64,000 nucleotides of DNA from Heterotrichella gracilis (taxonomy: Eukaryota > Sar > Xanthophyceae > Tribonematales > Xanthonemataceae), in NCBI GenBank assembly GCA_032358255.1, contig JAULBX010023519.1, positions 4,211 through 68,210 on the forward strand. Reading direction: 5' to 3'. The notes below the pieces were generated by a model that saw only the letters and a list, made by a program, of their open reading frames with translations, had not been told where the DNA came from and ran no database searches. Below are positions 1-64,000 of the stretch, one piece after another. Made by a program: the position numbers and the translations under genes. Within the stretch, counting starts at the first letter, position 1. Each line of letters opens with the position of its first letter.

Positions 1-216
1 CAGTGGTTAACTTGAATGATTGGTATGTGATTACTGTGTGATTGGTTTGTGCTGCTCAAGTGGGATAAGGGCGACCCAGCGTGGACAGATGAGTGATCAG
101 TGAATGATCAGTGGTTAACTTGAATGATTGGTATGTGATTACTGTGTGATTGGTTTGTGCTGCTCAAGTGGGATAAGGGCGACCCCGCGTGGACGGGTGA
201 GTGATCACTTCTATTA
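1..216. repeat. Tandem repeat, two copies of a 108-bp unit
   Basis: The first 108 bases recur almost exactly from position 109, each copy beginning CAGTGGTTAACTTGAATG. The second copy differs by a few substitutions and then diverges near 205. There is no coding signal. It lies upstream of the first recognisable MscS exon and is probably intronic. Confidence 0.85.
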
Positions 217-435
217 TTGGTCAGTGATTGATGTGGATGATTAGTGTGTGATAATTCCCTTTGCATGTGAATTAGGACTCCATCTAATTCGGGGGATTAG
301 CAATGTAAACCCGCACGACATCTGACAGGGAAACCCTCAGGATGTTACCCTGCACGTCAAGAACCTGCATAAAAACCCTACAAACACTGCACAGAAACCC
401 TAGGCCCCACGCTAATCCCCCCACTCCCCCTACAG

Positions 436-3267
436 AGGTGATGCTCCACCGCGCGCTGGACCTGGCTGACTGCCTGGAGGACCTGCTGGATGACGTGTCC
501 ATAGTGGGGGTGTCGGTGTTTGCGTGAGTGGGTGGGGGGGGTGGGGGTGGACAGGAGGCCATGTTGCATGCATGTGAGGAGGGGAAGGGGCGTACGGTTT
601 TGAGGGTGGGGTGGGGATGGGGTTGGGGAAATGGTGCTCCAATCGCATTGCATCTCATTGAAAAATGCTGTGCTTGTACCAACCATGCCTTGACCAACTG
701 GGATGCAGCGTGGGTCTCCACATGGCTTGCTTGTGGGGATGCGACTTCCCCGATGTGGGTTACTACCCCTGTTGTGCAGCGCTTTGTCGTCCCGCACGCG
801 GTGCCATCAGTGGGTTTGATGGCCTATGGTCACAGGCTGGCCACTCTGTTGACCGAGCATCCACTCGTGTTACATTAGTCATGTATGCCCCCCTTCCGCT
901 GTGCAGCGTGATGTTCTTCCTGCGCTGGAAGGACCTGATGCTGGACCTGGTCATGCAGCGGGTGGAGAAGGCAGACGGTGAGGGGGAGAAACCTACCCAA
1001 AACCCTATGCAATTGACCCTAAACGATACAAAGACGGGGATGCTGGAGCGGGTGGAAAAGACAGGCGGTGAGGGTGGGAGCCCTGTTGAAAACCTGAGTA
1101 ACCCCAGAGCAAAACCCTGCAACCCCTGCAACGCTGGAAGAACCCTAAACAGGATCTAGTCATGGTGAGGGTCGAGGAGGCAGTTGGTATGGGAAAAACC
1201 CTGAAAAACCCTGTAAAAGCCCCCCCATTTGACATGCACGCAGCCTCCCAAATGCCCCACTCTTTGCTTCCCCATTCACACTAAAATCACAGCATAATAG
1301 TACCTGGTATTGCCACGCCCAGCCCACCCTGGCATATAAATGGTATTATCACCCACCCTGGCATATGGATATAAATATAAATATAAATATAAATATAAAT
1401 AAAACACAGAACCCCCTGTGCAGGCATCAAAGGCAACATGAGCCAAAACACGCGCAGGGCCCTGGTGTCCCTCTCAGGCCTAGCAGGGTGGGTGATAATA
1501 CTATCAGGAGTGATGGCAGGTCTTGGGGCGCTGGGGGTCAACATCGCGCCGCTCCTAACCCTAGGGGGGGTTTCCGGTGTGGCCATAGGGTTTGGGGCCC
1601 AGCAGGTGACGGCCAACATCATTGGGGGGATCTATCTGGTGAGTTTGATGAGGTTGGATCGGGTGTGATGAGTTTTGATCAAGTGTGATCAGGTGACGGC
1701 CAACATCATCGGGGGGTTCTACCTGGTGAGTGCGATGAGGTGGGATCGGAGTGTGATGGGTTGTGATCAGGTGTGATCAGGTGGCGGCCAACATCATCGG
1801 GGGCATCTATCTGGTGAGTGGGATGAGGCGGGGATAAGGGGAGCGATCCGTTTAGCTCCCCCCAGTTTTTGCCATGCGTTCCTGATCCAGCCCTTTGTGG
1901 TTGGTGACCGCCTTTGAGTAGGGTTTAGGGCTTATGCTTATGCTCACACATTTCCCCCTCTGTTTTGCCATGCAGTTCCTGACCCAGCCCTTTGTGGTTG
2001 GCGACCGCGTGAGCCTGCGGTCTGGCAGCAGCGTGGTGGTGCAGGGGGTGGTGGAGAGCATTACCCCGACCAGGGTTGCCATCAGGGCAGACTCCAACAC
2101 ACCCTACCTCATCCCTAACAAGGTGCGCGGGGATGCAGCGGCTGGGGATGCAAACCAAAGTTTTCATTTGTGTTGGCGGACATTGTGCGATGAGGCCATC
2201 TTCTGTGCTTGGTCCCTCCACACATCACACAGCGTCTCCCAATCCTGCAAAGGCAGACAAGATACCATCCAGCAAGGTGTACACATAAGGCATTACTTGA
2301 CACCAGAACTGACATGAACGAGCCCCTTCCTGTGCGCCCCATCCTCACGTCTTCCCCTTGAATCCCGCCTCCCCCACTCTTTCCCCCTTCCCCAGGCCAT
2401 TGTGGACATGATCGTGGAGAACCAGTCCAAGGTGCACAGGGGCAGGGATGGGCTGGGCATTACCAGTCCCCGCCAGCTGTCAGCGGGTTTCAAGCTGCGG
2501 CTGGAGGATTACGAGAAAATGGATGCGGTGCTGGAGAAGCTACGGGTGAGGGGAAACCCTATAGGGTTTTGTATTGAAGTTTTTGCGGTGCTGCACGCTT
2601 ACCATGGTAGTAATTGCGGGGTGGGGTGTGGGGTAAAACTGCTGTAGGGTCAGAATGGTATGGGCAGGAAACCCTACCTGTAGGGTTTTGTGTGGATAAT
2701 TTAGGGTCGAGGTTGAGGTAAATGGCTGGGTGATTAGGGCTGCGCTTTTATCCCGTTCCTCGCAGAATAAGATACAGAATCCTCAAGAGAACCTCGCTCC
2801 CCTTTCCTCCCCTGCAGGCCTTCCTGTCTTCCCACCCTGACCTGAGCCCCAAGCTGCCCGCTACCGCGCGATTCGTCAAGGTGGATGGCAAGGCGCTGGC
2901 GTTTGCTGTCGAGGTGCGCCATCAACCCTGGCAAACCCTAAACATCAACCCTAAGGCCCTGGAAGCCCTGAATCCAAACACCTAAGGCCTCGAGATAGGT
3001 CGTGAAGCATGGTAACCCTAGCCAGCAGGACGTTCTAGCCAATGTCAAAGGGGCCACACGACTCCACACCAATAGGTGCATGCTCTCATCTACCACAGCA
3101 CCCATCCCCACGTCAAGCTTCCACCACCATACCCCCCATTGACCCCCACTCCCACCCCCCAGGCCTACACAACCCCCTCCGCCGCCTCCCGTGCCCAGGA
3201 CATTGAGTCCTCAATCATGCGCAAGGTGGTGGAGCTAAGCGCGGAGGAGGGGGTGGCGTTTGCGTGA
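436..3267 (+). CDS. MscS-like mechanosensitive ion channel, C-terminal part (5' end beyond the window)
   Basis: Eight phase-consistent exons: 436-523, 907-977, 1424-1638, 1976-2122, 2396-2545, 2818-2913, 3163-3267, ending in TGA. The product is a membrane channel that opens on membrane tension; plant and algal MSL homologues sit in plastid or plasma membranes. Exon 1424-1638 encodes the Gly/Ala-rich pore helix (GLGALGVNIAPLLTLGG followed by GVAIGFGAQ), the signature of the MscS family. The next exon gives the beta domain (FVVGDRV, then TPTRVAIR). The C-terminal exons form the cytoplasmic alpha/beta domain. Upstream exons 436-523 and 907-977 are predicted transmembrane or linker helices. The N-terminus and any transit peptide lie outside the window. 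Family assignment is firm; subcellular location is unknown. The introns carry duplicated exon edges. Confidence 0.88.
1040..1078 (+). repeat. Intronic echo of exon 907-977 end plus donor
   Basis: A diverged copy of the last ~30 bases of the preceding exon (CTGGAGCGGGTGGAAAAG against CATGCAGCGGGTGGAGAAG) followed by the same GGTGAGG donor context. Confidence 0.7.
1692..1911 (+). repeat. Cluster of exon-edge echoes inside one MscS intron
   Basis: Within the 1639-1975 intron there are two further copies of the upstream exon end with an intact GTGAGT donor (about 1692-1731 and 1781-1819; each reads GTGRCGGCCAACATCATC then TAYCTG|gtgagt). At 1866-1911 there is a copy of the downstream exon start (CCAGCCCTTTGTGGTTGG) whose AG acceptor has mutated. 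Both kinds of splice edge are thus duplicated in a single intron. Confidence 0.88.
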
Positions 3268-3435
3268 GGGGGTGGAAAATTGGGGAATCTCCAATTCCAA
3301 AATCTTCAGTACTTGCTCCAAGGTGGTAGCAATCCATGGACGGAAGGACTCCACACTTGGATCAATGTGGTCCACTAGCTTCTGCTGGTGTGCCCAAGGC
3401 CAAATTAGTGCCGTGGACATCGACTTGTCCATCAG

Positions 3436-3490
3436 CGCAAGGTGGTGGAGCTGAGTGCAAAGGCGGGGTGGCATGAGGTGTGTGTGTGTG
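3436..3490 (+). repeat. Downstream echo of the last MscS exon
   Basis: CGCAAGGTGGTGGAGCTGAG repeats the sequence just before the MscS stop codon (about 3219-3240), followed by a diverged version of the Glu/Gly codons. It lies about 170 bases after the stop, so the duplication process also reaches 3' flanks. Confidence 0.7.
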
Positions 3491-4305
3491 TGGGAGGGGG
3501 GGTGGGGGGGGGCGAAAAGGGGTTTCCCCTTCCTCTTGAGTACACGACACCCATCAAGTACTCCCTCCATGGTGTTCCCGCACCATACACTGCAAAGCTG
3601 GTTCAGGGTGGTCCATTTGGGCTGTTCTTTGATGTGCTACAGCCTGCCCCCCTTGACCAAGGTAGTGCGCTTGGCTCAGTGACACCAATTGCTGATATGT
3701 TGAGGCATATGCAATACGATATCAACCAGTCAAGAGATTGCTGGAAATGCACCATGCATGCATTCTCATCTGCTACATTTGTATGGATAGAAAAATGACA
3801 TGATTCAGAACTTTCGCATTTGCCCATGTACCATAATGTTCTTCCCAGCACGCGACGTTTGCAAAACCATATTACAACTGCAGCAGCTGCCCAATGCTCA
3901 TGAACTCCAGAACTTGGCCTGCCAAGGCTTCGATTCGCTGTCAGCTGGATCAAGGCACCTACAGTAGCTGTTACAACGCACGATAAAGTTTAACAAGCAG
4001 TACTCTCTCATGGATAATCCGCTTAGCCTGTAACAACAGTTGCATGTAGGCTTGAGGTAGTGTAGCAACCATTGTCACAGGAGCACGCGAAATTTGAATG
4101 TAAGGCCACTGTCTGACATAGTAAGTATTACTTGGCATGATGCCAGGATCAGCAGCTGACCAGTTCAGCCAAAACATCGCACCAACTTGGTGACTGTCAC
4201 AGAAACTGCAGTTTAAACATTTTTAACTCTTCACCTTGGGGCGGTGCGCAAAATTTAATCCTCCCAATCGGCAGGAGCGATCGCTGGCAGCAAGACTCAT
4301 TGAGA
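3491..4305. other. Intergenic stretch between convergent genes
   Basis: I see no exon, RNA gene or mobile-element signature here. It separates the 3' ends of the MscS-like gene (+) and the coiled-coil gene (-). Short open frames exist on both strands but lack splice support or protein-like composition. Confidence 0.6.
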
Positions 4306-7300
4306 TTAGGTGAGCGAGTAGGGCCCTGTGTCCTCCCCGCTGCCGCTCCCCCCACCCCGCGCATCATACCCCTGCGCAGCCTCACCCACAGCCACCTGCA
4401 CCTTCCTCCCGCGCGCCTTCGCCCCCCCTTCCACCCACTGCCAGGTGCCCTTCCCAGCATCCCGGCGCCTGGAGCTTTTCCCTACCCTGCTGATTTGGGA
4501 ATTGATCCCCCTTGCCCCCCCCTGCACCTCCGCACAGCCTGCCTCCAGCCCCAAGGGGTAGCAAGTGGCGCGTGCACCCACCGCTGAGCTGGCGTCGCCA
4601 AACCACGCTACACCCTGCACATCGGCACCACAATGGCACCTCATTACAATACATTTTTACTATTAAAACATGTCATGAAATCTTCCATGAATTGGCATTT
4701 TCCATTTCAGACATCAACGAAGTTGAAATTTAGGTCACATACCTGCAATAGGTCGCACTGCCTGGCCAGGCCCTCGCACTTGATGGTCAGCGCCTCGCAG
4801 CGGCGGGCCAGGCGGGACCCATCCACACGAGACCGCTCGAGTGCACGCACCGTCGCCCGCTCCGCCCTACTTGCCGTCTCCTCACGCTGCACCGCACCCG
4901 CCAGCTGGGCCTCAACCTGGGGCAGCAGGGGGGCCGGTGAAGGGGTGGGGCTGAAGGCAGGGTTGATGGGTTAGGGTTTAGGATTAGTGGTTTAGATTTT
5001 GCCCCGCCGCATGGACCTCAAGATGGGAACAGCAGTAGAGGGGGCGGTCTTATGGCTCAGAGGGTGATGGACACATACTACTAGGCTTTCCAGCAGCTGG
5101 GCCCTGCCTGGGGCAAATTGCATGTGATTGGTGGTGGTGGGAATTTTGGTTTATAAATTTGATTAGGGTTTGAAAACTCAATTAGGGTTTATGGGGTACT
5201 ACCTCTGCCAGCCTGCCCCTTGCCGCCTCCAGTGTCCCCTTTGCCGGCAGCGCCCCCCTTGCCTGGTGCAGCTCGAAGGTCAGCCGTGCCACCTCAGCAC
5301 GCGCACCCGCACATGACTCCTGGAGCTGGCGCACCAGGCTGTCGCGCGCATCAAGCTGCCTGTGGTGGGTGGGGGGTAGAGGGGGTTGCGGAGACTTTCC
5401 AGGCATTTGCAATTTCATGTGATCATGTCCATGTATGTTAGGCAGCCTCAAGTTGCTAGATTAGAGGTTTTTCAAAATAATTGTTTAAGGGCTCTGTGTG
5501 GGGTTTCTAGGTTGGTGCACACCCCTAATTCCGTTCTCCTTAGCAAGTGTGGCCAACAAAGCATATGTGACAAACTCAGGGACATTGGGCTACGCTGGTT
5601 GGGACATTTAGGACATTTATCAGACAATAGGGTTCCTAAATGTATGGTGTTTGGTAGGGTAGAGGGGGCAAAGGGGGTAGGTAAGCCAAGGTCCACGTGG
5701 GCTGACTTACTCCAGCAGGACCTCAAGTCGCGGATCAATAAGTGGTTCAAACAGTGCCAGGAAAGAGCTGCGTGGCGCCGCATGTGCAAGACCGACTGCT
5801 AATCTGGCTGTATTGCATGTAAGTAAGTAACTTACGATGTCCATGTATGTGATACCATGTGATTCCATGTATTTCCATTTGACCATTTTAATGCGTGTGA
5901 CACGATGTGATCCTGCCTGTATCTCAACCACGCCCCTCGCCTCCCCTGCCACGTGCCATCCAATTGACAATCCCGCACCCCCATTCCACCATTTACACAA
6001 CCCGCAATCCGCAACTCCCTACCCCATCACCCACCTCCGGTGCTCCGCCGCCGCCGCCTCCCCCTCAGCCACCGCCTGCTGGGCCTCCGCCCGCCACCGC
6101 GCGGCAGCCCTATCCCTTGCCTCCACCAGCCCCTCCGCCTCCTGAGCGGCGCGGGCGTGGAACTCCGCAGTGGCCCTCAGCTTGGCGGTGAGTGCCGCTA
6201 GCTCTGCCTGGTGTGCGGTGCGCAGCTCGCGCATGCGGGAGTGGGCGGACTCAAGCTGCAGCAGGTCCTCAGCACCTGCAGCCTGCGAGAAGTGCGCACA
6301 GAAAAACGCAGTCAAATTTGTGAAAGCTGACCTCCACGGGTCAGAGAGACCCTGGTTGGCTAATCAAGCATGGCGGTGAGTGCGGGCCGGGTGAGCCAGG
6401 GGTGCGGTGGGTAGCTCGCGCATGCGGGAGTGCCGCACGTGCGAGAGTGCCAGCGGCCTGCAACAAGGGGTGCGAAGGGCAACCAATCCTGGCTGCAGGT
6501 GCAGTATGCAGGACGAAGGTCAATTGGTTTCAAGAATTGTTTTTAGATCAAATTCCATTGCAATGCATTGCTCGTTCACATGCTGACAGCAACGGGGTTT
6601 GATCTAAAACAACAGAACGCCGAGCACGCCCATGATGACAGTAATAACACACCCTTTCACGCCCCAACAGAGCACCCACGCCCTTCTTTTAACCCCTCCC
6701 CTCTCTTTCACCTGTTCCGCCCCCTGCGCCAGCCTGTTCCTCAGCTCCTGCACCTCCCCATCAACCTGGCGCTGGCGACGCAGCAGCTCGTCGCACGCAG
6801 CACACGCGTCGCGGCACCGCGCCTCGACGGACTGGGCGCTGCGGGTGGCCTGCAAGAAAACGGTGGTCATTCATGTGCGCGCCATGTGGCACCTCCATAG
6901 GACCATGACAGGGGTACTGCACACAGGAGAATTTGCCTGGCCTATTGGATGCATGGAGGAGGGATTGCCTGGCCAGTTGAGGGCGCGCATGTCCCCGCCC
7001 TGTGGTACAAACCATTACAGCTGGGATTGCTGCGCTACCATGCCAAGTATGCCAAGGGCCCAAACGTGTGCACCATGTGGCACAATCTTTGTCCCTGCCT
7101 GCCGAGATTTACAAAAAGGCATGGTGCCCCTCACCTCCGCCTCTGATGCCTCCATGTGCGCCGCCCTGCGCTCCGCCTCCCGCAGCGCCTCCCCAAGCTT
7201 GGCAGCCTGTGCAGCAGCCGCAGCAGCATCCGCACGTGCGCCCTCAGCCGCCACACGCAGCTCGCGCGCCTCCGCCTGCATAATGGACGTTTGGGTCCTA

Positions 7301-9872
7301 GATGGGTAATCAACTCTTCAAATATGTATGCTCATATATCTAAAACAATCAAAGCATTTTCTTATTTATTGCGTAACACCTATTTGAGTATTTCCTTGCG
7401 TTCCTATGTATTATAGTATCCAGTAGAACTATTTCTTCATTTTGTAGCCCTGCCCTCACCCCTCCCGGCACCTACGGCTGGCCGCCCGCTCCCCACACCT
7501 CTCCCTGCCCACCTCTCCCCCCGCCAACGCCTCCTTCACCCCCGCCGCCGACAGCTTTTGCCACCAGGGGCCCCAAAAACACCCCACCGCACCTGCGCCC
7601 CCGCCGCCGCCGCCCGCTCCTCCGCCAGCGCCTCCTTCACCCCCGCCAGCTGCACAGCCAGATCCTCGGCCTGCGCCCGGGCCGCGTGCGCCTTGTCCCT
7701 CCCACGCCCTGCCTTGCCCTGCGCCTCCTCCAGGGCGGCTGCCAAGCCACTTGCCCTGCTGTCCAGGGCAGCAACCTCCTGGGCTAGCCTGCAGCGGCAG
7801 AAAGGAATACATTCCATATACTACCCAGTACATTATTATGGTACCCAGTAGTATAGTATAATACATTCCATATACTACCCAGTACATTATAATGATGTAT
7901 TCCCAGCGGGTCGTGCCAATACATTGCCATGCAGACTTCCAGACAGTGTGCCCAAATGATACAGCAAAACCAGATGTGGGTGAGCACATTCCGTGCCACG
8001 GATGCACACACTGGTATGAGGGATGCCGCCTGTTGGTGAACACCTTGTATTCATACCAGGACAATCTGAGAATGAACCCTAACCCAAAACCCTAACCCTA
8101 AACCCTACACACCCCACCTGGCACTATGATCGGTGCGCTCCCGCAGCTGGTGGGCCAGCCACCTGCCCTACACCCTAAAACCCTACTCATTAACACCAAA
8201 CCCTTAACTTTAGGGCCTAACCCTAAACCCTACACACCCCACCTGATGTTGTCCTCGGTGCGCTCCTGCAGCTGGTGCGCCAGCCACCTGCTCTCGTCCT
8301 CCAGGACCTGATGCTGCTGGCTGAGCAAACGGTTCTCCTGGCTCAGTGTATCCAGCCGCTGCTGCATCTGCACAGAATGGATGACCAAAGTGACGTTTCT
8401 AAAAATTCAAATTACATGTTTATAAATATATGGTTCCCAATTTTCTGGCTCATAGTTTTGGGTTGCTGGTGCATCTGCGATACCACAGAAAGAGTACGAT
8501 TCAATTCCCAATGCCTGGAACTGTGCACACTACAGGTTAGGGTTTTGAGCCTAAACCCTAAAACCCTGTACCGGGGGAGGGGTGCGCCGGTGAGATGAAT
8601 ATAAGGGTACAAACCACACAGAGAGGCTGTGTGCGCACACTGCAATCCTCTCAATATGATATATAAAAGCAGTGTGCAAGTCTGGGCTAGACAGCCGGGA
8701 TGGGTAATGGTAATGGTGGTCGGGTGCGTCTGCAAAATGGCCTCCCCATTCGACCCTCCCGCTGCGGACCTTTTCATGCAGCGCGGCAGCAGCTTGGCTG
8801 GACGCTGCATGGCTGGCCAGCACAGCGTTGGAAGGGGTACAACTCTGCAGCTCCAGCCTGTCCTGCAGCTCCTGGTTCTGCTTCTCCAGCTGGGCTATGT
8901 GGGCCTGAGGGTCTGTGGCGCTGTTTCCCCCCCCTTGGCTCCTGGCCTTGCCCTCCCCTTTCCCCTCGGCAATGTGTGCTAGCTTGTCTGTCAGGTGCGT
9001 CACCATACCCTCGAGGAACTTGACCTGTGTGTGTGGTGGCAGGGTTGTTGTTTGGATTCAATTTTTATTGAGGTGGTCAGTGAGGAGGGTAGGTGCCTCC
9101 TCGAGGTGGGTTTGGAAACACGCGGACGGGGATGGCTTGCTGTCGAGTCTGTGTTGGTCATTTGATGGGAGGTCTTGCCTGTTGGTGGCTGGCGGTGCAG
9201 AGTAGGGTGCTGGTCGGGCATCTGGTGGACTTTGTATGGGTTTGGTAGGGATTTGGTAGGGTTTGGTAGGGTTCTTGGTGTGACAGCCTGTGATTACTGC
9301 AACACAGTGCTGAAAAACCAGCTCGCACCTGGCTGGCTTGGTCGTGTCCATCAGAAACGTCTCCGCCCTGTTCCCCTGAGCTTGGGCCCAAGCCTTGCGA
9401 CTGGCCAGATTCCTGGAACTGCACTGGAGGCTTCTTGAAAGTCCCCACAGGCTTGCTCTGGTCGGCTGGTATGGTGATATAGTTGCCAAACCGCTTAGGT
9501 TTGGCGGCCTGGGCAGGGGCCCCCTCCCTTTGGGCTGGGCTTGGCTGCTGGGTGGAGCTTTGACCGTGGTTGGCAGCTATGGTGAAGGACTGGGTGGGTG
9601 AGTGGAGCCCAGATGTGGTGGCGCTGGCTGACCGGATGTGTTCGACGAAGGAGACGTTTGGTTTAGTGGAGGACCGTATGGTAGGAATACGGTCCCCACC
9701 GCCCTGGATTGGAAAGTGAACAACAGGTGGTTGGTTGACCCTAGTGTTTACGACACTGCTAAGCTGACTACCACCGCAGAGAGAAAGGGAGTTGTGTAGG
9801 ATGGTATGTAAGAGTAATTTAAAGCCTCTCTTATATCCAGATACTGTTGAGGACCAACAGGGCTATGTATAG
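4306..9872 (-). CDS. Long coiled-coil protein, function unknown
   Basis: Phase-consistent exons (5' to 3'): ?-9329, 9024-8770, 8367-8243, 7788-7593, 7275-7135, 6849-6712, 6282-6035, 5359-5203, 4916-4743, 4614-4306. The nine downstream exons give about 580 residues. They are dominated by Ala/Glu/Arg/Gln heptad-like sequence (AQLEKQNQELQDRLELQ, LEDESRWLAHQLQERTEDN, AAARWRAEAQQAVAEGE), typical of centrosomal, ciliary or Golgi coiled-coil scaffolds. The C-terminal exon is Gly/Arg-rich and not coiled. The 5'-most exon (open to about 9872, Ser/Pro/Gln-rich) is joined by phase at 9329/9024, but it overlaps a protein-like frame on the other strand, so the start is uncertain. No enzymatic motif is seen. 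A basal-body or flagellar scaffold is plausible but is only inference. Confidence 0.7.
5446..5835 (+). mobile_element. 3' fragment of a LINE-type non-LTR retrotransposon
   Basis: An open frame from about 5446 to 5802 encodes the C-terminal tail typical of LINE ORF2 proteins: FQNNCLRALCGVSR, then LRWLGHLGHLSDNR, RSTWADLLQQDLK and a terminal AAWRRMCKTDC. This is the region after the reverse transcriptase where 'R..GHL.R....WADLL..D' motifs occur. The copy is 5'-truncated (no RT core), ends with a short GTAA repeat tail near 5818-5833, and lies in an intron of the coiled-coil gene in the opposite orientation. A second fragment of the same family lies at 40077-40210. Confidence 0.82.
8059..8240. 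repeat. Interstitial TTTAGGG/CCCTAAA telomere-like tracts (densest example)
   Basis: AACCCTAACCCAAAACCCTA, AACCCTAAACCC and similar occur several times between the two echo copies in this coiled-coil intron. Comparable one- to three-unit tracts occur in nearly every intron of the window (for example 11215-11250, 15173-15190, 15383-15400, 20515, 22375-22395, 36595-36620, 44228-44245, 51640-51660), usually beside duplicated exon edges. Confidence 0.85.
8120..8175 (-). repeat. Intronic echo of coiled-coil exon 8367-8243 end plus donor
   Basis: On the plus strand GGTGCGCTCCCGCAGCTGG at about 8138 repeats GGTGCGCTCCTGCAGCTGG at about 8257, with the flanking CCACCTG donor complement and GCCAGCCACCTG also conserved. 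CCCTAAA tracts lie between the two copies. Confidence 0.82.
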
Positions 9873-10020
9873 TAAAGTCAGACAAAGGTTTCAACACCCA
9901 CCGAGTCCCGTTCCATGTGGTCCACCTCAGCAGTATGGTCCTCGGCCCCTTCCGATGACCTGCAGTAGGGCAAAGAACAGTAGGGAAACTTGGTCAAACA
10001 CCAAGCAATACGAGTGATCT
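9640..10020 (+). other. Protein-like reading frames, possible retroelement remnant
   Basis: The plus strand has a 50-codon open stretch (about 9630-9800) of protein-like composition (VWFSGGPYGRNTVPTALDWK, then VNNRWLVDPSVYDTAK). A second stretch starts near 9860 (RAMYSKVRQRFQHPPSP, then PQQYGPRPLP). I do not recognise either. They overlap the proposed 5' exon of the coiled-coil gene on the minus strand, so only one of the two readings is likely to be real. Confidence 0.3.
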
Positions 10021-11300
10021 TGTATGGTCGTGACAGTCTTCGGAACTTAGTCTAGTCTAGTACCACGCCACCATTGCAGGCAAGCCAAAACGGACGCGAG
10101 AGATACATAACACCTCACAACTGATGCAACAAACCATGACAATAGTCTTGCCTTCTTCTTGAAAAGCACTTGGTGTACAGCCGTGCTATGGATGCTAACT
10201 TTGGCATGTCCGAGTCCTCGGCATGCATTGACATGCACTCCACGAGGGAAAGCTAGCCCGCTCCTTCAACCACTCCACATTAGTCAACAGTTGTTGCAAT
10301 AGGTGAGCAATAAGGTCCCCGGCTTGGGAAGTCCATTCACGCTTATGTCAAGTTGCCTGACCCCAAGTTTGCCAAGTTCTCATCAAGTCATCAATTTGCA
10401 TTTTACCCCTTGACTGGGCTTTGCACTAAAACAAGAGGCTACTAAAGCTGGTGGGCAAACGCCAGACAGTGAGTTTGAGGCATAGCCCCTCCTCTAACCA
10501 AAAGGTCAGTGCTGTAGGTAGGACTGCTGGGACGCTGTCCACTCGTGCCAGCCATGCAGTCTGCCTTGAGGACCTGCCTGCATGGCGAGCCCTGTTGCAG
10601 TGGCAGGGTCACCACGTGGAGTGCTCCGTTGCCACCTGTTAACTTTAACAGAACTGCTAGGAAGAGAACTTGCGTCTGCTCTGCAAGCCAAGAGCAGTCA
10701 GGTACGTGAGTACTCACCAACTTTAGGCCCGTTGCAAATCGTGTGGATATGCATGCATACAAGACACCACAACCCTACTGCGCTCTGAGAAATCAACGGC
10801 TGGATCTCCCCTGTCTGTGCAGAGAACTTGTTCGTCAAGGGTAGCGTAGCGGCTATGACAGCGGCACTGAAGCTATTTGGGGTGGGGTAAGTTCGAGACC
10901 CTACTCTAGGGGGTCAAAGAACCCTAGCCGTTGGGGTCACACCCTAACGGCAGCACAGTAAAAGCAACCGTCGCGTACACCTCATTTGATGCATAAACAA
11001 GGCTCTCCAATATGTGGACCGACACCACTCATCATAGCAAGCTGGTACAAGTGTTCACCTCACGACTCGCGAGCGCACAACAATTGTAGCACAACTTGAG
11101 TGGAACAGACCTTGCCTTTTAATTACTGGCCACCGGTACACCTCCAATGCCAACCTCCTCACGATCCCCCCCATACCCACGTTGCCGCTGGCGTTCTACT
11201 GACCTGGCCCGATCCCAAACCCTAAACCCAACCCAAAACCCTAAACCCAGGTGCAGCAGCAAACCCTATTCACAACCCTGGATGACAAATTTCCCGCGCA
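9873..11300. other. Gene-poor spacer
   Basis: No convincing exons apart from the fragments noted separately. The 5' exons of the DUF2358-like gene should lie somewhere in the last part of this interval but could not be identified. Confidence 0.5.
10835..10910 (+). other. Possible tRNA-derived (SINE-like) pol III promoter head
   Basis: TAGCGTAGCGG near 10842 fits a box A (TRGCNNAGYGG) and GTTCGAGACC at 10891-10900 fits a box B (GTTCGANNCC), about 50 bases apart. The box B sits in a 7-bp stem (GTGGGGT / ACCCTAC). I could not fold a convincing acceptor stem, so this is more likely a decayed tRNA-derived element than a functional tRNA. Confidence 0.25.
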
Positions 11301-11302
11301 GG

Positions 11303-11455
11303 AAGCAGCAATATGAGCAGAAGCTGGAGGCCAGCGCAGCGCTGGTGCAGGATCCAAACTCTTATCAAGCCCTTACACAAAACCCTAAACCCCTCACAGG
11401 AAGCAGCAATACGAGCAGAAGCTGAAGCCCAGTGCAGCGCTGGTGCAGGATTTCC
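11303..11455 (+). repeat. Two acceptor-side echoes upstream of DUF2358 exon 11495
   Basis: Two extra copies of the exon start (GAAGCAGCAATAYGAGCAG, then AAGCTGRAGSCCAGYGCAGC) occur at about 11303-11345 and 11399-11455. Each is preceded by CAG or ACAG and followed by CCCTAAACCC, upstream of the copy used at 11495. Confidence 0.88.
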
Positions 11456-11494
11456 AACCCTTGAACCCTGATGTAGAACCCTAACCCCTCACAG

Positions 11495-13526
11495 GAAGGA
11501 GCAATACGAGCAGAAGCTGGAGGCCAGCGCAGCGCTGGTGCAGGAGCTGGCCCCAGGCGACGTGCAAGGGGTGATGGAGTGCATCAGCGAGGACTACAGG
11601 GACAGGGCTTACATCATAACTGGTGAGCAAAGGCGTGCAGCGGCTGCTGGTTGCACTGGGATGAGCATTGAAAGCTATGCAAAACAACAGCAAAACGCAT
11701 AGAGCATATGTCTTCCTCCCTCCCCTTTGTAGTGTGCACTATGTCTGTACCTCTTAATTAGGGAATGCAACCCCCACCCTCAGGCCACATCTTTGACTCC
11801 CCCCACTCCCCACTCATCACTTGCGGGCCCATTGCTACCGACAGAATTACCAATCAATCAATTCAAAGTTCATTACACTTTGCCAATCAATTTATTTCAA
11901 TTTATTTCCCATTTCACAGGCGACATCTGCGACTCCATCTACGACGCCAACTGGTACTTTGCCGACCCCACCGTCAGCTCCAGCGGCCTGGCCCTGTGGC
12001 GCCCCTCCATTCTACAGTCTAGTGCACTTCCCTTCCCCACACCTCACCACCCTGCAGGCAACATCCGTGAGCCCACCCACCCACCCACCCACCCACCCCC
12101 TTGTGCCTGCAGGCGACATCTGCGACTCCATCTACGACGCCAACTGCTACTTTGCAGACCCCACCGTCAGCTTCAGCGGCTTGGCCCTGTGGCGCCGCAA
12201 CCTGCAGCTGCTGGTGCCGTTCCTTATGGAGCCACGACTGGACCTGATGGAAATGGAAAATGGAGGGGTGAATGACAAGGGGAGGGTGGTGATCAAGGTG
12301 GGTGGGGTGCAAGGGCAAATGCTGGCGCTGATGGGGGGAGGGGATGAATGGTATGGTGTGGGGTGGTCAAGGTGTGGGGTATGGGTGGGTGAGGGTGGGG
12401 ATGCCTTCCCTCATGGAGCTGCGCCTGGACCTGCTGGAAATGGAGAACGGAGGGGTGAACAACAAGGGGAGGGTATTGATCAAGGTGGGTGGGGTGGGAT
12501 GCGTGCGCAAGTGCTGGTGCAAATGCTGAGAGGGGGGTGGCAGGTGACGGATGGGTGGGGGATGGGCGGGTGGAGGTGGGGATGCCTTCCCTCATGGAGC
12601 CGCGGTTGGACCTGCTTGCGCGGGAAATTAGGGGGGGAAATTGGGGTAATGACAGCAAGGTGGTGATAAAGGGGCATCAATGCGGGTGCGTAGGCAAATG
12701 CTGGTGCTGGACGTGGAGGGTGCCGGTGCATGCCGCTGCATGGGCATGTGTGGGCATAGGAGCGGATGTTTGTGTGTGGTATTGGAAGTTTGTGGCATAT
12801 GCATGCAATCCCATAGCCGCCAGCTCTTCATTTAATCTGCCTGTGCTGTAGCCAATGGTTTGCGTCACTATGAACCCCCCCCTACACACAATGCACACAC
12901 TTTTACCCCATCCCACCACCACCCGCAGGCCCAGTGGCGTCTGCGCACCTACCTGCGCTTCCCATGGCTGCCGCTTATCGACATACTGGGCACAACAGAC
13001 TACACGCTCAACGAGACGGCGAACAAGGTGCGGCCAATGCCCTCTTGGGGACAAGAGTTGCCCCAGACCATGGTTATGTTCCATCTGCTTTTTGAACCGA
13101 TGTTGGAAATGGGCAGCTATCTCACTTTTTGCAGACTCGCTATGAGCCTGTGCCCTTGCGTCGTTGCATGCCCCCATGTGACACAAATCTGCATCCACAG
13201 ACCATGCCCATGCAAGGTTCACGCAACGGCAGTGGCCCATGAGCACTTCGCTACATTGCTTCGGAAATTGAGATAGCTGCCCATGGGCTTCATGGCCTGA
13301 CGCGTGCGTGGTCTTTGTGTTGGTGGGCAGGCTGTGTGCCATGTGGAGGCATGAACCGGCACCTGTCAGTCTGGCTCAAAAGCAAAATCTAATTTCAAGT
13401 TAAATGCCACTGCCTGACCATGGTGTGTTTTGTGTGCAGGTTGTGCGCCACGTGGAGGCCTGGAACGTGTCTGGTGTGGAGGCAATCATGCAGATGTTCA
13501 AGCCGTCAGGCAAGCAAGCCACGTGA
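11495..13526 (+). CDS. DUF2358 / NTF2-like (SnoaL-type) protein, N-terminus unresolved
   Basis: Exons 11495-11622, 12113-12297, 12929-13027 and 13440-13526 (TGA) join in phase. The product contains the conserved plant DUF2358 block: YRDRAYIITG, DICDSIYDANCYFADPTVSF, ALWRRNLQLLVPFL, then WRLRTYLRFPWLPLIDILG and VVRHVEAWNVSGVEA. This family has a cone-shaped NTF2-like fold; plant members are mostly plastid proteins of unknown role. The first resolved exon begins mid-domain, so the transit peptide and N-terminus are missing from this model. The central exon has a truncated duplicate at 11930-12020, and its 3' edge is duplicated twice downstream. Family call is good; molecular function is unknown. 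Confidence 0.8.
11930..12020 (+). repeat. Truncated duplicate of DUF2358 exon 12113-12297
   Basis: The CAG acceptor and the first ~75 bases of the exon are repeated almost exactly (GCGACATCTGCGACTCCATC, then GCCGACCCCACCGTCAGC), ending after CTGTGGCGCC. It encodes DICDSIYDANWYFADPTVS in the correct phase but lacks the rest of the exon and a donor. It could be spliced in only as an aberrant product. Confidence 0.88.
12403..12680 (+). repeat. Two donor-side echoes of DUF2358 exon 12113-12297
   Basis: At 12403-12487 the last ~80 exon bases plus GTGGGT donor recur (TCATGGAGCTGCGCCTGGAC, AATGGAGAACGGAGGGGTG, ATTGATCAAG|gtgggt), still open in the exon frame. At 12582-12672 a third, more decayed copy has lost the donor. 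Similarity falls with distance from the exon. Confidence 0.88.
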
Positions 13527-14098
13527 GGCTGGCGGGGGGGCACTGTCCACAGCGTGACAGCCTCATGTATCCCACCCCTCAGTTGGTGACGGGGCTCCCT
13601 GCTGGCGGAGCTGGGGAGCAGCGGGATTGTTGGATTGTTTGCATTGCCATTTTTGCCAGGGGGGGCTTCAATCCATTTTCCATGCATGGTTTGGACTTGC
13701 AATCAGCAGCCGGGCCAAAGTGCTTGACCTGGTGTTATTGATATCACTGAGACTGTCCTATTTTCTTGGCATTGTCAAATATGGAAATTGAATCCCCAGG
13801 TGCAACCGGGACTTGGGGATGTCCGGGTCGCACATGGAAAAAAGGACTGGTCTGAAACTTTGGCTTGAAAAGTTCTGCCAACGGTGAGAACAACCCTGCG
13901 TCGCGTGCGCATAGCCATTGTGTTGCTCAATAGTTGCCTAGAAAGGGCGTGGGGGGGCACAGCGGGAAGAGACCTTGGGTTGCAGTCGGGTTGGGGTGTG
14001 CCCGGATACCATGGGAGGCAGGCAATAGGTGTGCGAACTCTGGAGGTGGAATGTGGGCTCTCCTTCTAAGAACCCGTGGCACTGGGTGTGCCAGGCCG
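13527..14098. other. Intergenic region upstream of the RING gene
   Basis: No exons seen. It presumably holds the 3' end of the DUF2358-like gene and the promoter of the RING gene. No clear TATA element. Confidence 0.5.
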
Positions 14099-17000
14099 AT
14101 GGAGGGTCTATTTGTTGGGCTGTGCGCCGTCATCTTGACCTCCTTGTTAGCAGGATCAGGCGCCTACACCGTGCCAGCCCAATCCTGCTCCGACTGCTTC
14201 GCATTCCCAACCTCCTTGGCGGTCGCCTCGTTCACGTTCGACGTGCAGCTCCCAAGTGGTTCTCAGTGCAGCAGCGGAGCTTCGATGAGGTGCGTTCGGC
14301 TGGGGTTTGGGGGTCTTGTCGTGACCTTGCAGTGCACATTGCGGCATCGGGCGGGTATGACATGAGGGTTTGTACTGCAGTGCTGTTTGGGTGTGCGCCG
14401 TCTGTTCCTGCTTGATGGGTCTGGGAACACACGGTATCGTGGGTGGATCTGGCAGTAGCAGTGCGTTGCGTTACCCGACGGGCTTGTTCAATGGCTCGTT
14501 GGTAGAGTTGTCGACAGTGTGTGCCGTTGTAGCATCGAGTCGCACAGAAGTACTTGGGGCCCGTTTTTTTGGCACTCCAGCAGTTGCTACACATTCCACG
14601 GTCTTCTGCAAGCCTCTGTCACACTAGGTCCTGCAGCCACTAGAGCCTAACGTTCTGTTTTCTTGCACTGGCATGCAACACGCATGCTGAGTCACGTGGG
14701 ACCCACAGGACTAGCTGGGCCCCATGTAGGTGTTGCTCTTACAAGGAACCCCTCCCCAATATTTCCCACCGTCTTCAGCTATGCAAAGTGGTAGCGACCC
14801 ACCGCAAGCAAAACCCCAAAACCCTTATCTCCAGGCAGGCGCTTTCACCTGCCCTGCACGTAGGGTTGTGCCCCGCCCCCAAAAGTACACCACGTATGCA
14901 ACACCCGCCTGTGCTCACAGGGTCGTCGCGGCCTCTCTGACGGACCAGGCAATGCAAGTCGCCCCTCCCATTGGCCTCCTCCCCAACCTCTCACAGCTGG
15001 TAGCGCTGTCAGCTCTGGTGGCCATGCCCCAGCTGCAGTGCGCCTCCACCCAGCTGGTCAACCCCTATGGCCAGCTCAACACCGACCAGCAGCCGTGGAC
15101 CGCGGGCGTGGCCATTGTCAGCCTGTGCCCCACGTGCTTGGCCCAGGTACGCCGCGCTAGCAAGCAAAGGGTTTAGGGTTTAGGGTTTGTGCCTGCTGTG
15201 CTCAGTACTAGTTCAGGTTTAGTGTGACTTTGTGGTTGGATCAGGTACTGGTTGTATCACCCAGCTGGTCAACCCCTATGGCCAGCTCAACACCGACCAG
15301 CAGCCGTGGACTGCGGGCGTGGCCATTGTCAGCCTGTGCCCCACGTGCTTGGCCCAGGTACGCCGCGCTAGCAAGCACAGGGTTTAGGGTTTAGGGTCTA
15401 GGGTTTGGGCCTGCCGTGCTGGGGAGCAGGTACCCTGGCCAAGGGTTGCGCGGGTCGTGGGTGACCCGTGCATTACTCTTGGGGGCCATGCAATAGCCCA
15501 CGACGTATCGATCTGGCAGATGCGTTCGACTTGGTGGAATGAGCGCAGGCACAAACCCTAGGGCTTCCCCCAATCAGCCCTAGGGTTAGATAAAGTTTAC
15601 CCTTATCAGCCAAGCACAATTTGTTAGTCAGCCCTAGGGTGTACGTACCTTACCACAAACCCACTGAAGCAAAGCACCGTGCTTTTCACCCGCAGGATTC
15701 CAGCCCACCGTGTTTGAAAAACCAATCCCTGAACATGCCTCCACCAGTCCCCACCCTTGACAACACCACAGCCACCCCACCCACAACCACAGCACCCATC
15801 GCCCCCACCACAGCACCCACCATGCTCCAGCCCGCCTCCTGCTGCCAAGTGGCCTCCACCACCACCTCCATTTGCTGCGCCCCACCCGACAAGCTGCTGG
15901 TGCAGTGCCCATGCAACACCTCAGCCATACAGGTGGGAACAGAGTACCAAAAAAAGCATTTGAAAATTTGTGCAGCATGCCCCTGAAATGGGACTGGTTC
16001 AGGGAGTCAACGCTGAGGAGGGCGATGATCTCTTGTGCATTAGGCCCCTAATCATGCCCCTCCATTTGCTGCGCCCCACCCGACAAGCTGCTGGTCCAGT
16101 GCCCATGCAACACCTCCGCCACACAGGTGGGGGCACATGCAGGGACTTAAGGGACTGTCCTCAGATGTGACATTGGCGAGGACCTCATTACAGTCCATCT
16201 CGTTACATCGCATTATGTGCACATGCAGGCGCCACTTGGAATCTGCTATGATTCTAGTAAATCACCTAGGCACTGGCCCATGTAGGGACTCAAAAAATTT
16301 GTCCTTAGATGTGACATTCGCGAGGATCTCGTTGCATAGGTAAATAGGATGATGCTCCACATGGGGCGACGAAAGGGAATGATTTGCCTCCGAGGCTTAT
16401 GCCTCTCTCCATATCTAGCAGTCAAGCAGCGCAATCACAAACTTGTGAGGGGCACAATTAATTACTCCATAGTTGATGAAAATCCAAACTTTCATCGCCA
16501 TGTAGGGCACCGTTGGGGTGATGAGGTGGTAACTACTACATTATCATTTTTTTCATATTATTATCATCCAATTCTTTTCATCCAGGACGCAAATGGTGTG
16601 ATGGCATGGGCGGCTGGCGATGCGCCCCTCGCGACCACCCAGCCCAAGCCCACCCTTGCGGCGTATATGCTGGTGCTGGTGGTTGCATGTGCGGTGGTTG
16701 CTGGGCTGGTGGTACTGGCGCCTGCGCTGGTCATAGCTCTCAGGTGCGGCGCAGGAAGTGGCACATGGGGTGGAAAAGGGGTACATGAGAGCCGGAAGCT
16801 GTACACAAAGTGGAGTTACACACTCGTGATTGTTTGTGGTTGCTGCAGAAACAATTGTCGGTGGTGGTGGTGCATGGAGCGCATTTTGTTTCTGACTTTG
16901 TGCCACTGGTAGTATCCATGTTGTTTGATTGATTACGATTGTGATCATGATTATGGTTATGGTTGTGATTATTATTATGGTGATAATCATGAGTATCGTT

Positions 17001-17888
17001 TCAAATCTTTATTCTGATTGCTATCTTGTGCAGGGAGCGCAACCAGTGGCTTCGGCGGCGGGAGGAGACAGCGCGCATGGGGTCTGAGAGCCACACATGT
17101 GCGCTCCACACCCACCCACAGCACTCCCATCGTACCCTGTGTGCATGCATGCGCACCCATGCCCACCGCGTTGCCCTCACGATGCCCTGTGCGCAAGCAT
17201 GCATGCGCACTCACACCCACCGCACCGCCCTCGCAATGCCCTTGTGCGTGCATGTGCGCCTCCAGGGCACCGCTCAATGGCCACCGCCGGGTGCGGCAAA
17301 TCTGGCCACGCGCTCTGTATACATGTGCCCTGTGCAGCGCCACCCGTTAGGCCACGGGGAAGCTGCATGTTGACGTGCCAGTTTGATTGCGCAATGGCCA
17401 TGCAGGCACTCTGTCTGCACGGGGTGGTCAAGCCTCGGATCCCTCAACACACCCACCCACCAAACCCTCTCAAGCCCCATTTACCCCCTTACAACCCCCA
17501 CGCCTCCCCCTCTGCTGCCCAGTTCACCGGCTTTGAGGATTTCAGCCAGCACCCTCTTGTAACCCCCTCAACCCTCCTCATGCCCCTCTAAATATTCCCT
17601 CCCCTTCCCCCCCCTGCAGCCCAGTTCACCGACTTCGAGGATTTCAGCCAGCACCTGCGCACCCCCAAGCCAGGAGAGCCAGGGTTTGACCCGGACACCG
17701 ACTGCCCCATATGCCTGGAGGTGGTTTCGGATGGCGCCAGCTGGCGCCTGCTGCCATGTGGGCACGGGGCATGCAGGCCCTGCATGGAGCAGATGTTCAG
17801 GCAGCGCCAGCTGGCGGGGTTTTGCTGCCCGCTGTGCAGGGCGGCGGTGGGCAAGGGGGAGGAAGAGGTGGGGGTGGAGGCGGTGTGA
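14099..17888 (+). CDS. Secreted-type single-pass membrane protein with C-terminal RING finger (putative E3 ubiquitin ligase)
   Basis: Six phase-consistent exons: 14099-14289, 14921-15146, 15696-15932, 16586-16743, 17034-17098, 17620-17888, giving about 381 residues. The ATG at 14099 starts a clear signal peptide (MEGLFVGLCAVILTSLLAGS). The luminal or extracellular part is Cys-rich (SCSDC, SLCPTC, ASCCQ, SICCAP, CPCNT) with a Thr/Pro-rich stalk. A hydrophobic helix at about residues 245-270 (YMLVLVVACAVVAGLVVLAP) is followed by a basic stop-transfer segment (RNQWLRRREE). Residues ~321-366 hold a C3HC4-type RING: CPICLE, LPCGHGACRPC, CCPLCR. Topology resembles ATL or PA-TM-RING ligases, but no PA domain is recognisable. 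It is probably an endomembrane E3 ligase; substrates are unknown. Confidence 0.85.
15050..15398 (+). repeat. Near-perfect tandem duplication of a RING-gene exon end plus donor
   Basis: Bases ~15050-15187 recur at ~15262-15398 with only a few changes. The repeat covers the last ~97 exon bases (CAGCTGGTCAACCCCTATGG to GGCCCAG), the gtacgc donor, and the following GGGTTTAGGGTTTAGGG. The second copy keeps an intact donor, so alternative 5' splice sites are possible. Confidence 0.95.
16056..16340 (+). repeat. Donor-side echo of exon 15696-15932 and a separate intronic repeat pair
   Basis: At 16056-16130 the exon end recurs (CCATTTGCTGCGCCCCACC, then CATGCAACACCTCCGCCACA, CAG|gtgggg). Immediately after, a non-coding block of about 65 bases (16137-16205, ATGTGACATTGGCGAGGA) recurs at 16277-16340 (ATGTGACATTCGCGAGGA). 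Confidence 0.85.
17515..17566 (+). repeat. Acceptor-side echo of RING-gene last exon
   Basis: GCCCAGTTCACCGGCTTTGA and GATTTCAGCCAGCACC repeat the start of the exon at 17620, about 100 bases upstream. Confidence 0.85.
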
Positions 17889-18902
17889 AGGGGAGGCGAG
17901 GTTTGGTCGACCCCTGTGGAAGGCTGCGCTAGGGGAGAAGGGGGTGGAGGCCGTCTGGAGGAGAGGGGAGGAGGCTTCGCCATGCAGTTGGCTGTAGGGG
18001 GCACCTTTTGTTTGTGAGTCATACTGTGTGAGCACGCACGATGCAGCCGCCCAGCAATGTTGTCATGGAGACCGAGTCACCATCACACCCACCCAAGACA
18101 GGCTTATGAGCTAATTTGCTTTTGCAATTCTTGTACATATGTGTGCTCTTTATTTACTGACAGTCGTACAACTTTCCCGTTTTATGTATGCTCTTCGGAT
18201 TCTGATTGATACTTCAGTAGCTGGCAGGGATAGAGGCAGGGATGGAGGCACCCTCAGGGTGAGTTTTTAAATTTTTTACCAAGTCTTGCACTTGCCCTCC
18301 GTAACTCGCACTCGCGTTCCCTTCCAATTTGCTGCCTTTCTTTGTACTTTATTAAACCAATTGATTTCATTCAACTTGAAAATGATGTGATTCAGACGTT
18401 GGGCAAGTTGAACATAAATTTCAATTGATTAATGATGTTGGCATCAATGCCATGTGCCACACTACAGTGTACCCAAAACGTTTTCAGCTTGTCAAGGTCT
18501 CAATGAGCGTCACAGGCAGTGGATTAATTTTGGTTCAACAACGCATTTCCTGTAATACTGCCTAGAAGCACTAAGGCAGTCCAACGCCATTGTCATGCCC
18601 CCGTTAAAACGCCCCAGGAGAACTAATGCTGTGGGTATAGATACCCAGATCTCAGATGCGGCATTGCATTTGAAAACAAAAATCAGTACGCCTAGCCTGA
18701 CCCTCCCAAATTGGATTCCATGATGGCACCCACGCACAAAAAATCAAATCCCAAGCCCCGCAGCTGTAACCCCTGGGGTATGTCCTGATACCACGATACA
18801 TTTACTGTATCACTATTAGTGATTCACTAACCATCCTCCTGCTGAATACCTTCCCGCTGCACCCGATGGCAGTATTGCAGACCCAAGGTAGGGGTGAAAA
18901 AT
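17889..18902. other. Intergenic stretch between convergent genes
   Basis: Holds the 3' ends of the RING gene (+) and the exonuclease fusion gene (-). No exons, RNA genes or repeats recognised; AT content is higher than in the flanks. Confidence 0.6.
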
Positions 18903-21900
18903 TCAGGGTTCCAACTGCACCCCCGCGTGGCGTAATACCGCCCTGAACCCCTCCCTCCCCACCAGCGTATCGTAGTCCCTCAGCTGCCACGTGACCTCCC
19001 CGCCGCCCCTCTGCGCCCCCCAGTCGCACAGCGGCGCCCCCAGCCTGCCGCAAAACACGTAGGGGGAGGATCGGCGCTGCGTCACGGTTCGGCAGAACAA
19101 CAGCACATGGCAGCTGGTGCTGGTGGTGGTGGTGGTGGAGGTGGAGGCGGAGGGGGTGGTGGTGCCAGGTGGCGTGCTGCCATTGGCACCGCTGGCTGTG
19201 GCTGTAGTGGAGGTGGAGGCGGTGGTGGAGGTGACAGCGTTCTCTAGGGTTTGCTCTAGGGTTTGCTCTACCACCTCGTCAACGCCCAGGGTTTGGCCCG
19301 TCAAGGCGTCGCCATCTAGGGTTCCACCCCCCGCCTGCTGACGTGGCACCACCCCATTGGCCGCCGGCCCCAGCATCCGCCGCATGAGGGGGTGGTTGGC
19401 CCCCTGCCCCGCACTGGGGTACCATGTGATGGCCCGGCCCCCTTGTAGGAAGCGGTTGTGGTAGCGGGAGGGGGGCGCGTCGGCTGCAGACACGTTCACA
19501 AAGAGCATGCAGGCGTTGGCCCACTCCACCACACCGCCCCCCCGCTGGTACCTGCACGCAGCGCAACCCCCTTGGCATTACCCTACGGTTTAGGGGTTCG
19601 ATCCTCGGTGTTAGGGTTTAGGGTCTTGCAGTGCGTCTTCACAAACGCAGAGGTCGCATTTGCCCAGAGCGCTGTCCTTGACCCCTGCACGCAACCCCAA
19701 CCGCAAACCCAAATTTGATGCAAAGGACACCTCAGGTGTGCATAGTTAGTCAGCTACACATCCTCTCGCAAGCACTACAAATTGGGCCCATCCCCACCCC
19801 CCACCTTGGCAGCCATGTGGGCGTTAGCCCGTCCTCCCCAGTTGCAGCCATGAGCGTGACTGCCTCCCTCCCCCCTTGGCCAAACCCATGACCCAGGTAT
19901 TGATCCATGAGCAGGTCGAGATTGGTGCGCAGGGAGTAGGTGTTGTATTCTAGGGTCTGCGAGAAAAATGAGCTAGGGTTTAGGAATTTGAGGTTGCTGT
20001 CGGGTTGCAGGGTGGTACTGATCCATGAGCAGGTCAAGATTGGTGCGCAGGGAGTAGGTGTTGTATTCTAGGGTCTGCGGGGCAAGGAGCCAGGGTGTTG
20101 AGGGTTTTAGGGTGTAATTGACAAGAGGATAAGGTATCCTGGGAATTAGGGTTTAAAGGCTGCTGTCGGGTTGTAGGGTGGTACTGATCCATGAGCAGGC
20201 CAAGGTTGGTGCGCAGGGAGTAGGTGTTGTCCTCAAGGGTCTGCGGGGCAAGGAGCCAGGGTTCAGAAATATTGTTTCCAACCAGTTCCTGACCATTTGG
20301 CTTCAACTGGAACCCGCAAACTTATTCAGTTCTAGAAATGGAACACCACATGCATATGGTACATACCGGGCGAGAGGTGGCCTGCTGGCCGGCCGAGCGA
20401 GCCGCTGCTGGGACCCCATTGGCCGCCACCCTTGGCATGATGTCATCCCCCACAGGTATTTGAGGGGGGGGGCTGTCCACCAATGACATGGCGCCACCTG
20501 GAGAAATAGTTTTACGGTTTAGGATTTAGGGTATATTTGGGGTGGGGGGCTATCCACCAATGACATGGCGCCACCTGGAGAAATAGTTTTAGGGTTTACG
20601 ATCAGGGTTTATCTGGGGTGGGGGACTGTTCACCAATGACATGGCGCCACCTGGAGGAATGGTTTCAGAGATTAGGATTTAGCGTTTATTTGGGGTGGCA
20701 GGCTTCCCATCAATGGCAAAATGGTCTAGGGTTCAGCACCCCACCATCAGGAGCGCCACCCGATGCTGGAATCACCAGGTAACATATCAAATTCATTATT
20801 TTATCTATTGAACTCAAATACTCATAGGTGTGCCTTCAGTTGCCGGAGAACACCAAGGTGAATCCCACCAATAGCCCCAAACAAACCCTATCCACAACCC
20901 TGCTATGATTCCACCCGCCAGGTGCGCCATCCAGAAGCTTGAGAACACAGGTCGGACCTCACCAATAACCCTAACAAAAACCCTGACAATCACCCTAGGG
21001 TTTGCCGCACCCACCAGCCAGGTGTGCCATCCAGAAACTCGAAAACACCAGGTCGGACCTCACCAATAACCCTCACAACAACCCTAACAATAACGCTAGG
21101 TTTGCCACCACCCACCAGCCAGGTGCGCCATCCAGAAGCTTGAGAACACCAGGTCGGACCTCAGCGGCAGCAGCGCATCGAAGATTGCTGTGAGGCAGGA
21201 TGCGTCTGTGGCTGCGTACAGCAGCTGGTCCCGGGACAGGGGGCGACCTCCCCAGGCACTGGTCTGCTCCCCCTTGTCGATGGGCTGGCCTGGAAAGGGA
21301 CAAGGGGAGGGTTGGTGAAGGGTTTTTGGCACAGCCAGTGGGGTGTCTTGGAACAGCTGCGTGTGTGGTAGAGAATTCCGAAGGGGTTCACAGCCAACTC
21401 AGCGTTAGCATCTGCACGTTCAAGGTCGATCTGGTGATTGCGCTCAAGCTGTGACAACATGCCACGCATTGGGTCCAAGATGTCAGGGATGTAATGGTTG
21501 ACACTGTAGGGTTTGCATAGTAGGGTTTTAGAGTCTCACCCAGCACCATCTCCGCCAGCCCCGACAGGCTGATCCTTGTGAGCTGGGGCAGCATGTGGGG
21601 CCACACGGTGCGCGCCAAGGTGAGGGTATCCACGTAGGACTTGATCATACCGTCGCCCCCTGGCACAGCCGCCCTGTGATCGGCTGTTGGATCGGCTGTG
21701 AAATCATCCAGGGAGGAGGTCTGATCGGCTGGGAAATCATCCAGGGAGGGAAACTGATCGGTGGAAATGCCGCCGGTTGACGATATGGCCTCCAGGGAGG
21801 AATCATATGATGATGAAGCAGGGGATGCATCGCCATCTGATCTCCCCAGGGATGCCGTTTGCAAATCCCCAGGGTTTGACGTTTCCAGCGCAGCCCTTCC

Positions 21901-24900
21901 GGTTCCTCCAAAGCAGGGCAGATGTGAGTACGACTCCCGTAATCGCCTCAGATCGTAGCTGAATGAGAACCCCACTTTGATGATGTTAGGGCTGGTCAGC
22001 AGGCCAGCCAGGAAATCCGAAAGCACGGCCTCGCGCGCCGTCAATCCCCGCGGGGCGGAATTGGCGTCCCCTGGGGATTCCAGAAAATGGCAGATTGGGT
22101 TTCCATCCCCATCGGGTTGCTGGCAGGCCCACAGCAGGTCAACGATGAACACCCTGTCTCTTGTAGCCACCTGAGACCAAGGGGGATGAGTGTGAAACCA
22201 CGAACCCCTAACTGCCAAACCCTAGACCATTAAACCCTGAACCCTAACCAATCGGTGTACACCCTGGTTCAAGCACATGGAACAGATGTTGTAAACATGA
22301 TGATACCCTAGACCCTGACCATACCACATGTAACCAACCCGTCAAATATCCTTGAAACCCCAAACCAATGAAGCCTAAGCCCTAAACCCTAATTAGTCCA
22401 CTCTGTCGTCTGCAGCATGCAGACCAGGGTTTAAAGGCTACATGGTAAAAGGATTCTTACAGTCTGACGCACATGCGGCACACTGAATAGGGTTTCAGGA
22501 TCAAGCTGCTCATTAGGACTTCAGGGTTCAGGGTTTACAACCAGGCGCACCTGCAGCACGCTGACTAGGGTTTTAGGGTCTGGCCGCTTGAAGGGCTGCC
22601 ACTCTGCATCCAGGCCCACCACAGGGAGGTGACGGGGGTCGAATGAGGAGGGGAGGGGAGCACCAAAACCCTTGAAACCCCCCTCGGGCGGTGCGGACTG
22701 GGCCAGGGCTTCGCCGATTTCCCGCAGGGATTTGGACCCCAGCGCGAGCACCTCCTGCGCAGGGGTTAGGGCTTTGGATCAGGGTAATATTTAAATTGAA
22801 TGGGGTTTGCATTAGGGTAAATTCATGATGAATGGGGTTTGTATGCCATCTTGGAGCACCTACTGCACAGGGTTTGGAGGTGATTTTGGGAAAGGTTGGC
22901 AGAATTGCGGGGTGAGGCAGGTGGTGTTTTCAAGTGGCAGAAGGCATTACCAACCAGCATTTGCCAGTCTTCAAAAGTGATCCACTGCATTTAGAATTTA
23001 GAGTTGCGGACTGAACACCCATCGCACCTGTGACATGGCCTGCAGGGCCCCCATGTTGTCCACATTCACGACATTTCCAACCGGAATGTTGAGGGTCCAA
23101 TACGACACCCGCTGCCTCGTGCTCTCCCCTTCCCCTTTTGCTGACGCAACCCCCTCCCCCGCATCCCCACCCAGACCACCGTCCCCACTTGGATCGGAGG
23201 AGGGATCGGTTGTGATCGGTTGGGCCACCGGTTGTGGTTGCGCCACCAGGCGTGACAGCTGCAGTGCGTGTGCCAGCTGGATTTCCTCCCCTTCTGTGGG
23301 GTCTATTACCTCCATGCTGTGGCACACCACATCCAGCATGTCCGCCCTGCACACAGGGGACAAATATTTGGTGAAAATGTGGTGAATCAAGCTCAAAATG
23401 CTGCCACGGCGGTAGGCTGCCATATACCCAAATTGTGATGCGTGGGATGCGATACTCACATTTCGGCCTCCCCATCCACCGCCTCATGTGATTATGGTCT
23501 CCCCACCACAGACACCACCCGCATCATACAAATCAAAACAGATTATCATGTTTTCTGGCAGGAGGACTTGAATATATCACAGTGATATATTAAAGTCCTG
23601 CTGTTTCCTGGTAAGATAATCACATATTATTCACCAACAGTATTACCACAAAAACATCAACGACAATGGGATGGGTTGCAATACTCACATTTCTGCCTCT
23701 CCCTCCAGGGCCTCATGGGGCTTTGGCCTCCCCACCACAGACACCACCTGGCCCACCCGCAGTCGCTTGAACAAATCAATGGCGGGTTCCCTTCCCAGTG
23801 TGCGCTCTATCGTTTTCCCCATGATGAGCTGGACCCCACAGGGCTTGCCCCCCTCGGGGTGCGCCCACATGCGCCGGATTTCTCCTGTACCCACCTGTGG
23901 GGCACATTTACGACTGGTGGGTGGGGAAGGCTGGATGGGCCCTCTGGCTATTTGGATTGGAAAGGGGTTTTAGGCTACCGGCGAGATGAAAGGGTTTTAG
24001 GGTACGTCAAGATGAAAGGGTTCTAGGGTACCGGCGAGCTGACAACAACGCAGTGTAGAGAGGCAGCCGTTGGGGATCTGAAGATAGTAAGAATCAAACC
24101 ACACGGGTAGCAAGTCTGACCCCTTATTGGTCGGGGCCTTGTAGAGGGTTTAGGGTTTTAGGGTAACCCCTACCTTGGGCAGCGCGCCCCCAGTGAGCGG
24201 AACCACATCCAGGAACACAAGGGTCTTTGCCAGCTGGCGCTTGAGGAACACCCTCCCCACCACCCGCACCACCTCGCTCCCCTCGAGCCAAGGGGTGGGT
24301 AGCCCCCACGCAGGGGGTGCTGCGCTGCCCGGGGGTGGTTTTACCCCCCCTTTTGTGATGTGTACCACGTGCCCCCTGGACACTCGTAGAAGCTCGGGTA
24401 CAGAGATGGTTAGGTCGAACCCGGGCCCTCCCCCCCCGCCGCTCACGGTGTCAAAGGTGGTGACCTGGGGACAAGGGTTTTGGTAGGGTTTGATGAGGGT
24501 GGCAGCAACGCTACTCACCACATGATACATTTAAAACAACTGCGCACATATTACACAGAACATCGTCTCCAAGTCTCCCCATCCCTCCTATTGACAGCAG
24601 CACCTGCCGGGCCTCACCAATGCCACCCCCCACCCCGCCACCTTTACCCCCACCCCCACCCACCACCCACCCACCTGCACATCCACCAGCGTCAGCAGCG
24701 GCTGCCGGTGGCCCACGGGTGGCACACACCCCACCTCATATCCACACACCCCACACACAGCCTCCGGGCGGGCCATGGCAACCCTCCGCTTGGCAACCCC
24801 CAATGCCTCAGCCACAAGCCGAGTGTCCACCTACGGGGATGGTGGGGTGGTGGGGTGGGGGCGGGGGTGGTACGTGGGGTTGGATGTATGCACGGTGCGT

Positions 24901-25667
24901 TCCAATTTAGGGTTTAGGGTTTAAGAAGGTGGCACCCTAGTGTGGTGCACTGAGCGGTATGGCTCTGCACCATGCATTGCTGTCAGCCTCCCACACGCAA
25001 GGGGTCCAACACCCTCAGTCTTTGACACCCAAACCCTGAGCAACGATAACATGAAACCCTTGCACAGGGCATGCCAGGGTGACATCGTTAAAACCCTGAT
25101 TTAGGTTACAACGGTACCATCTCCAAACCCACAAGCAAGCTCACCCCCATCCCCACCTGCTTCTCCAGTGGGAGCACCACCAGCACCGGGTTGCCATCTG
25201 CCATGAACACAAGGGACTTGACCACAGGCAGGGTGCTGAGCTGGCGGGAGTAATCGGGGACAACCTCCGCATCAACGCCTGCGAGCATGTGCAGGTCGTT
25301 ATCGCACATGTGCGGGTGCAGCGCAAACCCGAAGCCCTAGACGGACCAGTGCAGGGTGGACTTGGCACTGAATCCGCAGTGCCCTCCTAGGCCTGGTCAA
25401 TCTGTAAGTGTAAGCCGTGGTACTGCACATGCTGAAGTTCTGCGCAGGGTTTTGGGGCGCACCCTTGTCCCGCAGAAACGCCTGCAGGCGCTGCTCGGGT
25501 GGCGCCTCCCCGCCATGCAGCCGCTCCCCGTCATTTGGCGCCATCACCGCCGGCGGGGGCGCATGTGGCGGCGGGTCGGCGGAGCATGTGGCGGCATCGG
25601 GGCCGGCATGTGACGCCATGGGTGCAGCATGGCGCGGCCTGCGGGGGCGGGCGGCGGCGTGAGGCAT
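18903..25667 (-). CDS. Fusion protein: YbaK-type aminoacyl-tRNA deacylase + linker domain + DEDDy 3'-5' exonuclease + conserved C-terminal region
   Basis: Twelve exons (5' to 3'): 25667-25463, 25336-25157, 24830-24675, 24464-24174, 23894-23689, 23346-23028, 22754-22551, 22170-21540, 21289-21116, 20497-20367, 19956-19805, 19551-18903; about 1,100 residues. Order: Arg-rich N-terminus; YbaK/ProX editing domain (QRLQAFLRDKG, VVKSLVFMADGNP with the family's key Lys, GYEVGCVPPVGH); a beta-rich segment (VVRVVGRVFLKRQLAKTLVF) that looks OB-like; a DEDDy exonuclease related to EXD/Mut-7/WRN types (motif I VVGLDAEWQP, motif II KVGFSFSYDLRRL, motif III LLYAATDA) with an acidic insert; and a C-terminal module (SRYHNRFLQGGRAITWYPS, HPLMRRML, PYVFCGRLG) that I cannot name. 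All junctions agree in phase except the first, where GT-AG splicing leaves a one-base mismatch. The exon of 22170-21540 alone spans exonuclease motif II. Probable role: RNA or tRNA processing; location not known. Confidence 0.8.
19892..20244 (-). repeat. Triplicated exon start (TLEYNTYSLRTNL) in the exonuclease fusion gene
   Basis: Three copies of the same acceptor plus ~65 exon bases lie at about 20244-20173, 20078-20013 and 19956-19892 (minus strand). They encode TLEDNTYSLRTNLGLLMDQY, TLEYNTYSLRTNLDLLMDQY and the version that continues into the modelled exon. Only the last copy runs on to a clear GTGGGG donor at 19805. Confidence 0.9.
20515..20735 (-). repeat. Acceptor-side echoes of exon 20497-20367
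   Basis: CCACCAATGACATGGCGCCA plus the CCTGGAG(A/G)AAT acceptor context occurs at the exon itself and again near 20550 and 20627, with a decayed third trace near 20700. GGGTTT-type tracts separate the copies. Confidence 0.88.
20826..21062 (-). repeat. Donor-side echoes of exon 21289-21116
   Basis: GGTGCGCCATCCAGAAGCTT and GTCGGACCTCA (plus strand) at the exon end near 21122-21160 recur at about 21020-21060 and 20920-20960, with a weak fourth trace near 20826-20870. Each retains the CCAGCCAGG or CGCCAGG donor complement. Confidence 0.88.
23447..23520 (-). repeat. Donor-side echo of exon 23894-23689
   Basis: ATACTCACATTTCGGCCTCC (plus strand), then CCCACCACAGACACCACC repeats ATACTCACATTTCTGCCTCT and its flank at 23681-23755, including the GTGAGT donor. 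A palindromic element lies between the two copies. Confidence 0.88.
23535..23622. mobile_element. Palindromic element, AGGAGGACTT family
   Basis: Near-perfect palindrome AGGAGGACTTGAATATATCAC / TGATATATTAAAGTCCTGCT at about 23560-23603, with outer inverted GATTATC / GATAATC. It lies in an intron of the exonuclease fusion gene between two echo copies. The same termini occur at 39.27 and 52.79 kb, which suggests a tiny MITE or a footprint of one. Confidence 0.7.
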
Positions 25668-27604
25668 GTCTGAGCGCGCCAGTTGCGCGGCGCCATTGCA
25701 ATGCCATGCGTTAGCACCTTTGCCAAGGCGGGCGCTAGTTTGGAATGCACTGGTTGATATAGCTTGCAGCATGTAAATAACATGGTATTGTAAAGCCGAG
25801 ACATTGCCACTTGCTGCGCCTGGTGCATGCCTGGCCACCCGTGTGCAGGGCGCACAAAGCGTGTGGAGTTGCGGGAGTGAAGACGGTGCACGTGCTACAG
25901 CAAACAGCAGCCTTTTGAGTGCACACAAGACATGCAATCCAATTCCTTCATTGGCCTGGGGTGTGCAAGTGCATTAATGCTGCGATTGAGTGAGGGGGTG
26001 TCCAGGCTCGAAATAACCCTAGGGTTTCCACCATGCCATGCGCACCTTGCCACAGCAGCCCCTGCAGGTGCCCGAGGGTGGATGCTGTGCGTCAAACTAA
26101 CGGGGAGGATAGGTGTGCGGGGGGTGGGGGCTCTGCCTTGCAGGTGGCTCGAGAGAGCCCCCTGCACAACCACACACAACCACGTTGGCTGCGATGGCCA
26201 CCGTGCTAACTACCCAGGGTGCGCGTTGGTGTCATGGATATGGGTCCAGCCAGATGTACCCAGGCCTAGCCAGATATTAACATCTGCAGCTGTGGTTTCG
26301 GTAGAGCTAGGAGGCACACTCCTTTCTTGCCGCTGGGACGTGCATGCATATGCGCACATGCATGCATAGCCATATGTGTGTGCAGTGCCCAGCTGCACAT
26401 GCAGGCGCATAGTACGCAGACTTGGAAGCCATGTAAATAACTCCACCTTGAGCATTGCGTTCGCCAGCATCCTTCTCATGCCCTTGCGGTTTGGCGCTGC
26501 CTGCCGGCATGACACGTCCGCATTGGTTCTGAAGAAAAGGTATATTATACGCACGCACAAGGTGCAGATAACTGCAGCTGCAGACAGTATGTGTCCACAA
26601 CAGCGGTGGTTATGTCTCAGGGCTCTTGTTTTATAGACGTTCAATGTGTGGCTAGTACAGTTTGGGCACTGTACCTGCCCGCTGGTGTCTATACCCCCCA
26701 CTGCCTAAGTAGAGCCCGTTCTCTAGGCACAGACACACCAACAACAGTATCTAAAAGTAGCCATGAGAGTTCAAGGAGTGGGCCCAAAGGTGAGGGCAGT
26801 AGCCCGCATATGCGGACAGCGGTTCGATATGCCCCATATGCGGCCTGCACTGAAGCGTTTCGCCTATATTTGCTTATAGAAGCGACACACTCCCTTTTTG
26901 GCAGCGGCAACGTGCGAGAAGCTAGCAAAATAGAAGGTTTGCTGGACCAGAGGGTTGCAGCAGGTACGTATCGCCTCCCCTATACTAGGTATTCCCTTTG
27001 TCACTTGCATGCATGCATCGTACTGAACATTGCCTGGCCATACTGTCGCACACAAGATCTCCCTATGCCGCACGCGTACTCAAACATCTAGGCAAACCTG
27101 GCGCCATTGGTAGAGTTACGCGTCAGATCCATACTTGCAGAGAGGGCATATATACGCGCATGTGCGCCTGCTTCAAACCCGGCTGGCGAGGACGCCCCGT
27201 ACAGACAAGCAGCCAGGCAGTGATTCACCGTACCGGGATTTAGTGTTGAGAGTAAGCCGCCACCACTTCCACTTCAAATTGGTGTCCTACTCACTTTGCT
27301 GTCTTTCCCTGCACAAATTGCACGCTAGTCCTATTGCCAAACCCTCCACAAAACCCTGATGGAGCCTCTTTCTCGATAACAGCTTCTGACACTATTTCCC
27401 TGCAACAGCGCCTCGCTTGACACAGCAGTAAGGACTTTGTGCCAGCCTCAGAGCCCCACGTCGACCGGGCCCCCATCCACCATCCCCCGCTACTCTCCAC
27501 CACCTGCCAATTTATTTCACCACCACCACACCACCACCGCCACCACCGTCACCACCACCAACACCACCACCACTGAAAACCCACCACGCCGCACCTGCTT
27601 CACC
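25668..27604. other. Gene-poor divergent spacer
   Basis: Lies between the starts of the exonuclease fusion (-) and the Pro/Gln-rich gene (+), so both promoters should be here. Open frames occur on both strands but without protein-like composition or splice support. An in-frame extension of the exonuclease first exon to an upstream ATG at 25937 is possible. Confidence 0.5.
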
Positions 27605-30430
27605 ATGTCAGGGCAATGGCAGGCCTCCGCATACTACCCTCCTCCAGGTAAAAGCTACTTATATGGCAACCCCCACTTGACTTGCACACCACCTGTGCCT
27701 GTATTGGACCCTACGGTTCCACGCCCACCTGGAGAGCACTTTGGTGCCTGACCTTACCTTAAGCTAGGGTTTGTCATACATGTATGCTTACAGCCCGCAT
27801 GGTGGCCGTGCACCAGCCTATACCCTAAACCCACAACAACTGCGTGACACGTGCGAATGCTGCTGCAGGGCAGCAGTACCCCCCTCCCACACAGCAATTC
27901 CCACCTCCTCCGGGACAGCAATACCAAAACCCTAACCTGGGCCAGCAGTACCCTCCACCAGCACAGCAATACCAGTATGGGCAGCAATACGCCCCGCCGC
28001 AGCAATACCAAAACCCTAACGGGGCCCAGCAATACCAATATGGGGCGCCTGCACAACAATACCCTCCCCCAGGGCAATATCAAAACCCTAACCCAGCACA
28101 ACAATACCCTCCTCCAGGACAGCAGTACCAAAACCCTAATCCAGGCCAGCAATACCCTCCTTCAGCGCAATCTCAACTCCCTACTCCAGCACAGCAGTAC
28201 CAATACCCCCCACCAGCGCAGCAGCCCTACCAATCCGCCCCCCCCTCCTCCTTCCCCCCACCCCCCACCAAGTCCTACGGCTACCAGGGCCCGCCACCCC
28301 CAGGCAACATCCCAGACACATACTACACCTACCCCCTCCCACCCCAGCATGGGAACCCTAGCCTCGCTGCCCAGGGGGTGCAGCTGGGGGCGGTACAGAG
28401 CATTGCTGGCATGACTGAAACCGCGCTGAACGAGCACCCGGGCATGGCTGTGGCTGCGGCTGTGGTGGCGCCACATGGCATGCAGGTGGGGGCTGCTGCA
28501 ATCTTAACTGTGTTCTCCATTTACGTTGCCGGCATGACTGGAACAACTGTCGATCCATTCTGAAAGGCGTTTTCATAGAATATGTAAACTATTAATGCAT
28601 TCTACAGTGCTGCTGATCATGCGCACCATCTCCCACGCTGTGAACCATGGCGCACCTATTGCTAGCAGCCATGAATCCCCCCCTTGTAGTCTACGTTGTG
28701 CCCAACACCACCGCCACCACCCACCCATCCACCCACCACCACTCACCCACCACCCACCCACCACTCACCCACCACCCACCATCCTCCGCAGGGCAGCGGC
28801 ACCGTCTCCCATGCAGTGAACCACGGCGCCACCATGACAGTGGCGCACCACGTGGAGGATGCAATGCAGGACCACAAGCTGGCGGCGGCAGGTGGGTGCC
28901 AGGACTATAGGGTTCAAGGGTTGGGTTTAGGGTTTGGTGTAGGACCATGAGGTGGTGGCCGCAGGTTGGTGCCAGGACTATAGGGTTCAAGGGTCCGGGT
29001 GTAGGGTTTGGTGTAGGACCACAAGCTGGCGACCGCAGGTGGGTGGGTGCCAGAGTTTAAGGGTTTAAGGATCGGGGTGTAGGGTTTGGTGTAAGATCAC
29101 AAGCTGGCGGCCGCAGGTGGGCCTAGGGTTTCAGGGGTTGGATGGAGGGTGCCATGCAGAAACACACGCTTGTGGCGGCAGGTGGCTAACATATTAAGGC
29201 ATTGCTGAAGTGGTGGTGAACAATCTTTGAGGTTTTGAGGGTTTGAAGCGTGGGTGGTAGGTTTTATTGGCAGGCCTTTGGGGTACAGCATTCTGTACTA
29301 TGTTTCTGTAATGGTGCTCCTCACCCTGCACCCCCACCCCCCACCTCCCCCACCCACCCACACCCTTCCCCCCCCGCAGCCCTCCTCGTGGCCGCCCCCC
29401 ACGGCGCCCAGGGGAGCACGATAGTGGCGCAGGGGGTGAACACAGGGGCCACGCACGCGGTTGCAGGTGCCACCATGCATGCCATGGAGGAGCATCCCAT
29501 GGCTGCGGCTGCGGCGCTGGTGGTGGCGCCACATGGACCCCAGGGAAACATGATAGCGGCACAGGTGGGGGGAAGGTGGCGGGCGGGATAGCGGCGCAGG
29601 TGGCATGGTTGAATACACTCCCCATTCTTTGGTTAATGCTACTTCCATTGTGTTTTTGGTCCCCGGCTTCCTCCAGCCATTGGCTTCTAACAGCATAGGT
29701 GGCCACATGCCAGTGACGTGGCACATTCAACACAAGCACCACATTTCTGAATGAAGTGCACCCCCTGGCAGTGCAGTATTGTACATGATTTCATCACCTT
29801 TGTACCTATTTTGCCCCACTGTGTTTTGCAGGGGGTGAAAGTGGGTGCCACCCATGAAGTGGCCAAAGTCACCCAAAATTTGGTTGAGGACCACCCCATG
29901 GCGGCACTGGCAGCAGTTGCAATGGCCCCCACGGGGCCCAAATCTAACAGCATTGCGGCGCAAGGGGCCAAAATCGGCACAGTGAATGCGGTGTCACATG
30001 CCACACAGGTAAGGGGGGGATCGCAGGGAATTAGTAAAGAGATGTACAGGGGCAGTGTGGCAGTAGGCCATAGCACACCAACACCGCACAACCCCACCCA
30101 CCCCCAACCCCTTGCCCTGACGCCTGCACCCCACCCATCCCCCACCCCTTGTCACGACGCCTGCACCCCACCCCACCCCCCACCCCTTGTCACGACACCC
30201 CCCACCCCCCACCCCTGCAGGAGGCGATGAAGGACCACCCCAGCCTTGCGGTGGCTGCGCTGGTGGCCGCCCCCCACGGCCCCTCCGGAAACGACCTCGT
30301 CTCCCAGGGGGTGCGGGTGGGGGCCAAGCGCGCTGTGGGGGATGCGGTGCGGCATGTGGTGGGGGGCAAGCCGCTGGCTGCGCTGGGGGTGGCCAAGCTG
30401 GGGGATATGTTCAACAGGAGGAAAAAATGA
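27605..30430 (+). CDS. Pro/Gln/Tyr-rich protein with Ala-rich tandem units
   Basis: Six phase-consistent exons: 27605-27647, 27869-28485, 28792-28891, 29380-29564, 29832-30008, 30221-30430; about 443 residues. The first ~170 residues are low-complexity PPP-GQQYQNPN repeats, like the tails of annexin/PRR or rhodopsin-type proteins that mediate weak multivalent contacts. The rest is built of four to five degenerate units of about 45-50 residues: an Ala-rich helix, APHGPQGN, IAAQGVxxGATHAV, then a linker ending EDHPMA. Exon boundaries roughly follow the units. The protein ends in basic RRKK. No signal peptide is seen. The units could be amphipathic or glycine-zipper helices that touch membranes; function unknown. 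Confidence 0.8.
28622..28665 (+). repeat. Acceptor-side echo of exon 28792-28891
   Basis: GCACCATCTCCCACGCTGTG, then AACCATGGCGC repeats the exon start (GCACCGTCTCCCATGCAGTG, then AACCACGGCGC) about 180 bases upstream. Confidence 0.82.
28940..29190 (+). repeat. Four donor-side echoes of exon 28792-28891
   Basis: The exon end 'ACCACAAGCTGGCGGCGGCAG|gtgggt' recurs in decayed form near 28946-28975, 29013-29045, 29097-29120 and 29150-29185. Each has GCAG|GTKGG or GCAG|gtgg and is separated by GGGTTTAGGGTTT-like runs. This is the longest echo array in the window. Confidence 0.9.
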
Positions 30431-31768
30431 GGTCTATTCAGGGGGTATGTTCAACAGCAGGAGGCCTGTGTAGGGTTTAGGGTTTGGGTAGTTTGGGGGG
30501 CCTCCATGGTCCTGCATGGGGCAAAACCCCCACCGGGATCTGTCCTTTCTTCCTCAGCGTTTGGTCTGGAGATTTGGTCTGGAGTCTTCTTCGGATCCGT
30601 AACTGAGCATTCTATGCCGCCTTGTTACTCCTTAAAGGCGCGTCGGTTTTGTTGTCTATTTATCCTCTTATTATGAACAGCAATGCGGCAGCCGGCGGCA
30701 TTGCTCAACAAATGGGACCAAGTTTGCCGCACTTTCTGGCAGAAACTGTGCAACAGGTTGCTGCCTATCATGTTCGACCAATATTTGAAGAGGTAATAGA
30801 GTGATGTTACACAGCCTCATGTTGAACACCAGATTTAGATCGCATAACGGTTACCAGGAATGCAATCGTGGTGTTACAAGATAGTGCTGAAATTATCATA
30901 TTCTGATGAATCCATTAATGGTCGAGGCAACCAGAGTGTGATCATTGCATTGCACATGCACAATGTCATGGCGGCTGCGGCAGCCACACTGCTCTCATCA
31001 GCAGCACCAACCAGAATTGTACAGGGGAAAATGGGTTCCTGCCACAAACGCGCACACCGGGCACGCAGGGGAGCATGCACGGCCCTACCAAACCCAACTG
31101 GATATCATCAAGGGAAAAATGGACCGACAAGCGCAATCCAGGATGACGGGAGGACCTCCCGTCATCTCACAGCATGCCCCATGCGGCTTAGCCGCTGAAT
31201 GCCACCCCACCAGGCCCAACAGTGCTTTGCAGCAGCCGCAAAAAAGTTCTGGAGTGCTGAAGAGGGTCCCCACAGCTGCCAACTTTTGACCTGGTAGGCA
31301 CACTTGCCAGTACGGCTGGCTGCTATATGAAACAAACACCCATGGGTGCACCCTGCCGCGCCACCCTCGCCATAGCGCCACGCCTCATGGACTGCAACTG
31401 ACAGGGCGACTCTTCTCCCGGCCCTTCAACCTTACAATTCTTCCAGGCATGCTGGAAAACGGCCCACCCCTCTCCGTCACACAGGCTGTCTGCTGCGCAG
31501 ACCCTTCACGAGGGTTCCGCCTGCGGCAGGGTAGCAGGGCGACCCCTTAGCCCATCCTCTGACTACCCCGCTGCAGCGTGTCCCCCTGACCCTTCACAGG
31601 GTTTCCATCCAGCCATGCACCCAGCAACCCTTCCTGCATTTAGCACTCATCCCCTGGCTTGCCCTCCAAAGGCACAGGTGCTAGCCCAGTACGCCTTCCT
31701 AGGCCCCCACAACGGTTGGTTGCGCTAACCCTTCCTGAGGGTTTTGTCCAGGCATTCGTGGGGACAGC
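30431..31768. other. Intergenic stretch between convergent genes
   Basis: No gene recognised. Holds the 3' ends of the Pro/Gln-rich gene (+) and the DUF7794-like gene (-). Confidence 0.6.
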
Positions 31769-34341
31769 CTAGTCCATCTTCTGGGATCCCCACAGCAGCG
31801 TGTCCCGCTTGAACTTCATTGTTGCAATTGCGTACACTGAGCCCACTGTGAACCACCAGATGATGCCAAACACAAACAGGCGTTGGGTGAAGCTCAGCCA
31901 GTCCTGGGGGGTCCACTCGTCGCGCTTGCCTGCAGGGTAGAGTGTGGGGTTCAGGGATCCAGGGTTCACAGATTAGGGTTTAAAATGAGCTGGGTGGAGC
32001 TGAGGCAATCCTGGGGGGCCATAGCTTATACACAGCTTGGTCGCAGGCAAAGGTATAACACAACCAGGGCAGTCCACCAGGTGCAGCGCCCGCAACCCAA
32101 GCTTCGCAGCAGGTTGTCACTACCAGCTACCCCGCCGCCACTGTTTGGACGGCTTACTCTCTTTTCAAGGCTCTTATCAAATGAGTAGGCCCTTCAGCAA
32201 TCAATGTCCCCAATAAATACTCTCTTCCCTTTCAACTAACTTTCAACTCAATTATTGTTTCGATGAGCACTAAAGCACCTGCTTTTACACCCTAAACCCC
32301 TTAGCTCCCACACAGGGTCTACTCACTTGTCTGCACCGCCTCCTGCAGCACGCGCGGCTTGTGCACGTCGCGCCACGCCAGCAGCTGCTTCAAACCCTTG
32401 GTAGGGGTTGGCAGGTCCGACAGCATGCTGATCTGAGTCACCATGTCGTCCCCATACTGCTGCGCCAGGGCTGCGTGCACAGCCTGTATGACTGACATGG
32501 AGAGCGCCATTGCGGTGGTGGTTTCGGGGGAGTCCGGGGCGTGGGACTGCTTCAGCGCCTCCAGGCCGATGAGCGTGCCCTCGTAGAGCACGGGCAGCTT
32601 CCTGTGCGTGGCGGGAGGTGGCAATTACAACCCAGGGTAGCCTTGCATCCGGTGCAAGGTCTTAGGACATGGGGCAAAAGCTTTGCTCCAGTTGACCCCG
32701 CTGTAGCGTTGGAACCGGCAGTGCAGAGGCTGTACAAGCAGCGCTGGCGCATCACATGCAGCAAGTAATCACTAACCACGCATGTGACCAACTCACTCAT
32801 GTCTGGCAGACTGCTGATTTGGCTGCAATGATGGAATGCATGTGAAGTTGACTTGCGCCATTCATCAGCTGGGATGGGTGGCCTGCGTGTATTTGTGTAT
32901 GAACCCCTCCCTCCATATCCCCTTCCCTCCCTCCCACCCATCCCTCCCGCCACACATGCAACGCGGGCGAGATGGAGTGTGGCTGCACCCCCCCGAAGAA
33001 ACGCAGCCGTGACTAGAAACTGCAACCTGAGGTGGCCTGTGGCTGGCGCACGGCTGATAGGCAATTGCCTGGCTGCACTACTTGACTGTACGCAACTGTG
33101 ACTGCACTAGTCAGGTAGCGCCTCACCTTTCTGCAGAGGGGCTGGCTACCTTTGCTGCCCCGTACAGCAGCGCCAGCTCCGATGCCCACAGCCTGAGCTC
33201 CAGCTGGTGCAGGTCAAGGGTCACACCGCCCACCACCAGCAGGCCCGTCATGGGCTCCTGGGCGGGGGTGTAGGTCCCCACGTCCAACCGCTGCAGCAGG
33301 TCCTGTGGCAAGGGGACGTTGGTGTCACCTCGTGTTCAGCCTCTGTGCGTTCCTTTTGTCTTTTTTTCAGCACATCAGGTTGAGCTGAGGCATGACTTAT
33401 CGCCACCTGGATGCTGGACTAGTGAGGTGTGATGAGTGCCGTGGAGGAGGGTGCAACTAGGCTTGATGCAGCCGGTGCTCAAACACAAGATGTGCGTTGG
33501 GAGCGTAATGTAATGTAAGTGTGTCCAAGTGGAGCCCTGTGGGTGACTATACAGGCGGTGATGCCCCATGCCCCTGCCCCATGCCCCTGCACAACTTAGC
33601 TGCCCTACGCTGCCCAAAACGCACCATGAACAGCCTCTCCGTGCACAGGTCATCGCACTGGAGCTGTGTTGTTTGGTCCAGGTTGACCAAGTACACGTTC
33701 TCGTCGGCGCTGGCCACCCCCCCGATGGCCTGCATGAGCAGCGAGGGCTCCACCCCATGCTCCACAGCCATGTCAAAGCTGTGTAGGTGCCTGGCAGGGA
33801 AGCTGTCAGCCACCTTGGCTGCACCTGTGTGGTGAAAGCAGCTCAGACAAGGGTTACCAAGCCAGGTTATCAGGGTTATCAAGCCGAATCTATCAGTGAT
33901 AGCAGGAAAATGGTGATATAACAGTATTTCCAGAAGTGACCAGGAGTTGGGCTATTACCTGCTTCCAAACCAGCCACTTGCAGGGCTAGGATGCACTGCG
34001 GCCGCTTGAAGGGGTTGGGAGCCAACACACCGTCCACCTGTTGCAGCAAATTGAGGTGAGTGTGGCTTGAAAGAGACTGGTTGATGGGCTCGTTGCTGGT
34101 CCAATGAATGCTCCCTTCGTACCTGGCTGGCGATGGCTGTGTTGATGGGCACGGCTGGTGAGACACCAAGCAATGAGGTGAGGGTGGCAGACACGCCATC
34201 GCTGGTGATCTCCTTCCCGTTGGGTGGGCTTGGGTTCAGAAACTTGTGCTGGGCACTGTCGATGTAGTATACCCTAGATGCCCCTGCGCAGAGGGCCCAC
34301 AAGGACACGAGGGCGAACACAGCCACGGCCCTCGATGCCAT
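31769..34341 (-). CDS. DUF7794-like type I membrane protein
   Basis: Six phase-consistent exons: 34341-34123, 34037-33959, 33824-33625, 33302-33127, 32601-32327, 31929-31769; about 369 residues. The ATG at 34341 begins a signal peptide (MASRAVAVFALVSLWALC). The luminal part has the features of the plant DUF7794 family: VYYIDSAQHKFLNPSPP near the N-terminus, the LAPNPFKRPQCILALQVAG block, and a Ser/Gly beta-rich middle (TGLLVVGGVTLDLHQLEL). A single transmembrane helix (FVFGIIWWFTVGSVYAIATM, residues ~335-354) is followed by a short cytosolic tail. Plant members are ER/Golgi-type proteins of unknown function. Similarity is recalled, not computed. Confidence 0.75.
31975..32020 (-). repeat. Echo of DUF7794-like last exon in the preceding intron
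   Basis: GAGCTGAGGCAATCCTGGGG resembles AAGCTCAGCCAGTCCTGGGG at about 31890-31911; the copy lies just upstream (in gene direction) of the exon. Confidence 0.65.
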
Positions 34342-35356
34342 GCTGGCGACGACTGCTTTACTCAAGTCCTTGGGAAACGGGGTTTGTGTCAAGGTGGGGT
34401 CCACACCTGTTACCCTCGTTGCACCGTTGCATGGACCATCCCTGGGATGCACCGGTGTGCTTCACAAGCTTGATACAGATCTCAGACAGCGAGATCAAGG
34501 CGTGGTACAGTGTCACAGCATGCAGCAGCCCAGTGCTCAAGTTGTCCCGTTTTGGTTTCCAAGTGGCCTTTTACCCAAAAGAATATGTTTTGTCCCTTTT
34601 GGGGTGGGTGCAAATCAATGGAAACGGGAAGAATTTAGGGTTTGCATCTAGGGTTGCCGTAGGAACTCATCGAAACTGATCGGATGGGGGCGATAGCAAT
34701 CGAAACATACATGATCATTTTGGCATCATAGGATCATAGTGACGTCATCCGCGGGTCCCGTCGCCCGGCCGCCTGCGGAGGCTCCTACTGAACCGGCGGG
34801 CAATACGTCCGCGCGCTGCCCGGTACATCCGGTCGGGCCCAAGTTATAATTCCCACGTCATCAGGGGACACTTGTCGACGCCGGCCTGTCGGTTCGCCTG
34901 GCGTCCCTTCGTCTGGGAACTTGGCGCCTGCGCAGCTAGTTGGTTGGAAACTTCCAATAGAAAACCCTAGGCCCTAGGCTAGGGTGGGTTACACAAATGT
35001 ATTATGCACCCCGCGGGTGGGTGCCGCCGTGAGCAACCGAGCTGATGATGCGCGTCGCTCATATGCATGCATATAGACGTGTGCGCAAGCATCTTGCCTA
35101 GGCGCTCGCAACGTCCCGCCCCACAGCTGCATGTACAGCGGCAGCAATAACATAAACACACCGCCAGCGCCAACATACTCACTTGTCCCCTTTTTACCGT
35201 GCGGACCACACTGCCGGAAAACCCGCGCCACGCATAAATCTGCTCGCATTGCGGTGGCACTCTACTGCAGTTGCGTGCTGTGGTTGCCAAGACAGGCACG
35301 TTTATTGTGAGGAAGGCAAACACAGAAACGTGCCAATACATTACTCCTCCTGGGGG
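34342..35356. promoter_or_regulatory. Divergent spacer (DUF7794-like gene / RNA methyltransferase)
   Basis: About 1 kb between two divergent start codons. The part around 34740-34930 is very GC-rich with many CpG, in keeping with a shared or back-to-back promoter. No defined TATA box or transcription-factor site can be assigned by eye. Confidence 0.4.
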
Positions 35357-38300
35357 ATGAAGAAAACCCTCCTGGCGGTGGTCCACAGCATGAGGGCACT
35401 GCCACCCCCCACCACCACCCCCCACCCGCCCGCCATGGCCGCCACCCGCGCCCTCCTCCGCCTCACCCGCGCCGCACTGCGGCCCCCCACCGCCGCCACC
35501 ACCCCCGCTACCAGCCGCAGCAGCCACGGCGCAGCAGCAGCAGCAGCAGCAGCAGCAGCGCCCTCCACACCACCCCCACTGCAGGCTGTGTTACCCCCAG
35601 TTGCGGGTGAGGTATTGCACCTCACCTGCACCTCTCTGGCCTTTGGGGGACAGGTGGGTGGACAGGGCTGGGCCCCTTATGCTGCTTGCTCCCCACGGCA
35701 CGTGTTGGTATCGTCCTGCCTTGTACACCCCACTGCCTTGTGTTGGTGGAGGGCAGGGTGAGTGAGGACGAGCCATCTGGCTGGTGGCTGGAAACCCTTG
35801 CACGGTCTAGGGGTCAGGCATATGTGTGCACAGTCCCGCCGCCCCACCATTTCGAACTGCTTTGGCACCCTTTCCCAGCCGCACGCACCCACCGCCCCTC
35901 CCTCTTCCCCTATGTGTGCAGGGTGTGTGCAAGCTGCCAGGTGGATTTGTGGTGCTATGTGATGGGGCGCTGCCAGGGGAGCAGCTGGAGGCGAGGGTCA
36001 CTCGCGCAACCAAAGGTGGGTATAGGGTTAGGGTTTAGGGGCCATGGTTAGGGTTTGTGGTGCTGTGGGGCGGGGCGCTGCCAGGGGAGCAGCTGGAGGC
36101 CGGTCAAGGTGGGTGTAGGGTTTAGGATTAGGGTTTGGGGTGCTGTGGGACGGGGGCCATGGTGGTGGCGCAAGCAACCCCTAGCTGGGGTCACGGGCAC
36201 CTGCGAGTGCTGGCAAACCCTAGGCTAGGGTCACGTGGCAGCATGGACGTTGCAGGCAAACCCTTGGGCTGGTCCAATCCACGGGAACAGTCTATCAGCT
36301 CGCAAAAGTGCTGGCAGGCACATCTGTACATCTGCGCACACATCTATACACTTTTGTACACAATCTGTAGTACATGTTCAGACAATCAGACAATGTACAC
36401 ATTTGTGCACTCATACTATACTCCAATAGGTATGTGACATGTAGGCACATATTTACCCTTGTGTCACTGCGCACCAAACCTAACATACCTTTAGAGGTGC
36501 TGGGACCATATTGTGGCCACAATGGTTTGCATCTGTGTTTATTCACCTGTGCATATTCACTACGCGCCTGCACCTCACCATTCACCTCTCCCAACCCTAA
36601 CCCTAAACCCTAAACCCTAAAAGCCCACACGCACCCCCCTGCTTGGATGGACTTCGCAGATTTGTCACCCAGTACCCACCCAATACCCTACCGCAAGGTG
36701 ATACTCTTGTGGCACTAAAAAACCACTCCACCCTGAAACCCCACACTCACTCGCCAACCCTACCGTACTGTGGGGTACCCCATGGCCGGGCAAACTCCAC
36801 GCCCCGCCCATTCACCCTACCCCATACCAAGGCCCTAAACACCACCCCTAAACCCTACCGCAGGGTACGCCATGGCCGCCAAGACCCGCACCCTGCACCC
36901 GCACGACCACCCCGCCACGCCAGCCTGCGCACACTTTGGCACATGCGGCGGGTGCCAGCTCCAGAATCTGGCATACCCAGCACAGCTGTTCCACAAACAG
37001 GCACAGGTAAACATCCCTATCGAGGCGGTAGTTGTTATCAATTATAATGGATTTGTTCTTCTTTGTCCGTGTTTTTCTCGTTACTATCCTCATTTTCACT
37101 GCCATCAGTTAATCTCAAAATCTCTGGAGTTGGTAACATTTGCACCCTCATTCCCATCCTTAAATGTCCTTGCTTTCTTGTTCCAGGCCGCAGCGCATCG
37201 CCGAGGTCCCAGACCTTGAACATTTCTTATAATACCCCTGATTACCTTTGCCTTTCCCTTCTGTCCAGGTTACAGACGTCCTGCAGCGCATCGCCAAGGT
37301 CCTAAACGTGGAAATTTCCACTTACCATTTTATTCTCGTACTTATTCTCACGTTGCTTTTCCTTTCTTTTGTGTTCCAGGTCATGGACGCCCTGCAGCGC
37401 ATCGCTAAGGTCCCAGACCTTGCACATTTCATTTAATTCCCCTAATTTTCTTTACATTCCCCCCCCTAATTGTCTTTACATCCCCCCCCCCTTTCTTTTC
37501 TGTTCCAGGTCATGGATGCCCTGCAGCGCATCGCCAAGGTCCCGGATCTGGAAAAGGTGGTGCGCCCAATAGTGCCCTGCGCAGCGCCCTACGGGTACCG
37601 CAACAAGATGCAGTTTTCAGTCTCCGAGGCGCTGCGGGATGCGGAGGGTGGGGCGGCGAGGCAGGAGGGCGGAGGCGAATTGGGCCTCATGCGCGCGGGG
37701 CACAATGATCAAGTGGTGCCGATCGACAGCTGCTCGATCCAAGATGATGTGGCCAATCGGGTGCTTCGATTGGTGTCAAACTCCCTTGCCAGCAGCAGCA
37801 CAGGGGGGGTGGGGGCACTAGCGGGGGTTGGGGGGGAGGGGGGTGGGGAGGGGGTGGACCGCACCGCCACCCTCCAGCATGTCATGATCCGACAGGGCAC
37901 AAATCGGGACACCCGGCAGGCGGAATTCCTGGTCAATTTGGTGACCCGGCGGCCCGCGGGGGCGCAGCTGGGGCCCCTGGTGGCGGCCCTGGTGGAGACC
38001 CTACCGCAGGTTGTGAGTGTGGTTAACAGCTTTCCGGACAAATGGGGCAAGGCGGGGAAGGGGGCCAAGGGGGGTAAATGGAAGAAGGTCAAGGCGGGGG
38101 CATCCCCACACGAGCTGCAACAGCAGGTGCGGGATTCTGTGTTCTCCTACATGTTTTTCCTGCACTCAGGGTGCCATTTGCCCGGCCTTCCATCAATATT
38201 CCATCATTCTGTGACAATTTTCAAAGGTGGAATGCAGATACTTAAGCACTACTTATCTGCTTACTGACTTGCTGTCCCCAGGTGCTGCATGAAGGGGAGT

Positions 38301-39833
38301 GCATCAATATTCTGTCATTTTTGTCACCATGTTTACAGCTGGAATGCATGCAGATGCTTACTTACGTACTGTCCCCAGGTACTGCATGGGAGTGAGTGCA
38401 TTCGGGAGACACTGTGCGGGCTGGAGTTTGAGGTGTCGGCAAACTCCTTCTTCCAGACAAACACAGCACAGGCGCAGGTGCTGTACGACCTGGTGGCGGA
38501 GGCGGCAGGTAGGGTTTTGGTGGGGTTTGAAAACCCTAATGCAAACAGCTCAGGCGCAGGTGCTGTACAACCTTGTGGCGGTGGTAGCAGGTAGGGTTTT
38601 AATGGAGCCCTGTAAAACCCTAGATTGTTGGTGCAGCCCATGAAGGGCCCTGGGGTTTGAGTAGCAGAGGCGGTCAGACAAGCCTGTACCCTTGTCGTGC
38701 GACAAAAACCCTACACCCTGTCTTGAAACAGCGACAGCAAGGGGTCGGCGGCTGCAGCAGATAAATACCACCACACCTGAACCCCCTCCCCCCCACTCAC
38801 CCACGACCCACCTCCTCCGCAGGCCTGCGCACCACCGCCCCCTCCGCAGCCGCCGCGCCCCCCACCACCACCCTCCTCGACCTCTACTGCGGCACCGGCA
38901 CCATCGCCCTCTCCCTCGCCCGCCGCTGCCACTCGGTCATTGGCGTGGACATCTCCCTCAGCTCAATCAAGGACTCGCGCAGGAACGCAAACAGGAACGG
39001 GATCCGCAACTCGAAGTTTTTCGTTGGGGATTTGGAGACGCTTGCGCCAACCCTGGGGGAGCTGGCGGGGACGCCGGATGTGGTGGTTGTAGGTGGGTGG
39101 TGGTGGGTGATGAGGGGGGGGTGGCAGCATGTGCGTGGTGTGGCTTGAAAGCGATGCTCCTGTCATATCTAACTGGTACTTGATTTCCATGGGCGCATGT
39201 GGTGTGGTGTGGCTTGGGGGCGTTGTTGTCGCTGACTCCAATGCAACTGGTATTGGGGCACTGCACCAGGAGGACTGGAATATATCATGTCAGGCGTGAT
39301 ATATTGAAGTCCTCCTGACTGCACCTTGCAATTGGTAGTTGCACTCTTTTATTGCGTATCACATGGGGGGGCATGTACTAGGCAAATGCGCACAGACCAG
39401 CCTGTTTGTGCTCGCCCAAGCGCATGTACACACACTAGCGCATTATGTGCACACACCGTCACATGCACGTCCACACACCTCACAAACCTGTCAGCAACCC
39501 CGCCCATACCACACCCACGCCGCCCCCTCCCCTTCTCCCTCCACAGACCCCGCCCGCGCCGGGCTGGCCCCCTCCCTCCTCTCCTTCCTCACCACCCACA
39601 CACCCCACCGCCTGGTGTACGTCAGCTGCAACCCCGCAACCCTAGCGAGGGACATCGCCCTGCTGGCACCCTACTACCGCCTCGCCTGCGTCACCCCCCT
39701 TGACATGTTCCCACACACCGCGCATGTGGAGTGCGTGGCGCTGCTCAAGCCAATCAGAGCCGATCAGGGCCAATCAGAGCCGGTTAAAGCCAATCAGAGC
39801 TGGTCACAGCCGATCAGGGCTGGTCAGAGTTGA
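35357..39833 (+). CDS. TrmA/RlmD-type RNA (uracil-5-)-methyltransferase
   Basis: Seven phase-consistent exons: 35357-35653, 35922-36015, 36864-37006, 37509-38126, 38379-38508, 38823-39092, 39547-39833; about 612 residues. It transfers a methyl group from SAM to C5 of a uridine in tRNA or rRNA. The N-terminus is Arg/Ala/Thr-rich and fits an organelle transit peptide (an in-frame ATG at 35434 is an alternative start). A TRAM-like beta segment follows ([20 protein letters not shown]). An iron-sulphur Cys set is visible ([17 protein letters not shown], plus C in [12 protein letters not shown]). The MTase core has [20 protein letters not shown], the DPARAGL loop, the catalytic Cys in [13 protein letters not shown] and Glu in HVECVALL. 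The extreme C-terminus is a minisatellite-encoded Gln/Ser tail. Confidence 0.9.
35522..35562 (+). repeat. CAG/GCA triplet repeat coding poly-Ala
   Basis: A GCAGCAGCA run in frame encodes about ten alanines in the transit-peptide-like N-terminus of the RNA methyltransferase. Likely length-polymorphic. Confidence 0.85.
36050..36160 (+). repeat. Donor-side echoes of RNA methyltransferase exon 2
   Basis: GGGGCGCTGCCAGGGGAGCA then GCTGGAGGC and AAG|gtgggt at about 36055-36117 repeats the end of exon 35922-36015. A third trace (GTTTGGGGTGCTGTGGGACG) lies near 36136. Confidence 0.88.
37186..37432 (+). repeat. Three acceptor-side echoes of RNA methyltransferase exon 4
   Basis: 'TTCCAG|GTCATGGACGCC' followed by CTGCAGCGCATCGCCAAGGT recurs at about 37183-37216, 37265-37312 and 37374-37425, upstream of the copy used at 37509. 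All three keep an AG acceptor context; the nearest is almost identical to the real exon start. Confidence 0.95.
38281..38320 (+). repeat. Acceptor-side echo of RNA methyltransferase exon 5
   Basis: CCCCAGGTGCTGCATGAAGG, then GGAGTGCAT repeats CCCCAGGTACTGCATGGGAG, then TGAGTGCAT at 38374-38400. Confidence 0.85.
38541..38600 (+). repeat. Donor-side echo of RNA methyltransferase exon 5
   Basis: GCTCAGGCGCAGGTGCTGTA, then GTGGCGGTGGTAGCAG|gtaggg repeats the exon end at 38461-38514. Exon 5 therefore has echoes on both sides. Confidence 0.9.
39267..39322. mobile_element. Palindromic element, AGGAGGACTT family
   Basis: AGGAGGACTGGAATATATCA ... TGATATATTGAAGTCCTCCT, a near-perfect inverted repeat of ~20 bases with a short loop, in an intron of the RNA methyltransferase gene. 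Flanking GCACC appears on both sides. Confidence 0.72.
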
Positions 39834-39860
39834 TCAGAGCCAATCGAAGCCGTGTACAGC
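39745..39860 (+). repeat. Minisatellite spanning the RNA methyltransferase stop codon
   Basis: Degenerate units of GCCGATCAGRGC / CCAATCAGAGC, roughly ten to twenty bases each. They encode the Gln/Ser-rich C-terminal tail and continue a short way past the stop, so the C-terminus has probably been extended by repeat growth. Confidence 0.82.
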
Positions 39861-40076
39861 AGGTCCAATTAGAACAGATTATGACAAATTGCAGCACATT
39901 GAGCGGGAGCACGGGTGTGGGTAGCGCAACTCCCAAAATTGCTGGCGACAGCAGGTGGCCGTCTGGTTCAGGAAAGGGGACCCACAAGGGTTGTGGTGGG
40001 ATGAATTGTGCGTGGGCCGGGCAGCAATTGCCCACAAGTTCACGTTGACTCCAGCCACGAGGGTGTGCAGCATAGT

Positions 40077-40210
40077 TAGTTAGTTAGTTACATGCATTCC
40101 AGCAATACAGCCAGATTAGCAGTCGGTCTTGCACATGCGGCGCCACGCAGCTCTTTCCTGGCACTGTTTGAACCACTCATTGATCCCACGCGACATGAGG
40201 TCCTGCTGTG
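40077..40210 (-). mobile_element. Short 3' fragment of the same LINE family
   Basis: On the minus strand this matches the end of the fragment at 5700-5835: GACCTCATGTCGCG, TCAATGAGTGGTTCAAACAG, TGCCAGGAAAGAGCTGCG, TGTGCAAGACCGACTGCTAA, then CTGGCTGTATTGC and a (CTAA)n tail of four units (GTTAGTTAGTTA on the plus strand). The tail repeat is typical of LINE 3' ends. Confidence 0.88.
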
Positions 40211-41980
40211 TGCAGCATAGCATTGGTTTCATTAACCCTAAATAGGGTGTGCAGCAGGGCACTGCCACCACACTGGCCAGGGCCCATCATGTTTCGGGAA
40301 CTTTCTCTCTGAGAGGGTGCTCTGATCGATGCTCAGCTGAGCCTGTACATACTGGGTGACTTCCGACCAATGCTGTGCCCTGGTGCGAGCCAGTGGCCCC
40401 TGAACTCCGCCTTTGTGCGTCCCCTTTCTTTCTTTCAATGCTTTGGCTGCGTGCCGCGCACAGTGCATGCCGGTGTGGCATTGGTGGTGGAAAGGTGTGA
40501 AACGAGCATCCATATGGCACCACCATGCTTTGCCAACAGACTGAGTGGCGCCCATGACTCTGCAGCTGGTGTCATGTTTAATTACAGACAAACTTTGAAA
40601 CAAAGAAAAAGGCATTTGGTACATAGCCAAACCCTCAACCACTGGCAGGTGGTGGGCACTGACCTACTCATTATGGCGTGCACGGGGAGGATTATAAATC
40701 AACCTTTAACGCAAAGCATGTACAAACACTGGGCGTCAAGTGGGCATCGGATTTGGAGTTCAAACTTTGCGATCCAAATCGACCTATGGAAGGAACCGGT
40801 GTCACCGAGAGCTCCAAAAGGCCTCATTGCTTGAGGCGTGCGGTGGCATGTACATGTATGCATCCACGGATAAAAACATGGTCATGCCAATCAATGCTAC
40901 ACTGAGTCTTGCTTGAGCAGTGCTACGTTAAAACTTGCTTGAGGGTTCTAACGCGTGAGTAGAAGAACCTCCTCTAGAGTGGATATGGGAGCGCATAGTA
41001 GACTCTAGAGCACATAGTAGTACAAAAAGACAAACCTTGTATAAAAAAACACCTATTTTAGTGGTCACAATTCCACAGCCTAGCACCTGCCCTGAAACTG
41101 TAAACCCTGCGCCGCAATAACAAGCCAGCACTGGCAAAACCTTGGCAAAACCCTTAGAAAAGGCACAGCAGCTGCCAAACCCTGAACCACAGGGCCTAAA
41201 CCCTAAAGGAGGGTTTGCCATGGTGTCACAGCCAAGGGGCGATGTCGCAAGAGCACGCATGTGGAGAGGGGAGGGAAGGCTGTGGAATGGTCGGTGGCAA
41301 TGCGCAATGCCGTGTTGGATCTAACAATGGTGAAAAAATGCGCGGCTCTATTATGCAGCGACAAGGTGTCAGTAACCTGGGCAATCCAATGGGTGGTACG
41401 TCAAACACAAACACAAAAAAACATGCAAACAAGGCTCTAGAGCTGGCGAATAACAGTAAGCAAAGCTAGATCGCAGGACCCCAACATGGAAAAGAAAGGA
41501 GGGTACAAATCACAGCAGGGGCACTTGGATCCACATTTAGGCCACTGACCCCATCACAGCGCAACATAAATAACAGGACGAGGGGTTGACCCCCCATGCC
41601 CCTCCCAAACAACCCCAGGAAATCAAAGGGGGCGCCTCACACGCACCACATTTTGCCGGGGCGCACGGTTTCAAAAATAGCCCCTATTGAGACATCACAC
41701 TGATAGTAGCCCCCTTGTCGCAAACACCCAACCCTTCAAGGGTGTGGCGGCTGCAGGTGGGGGGCGGCAAATGCTGCGTAGGGCCTTTATTGCTGCGACA
41801 GCGCACAAAATATATCGCCTGATATTGTGGACTTTTATTCCGGTAAACACACAGAGCAAGTACCCGCTACCAGACCCCTGTACAGGGCTTTTCAGCCTCG
41901 TCCCCCTTCCCAAGCATCCAGGAACCCTCCTTAGGGTTCTGCCGCGTGGGCTTGGTCCCCCCTTAGGATTTCCGCCTCAC
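40211..41980. other. Gene-poor spacer between convergent genes
   Basis: No exons recognised between the LINE fragment and the kinase 3' flank. Open frames up to about 150 codons occur but look random. Confidence 0.55.
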
Positions 41981-41984
41981 TGCG

Positions 41985-42190
41985 GCACTAGGTTATAAAT
42001 CTCCTCGTCCATCCAAAACCCTCCTAGGGTTTCTGCCACATGGGCTGGGTCCCCACTTAGGGTTTCCGCCTCACGGCGGCACCAGGTTGTAAATCTCCTC
42101 ATCCATGGAAAACCCTCCTAGGGTTTCTGCCAAACCCTAGCGTTTCCGCCTCGCTACCGAACCCCGAGGTTGTCAATCTCCTCGTCGATC
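41985..42190 (-). repeat. Two downstream echoes of the kinase 3' coding end
   Basis: GAGGTTGTCAATCTCCTCGT (plus strand, covering the last codons of the kinase) recurs as CAGGTTGTAAATCTCCTCAT near 42083 and TAGGTTATAAATCTCCTCGT near 41990, separated by AAACCCTCCTAGGGTTTC blocks. These copies extend past the stop codon into the 3' flank. Confidence 0.88.
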
Positions 42191-45100
42191 CACTCCTTGA
42201 CAGCTGGCGAGTGCACGTAGGCCTGGTTGGTCCTGTACATGGCCGCCTGGACGGTGGCGATGATCTCATCGGGGGTCTGCTTGGCCTTGACCGGGTCCCG
42301 CACCAGGGCCTCGTTCAGAATTGGCAGGCCAGGGGGCATGTCCACCTGGGGGGTGTGGGAGGGGAGGTCGGGGTGAGGGGGTGATGAGGGGGTGGGTGGG
42401 GTGGCATTTGAGTGGGGTGGATTGGTGACCTGGTTGGGTGGGTTTGGCCTAGATGGGGTCCCGCACCGAGTGCTTGGTGATTCCTTCACTTGCAAAGGGG
42501 CCTCTTACAGCGGAGGGGTAGGTATGGTCAAGGGGTTCAGACCCCGTGTATTTAAAATACCCTAGAAACAGTGTACCAAGAGGTACGGTGCAGCATCAAA
42601 ATGGCAGATGGCGACAGGGCCGCATGCGTTCCAAGCAGGCAAGTAAGGGAGGTGGAGGGAAGAAAGAGTGAGGGGAGACACACACCCTGAACCACAACAG
42701 CTGCACTGGTAGACCCTAAACCCTACACCCTATACCGGCGCTTACCCTGAACCATGGGTGGCGCATGACTTGTGCCACGCTGATTCTCGCGCCTGCATCC
42801 GGCCACAGCATGCGCCCGATGAGGTCCCTGCACTCTGGCGTCACGTTTTCTGGCATGCGGTACTGGCGGCGAATCATCTTGGGGTACATGTTCTTCATCC
42901 AGCTCTGCGGGAGGGTTTACAGAAGGGTGTTAGGTTTTGTGCTTAGGGTTGAGGGTTGATCCCATTGGGGTGCATGTTCTTCATCCAGCTCTGCAGGAGG
43001 ATTAGGGTTTCAAATTAGGGTTTGTGATTAAGGTGAAGATTTTGCTTGCAGCTACAGGTGGGGGCAGGGGAGGGTGCTTGGGTGTGTGTGATAAGGTTGC
43101 GACCTGCAAGCGTGATGAGGTTGATTCCCTTGCCAAGGGTTCGATAGCGCGGCACAAGGTAACAGCCAAAACACCCTGGCATGCCCAACACCACCCACAG
43201 CATGCCCAGCGATACCCTATCCCCTACACCTCTGGACAGGCCCCAGCCAGCAACCCCTACCACACCAACCACCCACCCACAAGGGTCTCACAGGGCAATT
43301 TAAGGTTTAGGGTTTTCGGGCTTACCTGCGGGTCGGAGTTGCGCTCATCCGTGGGCGTGAATGGGTACTTCCCCGTGAGCATGATGTAGAGTATCACCCC
43401 ACAGGACCACACGTCGGCCTTCTGGCCATCGTATGCCCGCGCTGCGATGACCTCGGGGGCGATGTACTCGGGGGTACCCACCAGGGACTTGGGGAGGGAG
43501 TCGTCGGCCCCCTGGGCGTGGAAATTTTTAAATGAATTAGTGATATTACTTGTAATGATGTAGTGAATTTCAAATTTGGGGCGGGAGGCATTCTCCCGGC
43601 GAGCATGCACGCTCGAGTGCTCCGGTGCACCAAAACAGGTTATTGGAGTAATGAATAAATGTCCATTTATAGTTAAAACATGATCCCCAGGTAAATAACC
43701 CACAGTCAATTCCACTTTGCACCCATATGTAGTACCGCACCCACCTTGGCGTAGCCGAAATCGCAGATCTTGAGCAGGAAGTGGTCTGTGTCCCCGTAGG
43801 GACTGAGCAGCAGGTTCTCCAGCTTCATGTCCCGGTTCACAATCCCACACCTGCGTGGGGATGGGGTTGGGCGTGGTGGTCAGGTACACGGGAAATGACG
43901 GGCTAGGGTTTGGGGTACACCAGCCAGAACCCCAGCAGGGTTTGCACCCACTTATCTGTGCCTGGCTGATATCAGGCTATGTTGCTGCAACCCATGCAAC
44001 CATACCAAACCCAGGCTGGCACTTGGGCAGCGGCTTGTGGAAAACATCAATGCACGACGTGTGGCCACTAGATATGATGCGCATGCATGGTGTATAGGGT
44101 TTTTGGGACCCACCTGTGGCAGAAGTCCACCCCAAAGATGAGCTGCTGGAAGAACCACCTGGCCTCATCCTCCCCCAGGCGCTTCTTCTTGATCAGATAC
44201 TTGAACATGTCGCCGCCCTCTGCACAAGTAGGGTTTAGGGTTAGAAGTTAGGGTTTGTATTCTAGGATGACAGGTACTTGAACACGGCGCCGCCCTCTGC
44301 ACAAGTAGGGTTTAGGGTTAGAAATTAGGGTTTGTATTCTAGGATGACAGGTACATGAACATGTGGCCACCCTCTGCGCGAGGCAGTGAGCGAAGTCAGG
44401 CGGTGTATTAGGCTTTAGGGTACATGGACGCCCTCTGCCTTGACAGCACGTTACTGTCTTTGGGTTTAGGGTTATTTTCAGGCTTAGACTGAAAGGTTTA
44501 GAGCACTTGAACACCCTCTGCTCAAGCAAGTAGGTCAAGTCAGGAAGGTGCATGTTTGGCCAGTAGTACAGCTGTAGCTGACTGCTCACTTGCCTGCATC
44601 AAACCCTACACCCTGATACAGTAGTAAACCCTACACCCTAATACAGTAGCCAGGTGAGCAGCCTGCCTTACAGCATCAAGCAGGAGGCATCCAGGTTGGC
44701 ATGTGGGGGGTGAAGCTTCATGCTCCAGTTCAACAGCCAAGGCCTGTCTGGCACTTTCTTAAGTGTGGCAGGTAGTGGCCAGACATGCAACTAACATTTA
44801 ACCTGATGCCAATCCAATGCTGTGATTTAACAGGGTGAGTGGCCCCGGCCAGCCGCTGGCCTGTGCGTGATTATGCAAAATCCCCACGTATTCCAACATA
44901 ATCCCCAGCTGCTCCCCACTGCCAAATCCCTCCTTTTAGGGTCTAGGGTTGGTGATTGTGTTGCGACTCGCACCTGCGTACTCCAGCACAATCCCCAGCT
45001 GCTCGTCGTTGACAAAGCATTCCAGGAAGTTGATGATGTGCGGGTGGCGGGAGCACAGCCGGTGCGCAACCAGCTCGCGCTCCACGTAGCGCGGGTTGAA

Positions 45101-46724
45101 CTGGCCGCGCGCGAGGTACTTGATGGCCACCTGGGGAGGGTATGAGGGAGGGTGGTGAGGGGGCTGTGGTTGGGAGGGGGATCGCAAGGGCTGTGGGTGT
45201 GGGTGGATGGTGTGGGTGGGGCTGGCGATATGTTTGGGTGGGGGGGGGAGGGCAGAGGCGGTGCGGCAGGGCATTGGGTTGGGCAAGAACAAAGGCATGC
45301 ACAGCATTGCCACACGCCATGCGACACACGCCATCCCAACTTTAGCGCCATGCATGGCACACCTACCACAGCTTGCACATGTCCATGCAAAGTGCAGCCT
45401 TGCAAAACCCCACCCAAGGGTTTTCCCCCGCCACTCAAGTGTTTGCCAGGCGCCAGCTGGACCGCCACAACTGTCTAGGGTTTAGGCTGCAAGGTTTAGG
45501 GTTTTCCCCGCCACTCACATGCTTGCTGGTCTCGGCGTTCAGCGCCAGCTGGACCATCCCAAACGTGCCGGCGCTCAAATGCCGCACATTGGAGTACTTG
45601 AGACAGTCCCGACTGGGCGGCGGCAGCACCCTCCCGGGCCGTTGCACCGGCACGTGCGACTGGCCCGCCGCGGCATTGAATGCATTGGCGGGCGCAATGG
45701 GCGGCGGCTCGGCGGCATCCCCACCGGACACCGCCTCCATCGACGCGCCGTACAGCATGTCCAGCGCGCCGGCGTGGCGCCCCGCGCTGCCAAAGTCGTC
45801 CACCTGCATCGCCGCCACGCCCAGCGCCTGCTGCAGGACCACCTCGCCCTCGGTCCCCTGGGAGTCGGCGCTGTTCTGCGGGGACGCCAGCGCGCCATCC
45901 ACATCCATCGCCACGGGGGAGGACGCGGCCGGCGGCTGGCCCCGCACCACCTCCTGGCGCGCCATCATGCGCCGGTGGTGCACCGCCAAGTCGCTCACAT
46001 TGCTGACTACAGAGACGGTGGAGCGGCCCGAGTTGTCAGCATCCTGCTGCGCCTCGTCCCACTCGCCCACTTCATAATGGAAATCGATGTCATCGTCCAC
46101 CTCCACCTCCGCCACCTGCTCCTTGTTGTGGTTGATGAGCTGGCGCAGGCGCGACACGTGGGTGGTCGGGGCGGTGACGGTGGTCTGCGCGCTGGCGCCG
46201 CTGGCGCCCGGCCCGCCGCCGCTCATCCCGCCGCTGTTCCCCATCCCGCCGCCGTAACTCCCCCCCTTGGAGGCCTGGCGCAGGCGCTGGAGCGCGCTGG
46301 CGTTGGCCTCGTGGCCTGAGTTGATGGGGGAGGTGAGAGGCGAGGGGAATGGGGAGGTGAACCGCGAGGGCCCGCCGCTCATCCCGCCCCCGCTGCGCAT
46401 GTACGAATCTTGGCAGCACATGGAGCTGTTGTTGTCGCCATCCTCTGATGCCAGGGATGCGCTGCCGTGTGAGGGGATGTCCTGCAGCCGCTTGACATTC
46501 TGCTGCAGCTGGGCTAGTTGCTGTTTGGCCAGCTGGGTCTGTTGCTGCCTGAGGGTGTCCTCAGTGAGGGAGACGGGTGCTTCGAGTGTTGTGGTGCTGT
46601 CGGGAGGCGGGGGGTGGGGGGGGCGGGGCGGGCTGGAGCCATGGCTGTTGGTTGGGATGCCACTGGTCCCGCTGGGGGCTGCCACCTGGCCGCCATCCCC
46701 TCTGCAGCAAGGAGGGGGATGCAT
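42154..46724 (-). CDS. SnRK2-like Ser/Thr protein kinase with long N-terminal extension
   Basis: Seven phase-consistent exons: 46724-45519, 45130-44974, 44219-44114, 43850-43745, 43511-43326, 42904-42746, 42345-42154; about 703 residues if the ATG at 46724 is used (an acceptor-like TTGCTGCAG just inside makes an upstream exon possible). The first ~380 residues are Gln/Ser/Gly-rich and disordered-looking, with an acidic patch ([13 protein letters not shown]). The kinase domain reads [13 protein letters not shown] (P-loop), [39 protein letters not shown] and [19 protein letters not shown]. DFGYxK and KADVWSCGV are characteristic of SnRK2/OST1-type kinases of osmotic and nutrient stress signalling. 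The usual HRD is NRD here ([12 protein letters not shown]). The C-terminal ~60 residues are not a typical SnRK2 acidic box. Confidence 0.85.
42960..43008 (-). repeat. Acceptor-side echo of kinase exon 42904-42746
   Basis: GGGGTGCATGTTCTTCATCC then AGCTCTGCAGGAGG (plus strand) repeats GGGGTACATGTTCTTCATCC then AGCTCTGCGGGAGG at 42880-42913. Confidence 0.88.
44262..44540 (-). repeat. Four acceptor-side echoes of kinase exon 44219-44114
   Basis: ACTTGAACATGTCGCCGCCC then TCTGCACAAG (plus strand, exon start and acceptor) recurs at about 44275-44305, 44352-44382, 44423-44440 and 44507-44525 with increasing decay. The first two copies also share the following block GTAGGGTTTAGGGTTAGAA. Confidence 0.9.
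44880..44920 (-). repeat. Donor-side echo of kinase exon 45130-44974
   Basis: CGTATTCCAACATAATCCCC then AGCTGCTC (plus strand) repeats CGTACTCCAGCACAATCCCC then AGCTGCTC at 44976-45004; the donor itself is not conserved. Confidence 0.8.
45428..45470 (-). repeat. Donor-side echo of kinase first exon
   Basis: CCGCCACTCAAGTGTTTGCC, then GGCGCCAGCTGGACC (plus strand) repeats the exon end at 45509-45556 with the GTGAGT donor complement altered to CACTCAAG. Confidence 0.78.
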
Positions 46725-49700
46725 TAGGTGGGCAGGGCGAATGGGAAGGGGTGGGATGGGTGGGGTGTGGTGCGGTGTGCGGAAGGGTATTGAGGGTGTC
46801 CCGCTGGGTGTGGAAAGGGGTTGTAGGATGGTGATGCAGTAAGTGGTCCATCAATAATCAGCACTATTGCAGGCAATGCAACAAGTAGGGTTAGGGTTAC
46901 CACGCGTTGTTAGACCTCACTGGCATCCTACAGGATTGCGTATTGCCTTGTAAAAGGATCCCATGCCTGCATGCATTGTACCAAACAACCAGATGCTGGG
47001 TGGGCCAAATGCAAATTGGAGTGACACCCTGCAACCCACCACCGTGCTCTGCAAACAGAAAGATGTGACACCAGCTCAACAGGCAGGGAGCGGCTTCCAA
47101 CCGGCAGGAACGTTCGAGCATAAAAGAAGGCCGCACAATCACAACATATCGTGCAGCAACGCTGCCAAACACCCAAATGAGGCACTGCTGCAAGGCCAGG
47201 CGCCTGCCATGCCGTGCTTTGGACACGTCGATGGGGCGGCCCCATTGTGCAAGCATGCTCACCCTTTGCTCCCGCCAGATTTTTTCCAAAAGCGCATCGC
47301 CTGCCGCTTGCCGTGTCAGCAGCCGACAGAGGGTGCAGGCCTGGCGCTACGCGGTGAGGGTCCAGCCGAGGGGTCCCGCATTCCTGCCGCAAGCTACCAG
47401 CCCAGTTGTTCCGACCACTGGCAGCCACACCAACATGGGCGAATGCCAGACAACTGGCTAAGGAATAGCTGGTCGGAGGGCCCTGGGGCCCTTGCCTGAA
47501 GGTCCCAGGCTGCTGCAGGGAGGGGGCGCTCGGCTGCTGCACGAGAGGGCCCACAGTCAGCAGAGTGAGGGGGCACTGGTGGCGGTACCCACTGGTAGGC
47601 TGGAAGCATGGCCAAGGAATGGGACATGGAGGGACAATGCAGTGCAGTGGCGTGACAGGGAGGAGAGGAAGAGCAGGGAAGGGCGGATGGTGGCGGGTAG
47701 ACCAAACGCTTGGAGGCACCAAGGGGCGTATGGTAGCCAGATGGGTCACTTGAAGCTCATGCGGTAAATGATTGAAATGGGCAAATGCCACAGGAATTGT
47801 GCAACTGCAGATCACTGCGGCCTTGCCTCTCCCTCCACACATCCTGTCGTACAACTAGAGGGTTGGCAGAGCACGGAAGGGTCTGTTACGTGCCTGGTGT
47901 TGCCAGCCCGCGGCCCAGTAGACCCTCCAAAATGCCAGAGTCGTTTACCACACCCTGATTTTAACCACATCTGCGGTGGAGTTGCTCCCTTCAAGACCCC
48001 TTTCAACGTTGCTTAAGCACACTTGGTTGCCGAGTTCCACCAGAAACCCACAAACCCGCGTTGAAAACCGCCCAACAGATCAAAAGGCTGGCGCCAGTAG
48101 GTTCCTTCTGTAAACGTGCATGGGCCCTGTTGACGTACACTTGTACCTTGCAGCAGCAGTCCCGAATGCACGCACACACGTCCCCCAAAACTACTGCACA
48201 GTGGGGAATAAGCGCACCTTGCTATTGTGCTAACATAGCGTCCAACATGCGCGAGCTTCCAAGCACCCTGTTAAAAGTACCTACGATAGCGTGATACACG
48301 AGGTAGTAGGCGACCAGCTTCTAAGTCGAATGGGCAATCGGTCTTCTCACCGTTGATCACCGTTTGATCACTTGGAAGTACCTGCTGGCCTCAAGATTGG
48401 CAATCTGGGCGACTGTAATCATGTCCGACCAGTATTCGTCACGAAATGACGCTATTACGGCGGCCGCTGACGCGGGATTATGACTAAAAGTTGCTAGTCC
48501 AGGCGACCGAGAATTCACGACAAGTCTTGTCGAGCCACAGGCAGGAGACTATTGGACAGTCGCGTGCCTGCAGCGCCACGGCTGAACCGGTTTTCAGCAC
48601 CTTAAGCTTCCGCAACCGAGGTTATATTGCAGCCACCTGGGTCGACGGGTCCTTATCCAGGTATCACGCGCATTTGGAAGTTGGCAATGCGGTGGACCAT
48701 GCACATCATGCATGATAAGGGGTAAATGTATCCCTAGCTGCAGCTGCAGCAAACGCCAACGTAGCGCGCAACAACCACCTGTGAAGGTACGGAGGGCGCG
48801 GTGCCGCGGTGAGCTCACAGCGACCTCGCCAGAACAGTGCTCGAGAGGGATCTGCCGGAGGGGCGCCTCGGCCCCGTCGCCTATCGTACTTCACCCGGCT
48901 GCTGCTTCTCGAATACGTGCTATGATAATACAGAGCCCGTCAGCTAGCCGGCTTGTTATTATGCAGCGGACGTACATCGTTGGCTTCTTGATGCGCCCTT
49001 CCACAAGGAGAAACGTTTGTGGCCAACTTTTCACTCCGCCGCATGCGAGCAGCAGCCTAGCCTGGCCAGGCCCCCTATCGGTCTCCCAGGATAGGGCGAC
49101 CGGTCGCCACACAGCACGCATGCGCTGCATGCAGTTTCACTGCAGTGGCCTTTTGACCTGCGACGCGGTGCCGCATCACCGCGTTCCAGTCTGCATAGGA
49201 CCACACGCGCTCACCTAACCCAGTATGACAGTAGATAGGCACCTTTGTGTGTTAATTGATTGTCATCAGGAAAAAAATATGTCCCAGACCTCTCTATCTA
49301 AGTCTAAGGCATCAAATGAATCGGCACTGCCATTGAATGGAGGCTTCCACAAGTGCCCTGCACCAAGACTTGAGCCAAAAGTGCACATGGCAGGCAACTG
49401 TATATACCAGTATACCTTAACCTTATATCCTTGTGAGATCCTAGTCTGCTCTCCTTGTGATAGTAGTCTGTCTGACCCGTTGACCCCCACCCTTGGCTTG
49501 CAACCTACGCTATTTGAATTAAAATTATCTGGTCGTTGGCTGACTGTGCCCTTGTGACACTGTCAACAACTACCATAGGTGTCACATAACTACAAAAAAG
49601 GGACCGCGCAGTTGAAAGACATAGGTGGGCAGAATTTCTAAGTGCTGTGACTGAACACACTCTCTCAAAGCACCCAATGCCGGGCATACTAGCCGAAACG

Positions 49701-50237
49701 GAAAAAAAAGAGGCAGCGCCGATAGTTGTCAAATAAAAGCATGCGTCCCTGGCTGCCTCTACTGACGGATTTTGGCAGATACAGAAATGCATACATACGT
49801 ATGGGGTATATCCCAGACAGGCGAGCCTGTTGATCACTGTAACAACACTCGCAGCGCAGCTGTGAGTGAAAGCTGTGTGTTGCTCTAGCAAATATAATGT
49901 ACCTGTTTTTTGGCCGAATGAAAAATGGAAGTCAACACAAAACAAATTCCTTAGCTTTGCTAAGAGGTACACAGTCTGGCGTGCCCTGGACGCCAGACAG
50001 TAAATTCCACAGTGCAAAACGGACACGCCGATGGGCACAAAGCCAACTGGCCACAGTTACCGCGTGCAGTGCCAATGACGAGTACTTCTAGCTCTGGCGC
50101 TTGTAAAATTAAATGGCAGCGGATGGCATCCCGTACGAGAGGGGTGAAATCTATCCTTGCATTATATAGTACACTGCACGTGCTTGACACAGCCTGGATG
50201 AGCGTTCACACACGCATGTACACACTGCCCACCCCAG
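46725..50237. other. Long gene-poor stretch
   Basis: About 3.5 kb without a recognisable gene. It holds the kinase promoter region. Overlapping open frames on both strands near 46.93-47.85 kb (up to 308 codons) show no motif or splice structure. The 48.3-49.2 kb part is CpG-rich. Confidence 0.5.
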
Positions 50238-50688
50238 ATCTGCGGGTGCGCACCCCGCATCAACCTCCTACCGCAGCCTGTGCCCCAGCAGCGCTTGCTT
50301 GCGGCACAGGCATACGGCACGCACGTCAACATCGCCACTTGTGCCTCCAATGGTGTGATGGCCCTCAAGTGAGTGGCATAACAGCTTTGGACCCCCACCA
50401 CTCTCCCTCCCAAACCGGTGCGCCAGGTCCTCCCCTTCCCCCTCCACACCCCCTCCCTCTCCCCAACCGGTGCCCCAGGTCCTCCCCTTCCCCCACAACC
50501 CCCCCCCCCCCCCCTCTCTCCCCCACCGGTGTCACAGGTCCTCCACCTCCACACCCGCAGCCGCGCTGTATGTGCGGTGGCAGCGCCCTGTGGCCTCGTC
50601 AACCACCTCTGCACACGCACACCATCACCGGTCAGGCCTAATACAGACAGGCAGCAGAGGGCAGTGCGCGTGCACCCACGCCTAGGGT
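50238..50688 (+). CDS. Two possible exons of an unidentified gene
   Basis: Exon 50238-50368 (after ACCCCAG, ending gtgagt) encodes ICGCAPRINLLPQPVPQQ, then HVNIATCASNGVMALK, which has protein-like composition. A second exon starts at 50538 after TGTCACAG; read from phase 0 it gives VLHLHTRSRAVCAVAAPCG and an open frame to a stop at 50688. The GT-AG junction leaves a phase mismatch, so the join is unproven. Support comes from two echoes of the second acceptor upstream. No family recognised. Confidence 0.3.
50404..50515 (+). repeat. Two acceptor-side echoes before the possible exon at 50538
   Basis: ACCGGTGCGCCAGGTCCTCC and ACCGGTGCCCCAGGTCCTCC, each followed by CCTTCCCCC, precede the exon start ACCGGTGTCACAGGTCCTCC. 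The pattern matches echoes at proven exons in this window and so favours a real splice site. Confidence 0.8.
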
Positions 50689-51055
50689 AGAGGCCCCTGC
50701 CACCTGTGCACACGCCAAGCAGCTGGCCTCGCCAAACCCTGCCAAAGGGTTTTGCTTCCACTCAGGAACGCGCAGTAGTGTGCACCTCCATCCACCCAGC
50801 ACCAGGTAGTGTGCGAGTTTTTGTGTCAGAGAACAATTTCAAGGACCAAATTTTGTCCATCAGACACGAGGTAGTGCTGTCGCCCAAAATATAAAACTGT
50901 GGAAAAGCCCAAAACATTACTGGGCAGTAAAAACGACAAATAAAACACAACCACCTCCCGCCTAGCCGCCAACCCAACACCAGCGATTTTTGAGGTCGCT
51001 GTTGTTGTGCCCACGTGCTCTACACAGATAAGTGACGCAAGCGATAAAAGAGTAC

Positions 51056-51190
51056 CATGCAGCTAGATGCAGGCGATGAAAGAGCACCATTGCCATCAGA
51101 TGCAGGCGCTCAAGGAATACCACTGCAGCTAGATGCAGGCGATCAAAGTATATCATTGCAGCCAGATGCAGGCAATCAAAGAGCACCATT
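51056..51190 (+). repeat. 36-bp minisatellite, about four units
   Basis: Units resembling GCAGCTAGATGCAGGCGATC AAAG..CACCATT recur every ~36 bases. Read forward they encode a 12-residue repeat (LQLDAGDQ...PL), read backward a hydrophobic one. Lies just 3' of the XPA-like gene; no evidence that it is translated. Confidence 0.82.
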
Positions 51191-51203
51191 GCGGGTGCTG
51201 GAT

Positions 51204-52545
51204 CTAGGGTGTACCTGTCACCGCCCCGCTGGTTTCGGCTAGCTCCCGCTCTATCCTGCGCCGCGTGCGATCCAGGCGGTCCTGCTCACTGTTATCCTGC
51301 AGGAAGCAAGGGGTGATGTGTGTGCCGAGTCAGGAGATCCTGGGTCAGTAGAAACGTGCACTGCGGCAGACAGTTCCATGTGCCCTGGTTACTAGGATGT
51401 TGGATAGAATGGTATTTGCCCTGCCTATACAGCGCTAGACGGCGCAAGCTGTACCGCTGGACTGCGCGTAGCCAACCAACAGTAAGTTTCAAACGTCTTG
51501 TCTTCAGCTCACCAAGGCATCATTTATAGCAACTTTTTTGTACTCCAGCCATGCAGGCAGGTCAGCAATCACCCACATTTATTTCAATGCGCATACATCC
51601 CCTGGCCGCCAGTACTTGAACAGGAAACCCTAATTTAGGGTCTAAACCCTAAACCCTACACAGCCTCGCCTTCTTCGACTGCAGCTGCCTCTTCTTGGCC
51701 CGCGCCTCCAGCCTGCCCTCCAGGAGCTGCTGCTGCTGGCGCCGCAGGCCCTCGGGGCCGCCGTGCTTGCGGTAGGAAGCCTCCTCCACCTGATGGCCAC
51801 AGCAGGGTTCATGCTTTACCGGGGTTTAGGGTTTAGGGTTCAGGAGGGTTCAGGGTTTTTTTAAGTTGGGGGGTGTAAGGTACAGGGTTCATGTTTTGAC
51901 ATCTGGCATACAGGGTTTATCATTTCAAGGTGCGGCGTGCAGGGTTTGCCTGTGGCAGCAGGTGTAGGGTGTAGGGTGCCAAGGTGTAGGGTTTAGTTTG
52001 CAGGGGTGCTGGGGTTTTCACCTGTGACAGCAGGTACAGCCGCATCGCGTTCCACTCCTTGCGGTGCGGGTTCTCCTTGGACAGGCTGCCCAGCTTGTTG
52101 AGGTCGCCATCGGTTAGCAAAAAGGTCTGCTTGGCGGTGCCCTGCGGCAAAATAGGCGGCTTACCATCACATTGGTGCACGGAGTGGCACGGTTGGTAAT
52201 GCCAAAAGAGTACTTTCTAGTGGTCGAGGGTGCATAATGCCATTTATAAGCTTATATGGGTGCGTATAAGAGGGTGAGGGCTGGTGTCCAGAGAGCATAT
52301 GCATGCAATGTGGTGCATGCATGCATGCATATGGGCGTGAGCGCCAACCAAGCCGCCGTTCAGTGTCTGTGAAGGGTACCACATGCAACGGTGATAAGTA
52401 TCCAGTTCCAATGCGTTATGGGGTCACCCACCTTGGAGATAAGCTCCTCCAACTTTTTGCACTGGGAGCACAGACGGACCCCAAAGGCATCGAACCACGC
52501 CTGGTAAAACGTGAGTGACTGGCACCCGCTGCACCCCAAGCTCAT
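51204..52545 (-). CDS. XPA: XPA-like nucleotide excision repair protein
   Basis: Exons 52545-52432, 52141-52022, 51789-51670 and 51296-51204 (TAG), giving about 148 residues plus an undefined N-terminus. XPA binds damaged DNA and organises the pre-incision complex with RPA, TFIIH and ERCC1. The first exon has the XPA zinc finger with exact spacing: C-x2-C (CSGC), 17 residues, C-x2-C (CSQC). It is followed by LEELISK and, in the next exon, AKQTFLLTDGDLNKLGSL, KENPHRKEWNAMRLYLLSQ, the XPA DNA-binding core. The third exon is the long basic helix (EARAKKRQLQSKK). The third junction needs a GC donor (AAG|gcgagg) to stay in frame; otherwise the protein stops a few codons later at 51649. The ATG at 52545 may be internal, because human-type XPA has a longer N-terminus. 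Confidence 0.8.
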
Positions 52546-53258
52546 TGGCGACTCGTTGGCATCGTTTCACGGCTGTAGGGGCAGTGTGTAAGGGGAGGTG
52601 AGTTGCGTAGCCGATGTCAACAGTCGAGAGATAGCAAAGCGGACAGGGGCAACTGTGGCGAAAGTTTGCAAGCGTGGATAAGTTTGAGAGCAGCAAGAAT
52701 GGGCACCACACAAGATCCTTTTGCCATAAGTTATGGATGCTTTGGAGCCCACAGGGGCAGGTTTATTTATGGTAAATTGACAGATAAACCAGGAGGACTT
52801 TAATATATCACGGACTTTAATATATCATTTATTTGTTTCCCCTGCACATTATTGTATTTTAAAATATTGTGTTTTACTGGCCCGCCTGTGGTCCTCCCCG
52901 TTTGTTTTCACAAGGGGGATAAAGCTCAGGGCAGAGGCAATTCTGTTCCGTCAACATTCCGAAAATGTTGCACATTTGCGAGACCCCCTCGATTATTTTA
53001 AATGTTAAAAAGCCGTTTCCGGGCAAAGTTTTCGGGTCCTACTAAAGTCCTCCTGGATAAACTTTCTAAATATCAGAGTCGAGCCTGCTGGGCGTGCTGT
53101 GTTCGTTGTGCAAGCAGCTCTTCGAGGGATCTGTGCGAAACAACTGTAGTTCAGGAAGGTGTACAACGGTGTGCTTACGACTTGAACCCTACCAGTCGCA
53201 ACCAGCATTATGGTAGAACGTTAGCCATTGAAGTATATTGCGTGATGTGTCTTGTGCA
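52546..53258. promoter_or_regulatory. Divergent spacer between XPA-like gene and REV1
   Basis: About 0.7 kb between two divergent repair genes; the XPA N-terminal exon, if any, would also be here. The right half is AT-rich and occupied by a putative inverted-terminus element (52791-53056). No promoter motif can be assigned. Confidence 0.4.
52791..53056. mobile_element. Putative MITE with AGGAGGACTT inverted termini
   Basis: Begins AGGAGGACTTTAATATATCA, immediately repeats GGACTTTAATATATCA, and ends CTACTAAAGTCCTCCT. The ~265-bp interior is AT-rich and non-coding. The termini match the palindromes at 23.56 and 39.27 kb, which would then be near-solo terminal hairpins of the same family. No clear target-site duplication could be fixed by eye. 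Confidence 0.6.
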
Positions 53259-56200
53259 ATGACTGACCCAAGGGTGCGCTTTGATAAGCGAACACCTCCA
53301 CCCAAGGCTCTTGGTGCCAGCAAGAGCGAGGACGATGAGGAGAAGAAAGAGGAGGAGAAAACGGCGCACCATGGCGGCAGCTGGAAGAACTACATGCAGT
53401 TCAAGAACGAAAAGCTTGGGGAGCAGTTCCGGGAGCATGTCAACAGCCTTGCGACTGTCGCTAGTGCGGTGCCGGAGGACCTCAGATACCTGTTTAAAGG
53501 CGTCTGCATTCATGTCAATGGGCTCACGACCCCCTCCTATTCGGTACGCCTGGGTTCCAATGTCATATGCATGCATATAGGTTATTTAGTATAGCAGTGG
53601 GTTCAGAACGGGCTAGTGACCTGCGTGAGTGTCGGGGGTGTGTTGTGGGTGAAGCTTACATATTGCAATATGTCCTTGGTAAGGTTATCGGCAACAACCA
53701 AGCCAATACTGAGCAATACACCCTCCACCAAGCCGAGATTGTGAAGCCACGCTGCTAAGTCCCCTCGCTGCCTCACATGCTGACATTCCTTTCAATCCCA
53801 TCAAGCTGTCATGCCTTGCCGTCAAGTGGCAAGATCTGAAGCAGACCATGGAGGCGACTTTGCCAAGGAAATAGCCATCTCTAAACCCTAAAGCCAAACC
53901 CTATGGCCCCGGGCTGACATGCCAGTGCATTGCCTTGCCCTCGGTATCAGGAGCTGGAACGAGCCCTGCGCACAGGCAACTTTGCCATTTTCATTCAATA
54001 TAAACCTTAAATCTAGTATTTTTGCTTGCCATTTGAAGACCCTAAACCCTAGACCCATGCTGACAACGCCTTGCCTTGGACCCATGCCAGGAGCTGAAGC
54101 AGATCATGGCCCTGCACGGCGGCGACTTTGCTAACTACTACTCCCGGGACCGGGTCACCCACATCATCTGCAGCAACCTGCCTGACGCCAAGGTGAAGCA
54201 CTTTGACAGGGAGCTCAGCCCAACCCCCGTGGTGTCGCCCGCCTGGATTGTGAAGTGCCTGCAGGAAAGGAGGCTGGTCCCGGTGCGTATTGGGTAGTTG
54301 TAGAAACCGCTGATCACGGTAGATATTTGGGGTAAAAGGAAATGTATGTGCACTCCAGGATTACAGGCGCATGTAACCACACCCGTTTTGTCACCCAACT
54401 AGATCCAGTGTGCCATTCAATCAGTGAGGTATGTGAATTGCAGTTGTACAGCCGGGCGAGCACGCATTTTTTTTATTTTTTATTATAGTGCGCTACCTGC
54501 ATCCCGGCATTATAGCTAATAAAGCATCACAGCGTTTCAGCCACATGTTTGCCAGGATTTGGCTGCTTGCAACTGGAAAAAGCCTGGAGAATCAAAATGT
54601 ATCTAGCCGGCAAGTGTTATAGCCGGCAGCCAATGAGCCAGTGAGCACTTCCCGTGCCGCAGATCGAGGACTTTGTTTTGTGGAAGCTGCGGGACGCCCC
54701 CGGCCAGCGCCGCCTGAAGCAGTTCCACCAGTTCCAGCCCCACCACCTGCCGCCCACCAGCCTCTACCCCTCCCTCCAACCCGGCGCCAATGCTTCCCTT
54801 GGTGCCTCCGGCCCTGCACCTGGCCCTGCCATTGGCCTCGGTGCATCACGCAGGGAACCTCCAAAGAGCGAGCGCCATGAGGCTGGCTTTGGGGCCCATG
54901 CAGTTGGGGATGAATTGCCCAGTGGCATCAACGCCAATGTCAGCCCAGATTTCGCGTTGAATGCCAATTACGCCACCTCCGCTACTGCCCGCTCGAACGC
55001 CAACGCCACCACGCCATCCCCCTGGGTGCGTCAAGTGGATAACGCCACAGACAGAGGTAGCGATGGTGCCACCATTGGCAGCGCAGAAGGTGGGCCGACA
55101 CACAACCCACACCAACAGCAATCCCCACCACACCACCACTACCAGCTGGGGCAAGCACCCCACCACCCCCTCGCTCAGCACCACCACAGCGCCCCCGCGC
55201 TGCCGCCACCCCAGCCGCATCCATCCACATCCCAGGCTCCCCTTGCCATGCACCTAAACACCCGCGGTGGTAATGCTCCCTTCCCGACCACACCAGCCGC
55301 AGCCACACCACCAGGGATGGGCCAGGGGACTGCCACATGGCGGCCTGCGGACCCCTCTCGTGGCGCCATCTCAGCAGGCAACCAGCACCTGCCACCACAC
55401 CAGCAGCATATGCCAGTGACCCACCAGTGCCCACCACTTGGCGCCGCCATGCAGCACCACATGCAGCCCCCAGCTAGTGCTTACACAGCCACCATCCAGC
55501 AACAGCAGCAGCCACCAGGCGGCCGCCCACCTACCCATGACCACCCACCTCTGAGCGCCGCCTCAGTGGCCACTCACCACCCGCCACCTGGAACCACCAC
55601 CACTCACAACCACCCGCCACCTCCCTCCGCACCCCCCACCCACCACCACCCACAACCTCCCTCCGACCCCCTGGCCAACCTCCACCTGCCACCTGGCGCC
55701 ACCCCCGAGGAAGAGATGCGGCTGGCCCAGCGGGTGGCTGCCGCCAAGCGGGGGGCGTGTGATTTGCTGCGGGGACCCCCAAGGTCATCGCACGATGACC
55801 CAAATTTCATGGAGACCTACTTCAAGTCGTCGCGCCTGCACTTCATTGGTGGGTGGCGATGGCGGTGGTGCATGGCGGCACTGTGCTTGCTGGAAGGCTT
55901 GATGGCGGTGGTCATTGTGTGTGTGCCCGCATGGGTCCCGTGGTGGTGCTGCGTGAGCATTACAGTGCATTTTGTGGCTCTGGTAGCGCTGGCAATGATC
56001 AAGATTTCACGGACATGTTCCCCCCGTTGCAGCTAACAGGCCCCATTTGTGCACATGCGCAGCCTTTTCCCACAAAAAGTACCATATTCTCACACCACCT
56101 TCTGCACAGGCACCTGGGAGGGCGCGCTTACTATCAAGCAGCAGCTTCGAAACCAAAGTGACGCTGCTTTGTAAAATGATAATAATATATTGAGAATACA

Positions 56201-59200
56201 GATAAAAAAAAGTATTCTCTACTATGACACGAAATCCATGAACCCTGTGGTATGTAAAATGTAGATCCAAAATTACCATGTGCATAGGTTCCATATTCAC
56301 ACATAAACCCCTGGTTGGAATAAGTGAGTTGATGGTTAAAAATGCACAGGCACCTGGAAGGCGCGCATCGAGACCCTCATGCTCACCCACGGAGGCTCAG
56401 CGCCCCAGCCCAAACCCCACGCGCCGGGTCCAGATGGGCGGCGCAGCGGCGAGCGCACCATCATCCACCTAGACATGGACTGCTTCTTTGCATCGGTGGC
56501 TGCGCTGGCGCACCCAGTGCTTGCAGGTGCGGAATCTGAACCACAAAACCCTGAAATATAAAACCCTAGTGTAGGGTGTGAAACATGTGCTGCTCTTCTG
56601 TTGGGTGCATGTGTGGCTGTCAAGCATCAGATTCTATCCCATGCCCTTCTCTCCACACGTGCTTGTGAATGGTTGAAGTCCTCCTGAGCAAAGATCTTGC
56701 TGAGCGGTGGCTTGCAATTCCCCCCTCCCCACACAATTATATACACACCCTCTTCTTCAGGCAAGCCCCTGGTGGTGAGCCACAGCGCCTCCGACCGGGG
56801 CTCGGGCGAGGTGTCGGCAGCAAACTACGAGGCGCGCACACACGGCATCCGCTCAGGCATGTTCATCGCTGAAGCCCTGCGCCGCTGCCCCACCCTCCTG
56901 GTCATGCCCTACGAGTTTGACAAATATGAGGCGATTTCGGAGACGGTGTTTTGCATCCTGCTGCGCGTGAGCGGCGGGGTGCTGCCTGTGTCGTGCGACG
57001 AGGCGTATGTGGATGTGACGGGGCTGGGGGATGCGGAGGAGATTGCGGCACGCATCCGGCGGGAGGTGGGTGGTTTGGGGGGTGTGGGGGTGTTGGATGC
57101 CAGCATCGCATGAGGCTCTATGAGCATCCACAGCAGCATGTACAACAAACCTTTTTTTTAAAGTATAAATCTAAACATTGCCCCGCCAGCGCCAGATCGA
57201 CATGCAAGGTGATTTTTGTACCTCAAGGAAAATGTCTTCAATTTTAATCCAATTAATGTGTGCAGGTGTTTGAGACCACCCGGTGCCCTGCCAGCGCCGG
57301 CATTGGCCCCAACATGCTGATGGCCAAGCTGGCCACCACCCGCGCCAAGCCCAACGGCCAGTTCTACGTGAGGCAGCACCAGGCAATGGAGTTCCTGGCG
57401 GACATGGCAGCGGCGGACTTGCCAGGCAGGGTGGCTAACACTGTGTAGGGTTTTGAGTTTAGGGTTTGCCAGGCGGGGGCTGGGTGGCAAACACATGTGG
57501 ATGGCATAATGGTAGCTTTGTTGATGTTTGTGTGGTTTGTGGAAGTCACACCATACAGGAACTGCAGGAGCTATCCATCAAACCCCTTTCCCCCAGCAGC
57601 CCTCATTACCATTACCCAGGGTAGCCCTCCTCCACCCGCACCCCACCACCCACCCACCCCCACCCATCCCCGCAGGCATCGGCTGGTCCCTGCGCCAGCG
57701 CCTGGCATCCCTGGGGATCGACAAGGTGCGCGACGTGCGGCAGAAAAACCGGGACGCGCTCCAACGCGAGCTTGGGGACAAGACCGGGTCCATGTTGTGG
57801 GAATATGCGCACGGCAGGGATGCGCGGGTGGTGGAGGCGCCCAAGGGGAGGAAGAGCGTGGGGGCGGAGGTGAATTGGGGGGTGCGGTTCAGGGATGAGG
57901 CGGAGGCGGAGCGCTTTCTGGAGGGGGTGGCGGGGGAGGTGGGTTGGGTGGGTTGAGGGGTGACCGCGTGTATGTGCAGCTTTGCCCATGTGTTGGATTT
58001 GCTGGCAGTCTTGTTGCAGGTGAGTGGGGTGGTATTACATGCAGGTAGATGGAATCTTTGACCCAGCATCCATCATCATGTATGCCATTTGCTTCGCACC
58101 ATACCCCTCAAGCTCAACGGCCATGCTCATGTGCCCAACGTCCAGAGGTCAGCGCATGGCCAACCCCTAGCCTCCACCCCCAACCCCCCTTGCGCAACCT
58201 CCACCCCACCCACCACCCCCGCCCCAGGTTGCCGCCCGCCTCCACTCCGCCGGCGCGCGTGGCCGCACCATCACGCTCAAGCTGAAGCGCCGCAAGGCGG
58301 GCGCCCCCGACCCCCCCAAGTTCCTGGGCTGCGGCCACTGCGACAGCCTGTCCCGCTCAACCACCCTCAGCCACTGCACGGCATCTGCCCAGAAGCTGGC
58401 CCAGGAGGGGTTGGCCATGCTGCGCGCGCTGCGGGTGGCGCCCGACCAGATCCGGGGCGTGGGGCTCAGTGTGCGTGCAAACCCTTCAAACCCTAAAACC
58501 CTCGTGGTTTGTACAATTTCCCCTCTCTATATAAAGGCATAAAATGCCAAAGTTTGTTGGACCCTAACCACAGATCAGGGGCGTGGGGCTCAGCGTGCGT
58601 GCCAACCCCCCTTCATACCCCAAAACCCTTATATTCAGAACCCTTAGTTATACCCTAAAACCTTGTCTGGGGTTGGCGAGCAAGCGGTGCCACGCAGTGC
58701 TGCTGTCTGCGTAGGTCACATGCAAGCGTTCCTTGTAGCTGCGCAAGTGATTGTCAGGGAACACCACATGTCAATAGCATGCATACATGTCACATGTCGA
58801 AATATGCGTGATGCACAGTCGCACTGCTTGGTTGAACAACCGACCAGTATTAGTACATGCACATGTCAGGTGCAATTGTCCTCGCAAATTTAATTGCTGT
58901 GCAATTGTTCTCGCCGATCTAGTTTTTAAGTTGCAATTGTGTGTTCATCCCTCAGGTGACCAAGCTGGATACAGACCAGGGATCAGCCGCCACCCGCCCT
59001 GGATCAGCAGCACCCTCCAGGGTCCCGGCAGGTCCCCCCACCACATATGACCCCCGTGCGCGCACCCCCTGGGGATTCATGCAACCCCCGCAGCAGCAGC
59101 AGCGGTCCCCGGGTGATGATGGTGGGGATGCAATGCAGGCCGGCGTTAATCGGCTGTTTGCGGCGTCTCCAAAGCAGGCGGCAAGGGGGTTGCTGGGAAC

Positions 59201-62045
59201 GGGTGGGGAGGTGGGTGGTGCAGATGGGGGTGGTGTGGGGGTTGCGGGGGGATTTCAGCATGAGGAGGATGTGGGTGGGGATGGTGGTGAGGGCAGTGGG
59301 TTGGAGCTGCATTTGTCGGATGGGGATGAGGATGAGGAGATTGGGGATTGGCAGGCAGGCGACGGGGATGGTAATCGGGGACCTGCTGCCATTGGCGAAA
59401 GTGGCCTGCCAGGAGGGGGGCGCAGTACAATTGACCAGGGAGGCATGGCAGATGAGGATGTGGTGCTTGACACACCTGATTCAAACCACGGGGAGGGAAG
59501 CCAGGCGGAACTTCAAGGGGAGCGCACCATGACAAGCCAAAAGGAGGATGATAATGCCGCCACCCCAGCACCTGGGTCCCTCCCCTTTGCTGCCACCCCT
59601 GCTGCTCCCCTGGCCTCCTCCGCCGCAGCCATAACCACAGCCGTCGCCACAGGATACACCCCGCACCCCCCACCAGCACCCCCACCACCAGCAGCAGTAT
59701 TCACCCCGCAGCTGGGCCAGCGCACCCCCGCCAGCGCGCCACCTGGCAGCCCACCACACGACGCCGTCAACGTGGCAGGCAGCGCAGCCAAAGCCCACGT
59801 AACGCCTCATCCCCGGCTCTCGCCTGCGCAGCGCCCCCGCCACTTTGCGCCCCCTGGGGGGACCACCTCGCCGGCGCGTGTGCACCCTCCAGAGGAGCAT
59901 CATCAGCCCCAGGATCGCAAAACCGGGGAGGAGGGCACACATGGAGGCGCACATGGTCGCCCCATGGATGCTGGCCCAAGCACATGGGTCCCATGCCCCG
60001 TTGACGTGGACCCTGCAGTGTGGGCGCAGCTGCCCAGGGACATCCAGCGCGAGATCGCCGACCAAAACCCTACCGAAAACCCTAGCCAGAACCCCGCACC
60101 CAGCCCGGGGCCCACCCGCCAGTCCCAAGGCACGCCCGGCTCCAAAACCGCACGGGGCGTGACCTCCCCTGGTGTTGGCCATTTCCCCACCTTGGATGCG
60201 TTTGTGGGCAGCCCGGCGTCCCAGCCTGCGCCCGGCAGCCAACCACAACCACGTGGTTCACCGGGCGATGGGGGTGCGCCAGCTGGCGGCGTCATCCTGG
60301 CGCTGCCCCCTGCCTCCCAGTTGGACGCCTCGGTGCTTGATGCGCTGCCGCTGGCTGTCAGGCGGGAGCTGCTGCGAGCATACGGTGGGTGGTGGGTCGC
60401 CATCGTGGCCAACACAATGTATGATCATCACCATCATCATGTGTAATTGCCATATCATGATCAACATGTTATGTTTACCCTAGACAGAATTCTGCGAATG
60501 ACTTGAGTATAAGTATGGCGTACCATCATGGCAATGGCAATTCTGAATCAGCATGGTCAATGACAAGAATCGCCACCATCGTCCTCGAATTATAATTAGA
60601 TGATAATTCCCAAGCATTCCAGCATTCACAGAATTAACAGCCGGCCTTGCAGGTACGGGGCCAAGCTTGTACTAGATGTATGAAAATATTGACTGTCAAT
60701 TTCATTTAATACTGAGATTTCCTGCGACCACCTCCATCTTGCAGGCATGGGGGTGCAGCGCAGCCCGCCAGGTGTCAAGCGCAAGCGGGCAGGGGGGCGG
60801 GGGCACCAGCCTGGCAGGGGAGGGGGGCCTGGGGAGAGGCCACGTGGAGGGGGGGCGGGTGGTGGAGGGGCGCCGGCCGCAGGACCCTCCACTTCTCGCC
60901 AACCAGCCAGGTAGGGGGAAGGCTTGGTTGATGGCGGTCTGGGTGGTGAACCTGACAAGGAGGGGCTTCATCTTGGTTGGGGGGACTTGTTTTTGGTTGA
61001 ACATTAGATTGCATGATCGAACCTCATTAGGGCGTACACTCACAAGGCCCAATGGGTGCGCTGCAGGGGTACCTTGGAGGGTAATGCTGTTTTGACTGCA
61101 ACCCCGATTAAGGTTAAACCTATTAGGATTAAACCCTCTGGGAGCTAATCGTGACGTGAGAATAATCCCTGACCTTTGTAACCCTATTAGGTTATCCTAC
61201 TGTATTCCCTGTGCAGGGGAGGCGTGGGCAGCGTGACGCTGTCCCAGGTGGACCCCGCATTCCTGCAGGAGCTGCCGGAGGACCTGAGGACAGAGCTGCT
61301 GGCCTCCCTGCGCCGGCCACATGCACAGAACACCCATGTGCGTCCACATGCGCCACCTGGCGCACCACCAGGGGGGAGCCAAGAGGAAGCACCGGATGGT
61401 GAGGCGCAGGGGGAGCGAGAGGTGTATGCTCTAGGGGAGGTGCAGCGCCTGGCGGATGTTTTTCACGCCAGGGACTATGGCGCCTTTGGTGCAGCGTTGC
61501 GGGCGGCTGTGGAGGAAATTTCGGCACGGCAGGCACTGGCAAGCCAGCAGCAGCAGCAGCAGGAGGAAACCCTAAACCCTTCATTAGGGTCTCCCAGCCA
61601 GCAGCAGCAGGACCAAGTGGCCCTGAAACCCCCCGAAGCCCAAAACTCTGCCATTGGGTCTCCCAGCAAGCAGCAGCAGCAGCAGACGCCAGACCATCCC
61701 ATAGGGTCTCCCAACTCAGGGGAGAAGCTTCCAACGAGCGCTGCACCACCTGCCACGTCAGCATGCACCCACGCCGGCGGTGTTGCTGACGTGGCACGCC
61801 ACCTGGCAGACCTGCGGGCGGTGCTGGTGCGGGGCATATGCGCAGCTGCGGGGCGCAACCTGGTGCAGGCGCGCAGCATGGTGCGCGAGGTGGTGCGGGT
61901 GGGGGAGGGGGTGGCGCATGGGCGTGTGGGTGAGGGTGGGGGCTTGCCTGGTGTGGCGCAGGGTGTTGTGGGTGCTGTGCAGGCGCACGTCAGGGAGGTG
62001 TATGGGGGGGGGCAGCTGAAGCTGACCACGTTTTTGGAGGGGTGA
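53259..62045 (+). CDS. REV1: DNA repair protein REV1 (Y-family deoxycytidyl transferase)
   Basis: Eleven phase-consistent exons: 53259-53543, 54091-54282, 54663-55848, 56350-56526, 56761-57065, 57266-57425, 57676-57938, 58228-58470, 58956-60384, 60745-60910, 61217-62045; about 1,744 residues. REV1 inserts dCMP opposite lesions and scaffolds other translesion polymerases. Order: N-terminal BRCT (FKGVCIHVNGLT, GGDFANYYSRDRVTHIICSN, PAWIVKCLQERRLVP); a ~395-residue His/Pro/Gln-rich insert; a Rev1-specific segment (DPNFMETYFKSSRLHFIG); catalytic core with IIHLDMDCFF (Asp ~596/598), ARTHGIRSGM and SCDEAYVDVT (~693/694), GIGPNMLMAKLA and a helix-hairpin-like LPGIGWSLRQRL; little finger (TITLKLKRR); three ubiquitin-binding motifs near residues 1280 (WAQLPRDIQREI), 1390 (LDALPLAVRREL) and 1475 (LQELPEDLRTEL); and a C-terminal polymerase-binding-like helical domain. 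The exon ending at 57425 uses a GC donor. Confidence 0.93.
53811..53965 (+). repeat. Decayed acceptor-side echoes of REV1 exon 2
   Basis: ATCTGAAGCAGACCATGGAG then GCGACTTTGCCAAGGA (about 53832-53870) and CAGGAGCTGGAACGAGCCCT then CAACTTTGCC (about 53948-53985) are diverged copies of CAGGAGCTGAAGCAGATCAT, GGCGACTTTGCTAAC at 54088. Confidence 0.7.
54663..55700 (+). repeat. His/Pro/Gln-rich low-complexity coding block in REV1
   Basis: CACCACCA- and CCACC-type runs encode long His/Pro/Gln/Thr tracts between the BRCT and catalytic domains. The block is open throughout and is retained within one phase-consistent exon of 1,186 bases, unusually long for this window. Confidence 0.8.
56100..56135 (+). 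repeat. Acceptor-side echo of REV1 exon 4
   Basis: CTGCACAGGCACCTGGGAGG, then GCGCGC repeats ATGCACAGGCACCTGGAAGG, then CGCGC at 56343-56370; the AG acceptor is intact, 246 bases upstream. Confidence 0.85.
56668..56686. repeat. Solo terminus of the AGGAGGACTT family
   Basis: GGTTGAAGTCCTCCTGAG matches the right end of the palindromic elements (TTGAAGTCCTCCT); no left partner is visible nearby. In a REV1 intron. Confidence 0.45.
57455..57490 (+). repeat. Echo of REV1 exon 6 end including its GC donor
   Basis: TTTGCCAGGCGGGGGCTGGG resembles the exon end and donor CTTGCCAGGCAGGGTGGC at 57419-57436, with a TTTAGGG tract between. Confidence 0.65.
58085..58145 (+). repeat. Partial internal echo of REV1 exon 8
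   Basis: CGCACCATACCCCTCAAGCT resembles CGCACCATCACGCTCAAGCT at 58263-58285. This copy lies upstream of the exon and lacks an acceptor. Confidence 0.6.
58568..58612 (+). repeat. Donor-side echo of REV1 exon 8
   Basis: CAGATCAGGGGCGTGGGGCT, then CAGCGTGCGTGC repeats the exon end and GTGCGTGC donor at 58447-58480, followed again by aaaccc tracts. Confidence 0.9.
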
Positions 62046-63532
62046 GGGGGGAGGAGACCTGGGTGACGGGTTGAGGAGTGGGGGTGGGGTTTGCTACTCC
62101 ACTCAAATTTCAGTTGTGCAGGCTTGTGTACATTTTGGGTTTTGTGTTGGTCGTGTGATTTTTTGTTGACATGTTTTTATTTGTGTGTTGTTTTAGTATC
62201 CTTTGGGGCGTTTACTGCTTCATTTGCATTTTCATTTGCTGTTTTGGGCACAATAATGCCAGGGATATTCCCAATATAATACTGTAGTGAGTGTCACCAT
62301 GCTTCTTAGGGTAAATGGGTGTGCATGTGGGTGCATAGGGTTGGTACTGGAACGAAACCCTAGGGGTACTTTAAGGGCTGTAGACCAAATGTAGCGAGGA
62401 GCAAGGGTGAATGTGATCCCATTAGGACCTTGGGTACACCTTCAGGAAGTGTAGGTATTATCGACCCACGTCCCCATGGTCTGCTAGGGGTTCACATAGT
62501 GCGTTTGCGTAGGAGAGCAAGAATGTGCTGATAGCTGCAGCATCTCGCAGCCCAACTGACCGATAGTGGTATCCAAGTGCTGTTGGTAGTATGTTGGACT
62601 GTGTTACATTTGTGCTGCCACCCGGTTCAGGTCGGCATTGCAGGCTCTAGCTTAGGGGGCACACCGGTTGTTTTGCAGGCAACCGCCCGAGGCAGTAGAC
62701 TTTGGTATAGTGAACCAGATGGGCTTATGAATTGAATAAAAGCTTTCTTTTTGTGCAGCTACCAGGCCCATGCCGGGTACACTCTGTAAAAAAGCAATAT
62801 TTGCTCTACACCCTAGGGCCTGTTTCCCGATGAATCCCATATAATTCCCTACACCTTGATGGCCCGTACGATGTAGTACTCAATTACCCAACATTGTCAG
62901 CGTGATACAACAGATTGAATTTAAAAATAAGCCCGCTTAGAAGCAAAAGAATGATGCTGCATATGATGTCTACACAAAAAATTAATCGAAATGTTTCGAT
63001 ATATCATCATGAATCAATGATTCATTTTGCAGAGTACACTTAGCTAGTCACATCTGGCGAACTGTTGATGGCGCTGCCCTACCATGGCCTATTCCCTGAT
63101 AGTATTATTAGCTGCAACTGGGCAACAATGACACCGTGTAATTACTGTACCAATCAGCACCACCACTGAAACCCGTAAAAATGGCCCTGAGACAATATCC
63201 AAGGTGAAGAAGTCGCGCCTATCTGAAATTGAGAAGCACAAGAAGTGGCCGTGGTGGTGCAACGCAGCATACAATACGCACCAAACACCCAAGCGTACAG
63301 CAAATCCACTGTGCGCCAAGCTGCAGTGCACCACGTGCATCACCTGCAGCTACACCAACCCTAAACCCTAAAGAGGACAACTAGTAAGAAACCAATCCCC
63401 CCAGACCTCCTTTCAGCTAAATCGGCTCCCGCATGTTCTCAACCAACGCGCTTGTTCACGGACAGGCTGTGTAGCTGACAGTGCTTATTTCATCATTACC
63501 TTATCCAAAGCCCCCGCATGAATATCCCCGCC
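62046..63532. other. Intergenic stretch between convergent genes
   Basis: REV1 3' flank followed by AT-richer sequence. No exon, RNA gene or element recognised apart from short CCCTAAACCC near 63358-63372. Confidence 0.6.
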
Positions 63533-63703
63533 TCATGTGAGGTTGGCCATCCACGCCTTTCTGTGCACCGCCGGTGGCACCGCCTGGTGCAGTGCAGTGC
63601 CCGGCAGCGCGCATGCCAGCGCCCCCACCGCCCGCTGCACCTCCACCAGGCTCTCGGTGAGCTGGCACAGGCCAAACAGGAAGTTGTAGAAGCGCAGCTT
63701 GGC
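63533..63703 (-). CDS. Terminal exon of an unidentified gene extending beyond the right edge
   Basis: After the acceptor CCTGCAG the minus strand reads AKLRFYNFLFGLCQLTESLV, then EVQRAVGALACALPG and a stop (TGA at 63533), 56 residues in all. Composition and helix-like periodicity support coding. Two echoes of the exon start at 63.77 and 63.86 kb support the splice site. The upstream exons are outside the window; I do not recognise the family. Confidence 0.6.
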   Translation of the reverse strand, partial: AKLRFYNFLFGLCQLTESLVEVQRAVGALACALPGTALHQAVPPAVHRKAWMANLT

Positions 63704-63767
63704 CTGCAGGGGGCGGGGTGGGAGGGGGGTGTGTGTAGAAAAAACAAAAATAATGATAAAATACCGT

Positions 63768-63885
63768 TAACATGTTGTAGAAGCGCAGCTTGGCCTGCAG
63801 GGGAGGGGGGGAGTTCAAAACAAAAACAAATTGTAAAATAAAGAAGAAGTAGAGGCGCAGCTTGGTCTGTAAAAGGTGATAAATT
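63768..63885 (-). repeat. Two acceptor-side echoes of the terminal exon at 63703
   Basis: TGTTGTAGAAGCGCAGCTTG then GCCTGCAGGGG (plus strand, ~63773-63803) and AAGTAGAGGCGCAGCTTGGT then CTGT (~63847-63870) repeat AGTTGTAGAAGCGCAGCTTG then GCCTGCAGGGG at 63681-63712. Confidence 0.9.
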
Positions 63886-64000
63886 TACAGCATTATTGCA
63901 ATATACTCCTAATGTGAAGGAGCCATCGCAGAAATGGCCAATAATTATCCTTTTACTGAATTACTACTTTCCATCACAATCCACTGTCACAAATAACACG

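What the first reader, a model, noticed from the sequence alone, without database searches (positions are those of the whole stretch)
1..64000. Window-wide 'exon-edge echoes': introns filled with tandem copies of the neighbouring exon end plus its splice site
In nearly every gene resolved here, one or more introns carry copies of the adjoining 30-140 bp of exon together with the donor or acceptor. I count about 30 such events in some 12 genes on both strands, with one to five copies each and similarity falling with distance. Copies occur at donor edges (1.7, 8.1, 12.4, 15.3, 16.1, 21.0, 23.5, 29.0, 36.1, 38.5, 45.4, 58.6 kb) and acceptor edges (11.3, 17.5, 20.5, 28.6, 37.2, 44.3, 50.4, 56.1, 63.8 kb), and sometimes past stop codons (3.4, 42.1 kb). 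Tandem duplication across an AG|GT site is a known model for intron gain, but such density looks like an active, continuing process that enlarges introns and creates decoy splice sites. I know of no described system with this density.
Basis: seen in the sequence. Interest (0 to 1): 0.88.

Follow-up and report, generated by a model that had tools for sequence, protein, structure and literature searches.

The report
Exon-end copies in algal introns
In this green-lineage alga, pieces of exon ends, splice site included, have repeatedly been copied into the neighbouring intron, lengthening introns and leaving decaying decoy splice sites; the kind of event is known, but its density and its spacer-separated form are unusual.

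Summary
Self-comparison of the window gives 46 near direct matches against 2 near inverted (both palindromes), 7 far direct and 9 far inverted. It is not confined to the window. In 60 introns of 21 conserved genes elsewhere in the genome, with exons set by protein profiles, 14 of 120 exon edges have a copy in the adjoining intron. Controls: 0 of 308 against other introns of the same gene, 1 of 6772 across genes.

The topology is not the AGGT intron-gain model: the copied exon end lies inside the intron it already borders, so an existing intron grows. Nor is it plain tandem duplication: 14 of 14 two-copy pairs at 90% identity or more are shorter than 0.75 of their period, that is repeat, unique spacer, repeat. 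Spacers are enriched in TTTAGGG-like motifs (12.3% against 2.3% in the rest of the same introns, 11 events).

Copies decay almost neutrally. Short introns alone predict many edge events, so exon targeting is suggested, not proven. Ten of 17 random loci have no cluster. Best reading: recurrent error-prone break repair or slippage, a new variant of a known mutation class. Splice use and present activity are untested.

The parts
1603..1832 (+). MscS-like gene, donor edge: exon end VTANIIGGIYL + GTGAGT in three copies (real copy first), period ~87
1867..2008 (+). MscS-like gene, acceptor edge: echo 1867-1911 (AG lost), unaligned spacer 1912-1962, real exon start 1963-2008
3191..3472 (+). copy of the last coding stretch past the stop codon (3408-3472)
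6179..6432 (-). coiled-coil-like gene (by eye), acceptor side: exon 6179-6243, echo 6367-6432 in the upstream intron
8091..8294 (-). same gene, donor edge: real 8216-8294, echo 8091-8169, spacer with CCCTAAA motifs
11293..11545 (+). DUF2358-like gene (family name recalled), acceptor edge: three copies, real copy last (11486-11545)
11917..12196 (+). same gene, acceptor edge: echo 11917-12003 (95%), spacer 106 bp, real 12110-12196
12215..12616 (+). same gene, donor edge: real 12215-12300, echoes near 12402-12490 and 12575-12616
15047..15420 (+). RING-type gene (by eye), donor edge: real 15047-15202, echo 15258-15420 (93%), spacer 55 bp
15865..16131 (+). same gene, donor edge: real 15865-15937, echo 16059-16131 (96%), 121-bp spacer with no other match in the genome search
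17506..17655 (+). same gene, acceptor edge: echo 17506-17553, real 17608-17655
19896..20270 (-). exonuclease-like gene (by eye): three copies of TLEYNTYSLRTNLDLLMDQY + acceptor; which copy is in use is inferred
20457..20718 (.). 77-bp array, 3.2 copies; exon relation not verified
20826..21163 (.). ~94-101-bp array; exon relation not verified
23443..23748 (-). donor edge (by eye): real 23672-23748, echo 23443-23519; spacer carries a palindromic element (23559-23603)
28623..28833 (+). acceptor edge (by eye): echo 28623-28656, real 28799-28833 (86%)
28865..29185 (+). donor edge: exon end + GT in about four copies, period 73-78, TTTAGGG-like spacers
35936..36160 (+). donor edge (by eye): real 35936-35992, echo 36041-36100 and a further partial copy
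37190..37549 (+). TrmA/RumA-like gene (by eye), acceptor edge: three echoes, real copy starting near 37510
38258..38401 (+). same gene, acceptor edge: echo 38258-38304, real 38355-38401
38463..38622 (+). same gene, donor edge: real 38463-38538, echo 38545-38622
41915..42189 (-). 95-bp array at the 3' end of the SnRK2-like kinase gene
42879..43003 (-). kinase gene, acceptor edge (by eye): real 42879-42917, echo 42965-43003 (92%)
44190..44377 (-). kinase gene, acceptor edge (by eye): real near 44190-44232, echoes near 44271 and 44345, TTTAGGG-like spacers
45417..45526 (-). kinase gene, donor edge (by eye): real 45498-45526, echo 45417-45446
53827..54131 (+). REV1-like gene, acceptor edge: two decayed echoes (53827-53851, 53948-53985), real from 54085
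56103..56366 (+). REV1-like gene, acceptor edge: echo 56103-56127, real 56343-56366
58447..58629 (+). REV1-like gene, donor edge: real 58447-58502, echo 58571-58629
63683..63869 (-). acceptor edge (by eye): real 63683-63712, echoes 63774-63803 and near 63845

Best explanation
The echoes are products of a recurrent mutational process, spread through the nuclear genome, that copies a short stretch (about 20-160 bp, R) into the same neighbourhood in the same orientation, net gain mostly 60-210 bp. In genes the copied stretch is mostly an exon end with its splice site. A first event gives R - spacer - R, where the spacer is present once and is often TTTAGGG-like; later slippage or unequal exchange between the two R copies makes R-S-R-S-R arrays. 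The copy next to the exon body stays in use; the other is skipped as intron and decays. Most likely route: error-prone repair of staggered breaks, or slippage at replication or transcription obstacles in the intron (G-rich telomere-like repeats are the suspect), tolerated because a duplicate that keeps the splice site next to the exon does no harm. Shown: local, direct, spaced, edge-spanning, genome-wide, near-neutral decay. Inferred: the break or slippage step, the growth of arrays, the role of the telomere-like motif, fixation by drift.
For: Direct, near and seldom inverted: in the window 46 near direct against 2 palindromes; over all loci and the window 103 near direct pairs at score 60, and 13 near inverted matches of which 10 are palindromes; no inverted pair at score 36 in the 24 conserved-gene loci, palindromes not counted. 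Independent genes with profile-defined exons: 14 of 120 edges (13 of 60 introns, 21 genes) against 0 of 308 and 1 of 6772; the one cross-gene hit is between two class I tRNA synthetases. Two-copy pairs at >=90% identity: 14 of 14 with length/period below 0.75; arrays end in a partial unit, 26 of 29 non-integer. Near-neutral decay: mismatches by codon position 54/48/123, 99 synonymous and 96 nonsynonymous codons, 4 of the latter stops (+ 40). Period divisible by three in 8 of 37. Cluster number correlates with TTTAGGG 7-mer coverage measured outside the duplications (rho 0.75, 17 loci, p 5e-4) and not with coding-like bases (rho 0.01, or 0.21 for the strong ones); introns with echoes 4.4%, without 2.0% (p 0.03), exons 0.26%; spacers 12.3% against 2.3% in the rest of the same introns, 11 events. 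Two spacers searched have no second match in the genome. Precedent: in rice, tandem duplications are the commonest source of insertions, enriched at 50-200 bp and ascribed to repair of adjacent nicks (PMC7971508, passages); fill-in of complementary 3' overhangs by CST-Pol alpha makes small tandem duplications in mouse cells (PMC8355091, passages).
Against: Repair fill-in predicts abutting copies, and high-identity pairs here have spacers. The motif enrichment of spacers rests on few: 5 of 11, with nearly half of the motif bases in one spacer (L043); 20 of 44. Within genes the link fails one test: echo-free introns of genes with echoes are no richer in the motif (1.9%) than those of genes without (2.0%, p 0.87). 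Telomere-like repeats lack the left-G/right-C arrangement that simple end-extension would give (read by eye). Many spacers in the ~190-bp class have no motif. Third-position share 55% is above my rough neutral expectation of about 44%, so weak constraint on some copies is not excluded (related copies are counted as independent). No strain, transcript or outgroup data.
Confidence: 0.6

Rival explanations
1. Ordinary uniform tandem duplication: duplications of ~60-210 bp fall anywhere, those wholly in exons are purged, and because introns are only ~245 bp long most survivors span an edge. No exon-directed process is needed.
For: With unit = period, geometry predicts an edge share of 0.64, 0.77 or 0.87 if intron-internal pairs stay visible as long, half as long or a quarter as long; 14 of 14 at an edge then has P 0.001, 0.02 or 0.13, and counting the one 23-bp internal pair 0.013, 0.11 or 0.39. 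Size range resembles rice (PMC7971508).
Against: With unit = R the predicted share is 0.36, 0.51 or 0.65 and 14 of 14 has P 1e-7, 2e-5 or 0.001; with the internal pair 7e-6, 6e-4 or 0.014. Clusters touch coding-like sequence more than randomly placed footprints: 35 of 52 against 24 (p 0.004), 32 against 19.5, 28 against 15.5 (0 of 2000) by threshold (one search agrees more weakly, p 6e-5 to 0.018). Exon part exceeds intron part in 13 of 14, though my selection of hits weakens this (P 0.06). High-identity pairs are not plain tandem.
Confidence: 0.25
2. Echoes are functional alternative exons or splice decoys kept by selection (mutually exclusive ends, regulated retention).
For: Third codon positions carry 55% of mismatches; many echoes keep GT or AG (by eye); in the youngest pairs the exon part is conserved while the spacer does not align.
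Against: In-frame stops and gaps occur; period divisible by three in 8 of 37; most echoes are partial exons; nonsynonymous changes are nearly as many as synonymous ones (96 to 99).
Confidence: 0.07
3. Insertion of a mobile element (introner-like) with very long target-site duplications.
For: R - insert - R structure; edge-spanning copies would rescue splicing; introners are over-represented in aquatic lineages (PMC9860276, passages).
Against: Two of two spacers searched have no second match in the genome (the other 42 of 44 were not searched); spacers share no sequence beyond the TTTAGGG-like motif by eye; R length is variable (about 20-160 bp).
Confidence: 0.04
4. Intron gain by duplication of AG|GT exonic segments.
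For: At 1.6 kb the unit begins CAG|GTG and ends at a donor, so copies 2 and 3 are flanked by AG and GT.
Against: In modelled introns the copied exon end lies inside the intron that it borders, short of the other splice site.
Confidence: 0.03
5. Assembly artefact or chance self-similarity of low-complexity introns.
For: Some arrays are C-rich (50.4 kb).
Against: Shuffle and cross-intron controls; copies differ by 2-30%, unlike assembly duplication.
Confidence: 0.01

Closest known systems
Small (50-200 bp) tandem duplications in rice ascribed to patch-mediated break repair (PMC7971508; the primary papers it cites were looked up and are not held)
   Same: Direct, local, 50-200 bp, photosynthetic eukaryote, ascribed to repair of adjacent nicks; in rice the tandem share falls beyond 125 bp to 5% by 200 bp, and here no pair was found between 230 and 1500 bp among clustered two-copy pairs apart from one in a low-GC locus of doubtful origin
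   Different: Rice duplications are described as perfect tandem copies; here high-identity pairs have single spacers, clusters favour coding sequence, and 13 of 60 introns are affected
Potato RdRp duplication crossing an intron-exon boundary (PMC4974935)
   Same: Duplicated segment crosses an existing 3' splice site with its polypyrimidine tract
   Different: One event, which made a new intron; here many events across genes that lengthen introns
Intron gain by AGGT tandem duplication (Rogers model, reviewed in PMC3443670)
   Same: Local duplication of exonic sequence with its splice signals
   Different: Here the copies do not bound a new intron
CST-Pol alpha dependent tandem duplications at breaks with 3' overhangs (PMC8355091)
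   Same: Scale (overhangs from 43 bp) and direct orientation; telomere machinery acting inside chromosomes
   Different: No spacer class like this one in the passages read; enzymes not tested here
Interstitial telomeric sequences inserted at double-strand breaks (PMC2246262)
   Same: Telomere-like motif between flanks with duplication; its table lists duplication at 6 of 130 rodent and 4 of 25 primate loci
   Different: Spacers here are mostly degenerate or lack the motif; duplicated stretches are long
Introners (PMC9860276)
   Same: Insertion-driven change of intron content in aquatic eukaryotes
   Different: No dispersed family found in the two spacers searched

Membership tests
Small tandem duplication by break repair | local copies in direct orientation | tested here: met
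   46 near direct, 2 near inverted (palindromes) in the window; 103 direct pairs at score 60 and 3 non-palindromic inverted matches in all loci
Small tandem duplication by break repair | size about 50-200 bp | tested here: met
   periods 62-229 bp in 44 two-copy pairs, one pair of 1049 bp in L015 left out
Small tandem duplication by break repair | copies abut, no spacer | tested here: not met
   14 of 14 pairs at >=90% identity have length/period <0.75
Small tandem duplication by break repair | dependence on end-joining enzymes | not testable with these tools
   needs mutants
Intron gain by tandem (AGGT) duplication | new intron bounded by the two copies | tested here: not met
   in modelled introns the copied exon end lies within the intron that it borders; no outgroup available
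Introners | dispersed near-identical inserts | tested here: inconclusive
   2 of 2 spacers searched have no second match; 42 of 44 were not searched
Interstitial telomeric insertion | telomere-type repeats between the flanks | tested here: inconclusive
   20 of 44 spacers contain a 7-mer; 5 of 11 in modelled introns; mostly degenerate
Exon duplication / mutually exclusive exons | whole exon with both splice sites duplicated, frame kept | tested here: not met
   copies are mostly exon ends; period divisible by three in 8 of 37

The most novel reading that the evidence does not exclude
Exon ends of transcribed genes are preferred targets of a telomere-type end-processing pathway: breaks at exon-intron junctions are healed with telomere-like filler and the junction is copied, in steps of about half or one nucleosome repeat (two-copy periods fall at 62-127 and 167-211 bp, with 2 of 44 between and 1 above; P about 0.01 against a uniform spread), so that intron length grows as a by-product of splicing- or transcription-linked damage.
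Probability: 0.13. Interest if true: 0.85.

Novelty: new variant of a known kind. Interest (0 to 1): 0.58.

Why it matters
How introns become long is usually put down to transposons (general knowledge). Here about one intron in five of the conserved genes examined (13 of 60) shows its own exon end copied inside it, in many states of decay, so intron growth by local duplication can be read event by event. It gives a natural set for testing which repair or slippage route makes 60-210 bp duplications, how splicing copes with near-perfect decoy sites, and whether telomere-like repeats in introns cause breaks. It also warns gene predictors, which can mistake echoes for exons: one kinesin copy scored as a separate profile hit (L047).

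Tried and rejected
Plain tandem duplication as the whole story: rejected for high-identity pairs. Exon-only targeting as proven: not claimed, because geometry explains much of it. Middle copies decayed beyond recognition as the explanation of the ~190-bp class: R against its own spacer scores only slightly above other spacers (10.3 against 8.1; 8.2 against 6.3 in the short class), so not supported as general. Some spacers resemble their flanks weakly (for example 17506, 42879), so partial decay of a once-full unit is possible for some pairs. Telomerase end-extension orientation: no clear pattern in the spacers (by eye). Flanks as the motif control (2.2%) include exon on one side, so I replaced them by the rest of the same introns. 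Exon interiors as a control (60-110 bp from the edge, first 40 introns): 3 of 39 and 1 of 40 also match the adjoining intron at score 34; each lies in an intron whose edge matches too, so I read them as long copies. Selection on echoes: weak third-position excess only. Species name: not reached; photosynthetic (43 chlorophyll a/b-binding matches), plant SnRK2-type kinases as best PDB matches of the window kinase, no rbcL match.

Rows dropped before counts: loci L005, L015, L023 (low GC; L005 and L023 bacteria-like by open-frame coverage, L015 unclear) from the random-locus statistics; L001-L004 from pair statistics; the L015 pair with period 1049 from spacer and period statistics; two low-complexity pairs from the length/period table at >=80% identity (39 to 37) and none at >=90%. 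In one search, 26 of 55 rows lie wholly in stretches without an exon model and stay unclassified, so intron-internal pairs may hide there. In one search one of 19 window events (42.9 kb) was dropped because my peptide was not found. Conserved genes: 24 loci were fetched, 21 gave at least one modelled intron; six adjacent hit pairs gave no model and five were skipped with a message, and pairs too far apart were passed over silently. A few modelled introns have poor splice scores (for example L047, 453 bp) and were kept. In one search four of 14 alignments were spoilt by overlap of my search windows and a fifth (L043 acceptor) paired two echoes; searches cover those events.

Full report
WHAT WAS CHECKED. 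The window is C236:4211-68210 of a 68.5 Mb, 903-contig assembly. It is nuclear DNA of a photosynthetic, probably green-lineage eukaryote: 43 chlorophyll a/b-binding matches, plant SnRK2-type kinases as best PDB matches of the window kinase and TTTAGGG-like repeats. Species unknown. Some contigs look bacterial. Gene names in the window rest on Pfam for four of ten proteins scanned (kinase, MscS, two parts of a Y-family polymerase) or on my reading of the translation (DUF2358, TrmA, RING, exonuclease, REV1), which is recalled knowledge.

THE OBSERVATION. Self-blast of the window gives 46 near direct matches, 2 near inverted ones (both palindromes), 7 far direct and 9 far inverted ones. Chance or low complexity would not favour near over far and direct over inverted to this degree.

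AN INDEPENDENT TEST ELSEWHERE IN THE GENOME. To avoid exons guessed from the echoes themselves, I took exons from protein-profile matches: chaperonin, class I tRNA synthetase and kinesin. Stretches were fetched (24 loci) and 60 introns in 21 of them modelled by frame, profile continuity and splice consensus. The 50-bp exon edge was aligned with the adjoining intron: 14 of 120 edges, in 13 of 60 introns, score 32 or more. Controls: 0 of 308 comparisons with other introns of the same gene; 1 of 6772 with introns of other genes, and that one joins two related synthetases. Exon interiors matched in 3 of 39 and 1 of 40 cases in the first 40 introns, each in an intron whose edge matched too. Introns with an echo average 416 bp, others 249 bp. 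The phenomenon is real, local and not confined to the window.

HOW COMMON. Twenty stretches of 10 kb were taken at fixed places on every tenth contig or so; three low-GC ones were set aside. Of the other 17, ten have no duplication cluster at score 60 and seven have one to seven (26 in all); the window has 26 in 64 kb. The window is thus a dense region, and the variance among loci (5.64) exceeds the mean (1.53).

ANATOMY. (a) Orientation is direct; over all loci and the window, 103 near direct pairs at score 60 stand against 13 near inverted matches, 10 of them palindromes; none but direct pairs reached score 36 in the conserved-gene loci. (b) In modelled introns all 14 edge events have the exon end inside the intron it borders: exon end + donor copied downstream, or acceptor + exon start copied upstream; the copied site is lost in some (L032). 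One short pair (23 bp) lies wholly inside a modelled intron; 26 of 55 rows lie in unmodelled sequence and are unclassified. (c) Two-copy pairs are not abutting duplications: at 90% identity or more 14 of 14 have copy length below 0.75 of the period, median 0.45. L027 is the clearest: 58 bp (54 exon, 4 intron) repeated at 98% with 55 unrelated bases between. (d) Arrays usually end in a partial unit (26 of 29 non-integer), as expected if R-S-R came first and the array grew by exchange between R copies; the partial fraction (median 0.43) is below the two-copy ratio (0.51) and the two distributions differ (KS p 0.005), so this fit is loose. (e) Two-copy periods fall at 62-127 (21) and 167-211 (20), two between and one above; a uniform spread gives such a gap with P about 0.01. 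(f) TTTAGGG 7-mers cover 10.8% of 44 spacers (20 of 44 have one), R 4.6%; in 11 events of modelled introns they cover 12.3% of the spacers and 2.3% of the rest of the same introns, but only 5 of 11 spacers have them and one holds nearly half of the bases. Across 17 random loci the number of clusters correlates with motif coverage outside the duplications (rho 0.75, p 5e-4) and not with coding-like bases (rho 0.01; strong ones 0.21). Against a gene-level effect: echo-free introns of genes with echoes are no richer in the motif than those of other genes (1.9 and 2.0%, p 0.87). (g) Two spacers without the motif have no second match in the genome.

IS IT EXON-DIRECTED? Not proven. Introns are short, about 245 bp before the events, so random duplication units the size of the period would touch an edge in 64-87% of cases, depending on how long intron-internal pairs stay visible; 14 of 14 has P 0.001-0.13, and with the one internal pair 0.013-0.39. 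If the unit is R alone, the expectation is 36-65% and P runs from 1e-7 to 0.001, or 7e-6 to 0.014. Clusters touch coding-like sequence more than random placement (35 against 24 of 52, p 0.004; stricter thresholds stronger). Loci with coding-like sequence but no clusters exist, so gene content alone does not predict the process.

SELECTION. Mismatches between real copy and echo by codon position: window 26/19/63, conserved genes 28/29/60; synonymous 99, nonsynonymous 96, of which 4 stops. A neutral echo beside a conserved exon should give about 44% at third positions by my rough model; 55% is seen. Copies in arrays are not independent, so I read this as near-neutral decay with possible weak constraint. 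Period divisible by three in 8 of 37 (12 expected, p 0.16).

MECHANISM. Shown: local, direct, spaced, splice-site-spanning duplications of mostly 60-210 bp net gain, in many states of decay. Inferred: the step that makes them. Repair of staggered breaks with fill-in explains direct orientation and size; tandem duplications in rice (PMC7971508, passages read) and CST-Pol alpha fill-in at 3' overhangs (PMC8355091, passages) are precedents. The spacer needs filler, as in interstitial telomere insertion (PMC2246262, passages), or a double slippage in which the spacer is original intron. For the ~190-bp class the motif-free spacers, single in the two cases searched, make original intron more likely; for the short class telomere-like filler, or breakage at such repeats, is more likely. 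Both may operate.

PRIOR WORK. The AGGT model and break-repair intron gain are reviewed in PMC3443670 (passages). A single boundary-crossing duplication is described in potato (PMC4974935, passages). Introners (PMC9860276, passages) differ. Ten searches (listings seen) showed no report of dense exon-edge copies in introns; the library lacks most subscription papers, including Gao and Lynch 2009 on internal gene duplication, so absence from print is not claimed.

VERDICT. A real, genome-wide and unusually dense form of a known mutation class, which lengthens introns.

Noticed in passing
whole window; loci L006-L024: TTTAGGG/CCCTAAA 7-mers cover 3.1% of the window against 0.44% after block shuffling, and are about ten times denser in modelled introns than in exons.
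   Followed up: partly
23559-23603, 39267-39317, 52795-52827: Related short palindromic elements; the word GGACTTTAATATATCAC has 37 exact matches in the genome, 0 for the reversed control, two of them in the window. One element lies inside the spacer of the 23.5 kb echo.
   Followed up: partly
L005 (C1), L023 (C180); also C68, C111: C1 and C180 stretches are low-GC with dense long open frames; C68 and C111 hold synthetase genes in open frames of 884-1169 codons: bacterial contaminants or associates in the assembly.
   Followed up: no
1-252 and 39748-39860: Arrays rich in TGATCA/GATCAG-like words: a second kind of simple filler besides the telomere-like one.
   Followed up: no
51034-51192: Array of a ~33-bp unit, 4.7 copies; gene context not worked out.
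   Followed up: no
L047 (C197:15181-15261): A kinesin exon copy is similar enough to the protein profile to score as a separate profile hit, a trap for gene prediction.
   Followed up: partly
eukaryotic loci: CpG is depleted (observed/expected about 0.46-0.70) and TGCA over-represented (about 1.9-3.8 times the uniform expectation) throughout.
   Followed up: no
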